From assembly GCA_947494675.1 (NCBI GenBank), contig CANLVP010000001.1, positions 930,001 through 994,000 on the forward strand: 64,000 bases of DNA, read 5' to 3'. The DNA is from an uncultured Paracoccaceae bacterium. Its GTDB lineage: Bacteria > Pseudomonadota > Alphaproteobacteria > Rhodobacterales > Rhodobacteraceae. This document shows, piece by piece, positions 1-64,000 of this stretch. A model generated the notes under the pieces. That model worked only from the letters and a program-made list of their open reading frames with translations, was not told the origin of the DNA and searched no databases. Made by a program: the position numbers and the translations under genes. The stretch's first letter is position 1, and each line of letters begins with the position of its first letter.

Positions 1-631
1 TGTCATAGCCCGGCAGGGTTGAGACCTGGCCTGCATCGGTCAGGCGCACCGATCCAGTTGGCAACAGCGTGCCGCCCGTGGCCTGCACCACGGCTGCGGG
101 GTCCTTGGCCGACAGGTCCAGCGGCGCACCGGCAAAATGCGCCTTTTCCATCGCTGCCATCGCCTTGCGACCCCATGCCGCTACCAGCGGCTGACGTAGC
201 CATGGCGGCATGATCGAGGTCTGGGCCTTGTCCCAATCCTCTGCCGTAATCTTGCGCAACACGGCGTTGACCAACCCTTTGAGGCTGCCGGTGCGCTTGT
301 TGCGGGCCACGATTTCCACATAGGCGTTCACAACACCATGTGCGGCCTCGCCCTTGCCGATCTCGGCCACGCCCAGACGCAAGGCATTGCGCACAAAAAT
401 GGGCGGGTTTTTCTTCATGTGTGGTTTGAGCAACCGGTCGGCCCGGTCCAGCCCCCGCAAGGCATCACTGGCAAGCCGCTGGGCGCGGGCGCGGTCAGGC
501 GCGCTCAACCGGTCCAAGGCACCGCCACCGATGAGTTCGGACATCAGCCGCCCCTCTGTCGTAATCTGTTGCAGAAGGTGATGGGCGGCGCGGCGCGGCG
601 CGAGGCCGGAGGTGTCGGGCTTGTCTGTCAT
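1..631 (-). CDS. rsmB: 16S rRNA (cytosine-C5)-methyltransferase RsmB, N-terminal part, runs off window
   Basis: Reading from an ATG at 629-631 towards position 1, the frame stays open to the window edge (210 codons). The visible part is the NusB-like RNA-binding domain that precedes the methyltransferase domain in RsmB/Sun proteins: it starts TDKPDTSGLAPRRAAHHLL and contains the stretches RAQRLASDALRGLDRAD, FVRNALRLGVAEI and LKGLVNAVLRKI, all NusB-fold hallmarks. The SAM-binding domain with the catalytic cysteines lies outside the window. The enzyme would methylate a cytosine of 16S rRNA (C967 in E. coli). It is divergent from the small gene at 657, leaving only about 25 bases for both starts. 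Confidence 0.85.
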   Translation of the reverse strand, partial: MTDKPDTSGLAPRRAAHHLLQQITTEGRLMSELIGGGALDRLSAPDRARAQRLASDALRGLDRADRLLKPHMKKNPPIFVRNALRLGVAEIGKGEAAHGVVNAYVEIVARNKRTGSLKGLVNAVLRKITAEDWDKAQTSIMPPWLRQPLVAAWGRKAMAAMEKAHFAGAPLDLSAKDPAAVVQATGGTLLPTGSVRLTDAGQVSTLPGYD

Positions 632-656
632 GGGATGCGGCGTATATCACTGCATC

Positions 657-833
657 ATGACCGACAAGCCATCAGACCTGCCCCCCGCCGCCCAGCGCGC
701 CCTGGCCGAGGCCGAAGAACGGCGCAAGGCGGCGCAAGCCAAAGACAGCCCGAAGGAATACGGTGGCCGCGATGGCCCCGAACCGGTGCGCTATGGCGAT
801 TGGGAGAAGAAGGGCATCGCCGTTGACTTCTAA
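657..833 (+). CDS. DUF1674 / SDHAF4-type succinate dehydrogenase assembly factor
   Basis: Protein of 58 residues with a charged, Ala/Glu/Arg-rich first half and the conserved C-terminal block containing GGRDGPEPVRYGDWEKKG and ending VDF. This block is diagnostic of DUF1674, the family of mitochondrial SDHAF4, which binds flavinylated SdhA and protects succinate dehydrogenase during assembly. I chose the ATG at 657 because the part before it (from 612) is unconserved and overlaps the rsmB start. The stop overlaps the proposed TTG start of the next gene, so the two are probably co-translated. Function is inferred from family membership. Confidence 0.8.
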   Translation: MTDKPSDLPPAAQRALAEAEERRKAAQAKDSPKEYGGRDGPEPVRYGDWEKKGIAVDF

Positions 834-1266
834 GACGGCCCGCCGTCTGACGCTGGACGATCAGGCGGGTATCATGCGGCTTTATGGCGATCTGTCCCGA
901 CGCGAGACATTTCCAAGCGGCGGCGCAGCGACGGACATTCTGCAAAGGATCATGACCCACCCCGGCACAGCATTGTTTGGGGCGCTGGAGGGTGACGCGT
1001 TGCTGGCGATGTGCACGATCCACATCATGCCCAACATGACGCGTGCCGCGCGCCCCTACGCGCTGATCGAAAACGTGGTGAGTGATGCCGATCACCGTGG
1101 CCAAGGCCATGCCCGCGCCGCGATGGAGGCTGCGATTGCCCATGCCTGGGATGCGGGCTGCTACAAGGTCATGCTGCTCAGCGGGTCAACCGATGGCCAC
1201 GGGTTTTACCCCAAGCTGGGCTTTGATGGTGACGCCAAACGCGGGTTTACCCTGCGCCGGGATTAA
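823..1266 (+). CDS. GNAT-family N-acetyltransferase
   Basis: Residues from RRLTLDDQAGIMRLYGDL onward form a GNAT fold. The acetyl-CoA pyrophosphate loop is visible as VSDADHRGQGHARAAMEAA (R-G-Q-G-H-A), followed by the beta5/alpha4 segment with GHGFYPKLGF near the C terminus, which is typical of the family. The likely start is the TTG at 823, giving 147 residues and overlapping the end of the DUF1674 gene; the in-frame ATG at 763 would add unconserved sequence inside that gene. The substrate (amine or protein N terminus) cannot be told from sequence. It converges on the gene at 1263, sharing 4 bases. Confidence 0.75.
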   Translation: MTSKTARRLTLDDQAGIMRLYGDLSRRETFPSGGAATDILQRIMTHPGTALFGALEGDALLAMCTIHIMPNMTRAARPYALIENVVSDADHRGQGHARAAMEAAIAHAWDAGCYKVMLLSGSTDGHGFYPKLGFDGDAKRGFTLRRD

Positions 1267-1625
1267 CGCAGGCGGAAGGACGCGCTGTCGCCCGCACCCT
1301 GATCGGTGGTAAAGCGCATGTCGCTGCCAGCGACCTCAACCAACTGGCAGTTATACGGGATGGGATCGCCGCCCCATGCCATCTCGCGGCAGAAGTAGCC
1401 GTTTTGCCACGACCACGTGCCGGTCACATCCCAGCCCATCGCAGAGCCTTCGATCTGGCCTGTGGGGGCCACGTCCAGTGTCAGGTTATAGAGCCGGTTG
1501 GTGAGGCTCCGGTCAGCGATCAGGGCCAAAAACTCGGATTGATCCGTCACGGCGCGGTAGTCCTGCGCCTTGGCAGGCAAGGCAAATCCAATCGCAATTG
1601 CGCAGATGGTCATAGCGGTTTTCAT
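1263..1625 (-). CDS. Small periplasmic protein of unknown function
   Basis: 120 residues. The N terminus has a clear Sec signal peptide (basic MKT, hydrophobic core, cleavage around PAKAQD). The mature part of about 100 residues contains two cysteines (in GYFCREMAW and PIPYNCQL) that could form a disulfide, and several Trp/Tyr. I do not recognise the family with certainty; small secreted proteins of this kind occur next to dapB in relatives, but no function can be assigned. It lies downstream of dapB on the same strand, separated by a hairpin, so it may have its own promoter. Confidence 0.6.
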   Translation of the reverse strand: MKTAMTICAIAIGFALPAKAQDYRAVTDQSEFLALIADRSLTNRLYNLTLDVAPTGQIEGSAMGWDVTGTWSWQNGYFCREMAWGGDPIPYNCQLVEVAGSDMRFTTDQGAGDSASFRLR

Positions 1626-1686
1626 CGTGATCCTCCTTCAACGCGGTGTTTGAAGGGGATACGCAGCAAGGCCGGAACTGGTTTAA

Positions 1687-1709
1687 TTTCGCCTCAAATA
1701 GAGGCGAAA
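1687..1709 (-). terminator. Hairpin behind dapB
   Basis: TTTCGCCTC, a five-base loop, then GAGGCGAAA: a perfect 9-bp stem just after the dapB stop. On the minus strand it is followed by an A/T-rich stretch rather than a pure U-tract, so it may act as a weak terminator or attenuator before the gene at 1625. Confidence 0.5.
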
Positions 1710-1715
1710 ACTGGC

Positions 1716-2525
1716 CTAGAGCCCCAGAACATCCATCATGTCATAATGGCCGGGTTTCTTGTCTTGGCCCCACAGCGCCGCACGAATAGCCCCGCGTGCA
1801 AACAGCGCGCGGTCAGTCGCCATATGCCGCAGCACGATCCGCTCACCAGCAGCAGCGAACATCACGTCATGCTCGCCGATGATGTCGCCACCCCGAATAG
1901 CGGTAAAGCCGATGTCGCCCTTTTTGCGCGCACCGGTGATGCCGTCGCGCCCGCTGTCGCGCACATCGTTGAGGGCCACGCCGCGCCCTTGGGCTGCAGC
2001 CTCACCCAGCATCAGGGCCGTGCCAGAAGGGGCGTCGACCTTGTGGTGGTGGTGCGCCTCGATCACCTCGATATCGAAGTCGTCATCAAGGGCGGCCGCC
2101 ACCATTTTGGTCAGCTTGGTCAGCAGGTTCACGCCCAGCGACATATTCCCAGCCCGCACGACAACCGCGTGGTGGGCGGCATGGCCGATAGCAGTGATAT
2201 CGTCATCCGTCAGGCCCGTGGTGCCGATCACATGCACCGCACGTGCCTGTGCCGCCAGTTCCGAAAACGCGACCGTCGCGGCAGGCGAGGTAAAGTCGAT
2301 CACCGCCTGCGCCTGCGCAAAAGCGGGCAGTGGATCATCGGTGACAGTCACGCCGATGGCGGTGCCCCCCATGGCGGTGCCCACGTCCTGGCCGACCCAA
2401 TCGTGGCCAGGCCGTTCCAATGCAGCAACCAACCGGGCCTTATCGCTTTCGCCGATCAGCTTGATCAGCGTCTGACCCATGCGGCCAGAGGCCCCTGTCA
2501 CCACGATGCCCGGTAAATCTGTCAT
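1716..2525 (-). CDS. dapB: 4-hydroxy-tetrahydrodipicolinate reductase
   Basis: 269 residues, normal length for DapB. It reduces 4-hydroxy-tetrahydrodipicolinate to tetrahydrodipicolinate with NAD(P)H in the diaminopimelate/lysine pathway, in the cytoplasm. The nucleotide-binding loop is GASGRMGQ at residues 11-18. The active-site signature [15 protein letters not shown] spans residues 156-170, with the catalytic His and Lys and the substrate-binding GTA. It follows the kinase gene at 2554-3090 on the same strand with a 28-base gap carrying an AAGGAA ribosome-binding site, so the two probably share a transcript. Confidence 0.95.
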
Positions 2526-2553
2526 TGGTCCGTTCCTTATGCGTTGCGATGTC

Positions 2554-3090
2554 TTAGCCCGGCGCGCCGGGCGTGGAAAGAGATTGCGGTGAAGCGGGAT
2601 CGCCCGCGTGGACTACGACGTGGAAGCCTTCATCCGCAGTCGGCGGCACAAAGTGCCGGACGATTTCGTCAAACTGCGCATCTGTCGCGGCAAAGGGATG
2701 ATCCCCTTGGGCATTGCGGGCGCGCAGCCGGGCACGGCACAGATCGTCGGGCACATCCAGCAGGTGCATCCGATGCACCACATCTGTCTGCGCAACGATC
2801 TGACGCAACCACGCCCGCGTTTCCACCGTGTTGGCCGGAAAGTCGAGGACGACGCTTTGCCCCGCGTTCAACAAGGCCACCACATGCGGCCCCATGACAC
2901 CACGCAAACGGTTTGCCGCCTGAACGTAGTCGCGGATCGATGTGATCTGACCCTCGTAAAGCGCGGCCAACCAATCATCCTCGGCGATCACCACCGCGTT
3001 GTCGCGCTTGGCCAAGGCCCGCGCCATCGTCGATTTCCCAGCGGCGATCTTGCCGCAGAACATATGAAGTCTTGTCGTCTCAGAGGTCAT
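2554..3090 (-). CDS. P-loop NTPase / small-molecule kinase-like protein
   Basis: 178 residues. Walker A motif [10 protein letters not shown] lies at residues 12-21, a Walker-B-like hydrophobic strand VVLDFPANT in the middle, and an arginine-rich lid ([16 protein letters not shown]) near residue 135. This resembles zeta-toxin/chloramphenicol-phosphotransferase-like AAA_33 kinases. The substrate is unknown. I chose the ATG at 3090 ([10 protein letters not shown]) over one 39 bases upstream because the extra residues are basic and unconserved. It is probably transcribed with dapB. No antitoxin-like partner is adjacent, so a toxin role is not supported. Confidence 0.65.
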
Positions 3091-3128
3091 GAAAACCACC
3101 CTTCGTTTTGGCGCTCGCAGCGCCCGCA

Positions 3129-3216
3129 TTGTTCAAAAAGTCACGCCACCCGGCCCGGTCCACTCAGGCCGGGAGAGTAATTCGCATCCGCGCCACGCGG
3201 GCAGGTTTTTGAACAC
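3129..3216. repeat. Structured intergenic segment with nested inverted repeats
   Basis: Between the divergent kinase and rbfA genes. Outer arms GTTCAAAAA (3131-3139) and TTTTTGAAC (3206-3214) are exact inverted repeats. Inside lies a GC stem CCCGGCC (3149-3155) / GGCCGGG (3167-3173) and a shorter CCGC/GCGG stem around 3188-3201. The layout could be a small structured RNA, a leader for rbfA or a regulator site. It does not fold as a tRNA by eye. Confidence 0.4.
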
Positions 3217-3333
3217 AGGTTTTCATGCGGCGATCTTTGCCAGACCCGGCGCACCCCGTCCAGATCACCCGTGATGCGGCGGCGGGGACAGTCGCACCTT
3301 GGCAACAGCCCGCCAAACCCTTAGGTGAGCGGC

Positions 3334-3729
3334 ATGGCTAAGAACCGATCTTCCGAAGGGCGCGGGCCCTCTCAACGGCAGTTGCGCGTGGGCGAATTGA
3401 TCCGCCGCCGCCTGTCCGAGCTTTTGCAGCGGGGCGAAATCCACGACCCCGATCTGGAACGCATGTCCATCACCGTGGGCGAGGTGCGCTGCTCCCCCGA
3501 CCTGAGCGTTGCGACCGCCTATCTGCTGCCGCTGGGTGGCGAGGGCAAGGAAGAGATGTTGGCGCTCTTGCGCAAGAACCGCCACGAGATCAGGCGCGAG
3601 GTCGGCAAAGCCCTGTCGATCAAGTTCACGCCCGAAGTCCGGTTTCAGATCGACGACACCTTCGACCGCATGGAAGCGACCCGCAAATTGTTCGAGGATG
3701 ACCACATCCGTCAGGATCTGGACGACTAA
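3334..3729 (+). CDS. rbfA: Ribosome-binding factor A
   Basis: 131 residues from the ATG at 3334, which has AGGTGAG four bases upstream; a GTG at 3325 is possible but is part of that ribosome-binding site. RbfA is a KH-fold factor for late 30S maturation and 16S rRNA 5' end processing. Family features seen are the N-terminal RQLRVGELIRRRLSELL, the central DPDLERMSITVGEVRCSPDLSVATAYL and the C-terminal PEVRFQIDDTFDRMEA. The stop TAA overlaps the ATG of the next gene by one base. Confidence 0.93.
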   Translation: MAKNRSSEGRGPSQRQLRVGELIRRRLSELLQRGEIHDPDLERMSITVGEVRCSPDLSVATAYLLPLGGEGKEEMLALLRKNRHEIRREVGKALSIKFTPEVRFQIDDTFDRMEATRKLFEDDHIRQDLDD

Positions 3730-4439
3730 TGCGCGCGCTTTGGGTCATTGCAGCACTCTGGGCCAGCCCAGTGGCGGCTGTGACCTGCGAAGACCTGACG
3801 TTTGAGGGCCATAGCCTCACCGCCTGCACCGTAGACGCGCAGGAAGACCTGCGGCTGTTCCATAGCGACGCTGATGGCGCCGTCTTAGGCGGATTTCGCG
3901 CGGTTGAAGGGTTTGCGGGCGGCACGCTCGCCTTTGCGATGAACGCAGGCATGTACCATGACGACCGCGCACCCGTGGGGTTTTACCGCGAAAACGGCGT
4001 GGAAACGCAGCGCCTGATCACCTCGGACGGGCCCGGCAACTTTGGCCTGCTGCCCAATGGTGTGTTTTGCTTTGGCGATGGCGCTGCGCGGGTGATTGAG
4101 ACCTTTGCATTTGCCGACCAAAACCCCGCCTGCCCCTATGCGACGCAATCGGGACCGATGCTGGTGATCGATGGCACGCTGCATCCCCGGTTTATCCCAG
4201 ACGGGAGCTCAAAATTCATCCGCAACGGCGTTGGCACTACCGGCGACGGCAGCCAAGCCGTCTTTGTTATTGCCAACGATCCGATCAATTTCCACACCTT
4301 CGGCCGCGTGTTCCGCGATGTTTTGGGCCTTCCGCAGGCATTATACTTTGACGGCAAGGTTAGCCGCCTTTATGCGCCAGAACTCGACCGGTCGGACTTT
4401 GGTTTCCAGCTCGGTCCGATTGTGGGTGTTGTGGAATAA
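3729..4439 (+). CDS. Exported DUF2233 / phosphodiester glycosidase-family protein
   Basis: 236 residues with a short signal peptide (LWVIAALWASPVAAVTC). The NAGPA/DUF2233 fold is recognised from FAMNAGMYHDDRAPVGFY, the SGPMLV segment and LYFDGKVSRLYAPE near the C terminus. The family includes the mammalian uncovering enzyme and bacterial phosphodiester glycosidases; the bacterial substrate is unknown. The start overlaps the rbfA stop, indicating translational coupling. In relatives truB usually follows; here an insertion separates them. Confidence 0.8.
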   Translation: MRALWVIAALWASPVAAVTCEDLTFEGHSLTACTVDAQEDLRLFHSDADGAVLGGFRAVEGFAGGTLAFAMNAGMYHDDRAPVGFYRENGVETQRLITSDGPGNFGLLPNGVFCFGDGAARVIETFAFADQNPACPYATQSGPMLVIDGTLHPRFIPDGSSKFIRNGVGTTGDGSQAVFVIANDPINFHTFGRVFRDVLGLPQALYFDGKVSRLYAPELDRSDFGFQLGPIVGVVE

Positions 4440-4446
4440 CTGAACA

Positions 4447-4466
4447 GCCCGGCAATTGAACCGGGC
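4447..4466 (+). terminator. Hairpin after the DUF2233 gene
   Basis: GCCCGG, eight-base loop, CCGGGC, a few bases past the stop codon. No T-run follows, so Rho-independent termination is uncertain. It marks the edge of the conserved rbfA block before the AT-richer segment. Confidence 0.4.
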
Positions 4467-4537
4467 CGCAAACACCTATGAACTATCCTTGACCAAAGTT
4501 CGCACGCAACTGCTCTGATGGAATTTTCCCGTGACGG

Positions 4538-4927
4538 TCAAACAAAGCCGACTTTGAAGGCTAACCATTCCTTCGGGCGCAGGCCGCCATTTTGGCTCTC
4601 TTTCCGAATTTTCCTAGCGACGTGAAGCCGACGGCTCCGCAACTTTGAACCCCTAACCGGACGGAACCGCCGGTAGCAAACTTTTGGAATTCGACTTAAG
4701 CAGAGCGTTGCTGGCGCCCAATTCCGCACGGCCATTGCAGCATCCCTCATGTTTGCATGCAGGGTTGGCCCATCGTTGCGTGCAATGCTCTCTGGCAAAC
4801 CGTCGCTCGAGACCAATTGAGACGCGAGGTATTGATAGATCGAGAGTGAGCTTTCCGTGACGGCATCTACTCTGTCTGGAATGTTCGCCCCTGTTTCATT
4901 CATTTGAATTGTTGTATTTTTGCTCAT
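4538..4927 (-). CDS. Unrecognised 129-residue protein
   Basis: Start ATG at 4927 has a perfect ribosome-binding site AAGGAGGT (4934-4941). The N-terminal half (MSKNTTIQMNETG... through SIYQYLASQLVSSDGLPESI to MRDAAMAVRNW) looks like an acidic, helical soluble protein. The C-terminal part after residue 67 is rich in Arg/Lys/Cys and looks compositionally different, so an old frameshift or an eroded C terminus is possible. No signal peptide or membrane segment is seen. Its start lies one base after the stop of the 47-codon gene upstream, so the pair is translationally coupled. I do not recognise the family. Base composition is lower in GC than the flanking genes. Confidence 0.45.
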   Translation of the reverse strand: MSKNTTIQMNETGANIPDRVDAVTESSLSIYQYLASQLVSSDGLPESIARNDGPTLHANMRDAAMAVRNWAPATLCLSRIPKVCYRRFRPVRGSKLRSRRLHVARKIRKESQNGGLRPKEWLAFKVGFV

Positions 4928-4928
4928 C

Positions 4929-5072
4929 TCAGAACCTCCTTGAGCCAGGTGAGAAACCAACTTTTGCTGAAAACGATCTTGCAGGCCGCACGACAATCGC
5001 GCGCAATTTCGCTTGAACTCTTGCCGCAGTTTCCTCGCGACTGATCACATTCTTCTGAACCATGAAAATCAC
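4929..5072 (-). CDS. Small unrecognised 47-residue protein, coupled to the gene at 4538
   Basis: GTG start at 5072 with AAGGAGGAG six bases upstream (5079-5087), one of the strongest ribosome-binding sites in this segment; an in-frame ATG follows at 5063. The product begins MIFMVQKNVISREE and continues with a basic helix (AARVQAKLRAIVVRPARS). It ends at 4929, one base before the next ATG, and the next ribosome-binding site lies inside its last codons. This arrangement supports a real two-gene operon. A toxin-antitoxin or regulator pair is conceivable, but there is no recognisable domain to support it. Confidence 0.45.
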   Translation of the reverse strand: MIFMVQKNVISREETAARVQAKLRAIVVRPARSFSAKVGFSPGSRRF

Positions 5073-5417
5073 AATTTTCTCCTCCTTAGTTTTTCAGAGA
5101 TGGACGCGTGCTTGGCGCCTACCTCTCTCGAATCGTATATCACAAATTCTCGAAGTTGGGAAATAGAAATTCGAGAGTCTCGAACTTTACAGCTGGAGTC
5201 TGGCCTAAACCACCCGACAGGATCGCGCTTCCCGCTGCGATAACCGCTGTCGCGCTGCGCATCCACTGAAATGCTTCTCTTGCTTGCGCGACGTGAAGTC
5301 GAAAACTTGCAAAATGCGAGTGAACTATTGCATCAAGGCTTTAGATGTCGCTTTAGCCAAGCAAATGAACACGATCACGATACAGGCTTCTGCCCTGGAA
5401 AACTCGAAGTTGGAAAA
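5073..5417. promoter_or_regulatory. Gene-free divergent region with repeated TCTCGAA motifs
   Basis: About 345 bases between the divergent unrecognised genes. TCTCGAA occurs at 5126-5132, 5148-5154 and 5178-5184, and its inverse TTCGAGA at 5170-5176; the last two form a perfect 15-bp palindrome with a one-base centre. The first three positions are spaced 22 bp apart. A 29-bp segment at 5149-5177 recurs imperfectly (24 of 29 matches) at 5403-5431, where it contains the ATG at 5418. This looks like an operator cluster, possibly for the protein encoded at 5418. Confidence 0.4.
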
Positions 5418-6272
5418 ATGAAATTAGAGAAACTCGACGCAACATCGGTTATCAACGTGATTGATCTGGTCGCTGTATTCACAGGAGAAAGTCGCCGGAA
5501 TGTGCTCGAGATGGTCACGCCACTACGGATTAGCGCATCATCACTGAGCAAACGAAAATCTTTTCCCGACAGCTTTCTGGCTGACCTCGAGGGGTTCATT
5601 ATTACGCTTCCACGAGAAGCGCGCGCAGCGATCGCGGCCTATGTGACCACAATTACCGACGCGAAACAGCCCACACTTAACAACGACTTCGCCGAATGGA
5701 TCGATGCCAAAGATGTCACTAGCCAAGACTTCGTGGATCGGTGCGCAAATGAAAATGGGCACTATCTCATATTTCGCAGTCCTGCAGAGCGCCAACTCGA
5801 AATCGCAGATATGACGATCAATTTCGATACCCAACGGAATATACTTCCACACTTCGAAACAACATTTTATCGTGGCGACGACGCTTTTAGCATTATCAAG
5901 GGACAGATCTTTCAAATGGGCAGCTACGTCCACGCGATCGGCAAAGTTCTCAACAATCCTGGTATGCGCTTCTCCAAGTTAAGGCCCTATACCCGACCGA
6001 ACGGTTGTACAGACATGTATGGCATCCGGCTTGGCAAATCCCAAGACGGCAACCTGCCCTACGCGCACATGATCTATTGCTATCAACTTCGCCGACGCCG
6101 CAGTTTTAGTACGGTAAGGAAGATTTTGTCGGTTACTCATCCATATGATGACGACGGTAATGTTGTGAATCTCCTATCTGAAGAGATTGACACAATCGGT
6201 GAAATTCTCCGCCTTATCGCCCCAACGGGCCTGAAGGAAAATGGACTTGTAGCCGAGTTCTTTGGGGCTTGA
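5418..6272 (+). CDS. Unrecognised 284-residue protein, possibly a DNA-binding regulator
   Basis: Start chosen at the ATG at 5418 (GGAAAA upstream; the sequence looks domain-like from MKLEKLDATSVINVIDLV). An in-frame ATG at 5271 would add 49 residues without an obvious ribosome-binding site. Residues 1-60 could hold a helix-turn-helix-like domain (RRNVLEMVTPLRISASSLSK). The rest is a mixed alpha/beta domain with FETTFYRGDDAFSIIKGQIF and YAHMIYCYQLRRRRSF. No enzyme motif, signal peptide or membrane helix is seen. AT-richer composition and placement between DUF2233 and truB suggest acquisition by transfer. Function not assigned. Confidence 0.5.
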   Translation: MKLEKLDATSVINVIDLVAVFTGESRRNVLEMVTPLRISASSLSKRKSFPDSFLADLEGFIITLPREARAAIAAYVTTITDAKQPTLNNDFAEWIDAKDVTSQDFVDRCANENGHYLIFRSPAERQLEIADMTINFDTQRNILPHFETTFYRGDDAFSIIKGQIFQMGSYVHAIGKVLNNPGMRFSKLRPYTRPNGCTDMYGIRLGKSQDGNLPYAHMIYCYQLRRRRSFSTVRKILSVTHPYDDDGNVVNLLSEEIDTIGEILRLIAPTGLKENGLVAEFFGA

Positions 6273-6339
6273 GGAAGCCCCGTTGACCTCGCCACTGCGG
6301 CTCACTAGCTAGGCGGAAATTTAGCAAGCGAGGCGGCAA

Positions 6340-7248
6340 ATGGCGCGCAGGAAAAAAGGCCGGGATATTTCGGGGTGGCTGGTGGTGGATAAGCCCGCGG
6401 GGATCACCTCGACCGCTGTCGTCAACAAGGTCCGCTGGGCGCTTGAGGCCAAGAAGGCCGGACACGCGGGCACTTTGGACCCCGAAGCGACGGGCGTATT
6501 GGCCGTGGCGCTGGGCGAGGCGACAAAGACGGTGCCCTACATCACCGACGCGCTGAAGGCCTACCAATTCACCGTGCGGCTGGGGCAAGCGACCAACACC
6601 GACGACGCCGAAGGCGAAGTGATCGCGACCAGTGATGCGCGCCCCTCGGACGATGAGATCAAAGCCGCCCTTGGTGGATTTGTCGGCGATATCATGCAGG
6701 TGCCGCCGCAGTTTTCCGCGGTCAAAATCGATGGCGAGCGTGCCTACAAACGCGCCCGCGATGGCGAAGAGATGGAGATCGCGGCTCGCCCCCTTTGGGT
6801 TGAGGAACTGCTGCTGGTGGATCGCCCCGATGCCGATCACGTCACGCTTGAGATGACGTGCGGCAAGGGCGGCTATGTCCGCTCAATCGCCCGCGATTTG
6901 GGAGCAAAGCTGGGCTGTCACGGTCATGTGCGCGAATTGCGCCGCGTCTGGTCCGGGCCGTTTGATGCCACGGATGGTGTGACGCTGGATCAGGTCGACG
7001 CAGAGGCGCGCACGCCTGCGCTTGATGCCCGTCTCTTACCGCTTGAGGTGGGTCTGACCGACCTGCCCGAAGTGCGCTGCCTTGCCGAAAGCGTCGCCAA
7101 ATTGCGCAACGGCAACCCGGCAGAAGTGATCGCGTCAGACGCCAACTACGGTGATGAGGTCTGGGCCTCTTACGATGGGCAGGCCGTGGCCGTGGGGCAG
7201 TATCTGGGCGGCAAGATCCAACCCAGCCGGGTGTTTGTCACCGGATGA
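6340..7248 (+). CDS. truB: tRNA pseudouridine(55) synthase
   Basis: 302 residues. Catalytic motif [12 protein letters not shown] with Asp47 as nucleophile; [12 protein letters not shown] at the N terminus and the [15 protein letters not shown] motif near residue 124 are also diagnostic. It makes the T-loop pseudouridine of tRNAs. The C-terminal PUA-like part is present. The start ATG is preceded by a GAGGCGG-like ribosome-binding site. The stop overlaps the next gene as ATGA, starting a tight three-gene run (truB, DUF1643, hydrolase). Confidence 0.96.
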
Positions 7249-7754
7249 TCGTGCGGAAACACCAATCCGACACGGCGCGCTCAACCGCGACCTATTCGGA
7301 TTGTGAGACCTACCGATATGCGCTGACGCGGCACTGGGGCGACGGGCCAAAACTGCTATATGTGATGCTGAACCCGTCCAAAGCGACGGAGTTGGCCAAT
7401 GACCCCACAGTTGAACGCTGCGAGCGGCGGGCGCGCACCTTGGGGTATGGGGCGTTCCAGGTTACCAACATCTTTGCGCTGCGCGAAACCGATCCGCATC
7501 AGATGCGCAAACATGCTGCCCCAAACGGCCCCGATAATGATGCGGCATTGCGCCAGGGCGCGGCCTGGGCCGATCACATTCTGGCCGCCTGGGGCACCCA
7601 TGGGGCGCATCAGGGGCGCGGTCCAGCAGTTGCGCAGATTTTGCGTGACACGGGCCAGCCGCTTTTCCATCTTGGGCTGACCAAAGACGGGCATCCGCGC
7701 CATCCGCTTTACATGGCCTATGCCCAACCCTTGATCCGGTGGAACGATGATTGA
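7245..7754 (+). CDS. DUF1643-family protein
   Basis: 169 residues. The family is recognised by [27 protein letters not shown] near the N terminus and [14 protein letters not shown] after it; the C terminus has [19 protein letters not shown]1643 proteins are soluble, of unknown function, often near tRNA-modification or DNA-metabolism genes. Overlaps truB by four bases and the following hydrolase by eight, so translational coupling is likely. The repeated conserved Asn/Asp/Arg/His suggest an enzyme, but no reaction is known to me. Confidence 0.8.
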
Positions 7755-8628
7755 TGGCTTTGCACAGTCTTACGTGACCTGCGGCGACGTGGCCCTTTCG
7801 GTGCATCGCGCGGGGAGAGGCGCGCCGCTGATCCTGCTGCATGGCTATCCGCAAAATCACCACTGCTGGGAAAAGGTGGCACCGACGCTGGCGCAGCATT
7901 TCGACGTTATCGTCCCTGATCTGCGCGGCTATGGCGACAGCGATGCACCGCCCGACAATGCCGATCACAGCATCTATTCCAAGCGGCAGATGGCCGCCGA
8001 TATTGTCGCATTGATGGACGCGCTGGCGATCCCGCGCGCCCATATCCTTGGGCATGATCGCGGCGGGCGGGTCGCTTACCGCTTTGCGCTTGATCATCCC
8101 GACCGGCTGGACCGGCTGGGCATAATTGAGATCGTGCCGACGGGTGATTTCTGGGACAGCTGGAACGCTGACCTGGCGCTCAAGGCCTATCACTGGACCT
8201 TTCTGGCGCAGCCTGCGCCGCTGCCCGAACGGATGATTGGCGCTGACCCGGCGGGCTATATCGAATGGACGCTAAGTGCTTGGAACAACACCAAATCGCT
8301 TGCGCCTTTCAGTGCCGCCGCACTCAAAAGCTATACCGCGCAGGCGATGGACGCCGCGCACCTGCACGCGATGTGCGCCGATTACCGCGCCGGGGCCACG
8401 TTTGATCGCGCGTTGGACACGGCCGACAAAGGCCGTCAGATCGCCGCCCCGCTGCACTTTTTGTGGGCCGAGGGTGGGTTTCCCGCGCAAACCGGTGATC
8501 CGCTGGCGCTTTGGCGCGGCTGGGCACCAGAGGTAACGGGGCAATCCTGCGTCTCTGGCCATTTCGCGATGGAGGAAAACCCGCAAGCGGTGCTGGATGC
8601 CTTCCTGCCCTTCTTTAGCAGGCGTTAA
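7747..8628 (+). CDS. Alpha/beta hydrolase, haloacetate (fluoroacetate) dehalogenase-like
   Basis: 293 residues, alpha/beta-hydrolase fold. Oxyanion strand LLHGYPQNHHCW; PDLRGYGDSD; nucleophile elbow GHDRGGR with Asp104 and the carboxylate-binding Arg105 and Arg108; His272 in SGHFAMEENP completes the catalytic pair. The halide-pocket residues of fluoroacetate dehalogenases are present at matching spacing: His149-Trp150 (YHWTFLAQ), Trp179 and Tyr213 (CADYRAGA). The position of the usual acid Asp appears to be Glu128. Expected reaction: hydrolytic C-halogen cleavage of haloacetate to glycolate. An epoxide or ester hydrolase is the alternative. It overlaps the DUF1643 gene; no haloacid transporter is adjacent. 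Confidence 0.72.
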   Translation: MIDGFAQSYVTCGDVALSVHRAGRGAPLILLHGYPQNHHCWEKVAPTLAQHFDVIVPDLRGYGDSDAPPDNADHSIYSKRQMAADIVALMDALAIPRAHILGHDRGGRVAYRFALDHPDRLDRLGIIEIVPTGDFWDSWNADLALKAYHWTFLAQPAPLPERMIGADPAGYIEWTLSAWNNTKSLAPFSAAALKSYTAQAMDAAHLHAMCADYRAGATFDRALDTADKGRQIAAPLHFLWAEGGFPAQTGDPLALWRGWAPEVTGQSCVSGHFAMEENPQAVLDAFLPFFSRR

Positions 8629-8712
8629 CCACGCCGGCAGATTCATGATCTGTTCTCACCCGATATGTGGTAGACGCTGACCCGTCGGGGGCGACTGTTC
8701 AAAGGTTTCGTC

Positions 8713-9612
8713 ATGTTTGCAATTTTGGGTTTGATCGGGGTCGCATTGTCCGCCGCGGTCTTTGTGGACTTCGGCGGGGAAGAAGACGCCGACACCGATA
8801 ACATTGGCGACACCAAAGAACCCGATCCCGAAATTGTCTCTGTCAGTGACCTGCTGTCCGACACCGGCGAGGCGATGCCGGGTGCAGAGGCACTGGACAC
8901 CGAAGAGGGCGAGCTGCCCCTGAACCAGATCATCTATACCGGCGACGAAGGGGCCAGCATCGCGGCAGAGGACGGTGATGATTACCTCCACGGCGGCGAC
9001 GGTGCTGATGAACTGTATGGCGGCGCTGGCAATGATGAACTGCATGGCGGGCGCAACGACGACTTTATCATCGGGGATGAGGGCGACGACACGCTCTATG
9101 GCCACGTCGGGGATGACGTGCTTGATGGTGGTGACGGCAACGACACCTTGGTTGGCGGCGATGGCGACGACAGGCTTGATGGTGGCGATGGTGACGATGT
9201 CCTTACCGGCTATCTGGGCGACGACACGCTGATCGGCGGCGATGGCGCGGATATGCTCAACGGTGGTGGCGGCAATGACCTGCTGATCGGCACCGGCGAT
9301 GACGACACGGATTTCCTCAACGGTGGCTCTGGCGATGACCGGATTGAGGCTGGCGTTGGCGATCACCTGAATGGCGGCACCGGCGCTGATACCTTTGCGG
9401 TGCTGAACAATGGCGGCGCATTCATCGACGATTTCGATCCGGCAGAGGACGTGATCGAACTTGGCTATGACACCGTGCCGCCTGTGCTGACGACCGCCAA
9501 CGGCGACGATGGCCTGACCCTTTTTGCCGATGGCGAGGCGGTGGCGACCTTGGGTGGCGTGACCACGCTTGATCTGTCCACGGTGCGGCTGATCCCGCTG
9601 GAAGCGGCTTAA
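8713..9612 (+). CDS. Calcium-binding RTX-repeat protein with N-terminal hydrophobic segment
   Basis: 299 residues, very acidic. Residues about 90-225 hold a run of RTX nonapeptide repeats (GGxGxDxLx type, such as GGDGNDTLVGGDGDDRLDGG), which bind calcium and fold as a parallel beta roll. The N terminus (FAILGLIGVALSAAVFVDF) is a hydrophobic segment followed by an acidic linker, so it may be membrane-anchored or Sec-exported rather than a classical type I substrate; a C-terminal FIDDFDPAEDVIELGY ... LDLSTVRLIPL block resembles RTX secretion tails. No type I secretion genes are nearby. Single-gene unit between the hydrolase and rpsO. Confidence 0.8.
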   Translation: MFAILGLIGVALSAAVFVDFGGEEDADTDNIGDTKEPDPEIVSVSDLLSDTGEAMPGAEALDTEEGELPLNQIIYTGDEGASIAAEDGDDYLHGGDGADELYGGAGNDELHGGRNDDFIIGDEGDDTLYGHVGDDVLDGGDGNDTLVGGDGDDRLDGGDGDDVLTGYLGDDTLIGGDGADMLNGGGGNDLLIGTGDDDTDFLNGGSGDDRIEAGVGDHLNGGTGADTFAVLNNGGAFIDDFDPAEDVIELGYDTVPPVLTTANGDDGLTLFADGEAVATLGGVTTLDLSTVRLIPLEAA

Positions 9613-9764
9613 CGCGCGACCCAGCACACAAAACCCTTTTCAAAGCTGTCTTTATTGCCTAAACGCACGCATCCGCACAGGGAATCCCCTTGTCGGACCC
9701 TCCATGGGCCTTTCTGGACGACATCCCGGATCGCGCCATCAACCCTTTAACAAAGGAGACCCCG
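9613..9764 (+). promoter_or_regulatory. rpsO leader region
   Basis: 152 bases before rpsO with no ORF of its own that I trust. It contains short GC complements around 9697-9745 (for example GGGAATCCCC and the GACGACATCCCGGATC stretch) and the strong AAAGGAG site just before the ATG. S15 represses its own mRNA in several bacteria, so a leader structure is plausible here, but I cannot match it to a known S15 motif. Confidence 0.35.
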
Positions 9765-10034
9765 ATGTCGATTACTGCTGAAGACAAAGCCCGGATCATG
9801 AAAGAATTCGCCATCAAAGAAGGCGATACTGGTTCCCCCGAAGTGCAGGTTGCGATCCTGTCCAGCCGGATTGCCACACTGACCGAGCACTTTAAGACCC
9901 ACAAAAAAGACAACCACGGCCGTCGCGGCCTGCTGAAGATGGTGGCCCTGCGCCGCAAGCTTCTGGACTATACCCGCGGCAAGGATGAGGCCCGTTATCA
10001 GGACCTGATCAAGCGCCTGGGCCTGCGTCGCTAA
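9765..10034 (+). CDS. rpsO: 30S ribosomal protein S15
   Basis: 89 residues, the exact family length, from the ATG at 9765 preceded by AAAGGAG. Diagnostic blocks: [36 protein letters not shown] and [20 protein letters not shown], with the terminal KRLGLRR. S15 binds the 16S rRNA central domain and bridges to 23S rRNA. A longer in-frame start at 9690 lacks a ribosome-binding site and adds non-family residues. In many bacteria pnp follows directly; here it is about 3.9 kb downstream. Confidence 0.97.
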
Positions 10035-10063
10035 GCCGACGCGCCACAGTCAAGAATACGTCG

Positions 10064-10089
10064 AACGCCCGCCTTGCGCGGGCGTTTTG
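10064..10089 (+). terminator. Intrinsic terminator of rpsO
   Basis: AACGCCCGC, five-base loop, GCGGGCGTT followed by TT and GC; 9-bp GC-rich stem about 30 bases after the rpsO stop. Confidence 0.85.
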
Positions 10090-10091
10090 CG

Positions 10092-11303
10092 TTAAGCGGG
10101 CGCGCTTTGACGAAAGCGGAACCCGTCCAGCACAAAGAGCCCTGCACCGGCGGCAAGGCCAAAAGCGCAACCGATCCATGCGGTCCCGGCGTAGTCAGTG
10201 AAAAGCGTGGCCCCCGCCAATGTGCCTGCCGCAAACATCGTCCCGCCAAAGTGCGACACGGATACCAGACCGGACCCTGCACCGGGCCGGTCCGCCATCA
10301 GGTCTTGCACGTAACCGACGGTCACCGACAGCAGAATGCCCGCGCCGATCCCGCCCGGAATGACCATGATCCAGGCCGTTGCCATGTCGGGCATGCCCGC
10401 AAAGATCGACAGAAAGCCTGCGTAGATCGTGATCCCGACAAAGATCATGCCCGTGCGCGTCACATAGCGCAGCAGTGCCGCCGCCATCAGCATGATCGGC
10501 GCCTCGATCAAAGCGACGGCCCCGGCAAACCAGCCCACGTCGGCCTCTGACCCCGCCAGATTGTTCAGGATCAAAAGCCCCAGCAGAATATTATACAGCG
10601 CGTTCACCCCGATGATGATGGCGATCAAGACCATGCGGATCATGACGCGCGGCTCTGTCACCTCGCGCAGCGACGCGAAAAAGCCCAAGCCCGATTGCTT
10701 GTCCAACGCTGATTGATCGCGCGGCCAAGACGTGGCGACCAGCAGCAAAACGACGGCATTGATGCAGGCCATGAAACCGTAGACGGCCAACAGGTCCATG
10801 CCCCCCGCCACGGCAATGGCCAGCACCGGCGGCGTCAGGCCAAAGGCCCCGGCAAATGCCGCGCGCACCAGCGACAGACTGAAGTCCTTGTCCAGCTTGG
10901 GATTGTTGCTGGCCGAGAGGCTCGCCATGGCGAAATACTGGGTGAATGTCGTGGCCGAGATCGGGAACAACACCACATGCGCGAGGATGAACGTGGCCTT
11001 GGCGGGCAGGAAAAAGACGCAGCACGCAGCGACAACTCCGACCGCCGTGCAGCCCATCAGAAACTCGCGATAGCGGCCTGTCTGATCGGTGTAGATCCCC
11101 ACCGCGACCGAGGCCAACATGCTGAAAAGCGCGCCAGCGGTGCTGATAATCGCGTAAGTCGTGTTGGACAGACCCAACCGCTCAATCCCGATAACCGACT
11201 GAAACGGCACGATTGCCGCGACGGAAATCCCCATCAACGTGATGCAGAAAAACGCGAGCCGCAGCAGGCGATCGTTCCAGGAATGTGCGAGAAGTTGCAA
11301 CAC
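10092..11303 (-). CDS. MFS transporter, sugar-efflux-transporter-like
   Basis: 403 residues with about 12 hydrophobic segments and an Arg/Lys-rich cytoplasmic loop near the middle (SWPRDQSALDKQSG). The A-loop-like motif between helices 2 and 3 is GIYTDQTGRYR, typical of MFS. The overall layout and segments such as FPISATTFTQYFAMASLS and FGGTMFAAGTLAG resemble the SET/YceL sugar efflux subgroup. Substrate unknown. It is a single reverse-strand gene converging on rpsO, sharing its terminator region, and divergent from aqpZ. Confidence 0.75.
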   Translation of the reverse strand: MLQLLAHSWNDRLLRLAFFCITLMGISVAAIVPFQSVIGIERLGLSNTTYAIISTAGALFSMLASVAVGIYTDQTGRYREFLMGCTAVGVVAACCVFFLPAKATFILAHVVLFPISATTFTQYFAMASLSASNNPKLDKDFSLSLVRAAFAGAFGLTPPVLAIAVAGGMDLLAVYGFMACINAVVLLLVATSWPRDQSALDKQSGLGFFASLREVTEPRVMIRMVLIAIIIGVNALYNILLGLLILNNLAGSEADVGWFAGAVALIEAPIMLMAAALLRYVTRTGMIFVGITIYAGFLSIFAGMPDMATAWIMVIPGGIGAGILLSVTVGYVQDLMADRPGAGSGLVSVSHFGGTMFAAGTLAGATLFTDYAGTAWIGCAFGLAAGAGLFVLDGFRFRQSAPA

Positions 11304-11447
11304 GTTGCCAGTCCTTATGGGTGGACGCCGACCATAGGGCCGCCATGCAACATTGGCGAGAGAAATGAAACAAACCGGCGATCATTCCCCTTAAGGGCGT
11401 CCGGCGACTGCGACAAAAGGTGCCAGAGATTAAAACAGGGAACGATC

Positions 11448-12131
11448 ATGAAAAAACAAATTGCCGAATTTATCGGGACATTCACCTTGGTGCTGATCGG
11501 CTGCGGCTCTGCCGTGATCGCGGGCGCTGATATTGGCCTGACAGGGATCAGCTTTGCCTTTGGCTTGGCGCTGATCGGCATGGCCTACGGGATCGGTCCG
11601 GTGTCGGGCTGTCACATCAACCCAGCCGTGTCGCTGGGTGCTGTTGCCGCTGGCCGGATGCAGATGGGCGAAGCCATCAGCTACATCATCGCGCAGGTGG
11701 CGGGTGCCATCGCAGCGGCTGCCGTGCTCTTTTTGATCGCGAGCGGTAAGGCGGATTACGCAGTCGCCGAAAACGGTCTGGGCCAGAACGGCTGGGGCGC
11801 CGGTTACCTTGGCGAATACAACATGGTTGCGGCCTTTGTGTTCGAGGCTGTCGCGACCTTCCTCTTTGTTGTTGTGATCCTTGGCGCGACCGGTTCTGGC
11901 GCACCTGCGGCGATGGCCGGCCTTGCGATTGGCTTGACGCTTGTCGCGATCCACCTCGTTGGCATCAACGTCACCGGCGTATCGGTGAACCCTGCGCGGT
12001 CCATTGGGCCAGCACTTTTTGCAGGCACTGGCGCGCTGTCGCAGCTGTGGCTTTTCATTGTGGCGCCCATCGTCGGTGCCGTGGCGGCTGGTTTGCTTTT
12101 CAAATCTGGCAATTTGGACAGCGACGGCTGA
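11448..12131 (+). CDS. aqpZ: Aquaporin Z
   Basis: 227 residues from the ATG at 11448. Six membrane helices with both NPA boxes: SGCHINPAVSLG near residue 58 and GVSVNPARSIGPAL near residue 178. The Arg after the second NPA and the AqpZ-like His (VAIHLVG) and small loop residues fit a water-specific channel rather than a glyceroporin. The coding frame stays open far upstream, but the N-terminal MKKQIAEFIGTF is the family start. Followed by a strong terminator. Confidence 0.95.
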   Translation: MKKQIAEFIGTFTLVLIGCGSAVIAGADIGLTGISFAFGLALIGMAYGIGPVSGCHINPAVSLGAVAAGRMQMGEAISYIIAQVAGAIAAAAVLFLIASGKADYAVAENGLGQNGWGAGYLGEYNMVAAFVFEAVATFLFVVVILGATGSGAPAAMAGLAIGLTLVAIHLVGINVTGVSVNPARSIGPALFAGTGALSQLWLFIVAPIVGAVAAGLLFKSGNLDSDG

Positions 12132-12162
12132 CGATCCCGATCTGACCAAAACCACCAGAGAG

Positions 12163-12191
12163 CGCCCGCAAGCCCAGCTTGCGGGCGTTTT
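12163..12191 (+). terminator. Intrinsic terminator of aqpZ
   Basis: CGCCCGCAAGC, three-base loop, GCTTGCGGGCG, then TTTT: an 11-bp perfect stem with T-tract, between the convergent aqpZ and tetR-type genes. Confidence 0.9.
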
Positions 12192-12196
12192 CGTAT

Positions 12197-12748
12197 TCAG
12201 GGCCGCAACAAAAGCCGCGTCAATGCAGGCAGGCCCGTGGCGATGTCGCCCGACCCTTTGGCCGTCAGATCATCAAGCCCCAGATAGGCGGCATAGATCG
12301 CTTGCGGCAGGTCAGGATCGGTCAGCCCGACCCCTGCCAAAAGCTTGGCGACAAAGGCGACCCGGATCGCGTCGACCTCTGACAATGCCGCGCTGACGTC
12401 GCTGTCGGTCAGCGCCCAAGCGCGCACCGCAGGTTCAATGGCGCGGCCACCAAAGGCATCTGGCGGGGCCTCTGCCGCGCGGGCCAAAAGGCGCTGCAAC
12501 TGCGCGGCTGCATTGGGTTCTTGGGCGACGGCATCGATCACTTCGGTCGCGACCTTGGTGCGCCACAGGGCCAGCATCTGCGCCTTGTAGTCCGGCAAAT
12601 CCTGAAAGTGCCAGTAGAACGACCCCTTGGTCGTTTTGAGCGTGCGGGCCAACGCCTCTGCCCGCAAAGCGCCCGGCCCGTCGGCGGCAAGCGCACGGAA
12701 CCCGGCAGCCAACCAATCTTCTTTTGTAAGGCGCGGCGATTTGACCAT
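12197..12748 (-). CDS. TetR-family transcriptional regulator
   Basis: 183 residues from the ATG at 12748 (a TTG two codons upstream is possible). N-terminal TetR helix-turn-helix: LTKEDWLAAGFRALAADG, ALARTLKTTKGSFYWHFQDL, the latter being the recognition helix region. The C-terminal ligand domain is alpha-helical with no known specificity. It is divergent from the membrane-protein pair at 12826, and two identical-type palindromes lie between them, so it probably represses itself and that pair. Confidence 0.88.
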   Translation of the reverse strand: MVKSPRLTKEDWLAAGFRALAADGPGALRAEALARTLKTTKGSFYWHFQDLPDYKAQMLALWRTKVATEVIDAVAQEPNAAAQLQRLLARAAEAPPDAFGGRAIEPAVRAWALTDSDVSAALSEVDAIRVAFVAKLLAGVGLTDPDLPQAIYAAYLGLDDLTAKGSGDIATGLPALTRLLLRP

Positions 12749-12756
12749 GTCCAAAC

Positions 12757-12770
12757 ATACGCTGCCGTAT
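12757..12770. promoter_or_regulatory. Operator palindrome 1 of the TetR-type regulator
   Basis: ATACG-CTGC-CGTAT, a 14-bp palindrome 9 bases upstream of the regulator start. Twin of the site at 12794, centre to centre 37 bp. Directly beside it TTGACT (12770-12775) could be the -35 box of the rightward promoter. Confidence 0.7.
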
Positions 12771-12793
12771 TGACTTGCGCAAATGATGATTCC

Positions 12794-12807
12794 ATACGGT
12801 AGCGTAT
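12794..12807. promoter_or_regulatory. Operator palindrome 2 of the TetR-type regulator
   Basis: ATACG-GTAG-CGTAT, same arms as site 1, 19 bases before the ATG at 12826. It would overlap the -10 region of a promoter whose -35 is TTGACT at 12770, consistent with repression. Confidence 0.7.
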
Positions 12808-12825
12808 GTTATTGGAGATACCCGC

Positions 12826-13206
12826 ATGACACAGACAAACCGATGGCACCTTGTGGCCGCTGTGCTGATGACCCTGACCGTCTTGATCCACGTCTTTCTG
12901 GGTGGGCCAGAGGTGATGGACCCGATCCGCGCCAGCACGCTTGATCCGCTGGTCATCGCCGTCACGAATGTGGTCTGGCACGCGATCACGCTGCTATTGG
13001 CGATCTTCGCGGTGGCGCTGTTCTGGCTGAGCCGTCATGCCAACCGCCCGCTTTGGGCGCTGGTCTTGGCCATGCAAGTGGGCTTTGCCCTGATCTTTTT
13101 GGGCTATGGGATCGCCGACCTTGGGACGATTTGGCCGATGTCACAATGGGTTATCTTTCTGGGCATTCCCGCGCTGATGTTGATGGGTGAAAGGACCCGC
13201 GCATGA
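12826..13206 (+). CDS. Small four-helix inner-membrane protein
   Basis: 126 residues with about four hydrophobic segments (LVAAVLMTLTVLIHVFLGG, VVWHAITLLLAIFAVALFW, LWALVLAMQVGFALIFLGYG, WVIFLGIPALMLMG). One His lies in each of the first two helices. No known domain recognised. The ribosome-binding site is TTGGAGAT nine bases before the ATG. The ATGA overlap with the next gene and the shared TetR operators show that the pair is one regulated unit. It might be a partner subunit of the second membrane protein. Confidence 0.6.
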   Translation: MTQTNRWHLVAAVLMTLTVLIHVFLGGPEVMDPIRASTLDPLVIAVTNVVWHAITLLLAIFAVALFWLSRHANRPLWALVLAMQVGFALIFLGYGIADLGTIWPMSQWVIFLGIPALMLMGERTRA

Positions 13207-13790
13207 CCAAATTGCGCAATCTGCACCGGGTCATCGCGATGATCCTCGCCGCGTTTGTCGCGGCACATCTGGGTAACCATGTGCTGATCTTTGCCGGGGC
13301 CGATTGGCATATCCGGGGCATGGATGCGTTGCGCATCGTTTACCGCAACCCCGTGGTCGAGCCGATACTGATTGCGGGCTTTGCCGTGCAGATCGTGATC
13401 GGCCTGCGCCTGCTGTGGCAGCGCGGCTGGCCGCAGCGCTTTTGGCCGCGGTTGCAAGTCCTCTCGGGTGGTGTGCTGGCGCTGTTCCTGATCCAGCATA
13501 TCAGCGCCACGCTACTCGCGCGCGCAACCATCGACACCAACATCTACTTTGCCGCCGCCGTGGTCAGCCGCGCGCCATACGTCTGGTATTTTGCGCCCTA
13601 TTACACCCTTGGCGTCGCCGCCCTTTTTGCCCATATCGCGGTGTTGCTGCACCGCCACCCAAAACGCCGCCCGTGGGCTTGGCCGGTGCTGGCGGCAGGC
13701 CTTACCTTGGGCGTCGCACTTGTCGCGGCGATGATGGCCATCGACCTGCCCCCTGCCTATGACGCCCACATCGGCGACGGTTTGCTTTAA
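13203..13790 (+). CDS. Five-helix inner-membrane protein with intramembrane histidines, cytochrome-b-like
   Basis: 195 residues, about five membrane helices. Histidines lie in or near the helices: LHRVIAMILAAFVAAHLGNH at the N terminus, LIQHISATLL in the third helix and FAHIAVLLHRHP in the fourth. This spacing resembles b-type haem-anchoring subunits such as those of succinate dehydrogenase/fumarate reductase, but no catalytic flavin or iron-sulfur partner is nearby, so haem binding is only a suggestion. Overlaps the previous gene by ATGA; regulated by the TetR-type protein. Confidence 0.55.
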   Translation: MTKLRNLHRVIAMILAAFVAAHLGNHVLIFAGADWHIRGMDALRIVYRNPVVEPILIAGFAVQIVIGLRLLWQRGWPQRFWPRLQVLSGGVLALFLIQHISATLLARATIDTNIYFAAAVVSRAPYVWYFAPYYTLGVAALFAHIAVLLHRHPKRRPWAWPVLAAGLTLGVALVAAMMAIDLPPAYDAHIGDGLL

Positions 13791-13959
13791 CTGACGCGAC
13801 AACCTCTTCCCAAACACACCAATCCCGTGTATGCGGCCCCCATCTGAGACGTGGCGCCTCGACCCCGGCGCCATACAAAGGATAGGGGTCGGCGGCATGG
13901 GGCCGCCAATTCATAGGGCACTCGGACCGCCGAGATTGGCCCATTCAGAAAGACGATAG
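13791..13959 (+). promoter_or_regulatory. pnp leader with compound hairpin
   Basis: 169 bases before pnp. A nested hairpin is formed by CCAAT (13906-13910) with ATTGG (13935-13939) and inside it CTCGG (13921-13925)/CCGAG (13930-13934). A second stem TGGCGC / GGCGCCA lies around 13851-13872. In E. coli PNPase autoregulates through a leader cleaved by RNase III; a comparable leader structure is plausible here. Confidence 0.4.
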
Positions 13960-16092
13960 ATGTTTAACGAAGTGAAAAAATCCATCCAGTGGGGTCCTGA
14001 GACTCTGACACTGGAAACAGGCAAGGTTGCCCGTCAGGCCGACGGTTCAGTCATTGCCACGCTGGGCGAAACCAGCGTCATGGCCAACGTAACGTTCGCC
14101 AAAAAGCCAAAGCCGGGTCAGGACTTCTTTCCGCTGACCGTTCATTACCAAGAGAAATACTATGCCGCCGGTAAAGTCCCCGGTGGTTTCTTCAAGCGCG
14201 AAGCGCGTCCGACCGAAAAAGAGACGCTGACAGCACGCTTGATCGACCGTCCAATCCGTCCGCTGTTCGTCGGTGGCTTCAAGCATGAAGTGCTGGTGAT
14301 GTGCACCGTGCTGAGCCACGATCTGGTCAACGACCCCGATATGGTCGCGATGATCGCCGCATCCGCTGCGCTGACGATTTCCGGCGCACCGTTCATGGGC
14401 CCAATCGCTGCTTGCCGCGTCGGCTATGAAGATGGCGATTACATCTTGAACCCTGAAATGGACGACATGCACAACCTGCGCATGAACCCAGAGCAGCGTT
14501 TGGACCTTGTTGTTGCGGGCACCAAAGACGCCGTGATGATGGTGGAATCAGAAGCCTACGAGCTGACCGAAGACGAAATGCTGGGCGCTGTGACATTCGC
14601 ACACGAGCAGATCCAGCCGGTCATCGACCTGATCATCGATCTGGCCGAAGATGCCGCGAAAGAGCCGTTTGACTTCCAGCCGCCAGATTACTCTGACCTG
14701 TCTGCCGCTGTGAAAGCCGCTGGCGAAGACAAGATGCGTGCCGCCTATGCGATCCTTGATAAGCAGGAACGCACCGGTGCCGTAGCACAGGCCAAGGCTG
14801 ACATCGTTGAAGCCCTGACCGAAGAACAGCAAGAAGATCCGAACCTCGGTTCTGCCCTCAAAGGTCTGGAATCATCCATCCTGCGCGGCGCTGTCGTGAA
14901 GGAAGGCAAGCGGATCGATGGTCGTAAACTCGACGAAATCCGCGACATCGTGTCCGAAACCGGCATCCTGCCACGGACCCACGGTTCGGCGCTCTTCACA
15001 CGCGGCGAAACCCAAGGTCTGGTTGTGACCACATTGGGCACCGGCGACGATGAGCAGATGATCGACGCGCTGTCGGGCATGTATAAGTCGAACTTCATGC
15101 TGCACTACAACTTCCCACCCTATTCGGTTGGTGAAGCAGGTCGCGTGGGCCCTCCCGGACGTCGTGAGATCGGCCATGGTAAGCTGGCTTGGCGTGCGCT
15201 TCAGGCGGTTCTGCCTGCGGCAACCGACTTCCCCTACACCATCCGTCTGGTGTCCGAGATCACTGAATCCAACGGCTCATCCTCGATGGCCTCCGTTTGT
15301 GGTGGTTCCTTGTCGATGATGGACGCGGGTGTGCCGCTTAAGAACGCGGTTGCCGGTGTGGCCATGGGTCTGGTCATGGAAGACGATGGCGAATACGCGA
15401 TCCTGTCTGACATCTTGGGTGACGAAGATCACCTTGGCGACATGGACTTTAAGGTCGCAGGGACTGAGAACGGCATCACCTCGCTGCAGATGGACATCAA
15501 GATCGCAGGCATCACGCCAGAGATCATGAAGAAAGCGCTGGAGCAGGCGAAAGCAGGCCGGATGCACATCCTTGGTGAGATGGGCAAAGCCCTGACGGGC
15601 GCCAAAGATCTGGGCGTGCACGCACCCAAGATCGAAACGATGCAGATCAACACCGACAAGATCCGTGAAGTTATCGGGTCCGGCGGTAAGGTCATCCGCG
15701 AAATCGTGGAAGTCTCTGGTGCCAAGGTCGATATCAATGACGACGGTATCATCAAGATCGCATCCAACGACGCCGAAGCCATCAAGAAAGCCCACGACAT
15801 GATCTGGTCCATCGTGGCCGAGCCAGAAGAAGGCAAGATCTACAAAGGGACCGTTGTGAAACTGGTCGACTTTGGTGCTTTCGTGAACTTCTTTGGCAAG
15901 CGCGACGGCCTTGTGCACGTCAGCCAGATCGAAAACCGCCGCTTGAACCACCCGTCCGACGTCCTCAAAGAGGGCCAGGAAGTTTGGGTCAAATTGCTGG
16001 GCTTTGACGACCGCGGCAAGGTCCGCCTGTCGATGAAGATCGTCGATCAGGAAACCGGCGAAGAAGCGAAAAAGGAAGAAGCCGAAGGCTAA
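13960..16092 (+). CDS. pnp: Polyribonucleotide nucleotidyltransferase (PNPase)
   Basis: 710 residues, full length. Two RNase PH domains (about 1-230 and 315-550; [22 protein letters not shown] in the first and the active [18 protein letters not shown] and [15 protein letters not shown] in the second), a KH domain near 555-610 ([17 protein letters not shown], GxxG loop) and an S1 domain near 620-690 ([19 protein letters not shown]). It phosphorolyses RNA 3' to 5' and forms a degradosome core. Codon choice is that of a highly expressed gene. A strong terminator follows. Confidence 0.97.
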
Positions 16093-16111
16093 GCGCCTTT
16101 GCTTTGAAGAT

Positions 16112-16144
16112 AAAAAGCCCCGGTGGAAACACCGGGGCTTTTTT
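16112..16144 (+). terminator. Intrinsic terminator of pnp
   Basis: AAAAAGCCCCGGTG, GAAA tetraloop, CACCGGGGCTTTTTT: 14-bp stem with T-tract 20 bases after the pnp stop. It also works for the convergent gene at 16164 because of its A/T flanks on both sides. Confidence 0.95.
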
Positions 16145-16163
16145 GTTGGTGCCAGTCGGCAGG

Positions 16164-16967
16164 TCACCGCGAATTGGCTGCCGCGCCTTTTTGGAATGCA
16201 GCCACAAATTCTTTTGCCATCGGCTCCCGAATGGCCACTAGCCCGCCGTTCACAATCGGTTTTGTCAAACCATCAACAGAAACGACTGCGCCGCCAGCTT
16301 CACGCACCAGCAGAAGTCCCGCCGCGTAGTGCCAAAGGTGCAGGTGACGGTTCCAGTAACCGTCCAACCGGTCGGCCGCGACATAAGCCATATCAAGGGC
16401 AGCAGCGCCAAGCTGGCGCAACCCAGACGCAGATTGAAGCATGGCGTGAACGACCGCAACCGCCTCGGGCATCCGATCCGAATCCGCGCCGGGCATCCCG
16501 GTTGCAAGCAGGGCATCACGCAATTCGCCGCCTTGGGCGACCTGCAATCTAACTTCGCCATTCAACCATGCACCCTCGCCACGCGCGGCGGAGAATGTCT
16601 CCTGCCGCAACGGATCATTGATGACCGCGGCAACAATCTCTCCATTCTCTTCTAGCGCAATGGCCACAGCCCAATGCGAAAGCCCGCGGGAAAAGTTGGC
16701 GTAACCGTCCAGCGGGTCGACGATCCAGCGGCTTTGGTTGTTTCCCGCGATCTCGGGCGCACCTTCGATGAGCAATCCGTGGACAGGGTGGGCAGAGGTC
16801 AAGTGATCACGCAACAACTTGGCCGCTTTGGCATCGGATGCGGCGAGAAAGGCCCGTGCCTCGTCTGGGGACTGAGACGCGTTTTGCGCGAGATGGAAGT
16901 CCGCAAGCAGAATTTGCCCGGCCAACTTTGCCGCTTCGATCATAATGGCGAGTTCTTGCCGTGGCAT
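16164..16967 (-). CDS. Inositol-monophosphatase-family protein with altered active site
   Basis: 267 residues starting MPRQELAIMIEAAKLAGQ, the family's usual N terminus; upstream in-frame codons are not family-like. The fold is clear: WIVDPLDG (Asp84, Asp87) and the C-terminal AAGLLLVREAGG. Several catalytic positions are changed. The Thr after DPLDG is Tyr89; the WDxAAG motif is WHYAAG, replacing the third metal-binding Asp by His213; the GEE motif reads IEG, keeping only one Glu (Glu68). SuhB/IMPase activity is therefore doubtful. An intact paralogue lies at 42495. Single gene, convergent with pnp. Confidence 0.75.
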   Translation of the reverse strand: MPRQELAIMIEAAKLAGQILLADFHLAQNASQSPDEARAFLAASDAKAAKLLRDHLTSAHPVHGLLIEGAPEIAGNNQSRWIVDPLDGYANFSRGLSHWAVAIALEENGEIVAAVINDPLRQETFSAARGEGAWLNGEVRLQVAQGGELRDALLATGMPGADSDRMPEAVAVVHAMLQSASGLRQLGAAALDMAYVAADRLDGYWNRHLHLWHYAAGLLLVREAGGAVVSVDGLTKPIVNGGLVAIREPMAKEFVAAFQKGAAANSR

Positions 16968-17292
16968 CGTGACATCCTTGCTTGCGTAGCCTGTCAAACT
17001 GGCGGACGGAATGTGTAGAACCGACGGCCCGACAAGACAACGCAATCGCGTCAGAAAGTCGAATTTTGCCATCCTCTCAAGCCTTATTGGGGGACGAAAG
17101 TAACCCGGTGCGATCAAGGCAGATGCTGCGTCATCGCTGGCCCAGCAATGGGCCCCAAAAGCCACCGACCTGTGCCCAACATCCCACACTGCGCAGGTGC
17201 AGCGAAAATCTCCCTATCGGTGAAAAACCGGAGCGATGTTATTCAACCCGCCAGAAAAAGCCCGAAACGGGCACTGACGAGCAGGTCTAACG
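16968..17292. other. Gene-free divergent region
   Basis: 325 bases between the phosphatase-like gene and the L,D-transpeptidase. I see no convincing ORF. A short hairpin GCCCG-AAA-CGGGC lies at 17260-17272, about 20 bases before the ATG at 17293. Promoters for both divergent genes must lie here. Confidence 0.4.
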
Positions 17293-17847
17293 ATGTTGAC
17301 ACGACGCAAATTTGCCGCCGCGGCTGCGGCCTCTTTTCTTGCGGCCCCCTCTGTGGCGCAGGCTGCATGGCTTCCCTATAAATTCCGCCCGCAAGAGGTG
17401 GATGTGAACGACGATCTGCCTGCGGGCGAGATCCACGTCGTTAAAGACGATTTCTTTCTCTATTGGACCTTGGGCAATGGCCGTGCGCGACGCTATGGCA
17501 TAGCGATTGGCGATCAGGGGCGCAACTATACCGGTGTGCTGACGATCCGGCGCAAGGCCGAATGGCCCAGCTGGATTCCGACCCGCAATATGGTCCAGCT
17601 TGAACCACATATCTACGGCCCCTACCGTGCCGGCCTACCCGGCGGTCACCCCAAGAACCCGATGGGCAGCCGCGCGCTGTATCTGCATAACCGGCGCGGG
17701 CAAGACACCTATTTCCGCATCCACGGCACCCCGCAGCCCGAGACCATTGGCAAAAGCTTTTCGTCCGGTTGCGTGCGCCTGACGAACGACCACGTGGCAG
17801 AGCTTTACGCCATGGTCCCGGTCAACACCCACGTCTATTTGTTCTAA
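17293..17847 (+). CDS. Exported L,D-transpeptidase (YkuD domain)
   Basis: 184 residues. The N terminus MLTRRKFAAAAAASFLAAP is a Tat-like or Sec signal ending near VAQA. The YkuD catalytic motif runs from His144 (FRIHGTPQPETIG) to SSGCVRLTN with Cys160 and Arg162. It would form 3-3 peptidoglycan cross-links or attach proteins to peptidoglycan in the periplasm. The short mature domain without LysM or peptidoglycan-binding repeat is a common alphaproteobacterial type. A bidirectional terminator separates it from the peroxiredoxin gene. Confidence 0.88.
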   Translation: MLTRRKFAAAAAASFLAAPSVAQAAWLPYKFRPQEVDVNDDLPAGEIHVVKDDFFLYWTLGNGRARRYGIAIGDQGRNYTGVLTIRRKAEWPSWIPTRNMVQLEPHIYGPYRAGLPGGHPKNPMGSRALYLHNRRGQDTYFRIHGTPQPETIGKSFSSGCVRLTNDHVAELYAMVPVNTHVYLF

Positions 17848-17862
17848 GAACAACGCCGCAAA

Positions 17863-17893
17863 AAAAGGGCCCCGCAAACTGCGAGGCCCTTTT
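17863..17893. terminator. Bidirectional terminator
   Basis: AAAAGGGCC, C, CGC, loop AAACT, GCG, A, GGCCCTTTT. A/T-tracts flank both sides, so it can end both the L,D-transpeptidase and the convergent peroxiredoxin transcripts. Confidence 0.85.
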
Positions 17894-17909
17894 CACTTGA
17901 ATGGCATTC

Positions 17910-18560
17910 TTACTTCAGTGACGTCAGCCGCAGATAAGGCAAGACAGTCCGGAAGTCGCCAAACTTGGCTTTGGCATCCTCATCCGACACCGTCGCCGGG
18001 ATCACCACATCATCACCGACATTCCAGTTGGCGGGCGTCGCAACACCCTGCCCCGCAGCGGTTTGCAACCCGTCCAAAGCGCGCAGCACCTCAGCAAAGT
18101 TGCGGCCGACGTTCATCGGATAGGTCATCGACAGTTTCAACTGCTTGTCCGGCCCCACGATAAAGACCGAGCGCACGGTCGCGGTGTCGTTTGGCGTGCG
18201 GCCATCGGGCAAATAGGCCTCGCTTGGCAGCATATCAAAGGCCTTTGACAGCTCCAGCCCGGCGTCCGCCACAATCGGGAACGTCGGATCAGCACCGCCC
18301 GCCGTCTTGATGTCACCCTTCCACTTTTTGTGGTCCTCGACACCATCGACGGACACGCCAAGCACCTTGGTGCCGCGTTTGGCCCATTCATCGGCCAATT
18401 GCGCCACAGCGCCAAACTCAGTTGTGCAGACGGGTGTGAAATCCTTCGGGTGGCTAAAGATCACCGCCCAGCTATCGCCGACAAAATCGTGCAGCGTCAT
18501 GGTCCCCTGGTCAGTCTCAACCGTCAGGTTCGGGATCGTGTCGTTAATGCGCAGGCTCAT
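17910..18560 (-). CDS. 1-Cys peroxiredoxin (Prx6 type)
   Basis: 216 residues, the Prx6-group length. Peroxidatic motif FSHPKDFTPVCTTE with Thr42 and Cys45. The extended C-terminal domain (VGDDVVIPATVSDEDAKAKFG) is typical of Prx6/1-Cys enzymes, which lack a resolving Cys at the usual 2-Cys position. It detoxifies hydrogen peroxide and alkyl hydroperoxides in the cytoplasm. Single-gene transcript. Often labelled AhpC/TSA family. Confidence 0.92.
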   Translation of the reverse strand: MSLRINDTIPNLTVETDQGTMTLHDFVGDSWAVIFSHPKDFTPVCTTEFGAVAQLADEWAKRGTKVLGVSVDGVEDHKKWKGDIKTAGGADPTFPIVADAGLELSKAFDMLPSEAYLPDGRTPNDTATVRSVFIVGPDKQLKLSMTYPMNVGRNFAEVLRALDGLQTAAGQGVATPANWNVGDDVVIPATVSDEDAKAKFGDFRTVLPYLRLTSLK

Positions 18561-18674
18561 CGCGATTCTCCATTTCAGTTTGACGTTTGATCACACCATA
18601 TGGCCGCGCTTCGGTGCTTGAAAGGCCCCTTTGTCAGTGCCATCGTGCGCGAAACTTGCGGGCGGAGAATTGCC

Positions 18675-20120
18675 ATGACGGACACCACGAATTTCTACAT
18701 CAATGGCGCTTGGGTGCCCCCTGTCGCGCCGCGTCCCTGCGATGTGATCGACCCCGCCACAGAAGAGGTTTGCGCGACGATTTCACTTGGCGATCTAGCT
18801 GATACCGATGCCGCGGTAAAAGCCGCCTCTGACGCGTTTCCCGCATGGGCAGCGACGCCCCCGGCTGATCGCGCGGCCTATGTGGCGAAAATCCTTGAGC
18901 AATATAACAAGCGCTCCGAAGAAATGGCCGAGGCGATCCGCCTTGAAATGGGCGCGCCCATTGACTTGGCCCGCGATTCCCAAGCCCCCTGCCTGCCCGA
19001 TCACATCGAAGACTTTCTTGAGGCTTTCAAGGACGTCGTATGGGATCGCCCCCTGCGGGATGACGCGCCAAACGACCGCATCATCATGGAACCCATCGGC
19101 GTTGTCGGGCTGATCACGCCATGGAACTGGCCGATGAATCAGGTGACACTCAAGGTGATTCCGGCGCTCTTAGCGGGCTGCACCATTGTGCTGAAACCCT
19201 CGGAAGAGGCCCCGCTGTCCTCACTGCTTTTTGCAGAATTCGTCCACGATGCTGGCGTGCCTGCTGGGGTCTTTAACCTAGTAAACGGCGACGGTGCGGG
19301 CGTTGGCACGCAGCTATCCACCCATCCAGACGTGGCGATGATTTCCTTTACCGGCTCAACCCGCGCTGGCACGGCAATTTCCAAAGCCGCGGCAGAGACG
19401 CTCAAACGGGTAAAGCTGGAACTGGGCGGCAAGGGGGCCAATGTGATCTTTGCCGACGCCGATCCCAAGGCGGTCAAACGCGGCGTGCGCAAGTGCATGA
19501 ACAACACCGGCCAGTCCTGCAATGCGCCAACAAGGATGCTGGTCGAACAATCAATCTATGACCGCGCCGTGGAAGAGGCCACCGAGGCCGCGCATAGCGT
19601 CAAAGTTGGCCCGACCACCGAACCCGGCCGCCATATCGGACCGGTGGTGAACAAATCACAGTGGGACAAGATCCAAGGCATGATCCAAATGGGGATCGAC
19701 GAAGGTGCGCGATTGGTGGCCGGCGGCACCGGCCTGCCCGAAGGCGTCAATCGCGGCTATTATGTGCGCCCTACCGTCTTTGCCGATGTGTCCAACGACA
19801 TGAACATCGCGCAGCAGGAAATCTTTGGCCCCGTGCTGTCGATCATCCCGTTCAAGGATGAGGCCGAAGCGATCGCCATTGCCAATGACACCGCCTACGG
19901 TTTGACCAATTATGTCCATAGCTCTGATGGTGCACGTCGCAACCGCATGGCCCGCGCCCTGAAGTCCGGCATGGTCGAAATGAACGGCATGAGCCGGTCG
20001 TCAGGGTCGCCTTTCGGCGGGATGAAGATGTCGGGCCGCGCCCGCGAGGGTGGTCTGTGGGGGATTGAGGAATTCCTTGAGGTCAAAGCCGTCTCAGGCT
20101 GGGACAATACGACTGACTAA
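18675..20120 (+). CDS. NAD(P)-dependent aldehyde dehydrogenase
   Basis: 481 residues from the ATG at 18675 with GGAGA upstream; the frame is open to 18600 but that part is unconserved. ALDH superfamily signatures: TPWNWPMNQ, the cofactor loop FTGSTRAGTAIS, catalytic Glu in LELGGKGANVIF and catalytic Cys in NTGQSCNAPTRM, plus EIFGPVLSI and the C-terminal SPFGGMKMSGRAREGG. Substrate specificity cannot be assigned; the close fit is with broad-range medium/aromatic aldehyde dehydrogenases. It stands alone on the plus strand. Confidence 0.9.
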   Translation: MTDTTNFYINGAWVPPVAPRPCDVIDPATEEVCATISLGDLADTDAAVKAASDAFPAWAATPPADRAAYVAKILEQYNKRSEEMAEAIRLEMGAPIDLARDSQAPCLPDHIEDFLEAFKDVVWDRPLRDDAPNDRIIMEPIGVVGLITPWNWPMNQVTLKVIPALLAGCTIVLKPSEEAPLSSLLFAEFVHDAGVPAGVFNLVNGDGAGVGTQLSTHPDVAMISFTGSTRAGTAISKAAAETLKRVKLELGGKGANVIFADADPKAVKRGVRKCMNNTGQSCNAPTRMLVEQSIYDRAVEEATEAAHSVKVGPTTEPGRHIGPVVNKSQWDKIQGMIQMGIDEGARLVAGGTGLPEGVNRGYYVRPTVFADVSNDMNIAQQEIFGPVLSIIPFKDEAEAIAIANDTAYGLTNYVHSSDGARRNRMARALKSGMVEMNGMSRSSGSPFGGMKMSGRAREGGLWGIEEFLEVKAVSGWDNTTD

Positions 20121-20148
20121 GCTCACCGTTGGTCCCGGGGCAAAACCT

Positions 20149-20185
20149 TGGGGCCGCAGCCCCAAATTTTTCGCCGAAAAATTTG
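20149..20185. terminator. Tandem hairpins after the aldehyde dehydrogenase gene
   Basis: TTGGGGC-CGCA-GCCCCAA (20149-20166) runs directly into CAAATTTTT-CGCCG-AAAAATTTG (20163-20185). The first hairpin plus the A/T-run forms a terminator for the plus strand; the mirrored arrangement serves rluA on the minus strand. Such GGGGCCGCAGCCCC elements are frequent between genes in this family. Confidence 0.65.
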
Positions 20186-20219
20186 CCCCCCGCGCCGCAG
20201 GGGCGCCAAAGGCGCAATC

Positions 20220-20867
20220 CTAGAATGGAGCTTTAGCGGTGATCTTTATCCCCGCACCACCATCAGGGTGGCGGAATTGCAGCGATTCTGAATGCAGCAT
20301 CAGCCGGGGGTGATCCAGCGCCTGGCCCGTCGCATAAAATGGATCACCTAGAATCGGATGCCCAATTTCCAGCATGTGCACCCGCAACTGGTGTGACCGC
20401 CCGGTCTTGGGCATCAACCGCACCCGGCTTTCCCCATCCCGCGCTCGCACAACCCGCCAGTCGGTCTGCGCTGGTCTGCCGTTTTCGTGATCTACATGCT
20501 GTTTGGGCCGGTTCGGCCAATCGACGCCAAGCGGCAAATCAACCGTGCCGGTCTTCTCTGCCATCTCGCCCCAGACCCGCGCGACATAGACCTTTTTGGT
20601 CTGGCGCTTTTCAAACTGCAGCCCCAGATGCCGCTGCGCGTGCGGCGTCAGCGCAAAGATCATCACGCCCGAGGTATCGCGGTCCAAGCGGTGCACAAGC
20701 AGCGCCGTCGGAAACACGGCCTGCACCCGTGCCATCAGGCAATCGGCAAGATGCGGCCCCTTGCCCGGCACCGACAAAAGCCCCGAAGGCTTATCAACCA
20801 AAACCACTTCGTGATCGTCATGCAAGATGACCAGCGGGTCCTGCGGTGGGTTATAGTCGCTGCTCAC
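20220..20867 (-). CDS. rluA: RluA-family rRNA/tRNA pseudouridine synthase
   Basis: 215 residues, close to E. coli RluA (219) and without an S4 domain, so RluA rather than RluC/D. The motif LLVHRLDRDTSGVMIFAL carries catalytic Asp62; KVYVARVWGEM and TGRSHQLRVHM are further family blocks. It would isomerise U746 of 23S rRNA and U32 of some tRNAs. It starts with GTG at 20867, overlapping the yggS stop by four bases. Confidence 0.85.
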   Translation of the reverse strand: MSSDYNPPQDPLVILHDDHEVVLVDKPSGLLSVPGKGPHLADCLMARVQAVFPTALLVHRLDRDTSGVMIFALTPHAQRHLGLQFEKRQTKKVYVARVWGEMAEKTGTVDLPLGVDWPNRPKQHVDHENGRPAQTDWRVVRARDGESRVRLMPKTGRSHQLRVHMLEIGHPILGDPFYATGQALDHPRLMLHSESLQFRHPDGGAGIKITAKAPF

Positions 20868-21517
20868 CCGTAGTCCCTTGCGCCAAAAATGGCAGAGCCG
20901 ACACGGATATGTGTGGCCCCCAAGGCGATCGCGCTTTCAAAGTCGGCGCTCATGCCCATAGACAGGCCGGACAATCCGTTGCGCGCTGCGATCTTGGCCA
21001 GCAATGCAAAGTGCAGCGACGGCTCTTCATCCACGGGCGGAATGCACATCAATCCCTTCACCGGCAGGTCCAACGCCTGACAATCAGCGATGAAGGCATC
21101 CGCCTCGGCAGGCAGCACGCCCGCTTTTTGGTCTTCCTCGCCGGTGTTCACTTGCACGAACAGATCGGGGCACGCGCCCTCCTCTTGCGCGATCCGCGCC
21201 ATGGTGTTGGCTAGCTTTGGCCGGTCCAGCGTGTGGATGACGTCAGCCAGCTGCATCGCTTGGCGGGTTTTGTTGGTTTGCAGCGGCCCGATCAGATGCA
21301 GGGTGATTCCATCAAACTGCGCCCGAAAGCCCGGCCATTTGCCAGCCGCTTCCTGCACTTTGTTCTCGCCAAAGCTGCGATGGCCTGATTCCAGCACTTT
21401 TTGGACGCGTGCATCGGGCTGAACCTTGGAAACGGCAATGAGCTCAATCTCTGCGGCGTCCCGGCCTGCGCGGGCTGCTGCGGCTGCGACGCGGGTGGCG
21501 ATCTCGGATAGGGACAT
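20864..21517 (-). CDS. YggS-family pyridoxal-phosphate homeostasis protein
   Basis: 217 residues. PLP-binding Lys31 in LIAVSKVQPD; SFGENKVQEA, HLIGPLQTNK, VQVNTGEEDQKAG and LSMGMSADFESAI are all PLPBP signatures. It buffers PLP levels; no independent enzymatic activity is established for the family. Two-gene reverse operon with rluA (GTGA overlap). Confidence 0.93.
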   Translation of the reverse strand: MSLSEIATRVAAAAARAGRDAAEIELIAVSKVQPDARVQKVLESGHRSFGENKVQEAAGKWPGFRAQFDGITLHLIGPLQTNKTRQAMQLADVIHTLDRPKLANTMARIAQEEGACPDLFVQVNTGEEDQKAGVLPAEADAFIADCQALDLPVKGLMCIPPVDEEPSLHFALLAKIAARNGLSGLSMGMSADFESAIALGATHIRVGSAIFGARDYG

Positions 21518-21664
21518 GCCAGCCTCCTGAATCTATTGAATGTTTCCTGATTTCCCTTTCCATAAGGCGGAAGCGGGGCAAAGTCATGCCGGTTTCGTGC
21601 AAAAACCGTGTGTGACACAGATGCACCATTTTTGCCGGACCCTACTACAACTGCTGCAAATAAC

Positions 21665-21702
21665 TTGAGTGTGCAGCCCGTTAGGCGCAATTACACACTC
21701 AA
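21665..21702. promoter_or_regulatory. Inverted repeat in the porin leader
   Basis: TTGAGTGTG (21665-21673) and CACACTCAA (21694-21702) are perfect 9-bp inverted arms separated by 20 bases, 50 bases before the porin ATG. Arm centres are 29 bp apart, near three helical turns, so it may be a regulator site; alternatively it is an mRNA stem stabilising or masking the leader. Confidence 0.5.
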
Positions 21703-21751
21703 TGCCGGACGTTCTGGCATCTTTTGGAATGCAAACACGAGGGTTTAATCC

Positions 21752-22870
21752 ATGAAAAGCATCCTTCTTACATCGACCGCTCTGGTTGCCTTCGCTGGCG
21801 CCGCTGCGGCCGACGCACACGCCGAATCTGGCGTTTCTTTCGGTGGTTCGGCCACTCTGGGCTACAACGATGCCGGCGATCTCGGCGGCACCGGTGACGG
21901 CTTCTACTGGGACGCAGAAATTGCAGTCACAGCAACAGCAGCTCTGAACGGTGGCGTTACTGCAACCGCAACAGTTAACCTTGACCTGGTCGACGGCACC
22001 GTTGGTGACGACCCGATCAGTGCTGGCGACTATGTGCTGACACTGTCTTCTGACATTGCAAGCCTGAGCGTTGGTGACGTAGACCCAGTTGCAGAAGACC
22101 GCTGGGGCGGTGTTGACGGTTCTACCGTTGCTGACTTCAACGACCAAGACGTGCACTTCGACACAGCTGGCTTCGAAGCCATGCTCGTTGGTGAAGCAAC
22201 TGTTGCTGGTTTCACAGCTGCTGTTTCTTACGGTCTTGACGCAGGTGGCGGCAACGACCTGACCGGTGAAGCTCTGGACGCCATGCAGATCCACGTTGCT
22301 GGTACTTTCGGCGATTTCGGCATCGAGATTGCTTACCAGGAAGAGTTCGGCGATGCCACCACACTGACACCTGAAATCTTCGGTATTGGCGCATCTGCTT
22401 CCTTCGCTGGCGCAGACATCGCTGTGTCTTACATCGACGACGGCACCGAATCTTCGACAGGTATCTCTGCTTCTTACCCAGTTGGCCCTGTGGTCATCGG
22501 TGGTTACTACAGCATGAACGATGTTGCAGAAGACAACTACGGTGTGTCTGCTGACTACGCAAACGGCCCAATCTCTGTGTCCGCTGCTTACGACATCGAC
22601 GGTGGCGAAGCTGGTGCTGACGACGTTGCTTCTTACGAAGTTGACGCTTCCTACGACGTAGGCAACGGCCTGACTGTTCTCGGCGGTGTGTTCGGTGACG
22701 ACACCGGTGGTGACATGGGCTTCTATGCCGCAGCTACATACGACCTGGGTGGCGGTGCCGAGCTGCTGTTGTCATACGCTGACGACGGTGACGACGGTAC
22801 TCGTGGCGAAGACCTGGGTGGACCAGAGTACATGGAAGGCATGACCGTTGAGGCATCCTTCTCGTTCTAA
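21752..22870 (+). CDS. Outer-membrane porin, Rhodobacter type
   Basis: 372 residues with a Sec signal peptide (LLTSTALVAFAGAAAADAHA). The mature part is a chain of short amphipathic beta strands, very rich in Asp, Gly and Ala and poor in Lys/Arg, ending in the outer-membrane signature SFSF with C-terminal Phe. It fits 16-stranded trimeric general porins of Rhodobacter. Codon use differs from neighbours (many GTT, GCT, TCT, GAC), as expected for a very highly expressed protein. GAGGG precedes the ATG; a strong terminator follows. Confidence 0.9.
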   Translation: MKSILLTSTALVAFAGAAAADAHAESGVSFGGSATLGYNDAGDLGGTGDGFYWDAEIAVTATAALNGGVTATATVNLDLVDGTVGDDPISAGDYVLTLSSDIASLSVGDVDPVAEDRWGGVDGSTVADFNDQDVHFDTAGFEAMLVGEATVAGFTAAVSYGLDAGGGNDLTGEALDAMQIHVAGTFGDFGIEIAYQEEFGDATTLTPEIFGIGASASFAGADIAVSYIDDGTESSTGISASYPVGPVVIGGYYSMNDVAEDNYGVSADYANGPISVSAAYDIDGGEAGADDVASYEVDASYDVGNGLTVLGGVFGDDTGGDMGFYAAATYDLGGGAELLLSYADDGDDGTRGEDLGGPEYMEGMTVEASFSF

Positions 22871-22892
22871 TCGAACGAACCTGATCTAAGTG

Positions 22893-22924
22893 AGAGCGGT
22901 CCTTGCGGGCCGCTCTTTCTTTTT
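22893..22924 (+). terminator. Intrinsic terminator of the porin gene
   Basis: AGAGCGG ... CCGCTCT stem (22893-22916), extended inside by TCC/GGG, followed by TTTCTTTTT. Confidence 0.9.
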
Positions 22925-23045
22925 GGGCCAACGCCTTTGGCCACAGCGGCACGCAAAGCCTTGTGAAACAATGCAATAGGCTTGTGACAACCGCCCCCCT
23001 TCGCTACACATTTGGCCAAGACTTGAATGGGACGAGGGTTCAATC

Positions 23046-23504
23046 GTGACACCAATTATCCGCATCACAAAACCCGCGCTGGCGGTGGCCCTGATGGCCG
23101 CCCTTTCTGCCTGTGGCAGCAGCAGCCCCTTTGGCAGCCTTGGCTTTGGCGGATCAACCCCGCCCGAACAGGCCGTTCGCCAAGCCGCGCGCACCACTGG
23201 TGCCGAAAGCGTCGCGGTGAACCGTTACCTTTGGGCCGCTTCGCTTGATGTGCTGAGCTTCCTGCCGATCCAGTCGGTCGATTCTTTCACCGGCGTCATC
23301 GTCACCGGCTACGGCACCCCGCCCGGCGGCAGCCGCGCCTACCGCGCTACGATCTACATCACCGATCCCGCTCTTGATGCACGGTCCCTGAACGTCGCAC
23401 TTCAAACCCGCAGCGGCACAGCCTCGGTCGAAACCCAACGCGCTGTCGAAGACGCGATCCTAAGCCGTGCGCGCCAGCTACGCATTGCGGACGGCCGCCT
23501 ATAG
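23046..23504 (+). CDS. DUF3576 lipoprotein
   Basis: 152 residues from a GTG start at 23046 (GAGGG eight bases upstream). Lipobox LSAC near residue 22, then a Ser/Gly linker. The mature domain (VNRYLWAASLDVLSFLPIQSVD, FTGVIVTGYGTPPG, FKATIYI-like YRATIYITD, ending RARQLRIA) is the DUF3576 domain found in alphaproteobacteria just before leuS. Probably an envelope protein; exact role unknown. A terminator separates it from leuS. Confidence 0.85.
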   Translation: MTPIIRITKPALAVALMAALSACGSSSPFGSLGFGGSTPPEQAVRQAARTTGAESVAVNRYLWAASLDVLSFLPIQSVDSFTGVIVTGYGTPPGGSRAYRATIYITDPALDARSLNVALQTRSGTASVETQRAVEDAILSRARQLRIADGRL

Positions 23505-23531
23505 CCTGCCGCCCCCATTTGGCCTATATCC

Positions 23532-23562
23532 ACGCCGGGCCAACCGCCCGGCGTTTTCTTTT
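23532..23562 (+). terminator. Intrinsic terminator before leuS
   Basis: ACGCCGGGC, loop CAACC, GCCCGGCGT, then TTTCTTTT. It ends the DUF3576 transcript 15 bases before the leuS start, so leuS transcription is by readthrough or from a promoter overlapping it. Confidence 0.85.
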
Positions 23563-23576
23563 GAAAGTCTGATCCG

Positions 23577-26123
23577 ATGTCCACCTACGCACCCGCTGAA
23601 ATCGAACCCAAATGGCAAGCCGCCTGGGATGACGCCGAGGCCTTTAAGGCCACGCGCACGGGCGACAAACCCAAGTATTACGTGCTTGAGATGTTCCCCT
23701 ACCCTTCTGGCCGGATCCACATGGGGCACGTACGGAACTACACGATGGGTGACGTGATCGCGCGCTACAAGATCGCAACCGGCCACAACGTGCTGCACCC
23801 GATGGGTTGGGACGCCTTTGGCATGCCAGCTGAGAACGCCGCGATGGCGATTGGCGGCCACCCCAAGGACTGGACCTACCAGAACATCGCCGACATGAAG
23901 GCACAGATGAAGCCCATGGGCTGGTCGCTGGATTGGTCGCGCGAACTGGCAACCTGTGATCCAGAATACTACGGCCAGCAACAGGCCATGTTCATCGATT
24001 TCCTCGCTAAAGGCCTGATTTACCGTAAGAAAGCCACCGTGAATTGGGATCCGGTTGATATGACCGTGCTCGCCAACGAACAGGTGATCGACGGCAAAGG
24101 CTGGCGGTCCGGGGCCGAGGTGGAACGCCGCGAGCTGACCCAATGGTTTTTCAAGATCAGCGATTATTCCGAAGAATTGCTCAACGCGATTGACCGGCTC
24201 GACAATTGGCCCGCCAAGGTCAAGCTGATGCAGGCTAACTGGATCGGCAAATCCCGCGGGCTTGAGTTCAGCTTCAAGCGCACCGATGGCGGTGACCCGA
24301 TCAGCGTCTATACCACCCGGCCCGATACGCTGATGGGGGCGTCCTTTGTTGGCATTTCACCTGATCATCCACTCGCCAAAGAGCTTGCGGCCGACGACCC
24401 AAAGGTCGAAGCCTTCCGCGTGGCCTGCGCCAAGGGCGGCACGACCGAGGAAGCGCTGGAAAAGGGCGAAAAGCTGGGGTTCGACACCGGGTTGACCGTG
24501 CAGCATCCGCTTGACCCTGACTGGCACCTGCCGGTCTGGATCGCGAACTTTATCTTGATGGACTACGGCACCGGCGCGATCTTTGCCTGCCCAGCCCACG
24601 ACCAGCGCGACCTTGATTTCTGCCGCAAATATGACCTGCCGGTGATCGACACCTTCTTTGCCATGGACGACCCAACGCCCGTAACCGACACCGCATTCGT
24701 GCCGCCCAAGACCGAAAAGGTGCGCTGGGTGAACCACTTTGCAGGCCTGACCGAAGCCACCGGGCAGGACGCCGTGGACACGACGATCGCCTATGCCGAA
24801 GATCAAGGTTGGGGCACCGGCAAAACTCAATTTCGTCTGCGCGACTGGGGCCTTTCGCGTCAGCGCTACTGGGGCTGCCCGATCCCGGTTGTCCATTGCG
24901 ACGACTGCGGCGTGGTGCCTGAGAAAACGGAAAACCTGCCGATTGAGCTGCCCTACGATGTTTCATTCGACGTCCCCGGCAACCCGCTCGACCGTCACCC
25001 CACATGGCGTGATTGCGCCTGCCCGTCTTGTGGCAAGCCCGCGCAACGCGAAACCGATACGATGGATACATTTGTGGATTCGTCATGGTATTTCGCCCGC
25101 TTCACCGCCCCCCGCGCTGATACGCCCACGGTCGCAGATGATGCGGCCTATTGGATGAACGTCGACCAATATATCGGCGGGATTGAGCACGCGATTTTGC
25201 ACCTGCTTTACAGCCGCTTCTTCGCCCGCGCGATGAACATGACCGGCCACCTGCCGCAGGGCACCGAAGAGCCGTTTGACGCGCTCTTTACCCAGGGCAT
25301 GGTGACCCATGCGATCTACCAGACGCCATCGACCACCGGCGGCAAGCCCACCTACCACTACCCCGAAGCCGTCGAAGAACGTGACGGCAAGGCATTCCTG
25401 ATCGCAGACGGCACAGAGGTTGAGGTCGTGCCATCTGCCAAAATGTCCAAGTCCAAGAACAACGTCGTGGACCCCGACCGCATCGTCGCGGAATACGGTG
25501 CAGATACCGCGCGTTGGTTCGTACTCTCCGACAGCCCGCCCGAGCGCGACGTGGAATGGACCGCATCCGGGGCAGAGGCCGCGTCAAAGCACCTTGCCCG
25601 CGTCTGGCGCATCGCGTCAGAGGCCGCCAGTGCAAGCAATCCTGAAACGCCCGCTGACGACGATCTGAAAAAAGCCACCCACAGGGCCATCGCCGATGTC
25701 ACCTCTGGCGTTGAGACCTTTGGATTTAATGCCGCGATTGCAAAGCTTTACGGCTTTACCAACACACTGGCGAAATCTAAGGCCGGGGCCGATGCGAAAC
25801 GCTGGGCCGCCAAAACGCTGGCGCAGCTCATGGCCCCCATGACCCCGCATCTGTCCGAGGAAATCTGGGCGCTACTGGGTGGCGAGGGCCTGATCGTCAA
25901 CGCGCCTTGGCCCGTCGCGGACCCCGCCATGCTGGTCGAAGACACTGTAACGCTGCCCATTCAGATCAACGGCAAGCGCAAGGCAGAGGTGCAAGTGGCC
26001 GCCGACGCCGCCAAAGCCGACATTGAGGCGCTTGCGCTGGAAACAGTGGCGCGGCAACTTGACGGCGCGACACCCAAAAAGATCATCGTTGTCCCCGGCC
26101 GGATTGTGAACATTGTCATCTAA
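23577..26123 (+). CDS. leuS: Leucyl-tRNA synthetase
   Basis: 848 residues, class I synthetase. HIGH box [15 protein letters not shown] near residue 42; KMSKS box [14 protein letters not shown] near residue 622. The CP1 editing domain is present ([29 protein letters not shown]), and the leucine-specific zinc/insertion region includes [10 protein letters not shown] and [25 protein letters not shown]-terminal anticodon and LeuS-specific domains are complete. Followed with overlap by lptE and holA, a conserved alphaproteobacterial operon. Confidence 0.98.
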
Positions 26124-26610
26124 ACCCGCCCTGCCAGCCCGCCGTGCCGCCCTTTTGGGGCTGCTGGCGCTGGCGGGCTGCGGCTTTGCCCCCGCCTATG
26201 GCACGGGGGGTGCCGCGACACCGTTGCGCGGTGCGGTCAGTGTCGTGGCCCCTGAAACGGTTGCTGGCTTCCGCCTGCGAACCCGGCTGACCGACCGCCT
26301 TGGGGCCGCTCAAACACCGCGCTATGTCTTGACCATCGCGCTTACCCAAGACCAGACCGCTGCGGCCATCACGACCGAAGGCGACACCACACGCATCAAC
26401 CTGCGCGGCTTCGCTGAATGGTCGTTGACGGACACCAGCGGCGCGACCCTCGCAGAGGGCAGCAGCCAAACCTTCACCAGCTATTCCGCGACCGGTTCAA
26501 CCGTCGCCACCCAAGCCGCCGCCACGGATGCAGAGACCCGGCTGGCGGTGTCCTTGGCCGATATGATCTTGGCGGACCTGACCGCCACAGCAGGGGATTT
26601 GCCCCGATGA
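26113..26610 (+). CDS. lptE: LPS-assembly lipoprotein LptE
   Basis: 165 residues from a TTG at 26113, overlapping the leuS stop by 11 bases; no better start exists. Lipobox [10 protein letters not shown] puts the lipidated Cys at about residue 23, the CGF start being characteristic of LptE. The rest is the small alpha/beta LptE fold ([44 protein letters not shown]). LptE plugs LptD in the outer membrane for LPS insertion. Position between leuS and holA supports the call. Confidence 0.88.
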
Positions 26611-27629
26611 AGCTGACCGGACGCGACGCCGCCGCCTACCTGAAAAAGCCCGACCCGACCCATGCGGGGCTGCTGATCTTTGGTGCTGACGCGATGCGTG
26701 TGTCTGACAAACGACAAGCGGTGATCGCCGCCCTCACCGGCCCCAATGCCGAAGAGGAAATGCGCCTCACGCGGATCGCCGCCGCCGATCTGCGCAAAGA
26801 TCCCGCGATGCTCAATGACGCGCTTAAGGCGCAGGGCTTCTTTCCCGGCCCCCGCGTCGCCTTTGTCGAAGGGGCGACCGACGGGCTGTCCAAAGTCTTT
26901 GACGCGGCCCTTGCCGATTGGCAGCCCGGTGATGCGCAGATCGTCGCCGCTGCGGGCCAGCTGACCGCCAAATCCGCCCTGCGCAAAGTGTTCGAGGGCC
27001 ACCGCGCCGCCGTTGCCATCGGCATCTACGACGACCCGCCGAGCCGCGCCGACATCGAAGAAGCGCTCGCCAAGGCCGGACTGACAGACGTCCCCCGCGA
27101 CGTGATGGAGGCCGTGACAGCCCTGTCCCAATCGCTGCAACCCGGTGATTTCCGCCAGACGCTTGAGAAACTCGGCCTTTATAAACGTGGCGATTCGGCC
27201 CCGGTGACGGTGGACGAATTGAAGGCTAACGCCCCGCAATCGGCAGAGGTCGACGTGGACGATATCATTAATGTGGTGGCAACCGGGGATGCGCAGGCCA
27301 TCGGCCCAACCCTGCAAGAGCTTTACGCCCAGGGCGTCGCGCCTGTGACCCTTTGCATCGGGGCCATGCGCCACTTTCGCCGGTTGCATCAGGTGGCGTC
27401 AGACCCCGGCGGGCCAGGGCAAGGTGTCGGCAAACTGCGCCCCCCCGTCTTTGGCCCCCGTCGGGACCAGATGACACGACAAGCAGGCCAATGGGGCCGC
27501 GACCGGCTGGAACGCGCGCTCACCGCGCTGACCGATACTGATCTGCAAATGCGCAGCGCGTCCACCGCGCCAACCCACGCGCTGATGGAACGCACCTTGA
27601 TTCGCCTTGCAATGATGGCGCGCCGCTAG
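26607..27629 (+). CDS. holA: DNA polymerase III subunit delta
   Basis: 340 residues from the ATG at 26607 (ATGA overlap with lptE). Clamp-loader delta: the N-terminal LLIFGADAMRVSDKRQAVIAAL, the RIAAADLRKDPAMLNDAL segment and a C-terminal collar domain with APTHALMERTLIRLA. It opens the beta clamp during loading. The lptE-holA linkage is conserved in the class. A terminator-like hairpin follows, shared with the convergent small gene. Confidence 0.92.
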   Translation: MKLTGRDAAAYLKKPDPTHAGLLIFGADAMRVSDKRQAVIAALTGPNAEEEMRLTRIAAADLRKDPAMLNDALKAQGFFPGPRVAFVEGATDGLSKVFDAALADWQPGDAQIVAAAGQLTAKSALRKVFEGHRAAVAIGIYDDPPSRADIEEALAKAGLTDVPRDVMEAVTALSQSLQPGDFRQTLEKLGLYKRGDSAPVTVDELKANAPQSAEVDVDDIINVVATGDAQAIGPTLQELYAQGVAPVTLCIGAMRHFRRLHQVASDPGGPGQGVGKLRPPVFGPRRDQMTRQAGQWGRDRLERALTALTDTDLQMRSASTAPTHALMERTLIRLAMMARR

Positions 27630-27635
27630 AAACGC

Positions 27636-27669
27636 AAAAGGGCGCGCCGCATATCGGCACGCCCCTTTG
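27636..27669. terminator. Bidirectional hairpin after holA
   Basis: AAAAGGGCG, CGCCG-type inner stem, CGCCCCTTT; a stem with one bulge, A-run on one side and T-run on the other, so it can serve holA and the reverse gene at 27694. Confidence 0.65.
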
Positions 27670-27693
27670 ACTGAATTCTTTGGCGTTCAGGTC

Positions 27694-27891
27694 TTAGAAA
27701 GAACCCGAAGCGGCAACCAGTGCGGCCAGCAGGCCCAGCACAACGTAGCCAGAGTTGATGGAACCACCAGGTGTAGGTGCGTCAACAATGACGACTGGCT
27801 CAACGATTTCAGGGGCCAGACCACCAGCGGTGGCGGCGGAACCAGCAACTGCGATGGCAGCGGCGGCAGCAAGTGTAGTCGTAATACGCAT
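27694..27891 (-). CDS. Tiny secreted protein, copy 2 of a tandem pair (YjbE-like position)
   Basis: 65 residues from the ATG at 27891. Signal peptide RITTTLAAAAAIAVAGSAATA, then a short Pro/Val linker (APEIVEPVVIVDAPTPG) and a hydrophobic C terminus SGYVVLGLLAALVAASGSF. It is nearly identical to the gene at 27971, evidence of tandem duplication. The pair closes a reverse-strand YjbH-YjbF operon; in enterobacteria the corresponding yjb operon carries a tiny secreted protein, YjbE. Homology to YjbE itself is not evident. Confidence 0.7.
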   Translation of the reverse strand: MRITTTLAAAAAIAVAGSAATAGGLAPEIVEPVVIVDAPTPGGSINSGYVVLGLLAALVAASGSF

Positions 27892-27920
27892 TGTCAAATC
27901 TCCGTAGGTTTAGATGTGAG

Positions 27921-27945
27921 AAAGGCTGGCACGAGGCCAGCCTTT
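27921..27945 (-). terminator. Hairpin between the twin small genes
   Basis: AAAGGCTGGC, loop of five, GCCAGCCTTT: a perfect 10-bp stem followed on the minus strand by TCTCAC. It probably ends most transcripts after the first copy, or stabilises its mRNA 3' end. Confidence 0.75.
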
Positions 27946-27970
27946 CCTATTCAAGCTTCTAATCGGTTGA

Positions 27971-28171
27971 TTAGAAAGAGCCAGAAGCAGCAACCAGAGC
28001 TGCAAGCAGGCCGAGAACAACGTAGCCGCTGTTGATCGAGCCAGCAGGAGCAGGCGTGTCAACTACGACAACTGGTGCTTCCATGACTTCAGGGGCCAGG
28101 CCACCAGCGTTGGCAGCGGCACCAGTTACAGCGATAGCAGCTGCGGCGGCGAGAGTAGTGGTAAGGCGCAT
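27971..28171 (-). CDS. Tiny secreted protein, copy 1 of a tandem pair
   Basis: 66 residues from the ATG at 28171; a longer frame to 28210 adds non-homologous residues. Same plan as the copy at 27694: signal peptide RLTTTLAAAAAIAVTGAAANA, linker EVMEAPVVVVDTPAPAG, and the identical C-terminal SGYVVLGLLAALVAASGSF. The C-terminal hydrophobic stretch of about 16 residues could insert in a membrane or drive self-assembly. Its own upstream region (28172-28278) is AT-rich enough to hold a promoter. Confidence 0.7.
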   Translation of the reverse strand: MRLTTTLAAAAAIAVTGAAANAGGLAPEVMEAPVVVVDTPAPAGSINSGYVVLGLLAALVAASGSF

Positions 28172-28278
28172 GTCGGTACTCCAATTAGATGCACTTTGAT
28201 TGACGATCACGAATTGTCTATCGGCGTTTTCATGTCAAAACAAGCCACTAATTCAAATCGGCTGGTTCGTCGGCCACA

Positions 28279-28929
28279 TTACGGGCGCTCAAGAACCAGG
28301 AATCCGGTGCCTGGCGACACTGCCTGATTGCTTTTTATGATAGCGCCACCAGCCGCGACCCAGTAAGTGTTTGAAAACGCGGTATTTTCACCCTGACATG
28401 ACTCGTCAAACCGCCTTGTCGGCGTTGATTTGCCCAAAATTTCAACAGTTTCAGACCCTGTTAATGCGATGCTGCACTGCAACACCTCCTGTGAAATTTG
28501 GTCGAGGTCGGTGATCGTTTCATGGATTCGTTGCGCGTTTCCGCCGCCTGCCGCGATGGCCGCGCGGACGCCAGAGACCTCTGCCGCAAGCAGATCACGC
28601 GGGAATCCCCGTGTGGCGGCAATGATTCCATTTTCCAGCGTTACGGCCACGTTGTCGGCACTCAGCCAGGTCACGCGATTGCCGTTTGTTGAGGCCACAA
28701 CAAGCGACGCGACCGAATTTCCGCCATAGGCCGTCACCAACATAAAGGCGCCGGGGTTGGCATCCGCCTGCGCGCGGGTCAGCACGGGTGCCGCGGGCTG
28801 CGTCGGTTCACCTCCGCCAAACCGCTGCTGAACGACCCCAAGGAATCCCTTGGCGGCCGAGTTATCATAAAGCGGCCCACAGGCCGTCAGCAGCGCCAGA
28901 GCCGCCCCCAAAATGGTCGTATTTTTCAT
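28279..28929 (-). CDS. yjbF: YjbF/GfcB-family lipoprotein
   Basis: 216 residues. Lipobox ALLTACGPLY with the lipidated Cys near residue 17. The domain (LVTAYGGNSVASLVVASTNGNRVTW, NGIIAATRGFPRDLLAAE, and the C-terminal FSNTYWVAAGGAIIKSNQAVSPGTGFLVLE) matches the YjbF/GfcB lipoproteins of exopolysaccharide and group 4 capsule operons. Its start overlaps the yjbH-like stop (ATGA). It likely works with the outer-membrane YjbH protein in polysaccharide secretion or surface assembly. Confidence 0.78.
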   Translation of the reverse strand: MKNTTILGAALALLTACGPLYDNSAAKGFLGVVQQRFGGGEPTQPAAPVLTRAQADANPGAFMLVTAYGGNSVASLVVASTNGNRVTWLSADNVAVTLENGIIAATRGFPRDLLAAEVSGVRAAIAAGGGNAQRIHETITDLDQISQEVLQCSIALTGSETVEILGKSTPTRRFDESCQGENTAFSNTYWVAAGGAIIKSNQAVSPGTGFLVLERP

Positions 28930-31157
28930 CGCCAGAAACGTCCCCAGGTATCGTCCAGATCAGACAGTTGTCCGCCGCGCACGGTTTCATAGAGCCGTCC
29001 CTGCACTTGCACGCGCGCGCCGCCATCTCGTGACAACGACTGCAGCGTGGTGCTGGTGGTGCGCCGCGATGGGGTGCCAATAAAGTAGTCGTAAGGGATC
29101 GTGATCCGAATCCCCTTGTCGAACGATCCTTCGCCGAACTGGTCAAACGGCATGTCGGTTAGCGTAAAGTAACCACCGATCTTCCAGCCGTTCTCAAATT
29201 CGCGATCCAGCGCAAAGGTTGCGCCCCAGTCGCCTGCCAGATAGCGGCCTGCATCGATCCGCGCCTGAAATCCCTTACCGATGTCATAATAGGCTGACAC
29301 ATGACCACTCACGACCGTATAGTCGCCATCCTCAACCCGGTTTCGGAACCCCGTTACCGGATCACGCACGGTCTTGTATTGCGCAAAGCCAAGCCCAAGA
29401 TCCTGATCGCGCATGGCAAGATAATTAACCTCGGCCCCCAGCGCCCATTTGCTTGCCACCGGCGCATAAAGCACCTCGGTCGAAATGCCACCGTACATCT
29501 GTTCAAGGTAACCGGCCGTGACGCGGCCATACACCTCTGGCGCAAGGCGCGTGTAATAAGAGGCCGTCAGGTGCCGCAGGTTCAAATCGCCATCACGACC
29601 AAAGAACGCCTGATCCGTCCGCACGTTTGCATAGTCGTTGGGATTGTCGAAAAAGCGCAGCGCCTCTTGCGCACCAAGCGCCGATTGCCGCACCCGGCCA
29701 GAGATCACCAGATTGCGGCTGACCTGATATTCAGCGTCGACCTGAAGGCCCACATCCGCCTCGAGCGAGCTGGTGCCGCTAAAAATCACAAGATTCAGAT
29801 AAGGCCCAATGCCCCAACGGAACCGCGATTCCGGTTCGGGATTCATCACCAGCCCATCTGACGCGCCCGCCTGACCAAAGGTCGCTGCATCATAGATCGC
29901 CGCCGTGCCGCCGACGCGGTTTTCGTATTGTTCGATCTGGCGACGCGGCAGCGTCACCGACGACAACGGCAATCCGGCTTGCGTCGGTTCAAGAATGAAT
30001 TGCTGAACTGACGGCGGGATAATCTGCGTCATCATCCGCGCGACACGGCCCATTGCCTGTGCCTCGGACCGGTACCGCGTGTTTTCATACCGCACGCGCG
30101 CCGTGCGATCTGTGATCTCTAACCCGACAAGTTCTATCCCTTCGACTTGCAACAGCTGGGTCAAACCGGCACGCACTGCAGGTTCTGGTTGTTTCGCCTG
30201 ATCCCACGTTTGCGCCGCGCGCTGGTCAGCCGTCCGCACGCGCACGGGAGCCGGTGCCGGTTCCAACCCACTGGCGGTGGGGCGTTTTGTCGGGTTGATC
30301 AGGAACGTCGCACTTGCAGACAGGTCTTCGCCATTCAGATAGGCCGCATTCAACTCGATTCCCGGACGCGGACGATAGGTCACCCCAAAGTTGAGTGGGG
30401 AACTGACGTTCACCGCTGGAGTAAACGTCTCTTTCAGATAGGCGTTTGACGAATACTCAGCCTTGATGCCGAGCGTCGGCGTGATCTGATATTCAAACCC
30501 ACCAAACAAAGCCGCATCGCCGCGGAAGAACTGGTTGACCGAAATCGTGCCGCCGTTGCCCGCGTCTTCGTCGTCTGCTTGCACCCGGTCGACATAGACA
30601 GGTCGCGTGTCAAAATAGGGGTCGATCGCACTAAAAGGGTTACTGAACCCGTTCCTGCTACTCAAACGGCCCCAGCCCAAACCACCAGTGACGATCAGCT
30701 TTGACCCGACTGACTTGGACCCGACGATGTACTCCGAGCCAAACCGGCCGGTCCCGAGAAAGTCGCGCAGCCCGATTGCAATCGCCGGCAGATAGCGGCT
30801 TTCGTCCGTAAGGCGGTATTGCAGATCAAAGCTGCGGTCGAAGGTTTGCTTGGACCGCGCCGCATCCGGGTTATCCGGGTCCACGATCTGCCAGTTGTCG
30901 AACGTCGAATAACGGAACGCACCCGACAGTCGATCCGTCAGTTGGTAGTTGAACGATGTCTTATAGCCACCCGATCCCGCATAGCTGAGAGTGGCGGCGA
31001 TGTCGCCTGTGTTCGCGCTTTCGGCTGTCGGCATTTCCAACAGGCCCGGCGTACCGAAAATTGTGTATGAAGGCCCACTGTCCTGCGCCCCTACCGCCTG
31101 ACCCAGCGCCAGCAGCATCGCTGCATACCCGACTGTCCGCACATAACCGCTGCGCAT
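28926..31157 (-). CDS. yjbH: YjbH-family outer-membrane beta-barrel protein
   Basis: 743 residues with a signal peptide (GYAAMLLALGQAVGAQ). The YjbH (DUF940) N-terminal block is clear: SYTIFGTPGLLEMPTAESANTGD and ATLSYAGSGGYKTSFNYQLTDRLSGAF. Many alternating amphipathic strands follow, and a C-terminal porin-like domain with ARIDAGRYLAGDWGATFALDREF and ITIPYDYFIGTPSRRT. Length is normal for the family. YjbH and YjbF are encoded together in enterobacterial exopolysaccharide operons; here no glycosyltransferases are adjacent, so the polymer is unknown. Confidence 0.85.
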   Translation of the reverse strand: MRSGYVRTVGYAAMLLALGQAVGAQDSGPSYTIFGTPGLLEMPTAESANTGDIAATLSYAGSGGYKTSFNYQLTDRLSGAFRYSTFDNWQIVDPDNPDAARSKQTFDRSFDLQYRLTDESRYLPAIAIGLRDFLGTGRFGSEYIVGSKSVGSKLIVTGGLGWGRLSSRNGFSNPFSAIDPYFDTRPVYVDRVQADDEDAGNGGTISVNQFFRGDAALFGGFEYQITPTLGIKAEYSSNAYLKETFTPAVNVSSPLNFGVTYRPRPGIELNAAYLNGEDLSASATFLINPTKRPTASGLEPAPAPVRVRTADQRAAQTWDQAKQPEPAVRAGLTQLLQVEGIELVGLEITDRTARVRYENTRYRSEAQAMGRVARMMTQIIPPSVQQFILEPTQAGLPLSSVTLPRRQIEQYENRVGGTAAIYDAATFGQAGASDGLVMNPEPESRFRWGIGPYLNLVIFSGTSSLEADVGLQVDAEYQVSRNLVISGRVRQSALGAQEALRFFDNPNDYANVRTDQAFFGRDGDLNLRHLTASYYTRLAPEVYGRVTAGYLEQMYGGISTEVLYAPVASKWALGAEVNYLAMRDQDLGLGFAQYKTVRDPVTGFRNRVEDGDYTVVSGHVSAYYDIGKGFQARIDAGRYLAGDWGATFALDREFENGWKIGGYFTLTDMPFDQFGEGSFDKGIRITIPYDYFIGTPSRRTTSTTLQSLSRDGGARVQVQGRLYETVRGGQLSDLDDTWGRFWR

Positions 31158-31226
31158 ACCGCAACCCCCGCCTCTTGATTGTTGGCTCGTTTCTAACCCG
31201 CACGCATTCAGATTGGAATCGTCTTT

Positions 31227-32384
31227 TTAGGATGCGGGCGGGGTGTTGCCCGTCCATCTCAAGGCACCCAGCGCGGCATGTCGCCCCGTCGCCAATGAGG
31301 CCGAGATCAGGTAGCCGCCGGTCGGTGCTTCCCAGTCCAACATCTCACCCGCTGCGAAAAGGCCGGGCTGGCTGTTGAACATCAAATCATCGTTCAACGC
31401 GTCGAAACGCAGCCCCCCCGCGGTCGAGATCGCCTCATCCAGTGGACGCGGCCCTTGGTGGGTGAGCCGCAAGCCTTTGATCGTGCTTGCGAAATCACCC
31501 CCAAAGGGGCGTCCAAATTCGTTCAGCAGGGCGATCCGCACCGGGTCAAGCCGCAGCACCTTGCGCAGATGATTGGACAGGCTCGCCTTGCCGCGCGGCT
31601 TGGCCAAAGCCTGCTGCACCCGGTCCAGCGACAGGTCGGGCACAAGGTCTACGACCAGCGGCGCGCCGTCGCGCATCGCGGCTGAGACCTCGTAAATGCC
31701 GCCGCCTTCGATCCCACGGGCCGAGATCACAAATTCGCCACGCGACCGCAGGTCACCCGACGTCAAGGCCACACCCTTGACCGGCTTGCCCAAATGCGGG
31801 GCCATATGCGGCGACCAATCGACCACGAACCCGCAATTTGCAGGCCGAAACGGCACCACTTGTGACATCTGATCCCACCAGCGCCCGTCCGACCCCAGCC
31901 GCGCCCAACTGCCGCCGCCCAGTGCCAAAATGTAGACATCCGCGCGGATCGCCGGATGGTCCTGAAACAGCGCAGCACCATCCTGCCAACCGATCCAGCG
32001 GTGCCGTGTGCGCAGCGTCACGCCCTGCGCATCCAACCGCTGCAACCACGCCCGCAACAGCGGCGAGGCCTTCATCGCCTTGGGAAACACCCGCCCCGTT
32101 GATCCGGTGAAAAGCGGCTGCCCTAATCCTTTAGCCCAGGCCATGATCGCCTCTGGGCCAAAACCCGCGACCGCCGTCGCCAAGGCGGGCGGCATATCCC
32201 CGAATGCCGCCTCAAAATCTGCCGTGATCTTGGTCAGGTTCAACCCCGACTTGCCCGCCATCAGAAACTTGCGCCCGACAGATGGCATACGGTCAGCCAA
32301 AGTCACCGCAACGCCTGCCGCCGACAACACCTCTGCCGCCATTAGCCCCGAAGGACCGGCCCCAATGACAAGCGCGGTTGTCAC
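31227..32384 (-). CDS. BaiN/HI0933-like flavoprotein (TIGR03862 type)
   Basis: 385 residues. FAD Rossmann motif VIGAGPSGLMAAEVL at residues 6-20 and the characteristic RKFLMAGKSGLNLTK shortly after; ALGGGSWARLGSDGRWW mid-protein; C-terminal GLFAAGEMLDWEAPTGGYLIS. These mark the HI0933/BaiN group, subgroup with shortened N-terminal glycine motif, and suggest a reductase of unknown substrate. It starts inside the end of the mscS-type gene (ATGA overlap). Confidence 0.82.
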   Translation of the reverse strand: MTTALVIGAGPSGLMAAEVLSAAGVAVTLADRMPSVGRKFLMAGKSGLNLTKITADFEAAFGDMPPALATAVAGFGPEAIMAWAKGLGQPLFTGSTGRVFPKAMKASPLLRAWLQRLDAQGVTLRTRHRWIGWQDGAALFQDHPAIRADVYILALGGGSWARLGSDGRWWDQMSQVVPFRPANCGFVVDWSPHMAPHLGKPVKGVALTSGDLRSRGEFVISARGIEGGGIYEVSAAMRDGAPLVVDLVPDLSLDRVQQALAKPRGKASLSNHLRKVLRLDPVRIALLNEFGRPFGGDFASTIKGLRLTHQGPRPLDEAISTAGGLRFDALNDDLMFNSQPGLFAAGEMLDWEAPTGGYLISASLATGRHAALGALRWTGNTPPAS

Positions 32385-33697
32385 GCCTTTTCAGCTGCCG
32401 GGAACCCGCCCTTGATCTCGACCACACGCTGTGGGAACGGAATTTCGATGCCTTCGGCCTTCAGCGCATTCCAGATCAGGAACAGCACATCGCTGGTGTA
32501 TTTGTTCTTGCCGTCGTCGATCCCTTCGACCCAGAATTCGACCGCAAAATTGATGCCGCTATCGCCAAAACCGCGCAGCTCTACGTCGGGCAACTCAGGC
32601 TCTGACAGCACGCCGGGATGTTTCAGCACCGCCTTTTGCACCAGATCCGGGATCAGGTTAATATCCGTGTCATAGCTAACGCTGAATTCTGCCTCGAGCC
32701 TGTTGGCACTTCCGCTGTCGGAATAATTCACCACCCGCGTGGTGATGAAATCCTCGTTCGGGACGACGATCCAGCGGCCATCGTAGGTTTCAAGAATGGT
32801 GGCCCGCGCCGTCATCTTGATGATCGTGCCAGCCTCACCGCCGTCCAGCTCCACGTAGTCGCCAACGGTGGCTTGCCCTTCGAGCAGCAGGATCACACCG
32901 CTGATAAAATTGGACGCGATCTTTTGCAGGCCAAAACCCAGACCCACACCCACCGCACCACCGATAATCGCGAGTGAGGACAGGTTTATCCCCATGATAT
33001 TCATCAACAAAAGGAAGGCGAAGCCAAAGATGGCAAACTCTGCCGTCTTGACCAGCAATTGCCGGATCGCAGGCCGCATGGGCTGCTTTTCGATATAGGT
33101 CGCGGTCTGGCTGTTGGACCATGTGCCGAACCAAAACAGGATGCTGCCCGCAATCGCACCACGCACCAGCGCCATGATCGAGAACTTGATATTCCCGACC
33201 CCAACGGTGGTTTCCGTCAGGAACAGTGACACGTCCTCAAGGATGCCCAGCGCGTAAAGTGCGGCAATCGGCACGACCACATATCGGGCCAGTGTGCGCA
33301 GGAACGGTTCCTTGATGATCTTGTCGGCCAGCGCGCGCGCCGCCAGAAAGATAAAGACCCGTTTGCCGAATGCGATCACCGCGCCAGAGCCAAAGATCGA
33401 CCGCGTGACCTGTTCCCCGATGGCCGTCAGACCGTAGGCCAACAACGGCAGCAGCAACGGCAGGAACATCAGCAGATAGAGCCGCCCTTTGGACAGGAGA
33501 GAGGTTGACCCTTCGGGCGGTGTCAGCAATGTCGTGATCCGCCGCGACATGATCCGGTTGATCAACCGTGCCAGCAAATAGGCTGCAATCAGCAGCCCAA
33601 ACTGAGACCACGCCGCCGGTGACAGCAGCCAATCCTGCGCAATCTCGATCCCCTGTTCGAGGTAACCGCGCGCGGTTTCCATAAGTTCACTGTCCAT
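32381..33697 (-). CDS. MscS-family mechanosensitive ion channel
   Basis: 438 residues with about five N-terminal membrane helices. The pore-lining helix is recognised by LAIIGGAVGVGLGFGLQKIASNF, followed by the MscS beta domain GDYVELDGGEAGTIIKM and VVPNEDFITTRVVNYS. The C-terminal alpha/beta domain ends with PFPQRVVEIKGG. It is larger than E. coli MscS (286) because of added N-terminal helices, as in YbdG/YnaI-like channels. It releases osmolytes on hypo-osmotic shock. Cotranscribed with the flavoprotein gene. Confidence 0.9.
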   Translation of the reverse strand: MDSELMETARGYLEQGIEIAQDWLLSPAAWSQFGLLIAAYLLARLINRIMSRRITTLLTPPEGSTSLLSKGRLYLLMFLPLLLPLLAYGLTAIGEQVTRSIFGSGAVIAFGKRVFIFLAARALADKIIKEPFLRTLARYVVVPIAALYALGILEDVSLFLTETTVGVGNIKFSIMALVRGAIAGSILFWFGTWSNSQTATYIEKQPMRPAIRQLLVKTAEFAIFGFAFLLLMNIMGINLSSLAIIGGAVGVGLGFGLQKIASNFISGVILLLEGQATVGDYVELDGGEAGTIIKMTARATILETYDGRWIVVPNEDFITTRVVNYSDSGSANRLEAEFSVSYDTDINLIPDLVQKAVLKHPGVLSEPELPDVELRGFGDSGINFAVEFWVEGIDDGKNKYTSDVLFLIWNALKAEGIEIPFPQRVVEIKGGFPAAEKA

Positions 33698-33810
33698 GAT
33701 GTCGTCCCATTGGCGTCTTACCCTCTGGTTTGACGCGATGCGGGTTGCGACACAAGCCTTATGACCCGTGCCATCTGGGCAATACGCCCCAAATTGCCTA
33801 TGTCTGGGGC

Positions 33811-34125
33811 ATGACCCACCCGCTTGATGATTTGATCAACCAAATGATGGCCACTGCTGCCGCCAAGGGCGATTTCGACGACCTGCCCGGTGCGGGCAAA
33901 CCGCTTAAGCTGGATGGCAATCCCAAGGACGCCTTGCTGAACCGCATGATGACAGAGGCGCATGCCAAACCGCCTGCTGTCACGCTCAAGGAACAGATCA
34001 GTGCGGCACAGGCGGAGCTTGCCAAGCTGACTGACCCCGGAGCCCGCAAAGCCCAGATGAAGGTCATCGCTGATCTGCAAACCCGTCTGGCGATTGAGAT
34101 CGAAGCCATGGGCAAATACGGCTAG
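33811..34125 (+). CDS. DUF1992 (DnaJ-C28-like) protein
   Basis: 104 residues from the ATG at 33811; the open frame back to 33730 is not conserved. The motif PLDDLINQMMATAAAKGDFDDLPGAGKPL with NPKDALLNRMM is diagnostic of DUF1992, shared with the mammalian DNAJC28 conserved domain. Function unknown; no J domain is present. It is followed 20 bases later by an MFS gene. Confidence 0.85.
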   Translation: MTHPLDDLINQMMATAAAKGDFDDLPGAGKPLKLDGNPKDALLNRMMTEAHAKPPAVTLKEQISAAQAELAKLTDPGARKAQMKVIADLQTRLAIEIEAMGKYG

Positions 34126-34145
34126 CCCCCGAACGAAAGGCGCAG

Positions 34146-35336
34146 ATGCGCAAGCTCGGCCCCGACATTCGCACGTTACTCATCGGGCAAATTCCGGCAG
34201 ATTTCGCCGATTGGATGGATTTTGTCGCCATCGGTGCGTTGCTGGCCTTTGTCTGGCAGGTGGACACCTTTGTCTTTGCCCTGCTCGCCGTGTGCATGGG
34301 CCTGCCGTATCTGATCTTTGGGCCGCTCGCCGGGGCCCTCGTGGACCGCAGCAATACACGCACCATCCTGATCGCCAGCAACATTGGCCGCGCGCTGGTC
34401 ACCGCCACATTTTTCTTTGCGCCCAGCTGGCCGGTCTTGCTGGCCCTAGTCGCCCTGCGCAGCACGGTGGATACCTTTTACACCCCCGCCAATCAGGCGG
34501 CCATTCGCAAGCTGACCGACACCGCCCAGCGGCCACAAACCAATGCGATCAGCTATGGCATCAACCAAGCCTCCAAGATCGTGGCCCCGTCTTTGGGCGG
34601 CTTGGCCCTGATCTGGATGACCCCGCATCTTGTCTTTGCAATGAATGCGGCCGCATCCTTCTTGGCCGCCGCCTTGTTGATGCGTCTGCCGCAAATGCCC
34701 CGCGTGGCAACTCAGGGCGAAGCCTCGGACGGTATCCTCACCACATTGCGCCGCGCGGTCGCCCTGCTATCGGACACCCCCATCCTGCGCGCCGCCATTG
34801 GGATGATGGCCGCCGGATACTTTGCCATGTTCTTCTACGACACGCTGATTGCCCCGCTCACCCGCGACCTGGGCTTTAGCCAGACCCATCTGGGCCTCTC
34901 GCTCGCTGCTGTTGGCGCAGGCGGCGTGATCGCAGCAGCAGCCATGGCGCGTTGGGCGACGCTCAGCCGCCCCTTTGTCTTTGTCGCTATTGGCGGGGCC
35001 ATCGGCGGTATCGCCGTCACGACCATCGGCGCGGTTGAGGTCATTGGCCTCCCAATCACCTTGCCTGTCTTTCTCGGCGCGTTCTTTGTGCTTGGCGTCA
35101 CCTCGGCCATGTCGGTCGTGCCGTTCCGCACCGTGCTGCAAAACAACACCGATGACACCTCAATCGGTCAGATCACGGCGCTGAGTGAGGCGGCCAACAC
35201 CATCGCCCTGCTCACCGCGCCATTTATCGGCGCAGGTCTGGCGGCATGGTCGTCAATTGGTGCGGCCTTTGTGCTGGGTGGTCTGGTCCTGCTAGGCATC
35301 GCGTGGCGGGCGTGGCGGCTGCGGGACGCCGCCTAG
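34146..35336 (+). CDS. MFS transporter (MFS_3 / enterobactin-exporter type)
   Basis: 396 residues, 12 hydrophobic segments. The loop 2-3 motif is AGALVDRSNTRTILIASN, and RSTVDTFYTPANQAAIRKL and SYGINQASKIVAPSLGG after it are hallmarks of the DHA3-like group (EntS, MacAB-independent macrolide exporters). Likely a proton-driven drug or metabolite exporter; substrate unknown. Its end overlaps the convergent enoyl-CoA hydratase gene by four bases. Confidence 0.82.
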   Translation: MRKLGPDIRTLLIGQIPADFADWMDFVAIGALLAFVWQVDTFVFALLAVCMGLPYLIFGPLAGALVDRSNTRTILIASNIGRALVTATFFFAPSWPVLLALVALRSTVDTFYTPANQAAIRKLTDTAQRPQTNAISYGINQASKIVAPSLGGLALIWMTPHLVFAMNAAASFLAAALLMRLPQMPRVATQGEASDGILTTLRRAVALLSDTPILRAAIGMMAAGYFAMFFYDTLIAPLTRDLGFSQTHLGLSLAAVGAGGVIAAAAMARWATLSRPFVFVAIGGAIGGIAVTTIGAVEVIGLPITLPVFLGAFFVLGVTSAMSVVPFRTVLQNNTDDTSIGQITALSEAANTIALLTAPFIGAGLAAWSSIGAAFVLGGLVLLGIAWRAWRLRDAA

Positions 35337-35932
35337 ATCATCGCCTTGATCGCGCTGACATGGGGTTGTTCCGCCCCCAAGGCTGCCGCACAAAGCTCTC
35401 GCGCCACCGGCATCACGTCGTCAAACACCCCGTCCAAAAGCCCCGCATCCAGCGCCTGATCCGCCGTCCATTTTTGCCCCGCCATCAAGAGCAGCTTGGC
35501 CCGCGACGGCCCGACCAGCGCCTTTAATCGTTTCGGATCAGAAGGTTGCGGCAGAAACCCCAGCTTCATCACCGGGTAGAAAAACTTGGCTCCCGGCACC
35601 GCAATCCGCAGATCACAGGCCAACGCCATACCAAAGGCACCGCCTGCCAGCGTGCCGTTCAGCGCCCCCACCGTCAGGCCGGGGGTGGCGGCAACGGCGG
35701 CTGACAGCTCTTCCCAAAGCGGGCTCTTGGCAAGGCCCTTTGGCGCCTCATCCAGATCAGCCCCGGCGCTGAAGACACTACCTTCGCCGGTCAAGATCAC
35801 CGCCTTGGCCCCGGCGGCGATTTTGTAGATGCCGATCAGCTCTGTCAGCATATCCGCCGTTAACGCGTTCGCCTTATCCGCGCGGTCCAGCGTGACGATC
35901 CACAAATCGTCCTCTCGCGTGACCCGGATCAA
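35333..35932 (-). CDS. Enoyl-CoA hydratase/isomerase-family protein, short
   Basis: 199 residues, shorter than the usual 255-260, lacking most of the C-terminal trimerisation helices. TTG start at 35932. The CoA-binding and oxyanion-hole segments are present: GEGSVFSAGADLDE and NGTLAGGAFGMALACDLRIAV. The catalytic Glu pair of crotonase (in typical enzymes around 144 and 164) is not clearly conserved, so the reaction could differ. Overlaps the SDR gene's stop by four bases (TTGA), forming a two-gene reverse operon. Confidence 0.75.
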   Translation of the reverse strand: MIRVTREDDLWIVTLDRADKANALTADMLTELIGIYKIAAGAKAVILTGEGSVFSAGADLDEAPKGLAKSPLWEELSAAVAATPGLTVGALNGTLAGGAFGMALACDLRIAVPGAKFFYPVMKLGFLPQPSDPKRLKALVGPSRAKLLLMAGQKWTADQALDAGLLDGVFDDVMPVARELCAAALGAEQPHVSAIKAMI

Positions 35933-36687
35933 ATCAGACCCACCGCACGGCGGACGCCTTCTTCGCGGAGCGACACGTCGCCACCCAGATATTCATCCGC
36001 GGCCGCTGTGCACATCCACAACAGGGTCTGCGCAGGCCATTCGGGCGGAATATGATCCTCCCACGCCAGTTGGCTCACCGGGTTGATGCCGCTGGCCTTG
36101 ATCTCCCGTTGCATCTCTGTGGCGACCGTCCCCGGCGACAGACCAAGCACCCGGACTCCCGCGCCGCGCGCCTCCTTGTCGCCTACACCGGTCAGCATCA
36201 GCGCGCCTGCCTTGGAACTGCAATAGGCGGCCCACCCCTCAACCGGGCCATGAGCCGCACCGCTTGAAATGTTGATGATCGTGCCGGACCCTTGCGCGAT
36301 CATCCCCGGCAAAGCCGCACGCATCCCGTGCATCACACCTTTGAGGTTGATGTCGATGGTATGGCTGTAAGCCTCTGGGTCGATAGTCGCCAAATGGCCA
36401 ATCGGATCGATAATGCCCGCGTTATTGATAACCACGTCCAACCCGCCAAAGGCATCGCGAGCGGCATTCATCGCCTGCTCAACCTCCCAATAGCGGGACA
36501 CGTCACAGGGCACCGCCAGCGCCTTTGGTCCGATCTGCCCGGCCAGTTCCGTGATCGCATCCCGCGACCGCGCTAGCAGCGCCACATTGGCCCCCGCATC
36601 CGCAAATGCCAGCGCCGCAGCGGCCCCGATCCCCCGGCTTGCGCCTGAAATCAGCACTGTTTTCCCTGTCAAATCGACATTTTTCAT
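35929..36687 (-). CDS. Short-chain dehydrogenase/reductase
   Basis: 252 residues from the ATG at 36687 (GGGAAAG upstream). Cofactor motif SGASRGIGAAAALAFADAG; NNAG motif VVINNAGIIDPIG; catalytic Ser in INISSGAAHG and the YxxxK pair in AAYCSSKAGAL. Classical cytoplasmic SDR; NAD(P) preference and substrate unknown. With the crotonase-like gene it may act on an acyl-CoA or alcohol, but nothing else in the neighbourhood points to a pathway. Confidence 0.88.
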   Translation of the reverse strand: MKNVDLTGKTVLISGASRGIGAAAALAFADAGANVALLARSRDAITELAGQIGPKALAVPCDVSRYWEVEQAMNAARDAFGGLDVVINNAGIIDPIGHLATIDPEAYSHTIDINLKGVMHGMRAALPGMIAQGSGTIINISSGAAHGPVEGWAAYCSSKAGALMLTGVGDKEARGAGVRVLGLSPGTVATEMQREIKASGINPVSQLAWEDHIPPEWPAQTLLWMCTAAADEYLGGDVSLREEGVRRAVGLI

Positions 36688-36808
36688 CGCTTTCCCTTTC
36701 GGTCGCCACCCTGCGGTCATATTCTCTTGGTCAGGATGCCCCGACCTTGACCGCCAGACTTTTGCGGCAAATCATAGAATAAACCCGTATTTCCGAAAGG
36801 TAACACTG

Positions 36809-38323
36809 ATGACCCAACTGCAAACAATCAAGACCGGCGTATGCCTTGCCGCCCTTTTCAGCGGACAAGCCGCCCTCGCCGACGTCACCGCAGCCGAGGT
36901 CTGGGAAAGCTGGAAGTCCAACCTTGATATCTACGGCGAAGACGGCGTGACCATCGGGTCAGAGGATATTGGCGGTGGAACCGTCACGATCACCGACCTC
37001 AGCATGGCGATGGATGACGGTGACACGGCTGTCGCTGGCACGATCGGCAACATCACATTCACCGAAAACGGCGACGGCACCGTGGCGATCACGATGTCCG
37101 ACACACTGCCCATCACCGTGACCAGCAGCGATGGATCAAGCGTCGATATGTCGGTCACAAGCACCGATCTCGCGATCACCGCCTCCGGCGACCCAGACGC
37201 CGTCAGCTACGAAGTCAGCGCCGAAAAATACAGCTTTGTGGTCGATAACATCACCGAAGCAGGCCAGACGACCGACGTTGAGGTCGTCATGACCGCCAAT
37301 AACGTTGCGGGCGAATATCTTATCACCGCAGGCGACGTGCGGAACTTCAAGTATGCGTTGACCATGGCCTCTGTTGACGTGCTGATCGACGGCAAGGACC
37401 CAAGCACGGATAGCGTTGTGCTGGTGTCGGGTAAGATCAACGGCCTTTATGTCGATGCCGACATGGACCTGCCCGAGGGGCTTAGCTTTGAAGACCCCGA
37501 GAACATCGATCTGACCAACTTTGCGATCAACGCCAAATACGGGTTGAGCGATGGCGCTTATATCTTTGACGTCACCGATGGTGCCGAGAACTTCGCCGGC
37601 AGCGCCAGCACCGGGTCTGCGGACGTCGACATCAGCTTTTACAGTCAAGCGGTGTCTTACAACGTCCTGACCAAGAACATTTCAGTCGATACCGTTGTGC
37701 CTGATGTGCCAATTCCGGGGATGGAATTGCCGCTGGCGTTGTCGCTTGGGGAATATGGCATCAACGTCGCCTTCCCGTTGGCCAAGACTGAGGAACCAAC
37801 CGACTTTGCCTTGGGTCTGAACCTGACAGACCTGACCATCAACGACGACATCTGGGCGATGGGTGATCCTGCGGGCGCACTGCCCCGCGATCCGATCACG
37901 ATGCAGATCGACCTGACCGGCACGGCCAAGCTTTTCTTTGACCTGCTGGACCCAGAACAAGCCGATGCCATCGCCATGGCCGACGTGCCCGGCGAATTGC
38001 ACAGCCTGTCGCTGAACAACCTTCTGGTGACCGCCGTTGGGGCCACGCTTGATGGCACCGGGGCATTCACCTTTGACAACACCGACCTGACCACGATCCC
38101 CGACATTCCCCGCCCAGAAGGCGAGGTGACGCTGAATCTTGCGGGTGCCAACAAGCTGATCGATACCCTGATCCAGATGGGCCTCGTGCCAGAGGATCAA
38201 GCGATGGGCGCGCGGATGATGATGGGCATGTTTGCACGCAATGTCGGCGACGACCAACTGACCACCACGGTTGAGGTCAACGCCGAAGGTCACGTGATCG
38301 CCAACGGTCAGCGCATCCGCTGA
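36809..38323 (+). CDS. Exported DUF2125-family protein, copy 1
   Basis: 504 residues from the ATG at 36809 with GAAAGG upstream. Signal peptide ending ALADVTAAEVWESW. The mature protein is acidic, beta-rich and Lys-poor, with repeated Thr/Asp-Gly strands; the C terminus has MMMGMFARNVGDDQLTTTV and EVNAEGHVIANGQRIR. It is a paralogue of the next gene over its whole length (same start motif xVTxxxVWxxW and same end). DUF2125 proteins are widespread in Rhodobacteraceae; role unknown, presumably periplasmic or outer-membrane. Confidence 0.78.
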   Translation: MTQLQTIKTGVCLAALFSGQAALADVTAAEVWESWKSNLDIYGEDGVTIGSEDIGGGTVTITDLSMAMDDGDTAVAGTIGNITFTENGDGTVAITMSDTLPITVTSSDGSSVDMSVTSTDLAITASGDPDAVSYEVSAEKYSFVVDNITEAGQTTDVEVVMTANNVAGEYLITAGDVRNFKYALTMASVDVLIDGKDPSTDSVVLVSGKINGLYVDADMDLPEGLSFEDPENIDLTNFAINAKYGLSDGAYIFDVTDGAENFAGSASTGSADVDISFYSQAVSYNVLTKNISVDTVVPDVPIPGMELPLALSLGEYGINVAFPLAKTEEPTDFALGLNLTDLTINDDIWAMGDPAGALPRDPITMQIDLTGTAKLFFDLLDPEQADAIAMADVPGELHSLSLNNLLVTAVGATLDGTGAFTFDNTDLTTIPDIPRPEGEVTLNLAGANKLIDTLIQMGLVPEDQAMGARMMMGMFARNVGDDQLTTTVEVNAEGHVIANGQRIR

Positions 38324-38390
38324 TACGCACCCTATTCCCTGTGCCCAACGGCGGCGCAGGGACACCCCTTCCCTAACAATTGGACGTTTC

Positions 38391-39893
38391 ATGAAACTCA
38401 CGCGCTTTGTTCTGCCCCTTGCCCTGATCCCCGGTGCCGCTGTCGCGGATCTCACGCCACAAGACGTCTGGGACAACATGTCCGCCGCTTATGCCGCGGG
38501 CGGCATGACGCTTGAGGGCAACCCAGAGGACACCGGCAACGCGCTTGCCATCAATGACGCCGTGATCCGTGTCACCTATCCCATTGTCGGCGGGTCTGCG
38601 ACGATGACACTGCCCACCATGACCCTGACCGATCTTGGCGACGGCACAGTGGGCATCGAAACGCCCGCCACCTATGTCATGGAAATGGCCGCTGAGATCC
38701 CCGGCGAGGACGGCTTGGTCAGCGCCAATATCGCCATCGCCCAAACCGGAGCGACCAGCGTGGCCTCTGGCGACCCCGGCGACGTGACCTATACCAGCAG
38801 CGCTGAGACGATGGACCTGCTCGTCAACGACCTGACCGTGCCGGGCGAAGAGGTCAGCTTTGAGATGGAAATCGATAGCGAAGGCTATGTCTCAACCACC
38901 CGCGTGACCGAAGGTGACAACCTGACCGTGGTGTCCGACATCACCAATAACGACGCAAAGACAAGGTTCATCCTTGATGCGGGCTTTATGAAACAGGAAA
39001 ACACCAACAACAGCGGCATCCTGCAAACCCGGTCCACCATCGTGTTACCGCCTGACATGAACATCCTTGACCTGACTCCAGCCCTGATGGCGGGTCTGTC
39101 GTTCACTGGAACATCTAATTCCGGCCCGTCAAACGGCACGACCCTCACCTATATCGATGGCGAACTTTCAAGCGAACAATCGCAAAACGCGGGCGATGCG
39201 GCAGCAAGTTTTAGCATCGACGCCAATGGGATCGGTGGCGGCATTCTGGCCGAATGGTTTGAATTCACCGTAATGGATCAAACCGTCATGCCGTTTCCGA
39301 TTTCTGGCAGTGGCGGCAATGTGACGGCGGATTTCCAAATTCCGCTCGTGGCAAGTGACACCCCGCAGGACTTCAAATATGCCTTTGGGATCAAGGAACT
39401 CGCCATCGACGAGGGCCTTTGGGGAATGTTCGATCCCGGCAATGCGCTTGATCGCAGCCCCGCTGATTTGACTCTGGACCTGTCCGGCAGTCTGAACTGG
39501 GGGCTCAATGTCCTGAACATTCAGGAACTGATGGCGCTTGAAACGGCGGACACCTCGCCGATCACAATCAATTCCCTCTCGATCAACGATCTGGGGCTCG
39601 CGGCCCTTGGGGCTACGGCCAAGGCCGTGGGCGCGTTCACCTTTGACAATTCCGACATGGAAACCATCCCCGGCATGCCCCGCCCCGAAGGCACGGCCAC
39701 CGTGTCCGCCACAGGCATCAACGCCGCGATTGATCAGCTGATCGCCGCTGGTCTCATCCCCGAGGAAGAGGCGATGATGCCCCGCATGATGATGGGCATG
39801 TTTGCCCGCGTCGTGGGTGATGACGCGCTTGAGACCGTGGTTGAGGTCAACCCAGAGGGCCATGTGATCGTCAACGGCCAGCGCATGCGCTGA
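38391..39893 (+). CDS. Exported DUF2125-family protein, copy 2
   Basis: 500 residues, signal peptide MKLTRFVLPLALIPGAAVA followed by DLTPQDVWDNM. The C-terminal block MMPRMMMGMFARVVGDD and EVNPEGHVIVNGQRMR matches copy 1 almost word for word, while the middle has diverged, so the duplication is old. 67 bases separate the two, probably one transcript. The last 23 bases overlap the convergent P-loop gene, and the terminator for this gene lies inside that neighbour. Confidence 0.78.
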   Translation: MKLTRFVLPLALIPGAAVADLTPQDVWDNMSAAYAAGGMTLEGNPEDTGNALAINDAVIRVTYPIVGGSATMTLPTMTLTDLGDGTVGIETPATYVMEMAAEIPGEDGLVSANIAIAQTGATSVASGDPGDVTYTSSAETMDLLVNDLTVPGEEVSFEMEIDSEGYVSTTRVTEGDNLTVVSDITNNDAKTRFILDAGFMKQENTNNSGILQTRSTIVLPPDMNILDLTPALMAGLSFTGTSNSGPSNGTTLTYIDGELSSEQSQNAGDAAASFSIDANGIGGGILAEWFEFTVMDQTVMPFPISGSGGNVTADFQIPLVASDTPQDFKYAFGIKELAIDEGLWGMFDPGNALDRSPADLTLDLSGSLNWGLNVLNIQELMALETADTSPITINSLSINDLGLAALGATAKAVGAFTFDNSDMETIPGMPRPEGTATVSATGINAAIDQLIAAGLIPEEEAMMPRMMMGMFARVVGDDALETVVEVNPEGHVIVNGQRMR

Positions 39894-40365
39894 TCACCGC
39901 GTCCACATCCGCCTGTGTGCGGCAGTGAAAAACAGCGGCGCTGGATCCCTCCAGCGCCGTTTTTATTTGCGTGCGAAACCGTGCGTCCTTGCGCAGTGAC
40001 TTCCAGCCAAACCGCCACTGCTGCCGCAGCCTGTCGACATTGCCCTCTGGCAGCTCTGCCCGCGTGGTGCCACGATGGCGCAGGGGGCGCTGCGCCAACC
40101 GCCACGCCCGCCGCCACAGCGGTGGGTCCAGCCAGATCACCGCCTGCGCCCGTGGCATCGCCAGCGACAACAGGCTCGGTCCGCCTTCGATGACCCAGCG
40201 ATCCCCGGCCACCACTTCGGACAGCAGCACCTCAATCTCATCCCGTGGGCGTTGCTGCCAGCCCGTCGTCAGCTTGAGCGCATCAAACGACACCGCACCG
40301 CCCAGCTTGGCCGCCAAATGGGATTTCCCCGCCCCGTTCGCACCTGTGATGATGATCCGGTCCAT
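39871..40365 (-). CDS. Small P-loop ATPase / adenylate-kinase-like protein
   Basis: 164 residues. Walker A GANGAGKS at residues 8-15; RWVIEGGPSLLSLAMPRAQAVIWLDPPLWRRAWRL in the middle gives the Walker B-like strand and a lid rich in Arg (RRAWRLAQRPLRHRG). This pattern is that of FlaR/adenylate-kinase-related proteins of unknown substrate. The 3' end overlaps the DUF2125 gene and contains that gene's terminator hairpin within its own codons. Confidence 0.7.
   Translation of the reverse strand: MDRIIITGANGAGKSHLAAKLGGAVSFDALKLTTGWQQRPRDEIEVLLSEVVAGDRWVIEGGPSLLSLAMPRAQAVIWLDPPLWRRAWRLAQRPLRHRGTTRAELPEGNVDRLRQQWRFGWKSLRKDARFRTQIKTALEGSSAAVFHCRTQADVDAVISACAGR
39936..39964 (+). terminator. Intrinsic terminator located inside the opposing ATPase gene
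   Basis: CGGCGCTGGA, loop TCCC, TCCAGCGCCG, then TTTTT: a perfect 10-bp GC-rich stem plus T-run, 43 bases after the DUF2125 stop. AAAAA precedes it, so it is symmetrical. It lies within codons of the minus-strand gene at 39871. Confidence 0.85.
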
Positions 40366-40447
40366 GCAAGAATTGTAGCGCGGAGGTTGAAGGAATGCAC
40401 GAGACCCTTCCGTTGTCGCCGCACCGATCCTTTGCTAGCCCTGCAGC

Positions 40448-41110
40448 ATGACAACAGCCCAACGCTTTGCCCCAAACATCGAACTGGCTACGGCCCTATT
40501 GCCGCATGTCCACGACCTAACCAGCGACGGATCGCACGACCTGTCGCACCTGATGCGGGTCTGGACCAACGTGCAGCGCATCACCGCGCGCGAAGGCGGC
40601 GACCTGCAGGTCCTGACCGCCGCGACCCTGCTCCACGACTGCGTTGACGTGCCCAAAGACTCGAACCAGCGGGCCATGGCCTCGCGCCTGGCTGCCGACA
40701 AAGCCACCGCCATCCTGCGCGACCTCAATTGGCCCGAAACCCGGATCGACGCCGCAGCTCACGCCATCACCGCCCACAGCTTTTCCGCCAACATCGCGCC
40801 GCAAACGCTTGAGGCGAAAATCCTCCAAGACGCTGACCGTCTTGATGCCATCGGCCATATCGGCATCGCCCGCTGCCTTTATGTCTCTGGCCGCCTGAAC
40901 CGCGCGATTTATGATCCCGACGACCCCATCGGCGCGGATCGCCCGCTTGATGAACTGCAATTCGCGATGGACCACTTTCAGACGAAACTCCTGAAACTAT
41001 CCGCCGGGTTTCAGACCAAAACCGGGCAGGCGCTTGCCGCTGAACGCCATCAAACCGTGCAATCCTTCTTTGATGGTTTGATGGCAGAGGTCACGCCCCA
41101 GCCATCCTGA
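40448..41110 (+). CDS. HD-domain phosphohydrolase
   Basis: 220 residues. The HD metal-binding pattern is present: His30/His34 in GSHDLSHLMRVW, the His-Asp pair in TAATLLHDCVD (residues 63-64) and a late Asp in ILQDADRLDAIG. Layout and length fit the YedJ-like HD family (GDSHDxxHxxRV start). It probably hydrolyses a phosphate ester or nucleotide; substrate unknown. 54 bases upstream of pmbA on the same strand. Confidence 0.82.
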   Translation: MTTAQRFAPNIELATALLPHVHDLTSDGSHDLSHLMRVWTNVQRITAREGGDLQVLTAATLLHDCVDVPKDSNQRAMASRLAADKATAILRDLNWPETRIDAAAHAITAHSFSANIAPQTLEAKILQDADRLDAIGHIGIARCLYVSGRLNRAIYDPDDPIGADRPLDELQFAMDHFQTKLLKLSAGFQTKTGQALAAERHQTVQSFFDGLMAEVTPQPS

Positions 41111-41164
41111 CCCTTGCGGGACACCGCACAGCAGACTACCTCAGGACCTAGCAAAGGATCCCGC

Positions 41165-42508
41165 ATGACCGAACTTTCCGACCTGACCCAACGCCTTTTG
41201 GACGAAGCCCGCAAAGCCGGTGCTGACGCCTCTGACGCCATCGCGGTGGAAGGCACATCCGTGTCCATCGACGTGCGCGGCGGCGCGCTTGAGAACGCCG
41301 ACCGGTCAGAGGGGATCGACATCGGCCTGCGCGTACTGATCGGCAACCGGCAGGCCTGCGTGTCGTCATCCGACACCAAACCTGACACCCTGCGCACCAT
41401 GGCCGAACGCGCCGTCGCCATGGCCCAGATCGCGCCAGAGGACCCCTATGCAGGCCTCGCCGATCCCAGCCAGCTGGCCAGCAACACCGACACCGCTGCA
41501 CTGGAACTGTACGACGACACGCCCGAACCCGACCCCGCCGCCCTGCAAGACGATGCCGCACGGGCCGAGGCCGAAGCGCTGAAAAACCCTGGCATTTCTC
41601 AGGTGCAGCAATCCAGCGCGGGCTATTCGCACCGCCGCATTCACCTGTCGGCGTCGAACGGGTTTGACGCAGGCTACGCCCGCACTGACCGTGGCATTTC
41701 CTGCCTCGCGATCACCGGCACCGGCACGGACATGGAACGCGACTACGATTACGACAGCCGCATCTTCCAGGCCGATCTGCGCGACGCGGCTGAGATTGGT
41801 CGCATCGCCGCCGAACGCGCCGTGGCACGCGCCGGTGCGACCCGTCCCAAGACGGGCGCATACCCGGTGATGTTTGACGAACGCATCGCATCCTCGCTTA
41901 TCGGCCACCTGTTGCAAGCCATCTCTGGCGGTGCCATTGCACGCGGCAGCAGCTGGCTGCGCGATGCGCTTGGTGAACAGGTCCTGCCCAAGGGCCTGTC
42001 GGTGATCGAAGACCCGCACCGCATCCGCACCTCCGGCTCAAAACTCTTTGACGCCGAAGGGTTGCCCACATCGCGCCGCGCCATCGTCGATGACGGCGTG
42101 CTGACCGGTTGGACGCTGGACCTTGCTACGGGCCGCAAGCTGGGCATGCCGTCCACCGCCAATGCAGCACGCGGCACATCATCGCCACCGTCGCCCAGCC
42201 TGACCAATATCGCGCTGACCCAAGGCGACAGATCCCGCGACGCGCTGATCGCGGACATGGGCACCGGCCTGCTTGTGACCTCAATGATCGGCTCCACGAT
42301 CAACCCCAACACCGGCGACTATTCCCGCGGCGCATCCGGTTTCTGGGTCCAGAACGGTGAGATCACCCACCCGGTGAACGAAATCACCGTCGCAGGCAAC
42401 CTGCGCGATATGCTGATGAACATCACGCCCGCCAATGACGCCCGCGCGCATCTGTCCCGCGTCATCCCCTCGCTCTTGGTCGAAGGGCTCACCCTTGCTG
42501 GCGACTGA
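41165..42508 (+). CDS. pmbA: TldD/PmbA-family metalloprotease subunit (TldE)
   Basis: 447 residues from the ATG at 41165. PmbA/TldE signatures: DAIAVEGTSVSIDVRGGALENADRSE near the N terminus, SNGFDAGYARTDRG mid-protein and IRTSGSKLFDAEGLPTSRRAIVDDG, SRGASGFWVQNGEITHPV and EITVAGNLRDML at the end. It lacks the HExxxH zinc motif of TldD, as expected for the partner subunit. TldD/E process peptide natural products and the CcdA antitoxin in E. coli. Overlaps the CysQ-like gene, a conserved alphaproteobacterial pairing. Confidence 0.9.
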   Translation: MTELSDLTQRLLDEARKAGADASDAIAVEGTSVSIDVRGGALENADRSEGIDIGLRVLIGNRQACVSSSDTKPDTLRTMAERAVAMAQIAPEDPYAGLADPSQLASNTDTAALELYDDTPEPDPAALQDDAARAEAEALKNPGISQVQQSSAGYSHRRIHLSASNGFDAGYARTDRGISCLAITGTGTDMERDYDYDSRIFQADLRDAAEIGRIAAERAVARAGATRPKTGAYPVMFDERIASSLIGHLLQAISGGAIARGSSWLRDALGEQVLPKGLSVIEDPHRIRTSGSKLFDAEGLPTSRRAIVDDGVLTGWTLDLATGRKLGMPSTANAARGTSSPPSPSLTNIALTQGDRSRDALIADMGTGLLVTSMIGSTINPNTGDYSRGASGFWVQNGEITHPVNEITVAGNLRDMLMNITPANDARAHLSRVIPSLLVEGLTLAGD

Positions 42509-43271
42509 TGACGTCCCTCTTTTGATCGAGGCGGCAAAGCGCGCCGGTGACATCGCCAAATCCCACTTCGGCCAAAGCCCAGAGGTTTGGGATAAGGCTG
42601 ATAACGCAGGCCCCGTGACCGCCGCCGATCTGGCCGTCAACGCAATGCTGCACGACATGCTGCGCGCCGCGCGGCCTGACTATGGCTGGCTGTCGGAAGA
42701 GGACGAAGACAGCACCGCCCGTCAAAGCGCCGAGCGCGTCTTTGTGATCGACCCCATCGACGGCACCCGCGCCTTTATCGAAGGCGGCAAGGACTGGGGT
42801 CACTCCATCGCCGTGGTCGAAAATGGCAACCCCATTGCCGCCGCCGTCGCCATGCCAATGCGTGACCAGATTTATAGCGCGGGCCTTGGGGCGGGTGCAT
42901 ATCTGAATGATGAGACGATCAACGTCAGCGCGGAAACCGACCCCGCCAAAACCGCGGTCCTGACGGCCAAGCCCAACCTGTTCCCAGAACACTGGACAGG
43001 TGGCACCCCGCCGCCTTTCAAGCGCACCTTTCGGTCATCGCTCGCCTACCGGATGGCGCTGGCCGCCTGCGGTCGCTTTGATGCCATGCTGACCCTGCGC
43101 CCCACATGGGAATGGGACATCGCGGCGGGCACGCTTTTGGTGACAGAGGCGGGCGGCACCGTGACCGACCACACCGGGGCCACGCTGCGGTTCAACAATG
43201 GCCACCCACAGGTGCAAAGCGTGCTTGCTGGCGGGGCCGTACACGCACCGATCCTGGCAGCACTTGCCTAG
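42495..43271 (+). CDS. Inositol-monophosphatase-family phosphatase (CysQ/HisN-like)
   Basis: About 258 residues from a TTG at 42495 (CTG at 42498 is the alternative), overlapping the pmbA stop. All metal sites are intact: GWLSEEDED, VIDPIDGTRAFIEG and WEWDIAAGTLLVTEAGG. The DGTRAFIEG form favours 3'(2'),5'-bisphosphate nucleotidase (CysQ) or histidinol phosphatase (HisN) over inositol phosphatase. In relatives this gene is followed at once by DUF4170, a Kdo-transferase gene and lpxK; here an 18-kb catabolic block intervenes, with its GntR gene overlapping this stop by four bases. Confidence 0.85.
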   Translation: MLATDDVPLLIEAAKRAGDIAKSHFGQSPEVWDKADNAGPVTAADLAVNAMLHDMLRAARPDYGWLSEEDEDSTARQSAERVFVIDPIDGTRAFIEGGKDWGHSIAVVENGNPIAAAVAMPMRDQIYSAGLGAGAYLNDETINVSAETDPAKTAVLTAKPNLFPEHWTGGTPPPFKRTFRSSLAYRMALAACGRFDAMLTLRPTWEWDIAAGTLLVTEAGGTVTDHTGATLRFNNGHPQVQSVLAGGAVHAPILAALA

Positions 43272-43936
43272 GTAATATGCGCCATCAGGAAACCGCCCGT
43301 CACCTCGTAATGTGACACCAGCAGTTTGACGGCCTTTTCCTCATCCGACGAAAGCGCGGCATCAAGGATCTGGCGGTGCTCATCCTCAATCGCGCGGCCC
43401 TTATAGGTCGATGAGCGTCCGGCAAGATAACGGTAGCGGATATTCAGATCATATAGCTGGCTGCAAAACCGCAGCAGCAGCGGCGACTGACAATTCCCAA
43501 TCAGCGCCATGTGGAAATTCTTGTGTTCCCGCTCAAACCCGTCCGACCGTTCAGCGGCCAGCTTGGTCATCCGGTGGTGCACCAGCACAAGGTTCTCTTC
43601 CCATTTTCCGGTGGCGTTTTGCATGCTCTTGCGCAGGGCTTTAGCCTCGAGCGAGCAGCGCAGTTCCAGAATTTCGTCAAAGTTCTCGCGGCTTGTCTCA
43701 GCCGCGCGAAACCCGCGCTGTTCATGCCGCACGACCAGCTGATCGGACACCAACAGGCTCAGCGCCTCGCGGATCGGGGATGCGCCAGTGCCCAGCTTTT
43801 CGCGCAGGGCACTGATCTTAAGCTTTTCACCCGGCGCAAGGTCACCCGTCAGGATCAGCAACCGCAGCTTGTTATAGGCAAGCGTGGTCGCAGAGTCTTT
43901 CTGGTTGGGGGATGCGCCGAATGAAAGGTCCATCAT
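43268..43936 (-). CDS. GntR-family (FCD/FadR subgroup) transcriptional regulator
   Basis: 222 residues. N-terminal winged helix: AYNKLRLLILTGDLAPGEKLKISALREKLGTGASPIREALSLL with the classical PIREAL recognition helix. C-terminal FCD ligand domain: LRCSLEAKALR, FHMALIG and DEHRQILDAALS, with the usual metal-binding His/Asp. Last gene of the eight-gene reverse operon, so probably autoregulated. The best candidate to bind the three AAAATCGAT palindromes at 50314, 50799 and 61325. Inducer unknown; MatR of rhizobial malonate operons is in the same subgroup. Confidence 0.92.
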   Translation of the reverse strand: MMDLSFGASPNQKDSATTLAYNKLRLLILTGDLAPGEKLKISALREKLGTGASPIREALSLLVSDQLVVRHEQRGFRAAETSRENFDEILELRCSLEAKALRKSMQNATGKWEENLVLVHHRMTKLAAERSDGFEREHKNFHMALIGNCQSPLLLRFCSQLYDLNIRYRYLAGRSSTYKGRAIEDEHRQILDAALSSDEEKAVKLLVSHYEVTGGFLMAHIT

Positions 43937-43942
43937 GTTCCT

Positions 43943-45154
43943 TTAGCTGGCTTTGACCGCAGCAACAATGTTGGCGAACTCTTCGTTGGACAAAACATCT
44001 CGCTTGGCGATGCCGGCCTTTTTGACCTCACCCAGAATTGCGCCGATCTTGTCGTCGTCCAGCTCGCCCATGCCCAGCTCGCCCATCTTGTAGATGATGG
44101 ATGCTTTGCCTGACTTTTTGCCCAGAACCACTTCGCCCTCTTTGCCGGTCAGGCTGGGGTGCGTGGCGAACATGACCAGCGGGTCGTTCATCACATAGTT
44201 GATGCCGATCCCGCTTTCCCGGATGAAGTTGCCGTGGCCCAGAACCGGCTTGTTACGGGCAATCGGGATGTTGGATTTGGCGGCGATCATCTCGGCCAGT
44301 TCGGGGATCTTATCCAGCTTGTATTGCGTGTCGTAGCCATACAGCAGATGCAGGCCCATCATCAGCTCTTCAAGGGCCGCATTCCCCGTCCGCTCCCCCA
44401 AGCCATTGGCGCAGGAATGCACGCAGACCGCACCCGCCGTGACAGCAGCGAGTTCAGTGGCGACACCCATGCCGAAATCATTGTGCGTGTGGATCTCAAT
44501 TGGCAGGCCGGTCATGTCGTTGACCCAGCGCACCATATGCTTGATCGCCTCTGGCGTCGCACAGCCCATCGTATCAACAATGCCGATGCTGTCCGGTGGC
44601 GCGTTGTCCATGATGTAGTTGCACAGGTTGGTCAGATCATCCTTGCGCGCGCGCGTGGTGTCATAGGGAAAGAACAGCGCGTGCAGCCCGTTTTCGCGGG
44701 CATAGTTGATCACAGGCGCGGTTTTCTTGGCCACGTCTTCCCATGTCCAGCCAAACTGCGTGACCAGCTTAGGATAGCCGATTGGCACCTCAATCACGAC
44801 ACCATCGGCGCCGCATTCCAGCGCCAGATCAATGTCTTTCTGCATCGCGCGGGCAAAGGTGAAAATCTTCGACTTCAGCCCAAGCTTTGAAATCTCCTTG
44901 ATCGCGGTCTGATCGTCTGGCGACACCGCTGGCATCCCCGCCTCGATCCGGTCGACGCCAAGCTCATCCAACTTTGTCGCAATCTCGATCTTATCATCGA
45001 CAGAGAACACAACGCCCGGCGTCTGCTCGCCATCGCGCAGGGTCGCGTCGTGAATTTCGACCTTTTCGGGCAAGTTCAACCCACCCCGGACATCCGCCTC
45101 AAAGTTGTAGGGGCTAACCCACCATTTGCCATCTTCAAGATGTGTTTCGCGCAT
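43943..45154 (-). CDS. DRE-TIM metallolyase, homocitrate/isopropylmalate synthase-like
   Basis: 403 residues. The DRE-TIM active site is complete: IHDATLRDGEQTPGVVFS near residue 33, IEIHTHNDFGMGVA (metal-binding HxH) and ANGLGERTGNAALEE, so a Claisen-type acyl transfer between acyl-CoA and a 2-oxoacid, or a retro-aldol lyase, is expected. It lacks the regulatory domain of LeuA. The context (dioxygenase, TRAP transporter, GntR) is catabolic, not leucine or lysine biosynthesis, so the true substrate is probably different. Six bases before the GntR start, same transcript. Confidence 0.78.
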   Translation of the reverse strand: MRETHLEDGKWWVSPYNFEADVRGGLNLPEKVEIHDATLRDGEQTPGVVFSVDDKIEIATKLDELGVDRIEAGMPAVSPDDQTAIKEISKLGLKSKIFTFARAMQKDIDLALECGADGVVIEVPIGYPKLVTQFGWTWEDVAKKTAPVINYARENGLHALFFPYDTTRARKDDLTNLCNYIMDNAPPDSIGIVDTMGCATPEAIKHMVRWVNDMTGLPIEIHTHNDFGMGVATELAAVTAGAVCVHSCANGLGERTGNAALEELMMGLHLLYGYDTQYKLDKIPELAEMIAAKSNIPIARNKPVLGHGNFIRESGIGINYVMNDPLVMFATHPSLTGKEGEVVLGKKSGKASIIYKMGELGMGELDDDKIGAILGEVKKAGIAKRDVLSNEEFANIVAAVKAS

Positions 45155-45181
45155 CGGTAATTTCCTTCTTCGGGGCAGAGC

Positions 45182-46057
45182 TTAAGTGTTTTCGGGGACA
45201 AGGACGAAGTCAAAATCGACCTTGTAATAGGGAACGGTGGCATTGCGGCCAATAGCCAGATCATCGGGTAAAGCGTCAAGATCGGTGGATTCCACGTAGT
45301 CCATGATCAGGTCTTCGCGGACGCCAAAGACCGCGTCGGTATCAAGGTAGGGATCGCCATTGGCAAAGACCTCCGTCACCAGCGATCTCAGCCCGTCTGC
45401 CTGCACAATGAAATGCAAGTGCGAGGGCCGCCAAGGCGTGCGCCCGGTGGCACGGAACAGCTCACCCACCGGGCCATCATCGGGTACCTTATAGGGGGCG
45501 GGCTTGACCGTGGTGATGGCATATCGCCCATCCGCGCCAGTCTTCATCGAACAGCACAGGTTAAAGTCGTCCTGCGCGCCATCCTGGCTGTAATAGAGAC
45601 CGTTTTCAGCCGTCTGCCACAGCTCGATCATCGCGCCTTCGACCGGGTTGCCATCGACATCACGCACGTAGCCTTCGACCACGACCGTGGCACCGTCGTT
45701 GTCCTGCTTGATGTCACCACCCACGGGCAGCAAGGGCGCGCCGACCGAATGGAACGGCCCCAGCACGCTGGACGATGTGCCGTCGTGTTGCGACCCGATC
45801 ATATCGACCAAGGACGACAGGCCCGTCACGTCAGAGATCAGCACAAACTCATTGCGCTCATCGTCCGTAATCTTGCCTGCATCCGTCACAAACTTCAGCG
45901 CCCGCGCCCATTCCGCATGGGTCAGCTGCGTCTCTTTCGCAAAGGCATGCAGATGCTCGACCATGGATTTCAGCACAAACATCGTGCGCGGATCGGTGTC
46001 GTCACTGCAGTAGTTCAGGAACGCCTGCGTGATGGTGTCGATTGTGACGTTCTTCAT
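45182..46057 (-). CDS. Intradiol ring-cleavage dioxygenase, hydroxyquinol 1,2-dioxygenase-like
   Basis: 291 residues. The N-terminal dimerisation domain (FLNYCSDDTDPRTMFVLKSMVEHLHAF) belongs to the catechol/hydroxyquinol group. Fe(III) ligands are visible: Tyr156 (GLYYSQ), Tyr189 (APYKVPDDGPVG), His213 and His215 (PSHLHFIV), with the same spacing as hydroxyquinol 1,2-dioxygenase. The segment VLGPFHSVGAPLLPVGGDI also fits that subgroup. The product of hydroxyquinol cleavage would be maleylacetate, yet no maleylacetate reductase is in the window. Operon with the TRAP permease upstream (18-base gap). Confidence 0.85.
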   Translation of the reverse strand: MKNVTIDTITQAFLNYCSDDTDPRTMFVLKSMVEHLHAFAKETQLTHAEWARALKFVTDAGKITDDERNEFVLISDVTGLSSLVDMIGSQHDGTSSSVLGPFHSVGAPLLPVGGDIKQDNDGATVVVEGYVRDVDGNPVEGAMIELWQTAENGLYYSQDGAQDDFNLCCSMKTGADGRYAITTVKPAPYKVPDDGPVGELFRATGRTPWRPSHLHFIVQADGLRSLVTEVFANGDPYLDTDAVFGVREDLIMDYVESTDLDALPDDLAIGRNATVPYYKVDFDFVLVPENT

Positions 46058-46075
46058 GTCAGAAGGCTCCGAAAG

Positions 46076-47383
46076 TTAAAGTAGTGCGGTGGACAGGATG
46101 GGGTATTGGATCAACAGGATCAGCACCAACAGCATCAAGAAAGCAAAGGGTAAAGCCCCAAGAAACACATCCTTGAGCGAGATATTGGGATCGTTCAGCG
46201 TGCTTTTGATCACAAAACAAGAGATGCCAAGCGGCGGCGTCAGCAGCCCAATCTCGGCCCCGATCACGGTGATGATGCCGAACCAGATCAGGCTTAGCCC
46301 CATGCCCTCAATCAAGGTGATGAACAGCGGCACGACAATCAGAATGATAGATGCGGTATCCAGCAGCGTGCCAAGCACCAGCATCAACAAAACATAAAGC
46401 AGCATGATCTGGAAGAACGACAGGTTCCAGGATTGCAGCAACGAATCCAGCTGATTGGGCAGACCCGCAAAGCCCAGCATCCGGCTGTAAAAGGACGCCA
46501 TGGTGATCAGCAGCAGGATCGCTGCCGTGATATGGCCAGTTTCGACAAGCGTGTCCCAGAAGTCTTTCCAAGACATCGACTGCCGCGCGACAGCCACGAT
46601 CAGCGCCAGCGACGCGCCTGCAGCCCCCGCCTCAACCGGTGTTAGCCAACCTGTGTAGATGCCGCCAAGCACCAGCAGGATCAGGGCAACAACAGGCCAT
46701 GCCTTTGAAAACATCTCACCATTGCTCATCGCAGCAATGCCGTCTGCCTTGATGTTGTCGCCGATAAAGGACGGCCAAAAGCGTGCCATCAGATAGATCG
46801 CAGCCATGTAGACCGCCGTCAGGATCAGGCCGGGAATGATCCCCGCAAGGAACATTTCCCCGACCGAAACCTCGGCGACAAAGGAATAGATGATCAGCAT
46901 CGCAGAGGGCGGAATGATCATGCCCAGCACCGATGACCCGGCCACAACACCCACCGCAAAGCGCTTGTTGTAGTTGTAGCGCAGCATCTGCGGCACAGCG
47001 ATTTTCGTGAACACTGACGCCGAGGCAATCGACGACCCCGTCACAGCCGCAAAGATCGCATTGGCCCCCACGGTCGCCATGCCGATGCCCGCCAGCACCT
47101 TGCGAAAGGCAGAGTTCATGACATCGTAAATGTCCCTGCCTAATCGGGCCTTCGAAACAAGTAGCCCCATCAGCGTGAACAGCGGGATGGTGGCAAAGTT
47201 GTATTCCGTTACCCCATCGCCGACCGCGACCTTTAAGAAGTTGAAGGCGAGGATCGGTTTGCCGGACATGAACCAGATCGACAGAAACGACACCAGTCCA
47301 AGAGCCACCGGAATATAAAGGCCAAGGTAGACAAGGGCGACGATCGCAAGGACCGACAGCATACCAATTGTAAGGGGATCCAT
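46076..47383 (-). CDS. dctM: TRAP transporter large permease (DctM), system 1
   Basis: 435 residues, about 12 membrane helices. DctM signatures: ATVGANAIFAAVTGSSIASASVFTKIAVPQML, VVAGSSVLGMIIPPSAMLIIYSFV, and the C-terminal GAEIGLLTPPLGISCFVIKS. It is the sodium-coupled channel subunit that works with DctQ (47387) and the binding protein at 48023. Three bases separate it from dctQ. Confidence 0.93.
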   Translation of the reverse strand: MDPLTIGMLSVLAIVALVYLGLYIPVALGLVSFLSIWFMSGKPILAFNFLKVAVGDGVTEYNFATIPLFTLMGLLVSKARLGRDIYDVMNSAFRKVLAGIGMATVGANAIFAAVTGSSIASASVFTKIAVPQMLRYNYNKRFAVGVVAGSSVLGMIIPPSAMLIIYSFVAEVSVGEMFLAGIIPGLILTAVYMAAIYLMARFWPSFIGDNIKADGIAAMSNGEMFSKAWPVVALILLVLGGIYTGWLTPVEAGAAGASLALIVAVARQSMSWKDFWDTLVETGHITAAILLLITMASFYSRMLGFAGLPNQLDSLLQSWNLSFFQIMLLYVLLMLVLGTLLDTASIILIVVPLFITLIEGMGLSLIWFGIITVIGAEIGLLTPPLGISCFVIKSTLNDPNISLKDVFLGALPFAFLMLLVLILLIQYPILSTALL

Positions 47384-47386
47384 GTC

Positions 47387-48013
47387 CTAGACCTCGCCGC
47401 TGGTTTGGGCGGTCACATGGCGGGGATCGCGATCCCCCAAGACCGTTTTGAAAAAGAACAGGATCGCAGCCCAAGCGCAGCCAAAGGCGATCACAAGCCG
47501 GACGGGCCACCAAGGGGCCTGCAAGATGCCGGGCGTGCCAAAGTAGTCGCAGCGCGCCAGCCCGGTCCTGAAATCTGCCCATAAGTTGCCCGTCGGGGCG
47601 GGGCCAAATTCAGGTTGCTGGAAGAAGTGGCAGCTTTCAAAGCTTTCGGTGAATTCGGGCCAGACCGTCCAGACGATCAGGCACATAAAGATGCAAGAGA
47701 TCGCATCAAGAACCCGTGTCAGCGCCCCACCAAAGCGGGGTGCGGTGCTGCGCATCAGCCCCAAAAATCCGTCAGACCGGGTCAAACGCCCCGTCCGCAC
47801 AACGTCTGGCAACTGAAGGAAAACGATCAGCGCCAGCGAAAAGATCACGACCTCGACCACACCGCGAAACGGCGCGTTGAAGAGGTTCCGAGAGATCACG
47901 TCAACATTCATGATGGCAACCAAGGCCAGCAGCACAAAGGCGCCGCTGACATTGGCCGCAATCGCGATCGCCACGACCCAGCGTTCGATTTTTTGCAATA
48001 CCGTGACGATCAT
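47387..48013 (-). CDS. dctQ: TRAP transporter small permease (DctQ), system 1
   Basis: 208 residues with four membrane helices (VAIAIAANVSGAFVLLALVAIM; VVEVVIFSLALIVFLQL; CIFMCLIVWTVW; WWPVRLVIAFGCAWAAILFF). The loop between helices 3 and 4 is unusually long (FTESFESCHFFQQPEFGPAPTG...), explaining why it exceeds the usual 160-180 residues. Part of the DctPQM system with 46076 and 48023. Confidence 0.88.
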   Translation of the reverse strand: MIVTVLQKIERWVVAIAIAANVSGAFVLLALVAIMNVDVISRNLFNAPFRGVVEVVIFSLALIVFLQLPDVVRTGRLTRSDGFLGLMRSTAPRFGGALTRVLDAISCIFMCLIVWTVWPEFTESFESCHFFQQPEFGPAPTGNLWADFRTGLARCDYFGTPGILQAPWWPVRLVIAFGCAWAAILFFFKTVLGDRDPRHVTAQTSGEV

Positions 48014-48022
48014 TGTTTTGGT

Positions 48023-49105
48023 TTACTCCGCAGCCCAGTCGCGCAGCGGCATAAAGCCTGCAGCAGCCAGCTTGCCCATATAGGCTTCCAGCATTTCGGT
48101 GCCGGGTGCGCCCGCGCCGTCCAGACCAGCAGCCCATTCAGCTGCGATGTTTGGCATGGAATTGGCCCAAGCCTGACGCTCTTCCTGGCTCATCTCAACG
48201 ATTGTGCCACCAGCATCGATATAGGCCTGACGCGATGCCTCTGCGCGATCCATCGCGATACCCGCAACATGGTCACGGTATTCGATGGCCACGGTCTGAA
48301 GCACCTCTTTGACCTCATCAGGCAGATCCGCCCAAACGTCGGCATTCACGGTCACTGTCTTTGAGTTCACAGCGCCCAGATCAGCCTGCAGCATGTAAGG
48401 GGCAACCTCGACAAAGTTGAACGTTGCCGCAGCTTCCGGCCACGTCATCGCCGCCTCAACCACGCCAGTTTGCAGCATGTTGTAGAAATCAGGCAGGCCG
48501 CCACGCACACCAGCCGCACCGGGGATGCCTTCAAGATAGCGCAGGTTATAGCCCGCACCGGCAACCTTCAGGCCTTCGATATCCGCCAGGGAATTCAACG
48601 GCTGCGTCGAAAACATCTGGTAGGTGTCCAGCACAACGCCGGTTGCCAGATAAACCTGGTTTTCCGCCGCAAGCTCCGCGCCCATCTGTGGGAATTCGCG
48701 TGCGATTTCATCAACCGCCTGCGCGACAACGCGTGCATCAGACGACACGAAGGGCGTCACAGCCGAAATACCCTGCGATGGCAGGGCGGAGTTGTGGAAA
48801 ATCGTGGTGACGATACCGATATCGCCAAGACCCAGCTTGATGCCCTCCAACACCCCGCGTGGCTTTACGATCTGGCCGCCATAGGCTTCCATCCATTCGA
48901 TCTGATAGTTGCCGCTTTCGGCCAGCAGTTCATTCACGCGTGGAATGAAAAAGCCCGAAAACTCAGCAACCCACATCGACCGCTCTGGATAGCCGTCGAT
49001 GGCCGTCAGATTGATCGTTTCCTGGGCCGATGCCGCTGTCCCGATTGCGCCGGACAGGCCAACCGCAACCCCAGCCGCAAGGGCAATACGTCTTGTGAAA
49101 ATCAT
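48023..49105 (-). CDS. dctP: TRAP transporter substrate-binding protein (DctP), system 1
   Basis: 360 residues. The signal peptide (TRRIALAAGVAVGLSGAIGTAASAQ) contains a twin Arg. The DctP fold follows: QIVKPRGVLEGIKLGLGDIGIVTT, LNSLADIEGLKVAGAG, and the substrate-clamping region GGLPDFYNMLQTGVVEAAMTWPEAA. The Arg of LxGxKxR-like motif that binds carboxylates in DctP appears altered (GLKVAGAG), so the ligand may not be a simple C4-dicarboxylate. First transporter gene in the operon. Confidence 0.9.
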   Translation of the reverse strand: MIFTRRIALAAGVAVGLSGAIGTAASAQETINLTAIDGYPERSMWVAEFSGFFIPRVNELLAESGNYQIEWMEAYGGQIVKPRGVLEGIKLGLGDIGIVTTIFHNSALPSQGISAVTPFVSSDARVVAQAVDEIAREFPQMGAELAAENQVYLATGVVLDTYQMFSTQPLNSLADIEGLKVAGAGYNLRYLEGIPGAAGVRGGLPDFYNMLQTGVVEAAMTWPEAAATFNFVEVAPYMLQADLGAVNSKTVTVNADVWADLPDEVKEVLQTVAIEYRDHVAGIAMDRAEASRQAYIDAGGTIVEMSQEERQAWANSMPNIAAEWAAGLDGAGAPGTEMLEAYMGKLAAAGFMPLRDWAAE

Positions 49106-49141
49106 GGTCTCTCTCCCGTTAGTGGTTCTTCGTCGTCTGGT

Positions 49142-49600
49142 TTAACTGGCCTTGCGCCAGTCTTCGTTGATGATCGTGCCAGCCCCGCGAAACAGCTTTG
49201 CCAAGGGGCAAAACTTCGCGACCTCCTGTGCGACCTGATCCAGCTCTGCCTGTGTGGCAGCGCCGTCAGATACAACTGTCAGATCAATTTCTTCAAACGG
49301 CACGTCGATCTCTTCCTCCAAAGTGACGCCAAGCCGGTTGAAACGCGATTTGACCGAAATCTTCAGGTTGCCGATGTCCACACCCAGCTTGGCCGCGCAT
49401 TTGTGGCCAATGGTGTTTGTGCAGCCCGCCAGCGCGCTCAGCGCTGTGTCGGTCGGTGTAAAGCCAAGGTTTGTGCCGTGGCGTTCGATGGGTTCGTCAA
49501 TGATCGCACTTAGATCACGGGTGCGGACATGAGCGACAGAATGGCTTAGGCAATTTGCCTCAACCGAAAGCGTCACCGATGTTTTCATCTTCACCGCCAT
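49142..49600 (-). CDS. OsmC/Ohr-family protein
   Basis: 152 residues from the ATG at 49600; the frame continues upstream inside the nitroreductase gene. OsmC-type features: TDTALSALAGCTNTIGHKCAAKLGVDI with one reactive Cys and KFCPLAKLFRGAG near the end with the second Cys, giving the C...C pair of the redox-active family. It reduces organic hydroperoxides or acts on thiol adducts. Starts one base after the nitroreductase stop, so strictly co-translated. In a catabolic operon it may protect against reactive intermediates. Confidence 0.85.
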   Translation of the reverse strand: MAVKMKTSVTLSVEANCLSHSVAHVRTRDLSAIIDEPIERHGTNLGFTPTDTALSALAGCTNTIGHKCAAKLGVDIGNLKISVKSRFNRLGVTLEEEIDVPFEEIDLTVVSDGAATQAELDQVAQEVAKFCPLAKLFRGAGTIINEDWRKAS

Positions 49601-49601
49601 G

Positions 49602-50261
49602 TCAAATGATCTCGCAGGCGTCGTCAAAGTCAAACCGCGGCAGCCGCTGGAACAGCGCCGTCTCATCGGCATAACCAAGGTTGCAAAGGAAGTTCGATTT
49701 CAGCGGCGTGCCGTCAAAGAACTCTGCATCCACAATAGCATTGTCGAACCCCGAAATCGCGCCAACATCCAAGCCCAGCGCGCGGGCGGCAATCATGAAA
49801 TAGGCGCCCTGCAAGGTGGAATTACGGAACGCAGTAGATTCGATATGGGCCGCCTTGCCTTCGAACAGATGCCTGCGGTCTTCATGCGGAAACAGCTTGG
49901 GCAGCTGGGTCCAGAACTCCAGATCATATGAGATGATCGCCGTTACAGGCGCGTTCATCACCTTGGGCACATTTGCGGGCTTCAAGGCCTTCGCCAAACG
50001 CTCTTTCGCGGCAACAGACCGCACAAACGTGAACCGCGCGGGGCAAGTGTTCATGCTGGTGGGACCTGCGATCGTCAGCGCGAAGATCTCGTGCAGCAGC
50101 TCATCCGACACCGGCTTATCCGTCCAGGCATAATGCGACCGCGCACCGCGCAGGATCAGATCAATCTCTTTGTCGCCAAGCTCTGTGATCTTGCCGCGCA
50201 AGGCGCGCACATCTTCTTGCGCGGCAGCGCGCAGATCACTCAGTGTCGTCCCGTCTTCCAT
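49602..50261 (-). CDS. Nitroreductase-family protein, RutE-like
   Basis: 219 residues. FMN-binding nitroreductase fold: LILRGARSHYAWTDKPVSDELLHEIF, GPTSMNTCPARFTFVRS (FMN-contacting SxNxxPxRF), and GLDVGAISGFDN with CNLGYADET near the end. This matches the RutE/HadB subgroup, whose characterised member reduces malonic semialdehyde to 3-hydroxypropionate in pyrimidine breakdown; no other rut gene is here. First gene of the reverse operon, 53 bases from the AAAATCGAT palindrome at 50314. Confidence 0.82.
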   Translation of the reverse strand: MEDGTTLSDLRAAAQEDVRALRGKITELGDKEIDLILRGARSHYAWTDKPVSDELLHEIFALTIAGPTSMNTCPARFTFVRSVAAKERLAKALKPANVPKVMNAPVTAIISYDLEFWTQLPKLFPHEDRRHLFEGKAAHIESTAFRNSTLQGAYFMIAARALGLDVGAISGFDNAIVDAEFFDGTPLKSNFLCNLGYADETALFQRLPRFDFDDACEII

Positions 50262-50313
50262 GATGCCTCCCAGAATCTCACCCCCAAAAGTGTCGTGATT
50301 TTTCCCAAATGTC

Positions 50314-50334
50314 CAATAAAATCGATTTTTTATT
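50314..50334. promoter_or_regulatory. Operator-like palindrome between the nitroreductase and YciI genes
   Basis: AATAAAATCGATTTTTTATT at 50315-50334, symmetric around ATCGAT. The 18-base string CAATAAAATCGATTTTTT is identical to the site at 61325-61342 on the other strand. It sits mid-way in the divergent promoter region, 52 bases before the YciI ATG. Confidence 0.72.
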
Positions 50335-50385
50335 TGCGCGCCGCGAGAGACAGGTTAGGCTTCCCCCAAATTCAGGAGGATTAAG

Positions 50386-50772
50386 ATGCCAAAGTGGGAT
50401 GACTACAAGGCCGAAGCGAAATCGCGCGGCGCGCTTGCCATGGAACTTTTTGTGGTCCGCACAAAGCCCGGCAGCGACATTGACCTCGTCAAAGCAACCC
50501 TGCCTGACCACCTTGCCTACCAGCAAAAGATGGAAGCCGCCGGGTCTTTGGTCATGGCCGGTCCGGTCTCTGATGAGACGGGCGAGATGATGCAGGCCGA
50601 AGGCATGGTGATCTACCGCGCCGCCACGCTGGACGCCGCCCGCGCCCTGGCTGACGGCGATCCGATGCACGCCAACGGCGCCCGCACCTATGAGATTCGC
50701 AAGTGGCTCGTGAACGAAGGCAGCCTCAGCTTTACGGTCTCCCTCTCCTCGCAATCCGTATCAATTGGTTGA
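50386..50772 (+). CDS. YciI-family protein
   Basis: 128 residues; AGGAGGATTAAG precedes the ATG. YCII-related dimeric alpha/beta-barrel domain: MELFVVRTKPGSDIDLVKATLPDHLAYQQKMEAAGSLVMAGPV followed by GEMMQAEGMVIYRAATLDAARALADGDPMHANG, with the family's His (LPDHLAY) and Asp. The last about 20 residues (SLSFTVSLSSQSVSIG) are unusual and may be an eroded extension. YciI proteins resemble muconolactone isomerase and EthD folds, which suits a step after ring cleavage, but catalysis is unproven. Confidence 0.8.
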   Translation: MPKWDDYKAEAKSRGALAMELFVVRTKPGSDIDLVKATLPDHLAYQQKMEAAGSLVMAGPVSDETGEMMQAEGMVIYRAATLDAARALADGDPMHANGARTYEIRKWLVNEGSLSFTVSLSSQSVSIG

Positions 50773-50798
50773 TTTTGTCGATTTAGCGATATTCATTG

Positions 50799-50816
50799 CA
50801 ATAAAATCGATATTAT
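50799..50816. promoter_or_regulatory. Operator-like palindrome before malonyl-CoA decarboxylase
   Basis: CAATAAAATCGATATTAT: same 13-base left part as the sites at 50314 and 61325, in the same orientation relative to the downstream gene. The last bases TATTAT (50811-50816) resemble a -10 box 30 bases before the ATG, so binding would block the promoter. Confidence 0.68.
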
Positions 50817-50846
50817 GGAATCCTTTCCTACCCAAGGAGACCTGTA

Positions 50847-52145
50847 ATGCAGCGAAATCGTTTTCTGCCTGACATGTTGTCGACGCTGTTCGACCGCCGC
50901 CGCAGCGCCCGCACCGATGATGACCCGCGCGACATCAACCAGCTTTGCTATGCGCTTCTGTCGGAAGAGGGCGAGGTTTCGGGCCAAAAACTGGCGGAAG
51001 TGATCCTCGCCCGGTATCGCGCCTTTGATGACGCCGACAAGCTGGCGTTCTTTGAATTCCTCAACGAAGCGCTGGACATTGACGCAGCCGTCCTCGCCGA
51101 TCTGGCAGCACAATATAACGAAATCCCAACCATCGAAGCCTACACCAAAGTCGCCGAAGCCTCCGCCGCCAAGCGCCGCAAACTGTTGCGCAGGCTTAAC
51201 CAGCCAAACGGCGCCACGGCTGATCTGGTGTCGATGCGCGTGGACCTCTTGGGCCTGATCCGCGACCACCCTGATCTTGCCCGCACCGACCTTGATTTCA
51301 CGCTGCTTTTGCGCAGTTGGTTCAACCGCGGCTTCCTCGTGCTCAAGCAGATCGACTGGAACGCCCCTGCCGTACTGCTGGACAAGATCGTGGCCTACGA
51401 GGCCGTGCATGAAATCGACGACCTCGATGATCTCCGCCGCAGGCTAAGCCCGCCGGATCGCCGTTGCTTTGCCTTTTTCCACCCCGCCATGCCAGATGAA
51501 CCGCTGATTTTTGTCGAGGTCGCGCTGACTGACAAAATCCCCGGGTCGGTTGATCAACTGCTGTCGGAAGACCGAAAACCGCTTGCCGCCAGCGATGCCC
51601 GCGCCGCCGTGTTCTATTCCATCTCCAACTGCCAGCAAGGCCTCAAAGGCATCAGCTTTGGCAACCTCTTGATCAAACAGGTCGCCAAGGAATTGCAGCT
51701 TGAATTCCCGCAGCTGGCCGATGTTGTCACGCTCTCCCCGATCCCCGGCCTGAACCGCTGGCTGGGAAAACAGCTTGATGACCCCGAAATCGGACATGTC
51801 GCCGCCGCGATCCTTGCCGGCGAAGGGCAACACGACGACACCGAAACCCTCGCCGCGCGCTATCTGACCGAGGCCAAGCGCGACGACGGTGCCGCCCTTG
51901 ATCCTGTCGCCCGGTTCCACCTTGGCAACGGTGCCGAAATTTTCGACGTCCACGCCGAGGCTGACAGCTCCCTGAACGGCAAAGGTCAGTCCAGCGGCGC
52001 GATGGTGAACTACCGCTACGACCTGTCCCAAGTTGAAACCAACCACGAAAACTATGCACGACACGCCAAAATTGCAGCCTCCAAAACCGTGAAGGCGACG
52101 GCCAAGGCTGCGATCAAAACCAAACCACACGAAATCGCCTCATGA
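50847..52145 (+). CDS. Malonyl-CoA decarboxylase
   Basis: 432 residues; CCAAGGAGACC ahead of the ATG. Family blocks: SWFNRGFLVLKQIDW, CFAFFHPAMPDEPLIFVEVAL, FYSISNCQQGLKGISFGNLLIKQVAKEL (Ser258/Ser260 region) and the catalytic ARFHLGNGAEI with His358. It releases CO2 from malonyl-CoA to give acetyl-CoA. In rhizobia (MatA) it sits in a malonate operon with a TRAP transporter and a malonyl-CoA synthetase; here the TRAP genes follow at 52256, but no synthetase is in the window. Confidence 0.92.
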   Translation: MQRNRFLPDMLSTLFDRRRSARTDDDPRDINQLCYALLSEEGEVSGQKLAEVILARYRAFDDADKLAFFEFLNEALDIDAAVLADLAAQYNEIPTIEAYTKVAEASAAKRRKLLRRLNQPNGATADLVSMRVDLLGLIRDHPDLARTDLDFTLLLRSWFNRGFLVLKQIDWNAPAVLLDKIVAYEAVHEIDDLDDLRRRLSPPDRRCFAFFHPAMPDEPLIFVEVALTDKIPGSVDQLLSEDRKPLAASDARAAVFYSISNCQQGLKGISFGNLLIKQVAKELQLEFPQLADVVTLSPIPGLNRWLGKQLDDPEIGHVAAAILAGEGQHDDTETLAARYLTEAKRDDGAALDPVARFHLGNGAEIFDVHAEADSSLNGKGQSSGAMVNYRYDLSQVETNHENYARHAKIAASKTVKATAKAAIKTKPHEIAS

Positions 52146-52255
52146 CGACACCGCAAGCCTCAACACCTTGCAAAACTATGCACGTCGCGCCTCAATAGCG
52201 CGACACCAAGACCAAAGACCTGGCGAAAACGCCAAACACCATCTGGGAGGATGAT

Positions 52256-53278
52256 ATGAAAACGATGAAACGATTGACCCTTGCGGGGCTGCTCCTCGCA
52301 TCCACGTCCGCAGCGGCCCAAACTGTTGAAGGGCCCGAAGTGAACTGGAGCTTCTCAATGTGGGGCAACCCACGCGCCTTGTCCGCAGGTATGGAAGCCA
52401 TCGCAGAAGAGGTCGCGACCCAAACCGGCGGCAACTTCAACATCGAAATCTTCTACGGCGGGCAGTTGTCCGGCAGCCGCGAAAACCTCGACGGTTTGCA
52501 GCTGAACGCGTTTGAGGGTGCCGCGATCTGTAACTTCTACCACCCCGGCAAGAACCCGGCGTGGATGGTGTTCTCACTGCCGTTCCTGCCTTTGGGTGAC
52601 CCTGCGGTTGACCAATACGTCCGGTCCAAGATGTTTGAACATCCCGCAATCGTGGCCGACATGGCGAACTGGAATGCCATGCCGTACATGTCCGGCCTGC
52701 TGCCGCAGTATGAAATCCTTGGCAAAGGCGATGCACCCACCGAATTGTCCGACTGGTCCGGTCTGCGCGTCCGTGCGGGCGGTGGTCTTGGCGACGCGAT
52801 GGAGGCCCTCGGTGCCACCAAGCAGACCCTGCCAGCGGGCGAAACCTCGACCGCGTTCCAGCGCGGCGCACTTGATGCGGCGGCCTTCCCCTACACCTAT
52901 GCGCATGTGTCATTTGGCATCGCGGACGAGGCGGATTGGTTCACCTCCAACCTCGCCCCCGGCACGTCTGAATGTGGTTGGGTCTTTAACAAGACCGCCT
53001 TTGACGCCTTGCCAGAGCAGTATCAGACCCTTCTGATGGACCTGCGCGGCATGGGGATGGACGTGGAACAAGCAGCCTATGCCGAACAGGACGAAAAGAA
53101 CCTGCCGGTGTTCAAGGAAACGATGCAGGAAATCGTCTATTCCGATGAACAACTGGCAGAGTTCCGCGAAATCGCGGGTCAGCCGGTGTGGGACGCATGG
53201 ATCGCTGCCAATTCTGACGCTTTTGATGCGCAAGGCGTGTTCGACGCGATCTGGGAATACGCCGCCGAAGCGCAGTAA
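52256..53278 (+). CDS. dctP: TRAP transporter substrate-binding protein (DctP), system 2
   Basis: 340 residues, GGGAGGAT before the ATG. Signal peptide KRLTLAGLLLASTSAAAQ. DctP fold with GGQLSGSRENLDGLQLNAFEGAAI, LSDWSGLRVRAGGGLGDAMEALGATKQTLPAGETSTAFQRGALDAA: the Arg of GLRVRAGGG corresponds to the carboxylate-binding residue, fitting a mono- or dicarboxylate ligand. Follows malonyl-CoA decarboxylase by 110 bases, so malonate or a malonate-forming acid is the first guess. Confidence 0.9.
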   Translation: MKTMKRLTLAGLLLASTSAAAQTVEGPEVNWSFSMWGNPRALSAGMEAIAEEVATQTGGNFNIEIFYGGQLSGSRENLDGLQLNAFEGAAICNFYHPGKNPAWMVFSLPFLPLGDPAVDQYVRSKMFEHPAIVADMANWNAMPYMSGLLPQYEILGKGDAPTELSDWSGLRVRAGGGLGDAMEALGATKQTLPAGETSTAFQRGALDAAAFPYTYAHVSFGIADEADWFTSNLAPGTSECGWVFNKTAFDALPEQYQTLLMDLRGMGMDVEQAAYAEQDEKNLPVFKETMQEIVYSDEQLAEFREIAGQPVWDAWIAANSDAFDAQGVFDAIWEYAAEAQ

Positions 53279-53301
53279 CCCCACCTGATCCGACACACTT
53301 C

Positions 53302-53335
53302 GGACCGGGCGCATGATCCGCGCCCGGTCCTCTTT
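53302..53335 (+). terminator. Hairpin between dctP and dctQ of system 2
   Basis: GGACCGGGCGC, loop ATGATCC, GCGCCCGGTCC, then TCTTT. A perfect 11-bp GC-rich stem inside the operon; it would give partial termination or protect the dctP mRNA, so that the binding protein is made in excess of the permease. Confidence 0.75.
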
Positions 53336-53358
53336 GCCCTTTCGTCAAAGGATCATCC

Positions 53359-53994
53359 ATGTCGACCCAGACAAACCCAGAGCGCACCGTCCTCGGACGC
53401 CTGAACCGGGGCCTGATGCCAATCGAAGATGCCGCCAACCTCTTGGCCGCCTTCGCGATCATGGCCCTGATGATCCTTGGTGTGTTGCAGATCGTCCTGC
53501 GCACCGTCTTCAACACCCCCATCGATGGCTACATCGACCTGGTCGAGCTTTCGATGGCCTCCATGGCCTTTCTTGGGGCCGCCTATACCCAACGCCTTGG
53601 TAGTCACATCCGGATGGAACTGCTCATAGGCCGCCTCTCTGGCCGCGCCCTTTGGGCGGTTGAGGCTCTGGGTGCCGCCATCGCGATGTTCATCATTGGC
53701 GTGCTGATCTACTACAGCTACGGCCACTTCATGCGCGCCTACACGCTGGGCGACACCACGATTGACGCCGAATACGTCACATGGCCGTCCAAACTGCTGG
53801 TGCCCATCGCCTTTTCGATCTGGTGGTGCCGCTTGGCACTGCAATTCCTTGGCGCACTCCGCCTTGTCGTCTACCCAAACGCCACCCCCATCGCGGTCGT
53901 GATCGCCAAGGACGTGGCCGAACAGGCCCAGGACGAAATCCACGAAGTCATGGGTGACGCCGCCGACCTTTCCGATCCGGGAGACAGCAAATGA
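53359..53994 (+). CDS. dctQ: TRAP transporter small permease (DctQ), system 2
   Basis: 211 residues, four membrane helices (LLAAFAIMALMILGVLQIVLR; LVELSMASMAFLGAAYTQRLG; VEALGAAIAMFIIGVLIYY; LLVPIAFSIWWCRLALQFL) and a long acidic cytoplasmic C terminus (QAQDEIHEVMGDAADLS). It pairs with the dctM gene that overlaps its stop (ATGA). Confidence 0.9.
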   Translation: MSTQTNPERTVLGRLNRGLMPIEDAANLLAAFAIMALMILGVLQIVLRTVFNTPIDGYIDLVELSMASMAFLGAAYTQRLGSHIRMELLIGRLSGRALWAVEALGAAIAMFIIGVLIYYSYGHFMRAYTLGDTTIDAEYVTWPSKLLVPIAFSIWWCRLALQFLGALRLVVYPNATPIAVVIAKDVAEQAQDEIHEVMGDAADLSDPGDSK

Positions 53995-55352
53995 TCCTTG
54001 GCATCGGCATGTCCGACCCGTTCACCGTGGGCATCATCACGCTGTGCCTGCTGCTGTTCCTGATCCTGATCGGCGTCCGCGTGGTCTTTGCCGCCGCCGT
54101 CGTCGGGCTGCTTGGCCTGATTGAGTTGCGCGGCTGGGGCCCTGCCGCTGGCATCGTCGGCACGATCCCGCATTCCAAATCCTCGGCCTATGCGCTCAGC
54201 GTGCTGCCGATGTTCATCTTCATCGGCTTTTTGGCCTTCCACGCGGGCATGACGCAACAACTGTTCGATGCCGCCCGCAAATGGCTCGGCTGGATGCCGG
54301 GTGGCCTGGCCGTGGCCACCGTCTTTGCCACCGCAGGGTTTGCCGCCGTCTCGGGCGCCTCCACCGCAACCGCTGCCGTCTTCAGCCGGGTGGCGATCCC
54401 AGAGATGCTCAAATACGGCTACGACAGGCGCATGGCCGCGGGCGTCGTTGCCTCTGCCGGGACGCTGGCCACGCTGATCCCGCCCTCTGCGATCCTCGTG
54501 ATCTACGCGATCATCGTCGAACAATCGGTGGGCAAACTGCTGCTCGCGGGCTTCCTGCCGGGGATCTTCTCGGCCGTGGTCTATGCCGCGATCATCGTGG
54601 TCTGGGCGATGCTCAAACCCGGCTCTGCCCCGTCTGTCAAAGGCTTCACCTGGGGCGAGCGGATGCAAACCCTGCCCGGCATTTCGCCCATCGTGCTGGT
54701 CGTCGTCATCATCATGACGTCGATCTACGGCGGCTGGGCCACCCCGACAGAGGCGGGCGCCTTGGGTGCATTCGTCGTCTTCATCCTCGCCCTCGTGCGC
54801 GGCACCCCGCTGAAATCGATCAAAGACAGCCTGATGGAAAGCGCCAAGCTGACCGTCATGATCTTTTCGCTGATCTGGGGCGTGCTGATCTTTGTCCGCT
54901 TTCTGGGCTTTTCCGGCATCCCCGGCGCTTTCACCGAATGGATCGTCGGCCTAGACGTCGAGCCGATGACCATCATGATCTGCATCCTGCTGGCCTACGC
55001 CGTGCTGGGCATGTTCATGGACGCCATCGGGATGCTGCTGCTGACGCTGCCCGTGGTCTACCCCGCCGTCATCGCTCTTGGCTTTGACCCGATCTGGTTC
55101 GGCATCATCGCCGTCAAAATGGCCGAGATCTGCCTGATCACGCCCCCCATCGGGTTGAACTGCTTTGTGGTCAACGGCGTCAGGCCGGACATCCCACTTG
55201 GTCAAATTTTCCGTGGTGTCGCGCTCTTCTTTATCGCCGACGTCATCACCATCGCCGCCCTGCTCATGTTCCCAGAGATCGTGACATGGCTGCCAAACTT
55301 TGATTTTGAAGCATGGTGGTCCGGTCTCTGGGCCGCCACCGCCGCCAGCTAA
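53991..55352 (+). CDS. dctM: TRAP transporter large permease (DctM), system 2
   Basis: 453 residues, 12 helices. Signatures: FAAVSGASTATAAVFSRVAIPEMLKYGYDRRMAAGVVASAGTLATLIPPSAILVIYAII, PTEAGALGAFVVF and the C-terminal KMAEICLITPPIGLNCFVVNG. The PPIGLN motif near the end is the usual DctM mark. Sodium-driven uptake with the proteins at 52256 and 53359. Confidence 0.93.
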   Translation: MILGIGMSDPFTVGIITLCLLLFLILIGVRVVFAAAVVGLLGLIELRGWGPAAGIVGTIPHSKSSAYALSVLPMFIFIGFLAFHAGMTQQLFDAARKWLGWMPGGLAVATVFATAGFAAVSGASTATAAVFSRVAIPEMLKYGYDRRMAAGVVASAGTLATLIPPSAILVIYAIIVEQSVGKLLLAGFLPGIFSAVVYAAIIVVWAMLKPGSAPSVKGFTWGERMQTLPGISPIVLVVVIIMTSIYGGWATPTEAGALGAFVVFILALVRGTPLKSIKDSLMESAKLTVMIFSLIWGVLIFVRFLGFSGIPGAFTEWIVGLDVEPMTIMICILLAYAVLGMFMDAIGMLLLTLPVVYPAVIALGFDPIWFGIIAVKMAEICLITPPIGLNCFVVNGVRPDIPLGQIFRGVALFFIADVITIAALLMFPEIVTWLPNFDFEAWWSGLWAATAAS

Positions 55353-55362
55353 GGATAGACTG

Positions 55363-55860
55363 ATGCGCCTTCAAACAAGCTTGCCGCTCGCGACCGCCAA
55401 CGCGATTATCACCGAAGCCCTTATTCTGGGGCGCAAAGCTTCGCTTTTGCCACTCACGGTTGTTGTGCTGGACGCGGGCGGCAAACTGATTGCGATGCAA
55501 TCCGAAGACGGCTCCGGCCTGACCCGTTTCGACATCGCCTTTGGCAAGGCTTACGGCGCGCTTGGCATGGGGATTTCCAGCCGCTTGATCCGGGATCGTC
55601 TGTCCGAACGCCCCGCCTTTCAAAACGCCATCGCCGCCGCCTCTGACGGGCGGTTCATCCCCGTCCCCGGCGGTGTCTTAGTCGAAAACGCGGACGGCAT
55701 CACGCTGGGTGCCGTGGGCATCTCGGGCGATACATCCGACAAAGACGAATACTGCGCGATTGAGGCGATCAAGGCCGCCAACCTCTCCCCCGAACCGGCA
55801 GAGCCGAACCCCGACTGGCGCACTTCATCGCTGTCCGACCACTACCCTGCGTCGACTTAG
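55363..55860 (+). CDS. GlcG/HbpS-family protein
   Basis: 165 residues from the ATG at 55363, ten bases after the dctM stop. GlcG/HbpS (DUF336) features: LPLTVVVLDAGGKLIAMQSEDGSGLTRFDIAFGKAYGALGMG and VPGGVLVENADGITLGAVGISGDTSDKDEYCAIEAI. Members sit in glycolate and other carboxylate or aromatic operons; HbpS binds haem and cobalamin. Here it ends the forward catabolic operon. Exact role unknown. Converges with a cupin gene (four-base overlap). Confidence 0.83.
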   Translation: MRLQTSLPLATANAIITEALILGRKASLLPLTVVVLDAGGKLIAMQSEDGSGLTRFDIAFGKAYGALGMGISSRLIRDRLSERPAFQNAIAAASDGRFIPVPGGVLVENADGITLGAVGISGDTSDKDEYCAIEAIKAANLSPEPAEPNPDWRTSSLSDHYPAST

Positions 55861-56411
55861 AACGGTTCATCCAGATGGCGATGGGTCACTTGCAGACGCG
55901 GCAATTCGGCGTCCGAAGGATCGGCCCGATGAAAGGTCGATCGCCCCATATCCGCCTTTGGAATGACCATGCAGCGCACGAACCGCGTGACACCTTTGTC
56001 TTGCAAGGCCACGGCCCGTACCGGCGTATTCGCAGGCTCAAACCAGCTGTCACCGACGGTCATTTCCGTGGCCGAGGTCGCGGCCTCAATCCGCAAGGCA
56101 CCGCTCACCAGATACCGCCAACCGCTGCCTGTATGCGTATGCCGATGCGCCACCGCCCCAACCGGGAACGCCACCTCATCCAGCCGCAGCGCCCAGCCGC
56201 CGTCCGGGATCGATACAGGTTTGCAAGCCAGAACGCCCGGCCCGGACAACGCATCGGCGGTCACCAAGAACTGCAAGTCTGCGGGCCCCAATCCGACCTT
56301 GCCAATCCCCAGGGGCGCGTCACATCCGCGGTCTTTCTCAGCACTCCAATGCGCCGCCACAATGACCTGCACCTCTTGCGCAAACGCCGCATCGACCAAG
56401 CTCATGAACAT
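55857..56411 (-). CDS. Cupin-domain protein
   Basis: 184 residues from the ATG at 56411, where AAGGGGG stands nine bases upstream (an ATG at 56420 is too close to it). Two cupin-like parts: residues about 30-80 without clear motif, and a conserved beta barrel with HRHTHTGSGWRYLVSGALRIE (three His and a later Glu as metal ligands) and VGDSWFEPANTPVRAVAL. It resembles ChrR/anti-sigma-like or dioxygenase cupins; substrate unknown. Reverse-strand single gene between forward units. Confidence 0.7.
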   Translation of the reverse strand: MFMSLVDAAFAQEVQVIVAAHWSAEKDRGCDAPLGIGKVGLGPADLQFLVTADALSGPGVLACKPVSIPDGGWALRLDEVAFPVGAVAHRHTHTGSGWRYLVSGALRIEAATSATEMTVGDSWFEPANTPVRAVALQDKGVTRFVRCMVIPKADMGRSTFHRADPSDAELPRLQVTHRHLDEPF

Positions 56412-56446
56412 CGCGCGCATCCCCCTTGCCGTATAGCGACCTTAGC

Positions 56447-57811
56447 ATGAGGGCCGCGCTCCTATCCACTATCCTGATGATCGCAGCCGCGTTTGTGCTT
56501 GGCGCCCGCACCTATGGCGGCCCAGTGTTTGAGGTCGGCGCAGGCATCTGCTTTGCCGCCCTCTGTCTTGTTGGTCTCGCCACGAGCACCCTGCGCGAAT
56601 GGCTGCTTCTAGCCGTGGCCACCGTGCTTGGCATCCTGTTGCTGCAAAGCGAAACCGGGGCCGCCACCTTTGCCGAAGCAATGGGCCTCGCCGCCTTTTT
56701 CTCAGCCTTCATCATGCTGCTGATGGCGCTCAAGATCGCGGCGGAACGGTCCAATTCGGTGCTTGTCGTGGGCCGCTATCTGATTCAGCAACCCGCCGCC
56801 GGACGCTTTATCGCGACGGCCACCGGTGGCCATGCCCTTGGCGTCTTCCTGAACTTTGCCGCGATCAGCCTGATGGCCCCGCTCATCCAAAACGCCGCCA
56901 AACGGCCCGACGGCAGCACCGATACCGATCTGGAACGCCGCCAGCTCTCGGCCCTCTTGCGCGGCTTTGCATGGATCCTCCTCTGGGCGCCCACCACCTT
57001 GGCCCAAGCCGTGCTGCTGACCCTGTTCACAGAGGTTGATCTTGCCCGGATCGTGACCTTGGGCATTCTCACCTCCATCCTGATGATTGGCGTTGGGCTG
57101 TTCTATGACCGGGCCGAATGGCGCGGGGTCGCTGCCGCACCCACCACGCCGCCGCCCTTCCCAAAGGTTGCCCTGCTCCGCCTCGGCACCGTCTGCGCCA
57201 CGCTCATTTTGGCCACCGCAGCCCTGCAGCTTTGGGCCGGGATGACAACCGCGCTGGCCCTGATGTTCGTGGCCCCCAGCGTCACCCTGTTGTGGTTCGC
57301 CGCTCAGCGCCCGCCCGGCGATGCAATCGGGGTGCAGCTCGCCCGGTTCTGGCCCGCCCTCACCGGCAACGCCGCAGGGCTGGCGCGGTCGGCCATCGCA
57401 TTGGGGCTGTCGGGCTTCATCGGTCGCGCCTTGGCAGACGTGCTGCCTATGGCCGCCTTGACGGCACAGCTTGATCTGGCAGGCGTGCCGGGCTGGGCGT
57501 TTCTGGCAGCCCTTCCGGTTCTGATCACAATGGGTGGGCAAATCGCGCTCAGCCCGATCATCCTCGTGGTATTCATTGGACAGGTGGTGCAAAGCATCCC
57601 GAAGCTGCCCGCCGATCCCACCAACATCGTCTTTGCCCTCAGCGCGGGCTGGGCGATTTCGATGTTCGCCTCGCCCAATGCCACCGCAACCTTGTTGATC
57701 TCGGCCACCACGAACATCCCGCCCACGCGCCTCACATGGGGCTGGAACCTGCGCTATGGGTTGATCTGTTACGCTCTGTTGGTGGTGATCTTTGCCCTGA
57801 TCGAGGCCTAG
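56447..57811 (+). CDS. Polytopic membrane transporter, family not identified
   Basis: 454 residues from the ATG at 56447 (a TTG at 56426 is less likely). Around 12 membrane helices and a central charged loop (NAAKRPDGSTDTDLERRQLS). HALGVFLNFAAISLMAPLIQ, WILLWAPTTLAQAVLLTLF and VFALSAGWAISMFASPNATATLLIS suggest an ion-transporter-superfamily carrier of anionic substrates with two hairpin-like regions, but I cannot name the family. Located among the TRAP operons, so it may export or import a pathway intermediate. Divergent from the cupin gene. Confidence 0.55.
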   Translation: MRAALLSTILMIAAAFVLGARTYGGPVFEVGAGICFAALCLVGLATSTLREWLLLAVATVLGILLLQSETGAATFAEAMGLAAFFSAFIMLLMALKIAAERSNSVLVVGRYLIQQPAAGRFIATATGGHALGVFLNFAAISLMAPLIQNAAKRPDGSTDTDLERRQLSALLRGFAWILLWAPTTLAQAVLLTLFTEVDLARIVTLGILTSILMIGVGLFYDRAEWRGVAAAPTTPPPFPKVALLRLGTVCATLILATAALQLWAGMTTALALMFVAPSVTLLWFAAQRPPGDAIGVQLARFWPALTGNAAGLARSAIALGLSGFIGRALADVLPMAALTAQLDLAGVPGWAFLAALPVLITMGGQIALSPIILVVFIGQVVQSIPKLPADPTNIVFALSAGWAISMFASPNATATLLISATTNIPPTRLTWGWNLRYGLICYALLVVIFALIEA

Positions 57812-58389
57812 CGCGGCGGAATGCCCTTGCCGCCGCCCTCTTGGGTCACCCCATCAATCAGCACAAACATGATCGTGCAAGGCTCTGTCCCGCGATTGGC
57901 CCAGGCGTGGTTCGTGCCGCGCTGCACAACGACGTCCCCGGCCTTAAGCAGCACATCATCCTCTTCATTGTCCATCAACATCCAGATCTCACCATTCATG
58001 ACGATGCCGTAGTCCACTGAATCCGTGCGGTGCATCCACGGATGTCGCCCGCCCTGCACCACATTGGCCCCTGCCCCCATCTCGGCAAAGGCATTGGCCC
58101 CATCCTCACTCGACAGCTTGGCCATCACCTCCGGGTCTTCGGGCATGAACTCCACACAGCGAAACACCGACCCATTCTTGGGAGGATGCAGAATGAAATC
58201 GCCCGTGCAAGTCTCCGTCGGGCCGTCATATTCCGCGGGCGTCCGATCGGTCAGCCAGAAATTCGTCAGCCGAACGCCGGGCCGATTGGGCCGCTCCAAC
58301 ATCTGCGTCGCCATCTGGTCGCTTTCGATAATGGCCGTGCCATTTGCATCATGCCCCGTCACAACGCGGCGATACTCTTTGTGTTTCAT
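57808..58389 (-). CDS. Cupin-domain protein of the TAXI-transporter operon
   Basis: 193 residues. The C-terminal cupin barrel has GGRHPWMHRTDSVDYGIVMNGEIWMLMD (motif 1 with His and Glu) and LKAGDVVVQRGTNHAWANRG (motif 2 with His), a complete metal site. The N-terminal part (HDANGTAIIESDQMATQML) is typical of cupins next to aromatic-acid or gentisate-like operons. Overlaps the fused TRAP permease gene (ATGA), so it is the last gene of that operon. Likely an enzyme or sensor acting on the imported acid. Confidence 0.75.
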   Translation of the reverse strand: MKHKEYRRVVTGHDANGTAIIESDQMATQMLERPNRPGVRLTNFWLTDRTPAEYDGPTETCTGDFILHPPKNGSVFRCVEFMPEDPEVMAKLSSEDGANAFAEMGAGANVVQGGRHPWMHRTDSVDYGIVMNGEIWMLMDNEEDDVLLKAGDVVVQRGTNHAWANRGTEPCTIMFVLIDGVTQEGGGKGIPPR

Positions 58390-60269
58390 GCGGTTCTTTC
58401 TTTCGGTTTGGCCATGCGATCAAAGATCACCACGCCGGTAAACAGGATCAACCCAATGGCTGCACTCAGCCAGCCTTGGAACAACAGACACAGCCCCGCG
58501 ACGCCAACGATCACGCGCAGCCACGCAGGCAACGGCGCGTTCAGCGTGCCGATGATCGCCACCGCAATCGCAAAGGTGCCGACGACAGCCGTCACAACAG
58601 CCACCACATTGCCAAGCAGGTCCGCGCCCATCAACAAGCCCGGCCCGTAGACAAATGCGAACGGCAACACAAAGGACGTGGCCGCATAGCTCGCCGCGAC
58701 CCAGCCCACCTTGTTGACATTGGCCCCCGCGATCCCGCCTGCCACATAGGATGCCAGCGCCACTGGCGGTGTGATGGTCGAGATACATCCATAGTAAAAC
58801 ACAAAGAAATGCGCCGTCAGCACTGGCACATCCAGCTTGACCAGCGCGGGCGCCACCACCGTTGCCAGGATTAAATAGGCCGCCGTTGTTGGCAGCCCCA
58901 TGCCCAGGATGATCGAGGTCAGCATGGTGAAGAACAGCGCCAAAAACAGATACCCGCCAGAGGCCACATCGATCAGCGTCGCGATCTTGGACCCAAGGCC
59001 CGTGACCCCCAAAATCCCCGCAATGATCCCCGCAGCCGCACAGGCCGCCGAGATCGTGACAACCGACCGCGCGCCCTCTGACACGGACCGGAACAGCTTT
59101 TCAAAGAACACCCGGTCGATCTTGCGGTTCCAGACGATATCCCCCGCGATCAAGACCACCATCGCCCAAAGTGATGCCATGAAGGGCGAATAGCCCATCA
59201 GCATCATCGTGATCAAAACGCCAAACGCCGCGATAAACGGGCTGCCGTTCAACAACACCTTGGACAGCGCCTCTTCGCTCACAGCCGCCCCTTGGTTCGG
59301 CGCGATGCCGGATTTCACTGCCTGCAAATGCACCACCATAAAGGCGGAGCCAAAGAACAGCAGCGCAGGCACAATCGCCGCAGCCATCACGGCGGTGTAA
59401 GGCACGCCCACAATCTCAGCCATGATGAACGCCGCAGCCCCCATCACCGGCGGCATGATCTGCCCGCCGGTAGAGGCCACAGCTTCAATCGCCGCGGCCT
59501 GATGCGGGGCATAGCCTTCGCGCTTCATGATCGGGATGGTGACTGTGCCGGTCACCGCCACATTGCCCGCCGCCGACCCGCTGACCATGCCAATCAAGGT
59601 CGAAAACAGCACCGCCGACTTGGCCGACGCCGCGCGCAATCCGCGAGTGCAACGCACCGATAATTCAAAGAAGAAATCGCCCGCGCCAAAGTTCGACAAT
59701 AGCGCCCCAAAGATCGTGAAGACGATGATGTAGGTCGCAGCGACCCCCACCGGAATGCCGTAAATTCCTTGGGTATCCGTCGTCAAAACCTGCACGATCC
59801 GCGACAGCGTGGCGCCACGCCCCTCTAACACCCCCGGCATATAGGGGGCGACAAAGGGGTAGAGGAAGAAGACCAAAGTGATCGCCGCGAGGATCAGACC
59901 AATGCCTCTGCGCGCTGCTTCGAACACGATGATCAGCAGCACGACACCGGCATAGAAATCCATGTCTGTGGTGATGCCACCGCTAAAGGCAATCGGCTTC
60001 CACCGGGTCAGCATCCAGACGCTCGCCGCGACGGTTGCCACGACCAAAAGAGCCGAGATCACGCGGTCAATCGAAGTCCCCGCCAGCCTCTCGCTCGCGG
60101 GCTTGATCACGAACAACAGCGACAGCGCCAGCATCACATGTGTGACGCGCATCGGCATGGTGGAAATCGCGATGACGCCGGACACCACCATCAGATGATA
60201 GGCCCCCAACGCCAAACCAGCGAGGAATATGCCGTTCTGTAATGTCAGGTGACGGGTCAGCGATGCCAT
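58386..60269 (-). CDS. TRAP transporter fused permease (4TM/12TM, TAXI type)
   Basis: 627 residues from the ATG at 60269; upstream codons to 60317 look non-coding. The first about 180 residues give a DctQ-like four-helix domain, the rest a DctM-like domain with FSTLIGMVSGSAAGNVAVTGTVTIPIMKREGYAPHQAAAIEAVASTGGQIMPPVMGAAAFIMAEIVGVPY and MGLPTTAAYLILATVVAPALV, as in TAXI systems. It works with the binding protein at 60338 (68 bases upstream). Confidence 0.93.
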   Translation of the reverse strand: MASLTRHLTLQNGIFLAGLALGAYHLMVVSGVIAISTMPMRVTHVMLALSLLFVIKPASERLAGTSIDRVISALLVVATVAASVWMLTRWKPIAFSGGITTDMDFYAGVVLLIIVFEAARRGIGLILAAITLVFFLYPFVAPYMPGVLEGRGATLSRIVQVLTTDTQGIYGIPVGVAATYIIVFTIFGALLSNFGAGDFFFELSVRCTRGLRAASAKSAVLFSTLIGMVSGSAAGNVAVTGTVTIPIMKREGYAPHQAAAIEAVASTGGQIMPPVMGAAAFIMAEIVGVPYTAVMAAAIVPALLFFGSAFMVVHLQAVKSGIAPNQGAAVSEEALSKVLLNGSPFIAAFGVLITMMLMGYSPFMASLWAMVVLIAGDIVWNRKIDRVFFEKLFRSVSEGARSVVTISAACAAAGIIAGILGVTGLGSKIATLIDVASGGYLFLALFFTMLTSIILGMGLPTTAAYLILATVVAPALVKLDVPVLTAHFFVFYYGCISTITPPVALASYVAGGIAGANVNKVGWVAASYAATSFVLPFAFVYGPGLLMGADLLGNVVAVVTAVVGTFAIAVAIIGTLNAPLPAWLRVIVGVAGLCLLFQGWLSAAIGLILFTGVVIFDRMAKPKERTA

Positions 60270-60337
60270 GGGAAACCTAGTCGCAAAAGGAAAGTGAGGC
60301 GCAGTCGCGCGCCTCACCCTTGTCTTAAGTCAGCAGC

Positions 60338-61270
60338 TTATTGCCCGTCGAAATAGGCCTGCGCCCCGGCATGCAGCGGGATCGCAAGGTTCAACGACAT
60401 CGCCGGATCAATCTGGCGCGCGTTGGCGTTTTCCGCCTGCAACTCTTCCAGATTGTCAAAGATCGCCGCCGTCACCGCCTGCACCGTCGCCGCATCAAGG
60501 CTGTTGGGTGCCACAAGCATGTTGTTCACACCGATCACACGGCCCGCTTCGGCGGTGCCATAGACATCGGCAGGTACTTCAACCTCGACAAAGGCGCTGT
60601 TGGCCTCAAGTGCGGCCTCAAGCATGCCTTCGGAAAAATCGATATAGCGCAGCTCGGCCCCGGCCGTTGCCTGCATCACCGCACCAGACGGAAAGCCCGA
60701 CAGCGCGAGGGTCGCATCGACCGTGCCATCGGTCAGCTGGCTAAAGCCGTCGGCATAGGATACGAAACTTGGTGTGATATCCTCGACCGACATGTCATGC
60801 AGCGGGAAAAGGAAGTTCACAAACCCCAAGGTGCCGCCGCCTGCTGGACCCACGGCCACGCGCTTGCCGCGCAGGTCTTCGATGGTCTGAATATCGCTAT
60901 CGGCCAAGACCATCATGTGCAGCACCGATGGGTGCAACGCCGCAACCGCGCCAATATCAATCGGGCCGGTGCCGCTGTAAGGACCCACGCCCTTGGTCGC
61001 CAAAACGGCAAGGTTGTTGTTGGTGATCGCGATTTCAACTTCGCCGCTGGCAATCAGATTGGGGTTCTGCACCGACCCGCCGGTGACAATCGGCACCATC
61101 GAAATGCCGTTGCCCGCATGTTCATTCACGACGTTCGAAATGCTCTGCCCCATCGGGTAGAACGCGCCACCCAAAGATGCTGTGCCGATACGGAGTTCTT
61201 CTGCGGCTGCGGCGGTGCCCAGCACCGTGATCGCAAACGCGCCCGCCAGATTTTTCAAAGAAATGGTCAT
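60338..61270 (-). CDS. TAXI-family TRAP solute-binding protein
   Basis: 310 residues with a signal peptide (LKNLAGAFAITVLGTAAAA). TAXI motifs: LRIGTASLGGAFYPMGQSISNVVNEHAG, the SGEVEIAITNNNLAVLATKG segment, and LRGKRVAVGPAGGGT. Ligands of known family members include glutamate/glutamine-like compounds and other organic acids, so no ligand is proposed. First gene of its operon; AAAATCGAT palindrome 55 bases upstream. GGGAGGAATCT precedes the ATG. Confidence 0.92.
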   Translation of the reverse strand: MTISLKNLAGAFAITVLGTAAAAEELRIGTASLGGAFYPMGQSISNVVNEHAGNGISMVPIVTGGSVQNPNLIASGEVEIAITNNNLAVLATKGVGPYSGTGPIDIGAVAALHPSVLHMMVLADSDIQTIEDLRGKRVAVGPAGGGTLGFVNFLFPLHDMSVEDITPSFVSYADGFSQLTDGTVDATLALSGFPSGAVMQATAGAELRYIDFSEGMLEAALEANSAFVEVEVPADVYGTAEAGRVIGVNNMLVAPNSLDAATVQAVTAAIFDNLEELQAENANARQIDPAMSLNLAIPLHAGAQAYFDGQ

Positions 61271-61324
61271 AGATTCCTCCCTCTATTCTGTGGCCACAAT
61301 ACCTATGTTTTTGCAAATTTCTAC

Positions 61325-61342
61325 AAAAAATCGATTTTATTG
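61325..61342. promoter_or_regulatory. Operator-like palindrome before the TAXI operon
   Basis: On the minus strand CAATAAAATCGATTTTTT, 18 bases identical to the site at 50314-50331 and oriented the same way towards its target gene. Located 55 bases upstream of the TAXI start codon. Confidence 0.72.
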
Positions 61343-61420
61343 CCTTTAAAGGGGAGAGGGCCGCGCGCCTTAACCTTTCCTAACGTACGCGCGAATTAAC
61401 GCAGGTTAGGACTTTGGTGC

Positions 61421-61475
61421 GTATGGGTTCTGTATGGTTTCTGCATAGGCTGTGCATGGATTGTGCATTGCCCCT
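61421..61475. repeat. Five 11-bp tandem repeats upstream of DUF4170
   Basis: Units GTATGGGTTCT, GTATGGTTTCT, GCATAGGCTGT, GCATGGATTGT, GCATTGCCCCT run head to tail without gaps. The period of 11 bp is close to one helical turn. They lie 50-105 bases before the DUF4170 ATG, in the joint between the catabolic block and the envelope genes. Confidence 0.5.
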
Positions 61476-61525
61476 TCGCGGCATAAGTTGCGTTAACACC
61501 CACGCCAACATCACGGATATGCCCC

Positions 61526-61771
61526 ATGACCCAACGCCTGCACCTTGTCTTCGGCGGAGAGCTGATCGACCCCACCAAAAATGCGTTCAAGGATATCGAA
61601 GCCATTGATATCGTTGGCATGTTCCCGGACTATGAAACCGCCTACAACGCATGGAAGTCCGCCGCGCAGCGGACTGTCGACAACGCCCACATGCGGTATT
61701 TCATCGCTCACATCCACCGCCTCCGCGACGAAGAGGCCGCGGCCTCCGCGACCGAAGAACTGGGCAGCTAA
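61526..61771 (+). CDS. DUF4170-family protein
   Basis: 81 residues. RLHLVFGGELIDPTKNAFKDIEAIDIVGMFPDYETAYNAWKSAAQRTVDNAHMRYFIAHIHRL is the DUF4170 domain, a small soluble protein found before the Kdo-transferase/lpxK genes in alphaproteobacteria. Function unknown; position suggests a link to lipid A-Kdo synthesis. Normal partner upstream (the CysQ/HisN-like gene) is 18 kb away here. Confidence 0.85.
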   Translation: MTQRLHLVFGGELIDPTKNAFKDIEAIDIVGMFPDYETAYNAWKSAAQRTVDNAHMRYFIAHIHRLRDEEAAASATEELGS

Positions 61772-61780
61772 GCCTTTGAA

Positions 61781-62896
61781 ATGGCAGGGTTAAGCGGGAC
61801 ATCCCAAGACGAAGCCATCGTCTGGGTCCGGTGCGACGACAGCACCCGCTTGCCCGCCATCGACGATATTGCGCATCGCATTAACCAAGATGGCGACCCG
61901 ATCCGCTTCGTCATAACCCAGCGAAACGACCCCGTTATGCCGCATCCCAAGGGCGGTCGCGCGCTGCGGGTCTTTCTGGCGACACATCGTCCGATGCTCG
62001 TGATCCTTGTTGGCGGGGTGATTGACGCGCAAATTCTAACCGCCTGTGAGGCGACGCAAACCCCTGTTATTACTGTTGAATCTCGCCCCGACACCCTGCG
62101 CGAAATGACCGGCGGCTGGTTCCGCGCCAGTGCCCGGCCCGCGCTGTCGGGCATCGCCACCTCCTTTGCCACCGACGCCAGAGCGGCAGATACCCTGCGC
62201 AAATTGGGCGTGCCTGCGGATCAAGTCTTTGCCATTGGCCCGCTTGAACAAGGCGCGCGCATCTTGCCCCATATTGACGCCGAACGTCATGAAATCGCTC
62301 AACAATTACGGAACCGCCCCGTCTGGCTCGTCCGCGCCGCAGCCATTCAAGACGCCGAAACTCTTGCCGTTGCGCACCGTCACGCGACACGCAAATCGCA
62401 CCGGCTATTGCTGGTCATCATCCCCGAACGCCCGATCTTCGGAGAGGATTTTGCCAAGGCTTTCAATGAGATGGGCCATCAAACCGGGCTACGTTCGCGC
62501 GGCGACGATCCCGACGAATCCAGCCAGGTCTATGTGGCCGATCTGGATGGCGAAGATGGCCTATGGCTGCGGCTCGCCCCGATTTGCTTTGCCGTTGGCA
62601 CCCTGTCACGCGGCGCAAACCATGACCCGTTCGAGGCCGCGGCCCTCGGTTCTGTCGTGGTTCATGGTTTAAAAACAGAGCCTTACGAGGAACGGTTTCG
62701 AAGGTTGGTCCGCGCCGGGGCAAGCCTCGCCATCTCGGAACCCACAAAACTCGGTCCCACTATCGAACAACTCTTATCCGCTGATCGTGCCGCCGAAATG
62801 GCCGTCGCCGGGTGGGAGGTGACGTCAAGCGGGGCTGAAATCAGCAACCGTCTTGTGTCCCTGATCCAGGATCGCCACGACACGATGGGCCGCTAA
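61781..62896 (+). CDS. Kdo-transferase (WaaA/KdtA) homologue with missing catalytic motifs
   Basis: 371 residues, about 50 shorter than WaaA, lacking the N-terminal membrane anchor. GT-B fold remnants: [26 protein letters not shown] (WaaA LWPNLI region), [23 protein letters not shown] and [32 protein letters not shown], the last close to WaaA GGSLxxxGGHNPLEAAA. The WaaA catalytic-base motif (HxxSVGE) reads VRCDDSTR here, and the STHEGEE and PRHPER motifs are lost. It may therefore be a non-catalytic or altered-specificity paralogue. It lies directly before lpxK. Confidence 0.7.
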
Positions 62897-62897
62897 G

Positions 62898-63896
62898 ATG
62901 CGCCCCCCCGCCTTTTGGTCCAACGCCCCGACCCGCCCTGGCTGGCAGGCGCGTTTGCTTGCGCCGGTTGGCGCACTCTATGCCGCCGCCACGCGCCAAC
63001 GGGTTTCCCAACAGGCTGATTTTAAAGCGAATATTCCGGTCATTTGCATCGGCAACATCAATGCAGGTGGCACCGGTAAGACGCCGACGGCCATCGCATT
63101 GGTCGAACGTCTAACCGGCTGGGGCATCGCGGTTCACGTGGTTTCGCGCGGGTATGGCGGGCAGCTAGACGGGCCTGTGCAGGTTGATCCGACGGCGCAT
63201 ACTGCGGCTGACGTGGGAGATGAACCGCTGCTGCTCGCGGCCTTTGGCCCCACATGGATAGCAAAGGACCGCGCCGCTGGTGTGAAGGCCGCGCAGGCCG
63301 CTGGCGCACAGGCCATCTTGCTTGACGACGGCTTTCAAAACCCAAGCGTGAACAAGGACTTATCCATCGTCGTCGTTGACGCGCAACAAGGGTTCGGCAA
63401 TGGCTGCGTGATCCCTTCCGGGCCGCTTCGTGAACCCGTGGCAGCGGGCATGAAACGCGCTGACCTGTTGCTATCGATTGGCAACGACGCCGCGCAATCA
63501 AAGTTCGGCACGACCTGGCCTGATACGCCCCCGCACCTGACCGGAGAACTTGTGCCGCTGGTCACCGGGATGCCGTGGCAAAGCCTTCGTTTACTGGCTT
63601 TTGCGGGCATCGGGCACCCTGAGAAATTCTTTCAAACCTTACGCGCCATGGGGGCCGATCTGATCCGGGGCGAGGCGCTGGAGGATCATCAACCGCTGAC
63701 CGATGCGCTGATGACACGGCTTGAAGTTGAGGCCAAAGCACGGGTCGCGCAATTGGTCACGACCGAGAAGGACGCGGTGCGATTACCGCCCAGCTTCCGC
63801 GCCAAGGTGCTGACATTGCCGGTGCGATTGCAGCTGTCGGATTGGGGGACTTTGGAAGCAGAGCTTGCCAAATTGGGCCTGAAACCAAAGACTTAA
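62898..63896 (+). CDS. lpxK: Tetraacyldisaccharide 4'-kinase
   Basis: 332 residues, one base after the previous stop. Walker [14 protein letters not shown] near residue 53, HVVSRGYGG following, and the Walker-B-like [23 protein letters not shown]. It phosphorylates the 4' position of lipid A disaccharide at the inner membrane. The C terminus contains the TEKDAVRL motif typical of LpxK. It overlaps the convergent fragment at the window end by four bases. Confidence 0.95.
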
Positions 63897-64000
63897 TCGT
63901 CCAGAAGGTGCTGATGCTGTCCCAGCTTGGGTGCTGGCCCCTTGGGCGCGGTATCGCTTCCAGACATGCGGATTGGTGACCGGACACCGGGGATGCCATC
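63893..64000 (-). CDS. CaiB/BaiF CoA-transferase-family protein, C-terminal fragment
   Basis: Only the last 35 codons are in the window. The tail [18 protein letters not shown] followed by [17 protein letters not shown] matches the C terminus of class III (CaiB/BaiF) CoA-transferases, where a VRSPIRLS...PPxLGEH pattern is common. Class III enzymes move CoA between carboxylates. The catalytic Asp lies outside. Convergent with lpxK. Confidence 0.6.

Follow-up and report, generated by a model that had tools for sequence, protein, structure and literature searches.

A 64,000-nucleotide stretch of a Rhodobacterales genome (the window) carries a cluster of TRAP transporter genes together with a gene for a GntR/FCD protein, and raises the question of whether a short motif recurring in its gene-free DNA is an operator and, if so, of which regulator. 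A sequence-only reading had proposed that the motif links three TRAP operons and malonyl-CoA decarboxylase (MCD), probably under this GntR protein. The exact 13-mer CAATAAAATCGAT is found at 50314-50326 (+), 50799-50811 (+) and 61330-61342 (-), all intergenic, and these are its only copies in the genome (3,918,034 bases, 9 contigs), where about 0.02 would be expected at the window's 60% GC and 0.12 at 50% GC; the assertions that it occupies three gene-free places only and is unlikely to be repeated by chance are both borne out. Three more matches in the genome have one mismatch. Within the window there are four matches with up to two mismatches against 0.86 expected, a number reached by none of 100 shuffles.

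The 13-mer is part of a palindrome, AAWATCGATWTT, whose three copies we designate sites A, B and C (Table 1). Sites A and C are identical over 18 bases, and site B overlaps a TATTAT, both as first described. That all copies keep the same orientation to the downstream gene has little meaning, since the motif is palindromic. Site A lies between divergent genes: measured from its centre, the nitroreductase gene (-) starts at 62 bp on one side and the YciI gene (+) at 63 bp on the other. A scoring matrix built from sites in related genomes, as the sequence-only reading had suggested, gives 29.3–30.4 for the window sites; the next best score in the window is 13.2, and the maximum in 40 simulated windows is at most 21. 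All 19 places in the genome with no more than one mismatch to AAWATCGATWTT were scored, and only four reach 25: the three window sites and one in front of another TAXI-TRAP operon, at a distance of approximately 285 kb. The motif is therefore not widespread in unrelated promoters, a pattern that had been named in advance as fatal to the proposal. Of the distal TAXI gene's seven close orthologues, four keep the site and three lack it. Among the other near matches, the next score is 17.5 (C2:811350, between a ferritin-like and a peptidase-like gene), set aside as a probable chance occurrence; C1:694085, with one mismatch, is within a gene, and the best matrix score in the 7-kb stretch around C2:1128165 is 6.5. 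The treatment of C1:695800 as a chance match was dropped on matrix score.

Table 1. Predicted operator elements and genes of the cluster (window positions).
Feature	Position	Strand	Matrix score	Remarks
Predicted operator A	50315..50332		30.4	core AAAATCGATTTT 50318-50329; window's best; position kept in relatives
Weak second palindrome of A	50286..50303		8.3	centre exactly 29 bp from A's centre
Predicted operator B	50800..50817		29.3	core AAAATCGATATT 50803-50814; before malonyl-CoA decarboxylase; overlaps TATTAT 50811-50816
Half-site CGATTTA of B	50779..50785	+		upstream of B, exactly 29 bp from its central C
Predicted operator C	61324..61341		29.6	core AAAATCGATTTT 61327-61338; before TAXI-TRAP operon (-)
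Weak second palindrome of C	61295..61312		4.2	centre exactly 29 bp from C's centre
GntR/FCD regulator, proposed repressor	43268..43936	-		last gene of nitroreductase-TRAP1 operon; Pfam GntR + FCD
HMGL-like (isopropylmalate/homocitrate synthase-like) enzyme	43943..45154	-		Pfam HMGL-like
Intradiol dioxygenase	45182..46057	-		nearest solved relatives are hydroxyquinol 1,2-dioxygenases
TRAP transporter 1 (DctM, DctQ, DctP)	46076..49105	-		Pfam
OsmC-like protein	49142..49606	-		Pfam OsmC
Nitroreductase, malonic semialdehyde reductase family	49602..50261	-		first gene of operon 1; NCBIfam NF003768, 269.8 bits (cut-off 152)
YciI-like protein	50386..50772	+		Pfam YCII
Malonyl-CoA decarboxylase	50847..52145	+		Pfam MCD + MCD_N
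TRAP transporter 2 (DctP, DctQ, DctM)	52256..55352	+		Pfam
HbpS-like protein	55300..55860	+		Pfam HbpS-like, scanned as 55357-55860
TAXI-TRAP operon	57808..61270	-		Pfam; NCBIfam TRAP_TAXI
TAXI binding protein	60338-61270	-		TAXI-TRAP member
DctM-type permease	58386-60317	-		TAXI-TRAP member
Cupin	57808-58389	-		TAXI-TRAP member

The palindrome stands upstream of the same genes in relatives. Counting copies within 300 nt 5' of the gene with at most one mismatch, it precedes YciI in 43/46, GntR in 31/57, TAXI in 6/8, DctP2 in 4/6, HMGL in 6/15 and MCD in 6/33, whereas the maxima for 59 shuffled palindromes are 2 (YciI, GntR) and 1 (MCD, TAXI, DctP2). A larger set of distinct upstream regions, overlapping the first, gives 88/92, 61/121, 15/19, 5/17, 15/35 and 13/66, respectively. 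Upstream regions of gntR have no site in 26 of 57 cases at one mismatch and in 18 at two. Twelve of 140 relative loci have no non-genic site at one mismatch; among them are several short or truncated stretches, but four (L036, L074, L145 and L152) are at least 14 kb or complete. Around gntR in L054, L064, L074 and L076, the 20-kb stretch holds none of the other core cluster genes. The palindrome occurs somewhere in 53 of 58 genomes with a GntR orthologue, compared with 7 of 58 for the pattern read backwards; it is also found in 115 of the 336 genomes that lack this GntR, so its presence as such is a poor marker and it is position that counts. Fisher values for these comparisons overstate significance, as the tests ignore kinship and treat related genomes as independent.

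The three TRAP operons and MCD can all be served by the three sites, as had been claimed, and gntR in addition, because the operon behind site A runs from nitroreductase through TRAP1, the dioxygenase and HMGL-like genes to gntR. In this genome gntR has no site directly before it. The predicted operator thus precedes either the regulator gene (the 31 relatives above) or its operon (here, via site A), the arrangement seen in autoregulation. While the sites, their conservation and their co-occurrence with gntR are computed observations, we infer from them GntR binding, repression and a pair of dimers, and the identity of inducer and pathway is a guess. We propose that a GntR dimer binds the palindrome and that, without inducer, it would repress the nitroreductase-TRAP1-dioxygenase-HMGL-gntR operon and hence its own promoter, the YciI gene, the MCD-TRAP2 operon, the TAXI-TRAP operon and, as a fourth target, the distal TAXI-TRAP operon. 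A carboxylic acid that a TRAP transporter imports or the pathway itself generates would free GntR from DNA and jointly switch on uptake and a ring-cleavage route ending in malonate or malonyl-CoA. Taken whole, with the predicted binding included, this repressor model is very probably correct. It would give a regulator that many Rhodobacterales possess both an operator and a regulon, and the predicted shared control ties together TRAP transporters of unknown substrate. The palindrome, a putative second element at 29 bp, the fourth operon and an operator that appears atypical for the family all go beyond the sequence-only reading.

The second element shows in the offsets: in 63 of 178 cases the top-scoring secondary site lies at 29 bp, and the next offset, 28 bp, accounts for 9. 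In the window, scores at or above that of the second palindrome of A (8.3) occur at 8 positions, and scores of at least 4.1, the level of that of C, at 13. The region of B's half-site scores only 0.3 as a whole palindrome, and CGAT is present at -29 in 6 of the 13 MCD promoters that have a site. This weaker copy, recurring at many promoters, suggests a second dimer, and we prefer to regard it as a probable accessory half-site. A -35 box is disfavoured: the TTG that precedes the element at YciI promoters is absent at TAXI promoters. Extra half-sites near GntR-family operators are described in PMC4494728 as boxes 7–12 nt from the site centre; the element here is similar in being weaker and lying beside a palindrome, but differs in its distance of 29 bp. 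At the YciI and MCD promoters the weak copy lies 5' of the strong copy, an order that would suit activation as well, and GntR could be an activator, or act both ways, rather than a simple repressor. We regard this as unlikely, since the strong site is near the start codon (at YciI the median distance is 35 bp) and the characterised relative CsiR represses (PMC6667623).

It is improbable, too, that the operators belong to a regulator encoded elsewhere, such as a MarR, an IclR or a second GntR protein. What speaks for such a regulator is that AAWATCGATWTT, as conserved, has no GT..AC and does not conform to the TKGT/ACMA boxes of the FadR subfamily; the common FadR-type consensus is NyGTNxACNy (PMC4494728). 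Against it, the palindrome precedes gntR itself in more than half of the relatives, GntR is present in all 53 of the 394 family genomes that have the TRAP1 binding protein (none has that protein without GntR), and no second regulator family is conserved in five or more cluster loci (ORFs of at least 90 aa, clustered at >45% identity). On these grounds the attribution to GntR is a strong inference.

The GntR protein itself offers a further argument. It is of the FCD type (FadR subfamily) by sequence (PF00392, E 1.2e-15; PF07729, E 4.4e-22) and by fold, the AlphaFold model (pLDDT 89.4) having GntR regulators such as McbR, PmiR, AlkR and TM0439 as its best Foldseek matches; its predicted operator is atypical. 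At the positions that we take to be equivalent to FadR Arg-35 and Arg-45, set by hand from the R-E-A-L motif and the FadR sequence, it has Ser42 (variable in relatives) and Ala52 (at least 90%), and both arginines are missing. In FadR these two residues read G (contacts in Table 1 of PMC4494728), and a GntR protein without them fits an operator without GT/AC. Operator and recognition helix leaving the family pattern together would provide a clean test case for DNA reading by GntR proteins. Departures from the GT..AC rule are described for BioR (TTATMKATAA) and NanR (TGGTATAW repeats) in PMC4494728, although their operators differ from AAWATCGATWTT.

MatR, the regulator of the malonate (mat) operon in Rhizobium, is a GntR protein encoded beside malonyl-CoA decarboxylase and malonyl-CoA synthase genes, and its operator, ATTGTATACAAT, has the GT..AC pattern. 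Relatives of the present cluster likewise carry both enzymes, but the operator here is without GT..AC, and there are TRAP, dioxygenase, FAH and HMGL-like genes besides. The closest NCBIfam model is CsiR (NF008576, E 6.7e-35), although the 120.8 bits are below the equivalog cut-off of 218. CsiR is an FCD-type repressor of a dicarboxylate pathway whose footprint covers the -10 and -35 and whose effectors are glutarate and L-2-hydroxyglutarate (PMC6667623); it controls other genes. LhgR, a GntR-family L-2-hydroxyglutarate repressor, binds upstream of its own gene as well as of its target, and the footprints given for it contain TAGTCTGACAA and TTGTCTGACAA, which are of GT..AC type and unlike the operator here (PMC8206213). 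A search of the open-access PMC literature by gene names, regulator names and operator letters found, among the papers listed, no described system matching this regulon or operator.

A core promoter or sigma-factor element is a very improbable alternative. The TATTAT at site B, the location of the sites about 30–60 bp 5' of start codons and a conserved TGTCAA box beside the palindrome at YciI promoters all lend it something, but the motif is a palindrome of 12 bp, only four of its 19 near matches in 3.9 Mb score high, its median spacing from the start codon depends on the gene (35 for YciI, 64 for GntR, 116 for TAXI), and the consensus of the GntR, TAXI, MCD and DctP2 promoters lacks TGTCAA. 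TGTCAA as a -35 box at YciI promoters was rejected, since neither direction offers a conserved -10 with suitable spacing. Three near-identical 13–18-mers within 11 kb might be put down to chance or to intergenic DNA recently duplicated inside the cluster, but this can be dismissed given that the flanks beyond the palindrome differ among sites A, B and C and that diverged relatives have sites in front of the same genes.

With the GntR repressor model retained, a wider joint reading can be offered tentatively, and is rather doubtful as a whole: an undescribed FCD-GntR regulon of mostly marine Rhodobacterales, in which the GT..AC rule would be broken through loss of both G-reading arginines and two dimers would sit 29 bp apart, and whose targets would be as many as four TRAP transporters together with a ring-cleavage route giving malonate. 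Either FAH would free malonate for activation by malonyl-CoA synthase, or the HMGL-like enzyme would make malonyl-CoA directly and render the synthase dispensable; tetrahydroxybenzenes derived from algal polyphenols, degraded via 2,4-dioxoadipate to pyruvate and malonate, would be one class of fitting substrates. The HMGL-like enzyme is under the cut-off of every NCBIfam model among the 25 of 29 listed. Across 58 genomes the FAH hydrolase is found in 34 and the HMGL-like enzyme in 18, never both, an exchange that points to two enzymes with one job and, once tested, would reveal a catabolic step not known so far. In a quick tree of GntR (27 of 56 inner branches weak) the FAH/HMGL states switch at least four times, so that few independent events underlie the 34 and 18. 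Malonyl-CoA synthase is present in 52 of the 58 genomes and has no match in the genome of the window at E 1e-100. Ignoring contig breaks, it is within 20 kb on the same contig of FAH in 21 of the 34 FAH genomes, and of HMGL in none of the 18.

The 13-mer CAATAAAATCGAT has three exact matches in the 3,918,034-base genome of this bacterium, every one intergenic and inside this cluster, as the sequence-only reading had claimed for the window. Because Sites A and C hold a perfect 12-bp palindrome, AAAATCGATTTT (exact nowhere else in the genome), CAATAAAATCGAT is seen as an off-centre piece of a symmetric predicted operator; the form at Site B is AAAATCGATATT.

Predicted operators and genes discussed (window coordinates, unless prefixed by an own-genome contig, C, or a relative's locus, L)
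Feature	Position	13-mer copy	Operator score	Score at -29	Context
Site A	~50315-50332	50314 (+)	30.4	8.3	between leftward operon (nitroreductase, OsmC, TRAP1 transporter, intradiol dioxygenase, HMGL-like, gntR) and rightward YciI gene
Site B	~50800-50817	50799 (+)	29.3	0.3 (half-site CGATTTA)	ahead of malonyl-CoA decarboxylase (MCD) and TRAP2
Site C	~61324-61341	61330 (-)	29.6	4.2	ahead of TAXI-TRAP operon
Distal site	C1:695797-695808 (= L078:5298-5309)		25.8		70 bp ahead of second TAXI-TRAP operon, ~285 kb from Site A
gntR	43268-43936 (-)				GntR/FCD regulator
HMGL-like gene	43943-45154				never with FAH in 58 genomes
FAH hydrolase gene	L024:3765-4613				example from a relative; never with HMGL in 58 genomes
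461-aa protein	56426-57811				no Pfam match; between two cupin genes

A search for the GntR protein across 394 genomes from this bacterium's family gave 58 (this one included) that match at E ≤ 1.3e-53; the next genome, G048, follows at 1.3e-44. Sixty loci were fetched around the hits in 58 relatives (57 orthologues and G048), and most contain the same genes in varying order. Four loci (L054, L064, L074 and L076) have no further core cluster gene in the 20 kb fetched; in G328, the genome of L064, a TRAP1 protein lies ~30 kb away. A second, partly overlapping set of 80 named loci, the best 80 of the matches listed, spans Octadecabacter, Roseicyclus, Planktotalea, Shimia, Ruegeria, Labrenzia, Cohaesibacter, Pelagibius and others. 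One or more non-genic sites occur in 54 of the first 60 loci and in 74 of these best 80. In Pacificitalea manganoxidans the gene set is borne, as annotated in the record, by a 112-kb plasmid (L200; NZ_CP021407.1), so the cluster can sit on extrachromosomal DNA.

The palindrome AAWATCGATWTT, counted with at most one mismatch within 300 nt 5' of a gene, precedes YciI in 43/46 cases among the 60 loci, GntR in 31/57, TAXI in 6/8, DctP2 (TRAP2) in 4/6, HMGL in 6/15, nitroreductase in 15/48 and MCD in 6/33, and under the same rule is absent before the operon-internal genes DctP1 (0/48), dioxygenase (0/49) and DctM1 (0/52). Fifty-nine shuffled palindromes reached at most 2 for YciI and GntR and 1 for MCD, TAXI and DctP2. 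Pooled distinct upstream regions give 88/92 for YciI, 61/121 for GntR, 15/19 for TAXI, 15/35 for HMGL, 32/93 for nitroreductase, 34/67 for FAH, 13/66 for MCD, 5/17 for DctP2, 2/18 for a second cupin gene and 0/38 for malonyl-CoA synthase.

An 18-bp matrix was built from 149 18-mers of relatives, with our own genome absent from the loci used; its training sites were picked by consensus, and the two are not independent. After Sites A–C the next place in the window scores 13.2; no score above 21 arises in 40 simulated windows. All 19 places in the genome with at most one mismatch were scored, and a check for the motif in unrelated promoters turned up only one strong place (above 25) outside the window, before the second TAXI-TRAP operon; the runners-up score 17.5 and 16.8. 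C2:811350 (17.5), where one AAAATCGATATT copy lies between a ferritin-like gene and a peptidase-like one, is probably a chance match. The distal site is a predicted fourth strong operator. Seven orthologues of the distal TAXI gene have at least 66% identity; four (G376, G223, G370 and G271) have a site scoring 23.0 to 28.3 at 82–116 bp, three (G126, G072 and G328) are without one, and in the scanned stretch no place exceeds 5.8 for any of 14 remoter hits. The operon adjoins what we take, from their sequences, to be GST-, sulfatase- and DUF849-like genes.

A DctP1 orthologue (E 1e-90) is present in 53 of the 394 genomes, all within the 58 GntR-positive ones; none has the TRAP1 protein without GntR. 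The palindrome occurs somewhere in 53/58 genomes with GntR versus 115/336 others, counts that were read by eye from rows and whose Fisher test ignores kinship; read backwards, it occurs in 7/58. Among ORFs of at least 90 aa, only three families beyond the core are common to at least five of the 60 loci—FAH, OsmC and malonyl-CoA synthase—and no further regulator family is conserved to that extent. The GntR protein is by far the best candidate regulator of the predicted operators, and the comparative evidence bears out the regulon proposed earlier. As a system the regulon is of an ordinary kind; what is unusual is its operator, and it reaches further than the window alone shows.

The regulator has clear GntR and FCD domains and a confident structure model, with McbR, PmiR, AlkR and TM0439 among its best fold matches; its score falls far under the cut-off of the nearest NCBIfam model, CsiR. 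Its recognition helix is GASPIREAL. In FadR, Arg-35 and Arg-45 read G (PMC4494728, Table 1); their counterparts by hand alignment are Ser42, which varies in relatives, and Ala52, kept in at least 90% of 45 sequences. We infer that a regulator without both arginines would match an operator without GT..AC.

A second element, CGAT, precedes the central C of the operator by exactly 29 bp in 39/88 YciI, 6/13 MCD, 4/15 TAXI, 2/7 DctP2 and 3/62 GntR promoters (mirror side, 7/62 GntR promoters). With similar contexts removed, 52/179 sites have it on one or the other side, where the mean per offset is 2.2, and the best secondary site by matrix falls at 29 bp for 63/178 sites (next, offset 28, with 9). 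Across the 64 kb, 8 positions reach a matrix score of 8.3 and 13 reach 4.1; the distal site has no second element at 29 bp by matrix. The extra boxes of GntR sites in PMC4494728 lie 7–12 nt from the centre. The element is taken as a putative second, weaker dimer site. At the YciI promoters it is possibly a -35 box. Between the two operator elements of relatives' YciI promoters (e.g., L022:4930-4970) there is a conserved TGTCAA box, strong in the YciI consensus only.

The nitroreductase exceeds the cut-off of the malonic semialdehyde reductase model, and the intradiol dioxygenase is closest to hydroxyquinol 1,2-dioxygenases. Relatives' clusters additionally hold FAH, a hydrolase, and malonyl-CoA synthase. 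Among the 58 genomes, 18 have HMGL (E 1e-120), 34 have FAH (E 1e-80), none has both and six have neither. A cluster-linked synthase accompanies FAH. Synthase is absent from 4/18 HMGL genomes (ours included), 0/34 FAH genomes and 2/6 with neither, and at least four switches between the HMGL and FAH states are placed on the GntR tree. The two enzymes may therefore well substitute for each other; our guess at the chemistry is that 2,4-dioxoadipate would yield pyruvate together with either malonate or malonyl-CoA. Relatives of the 461-aa protein stand beside TRAP2/TAXI genes in 4/60 loci. The DctP1 genes of G269 and G383 each carry one in-frame TAG.
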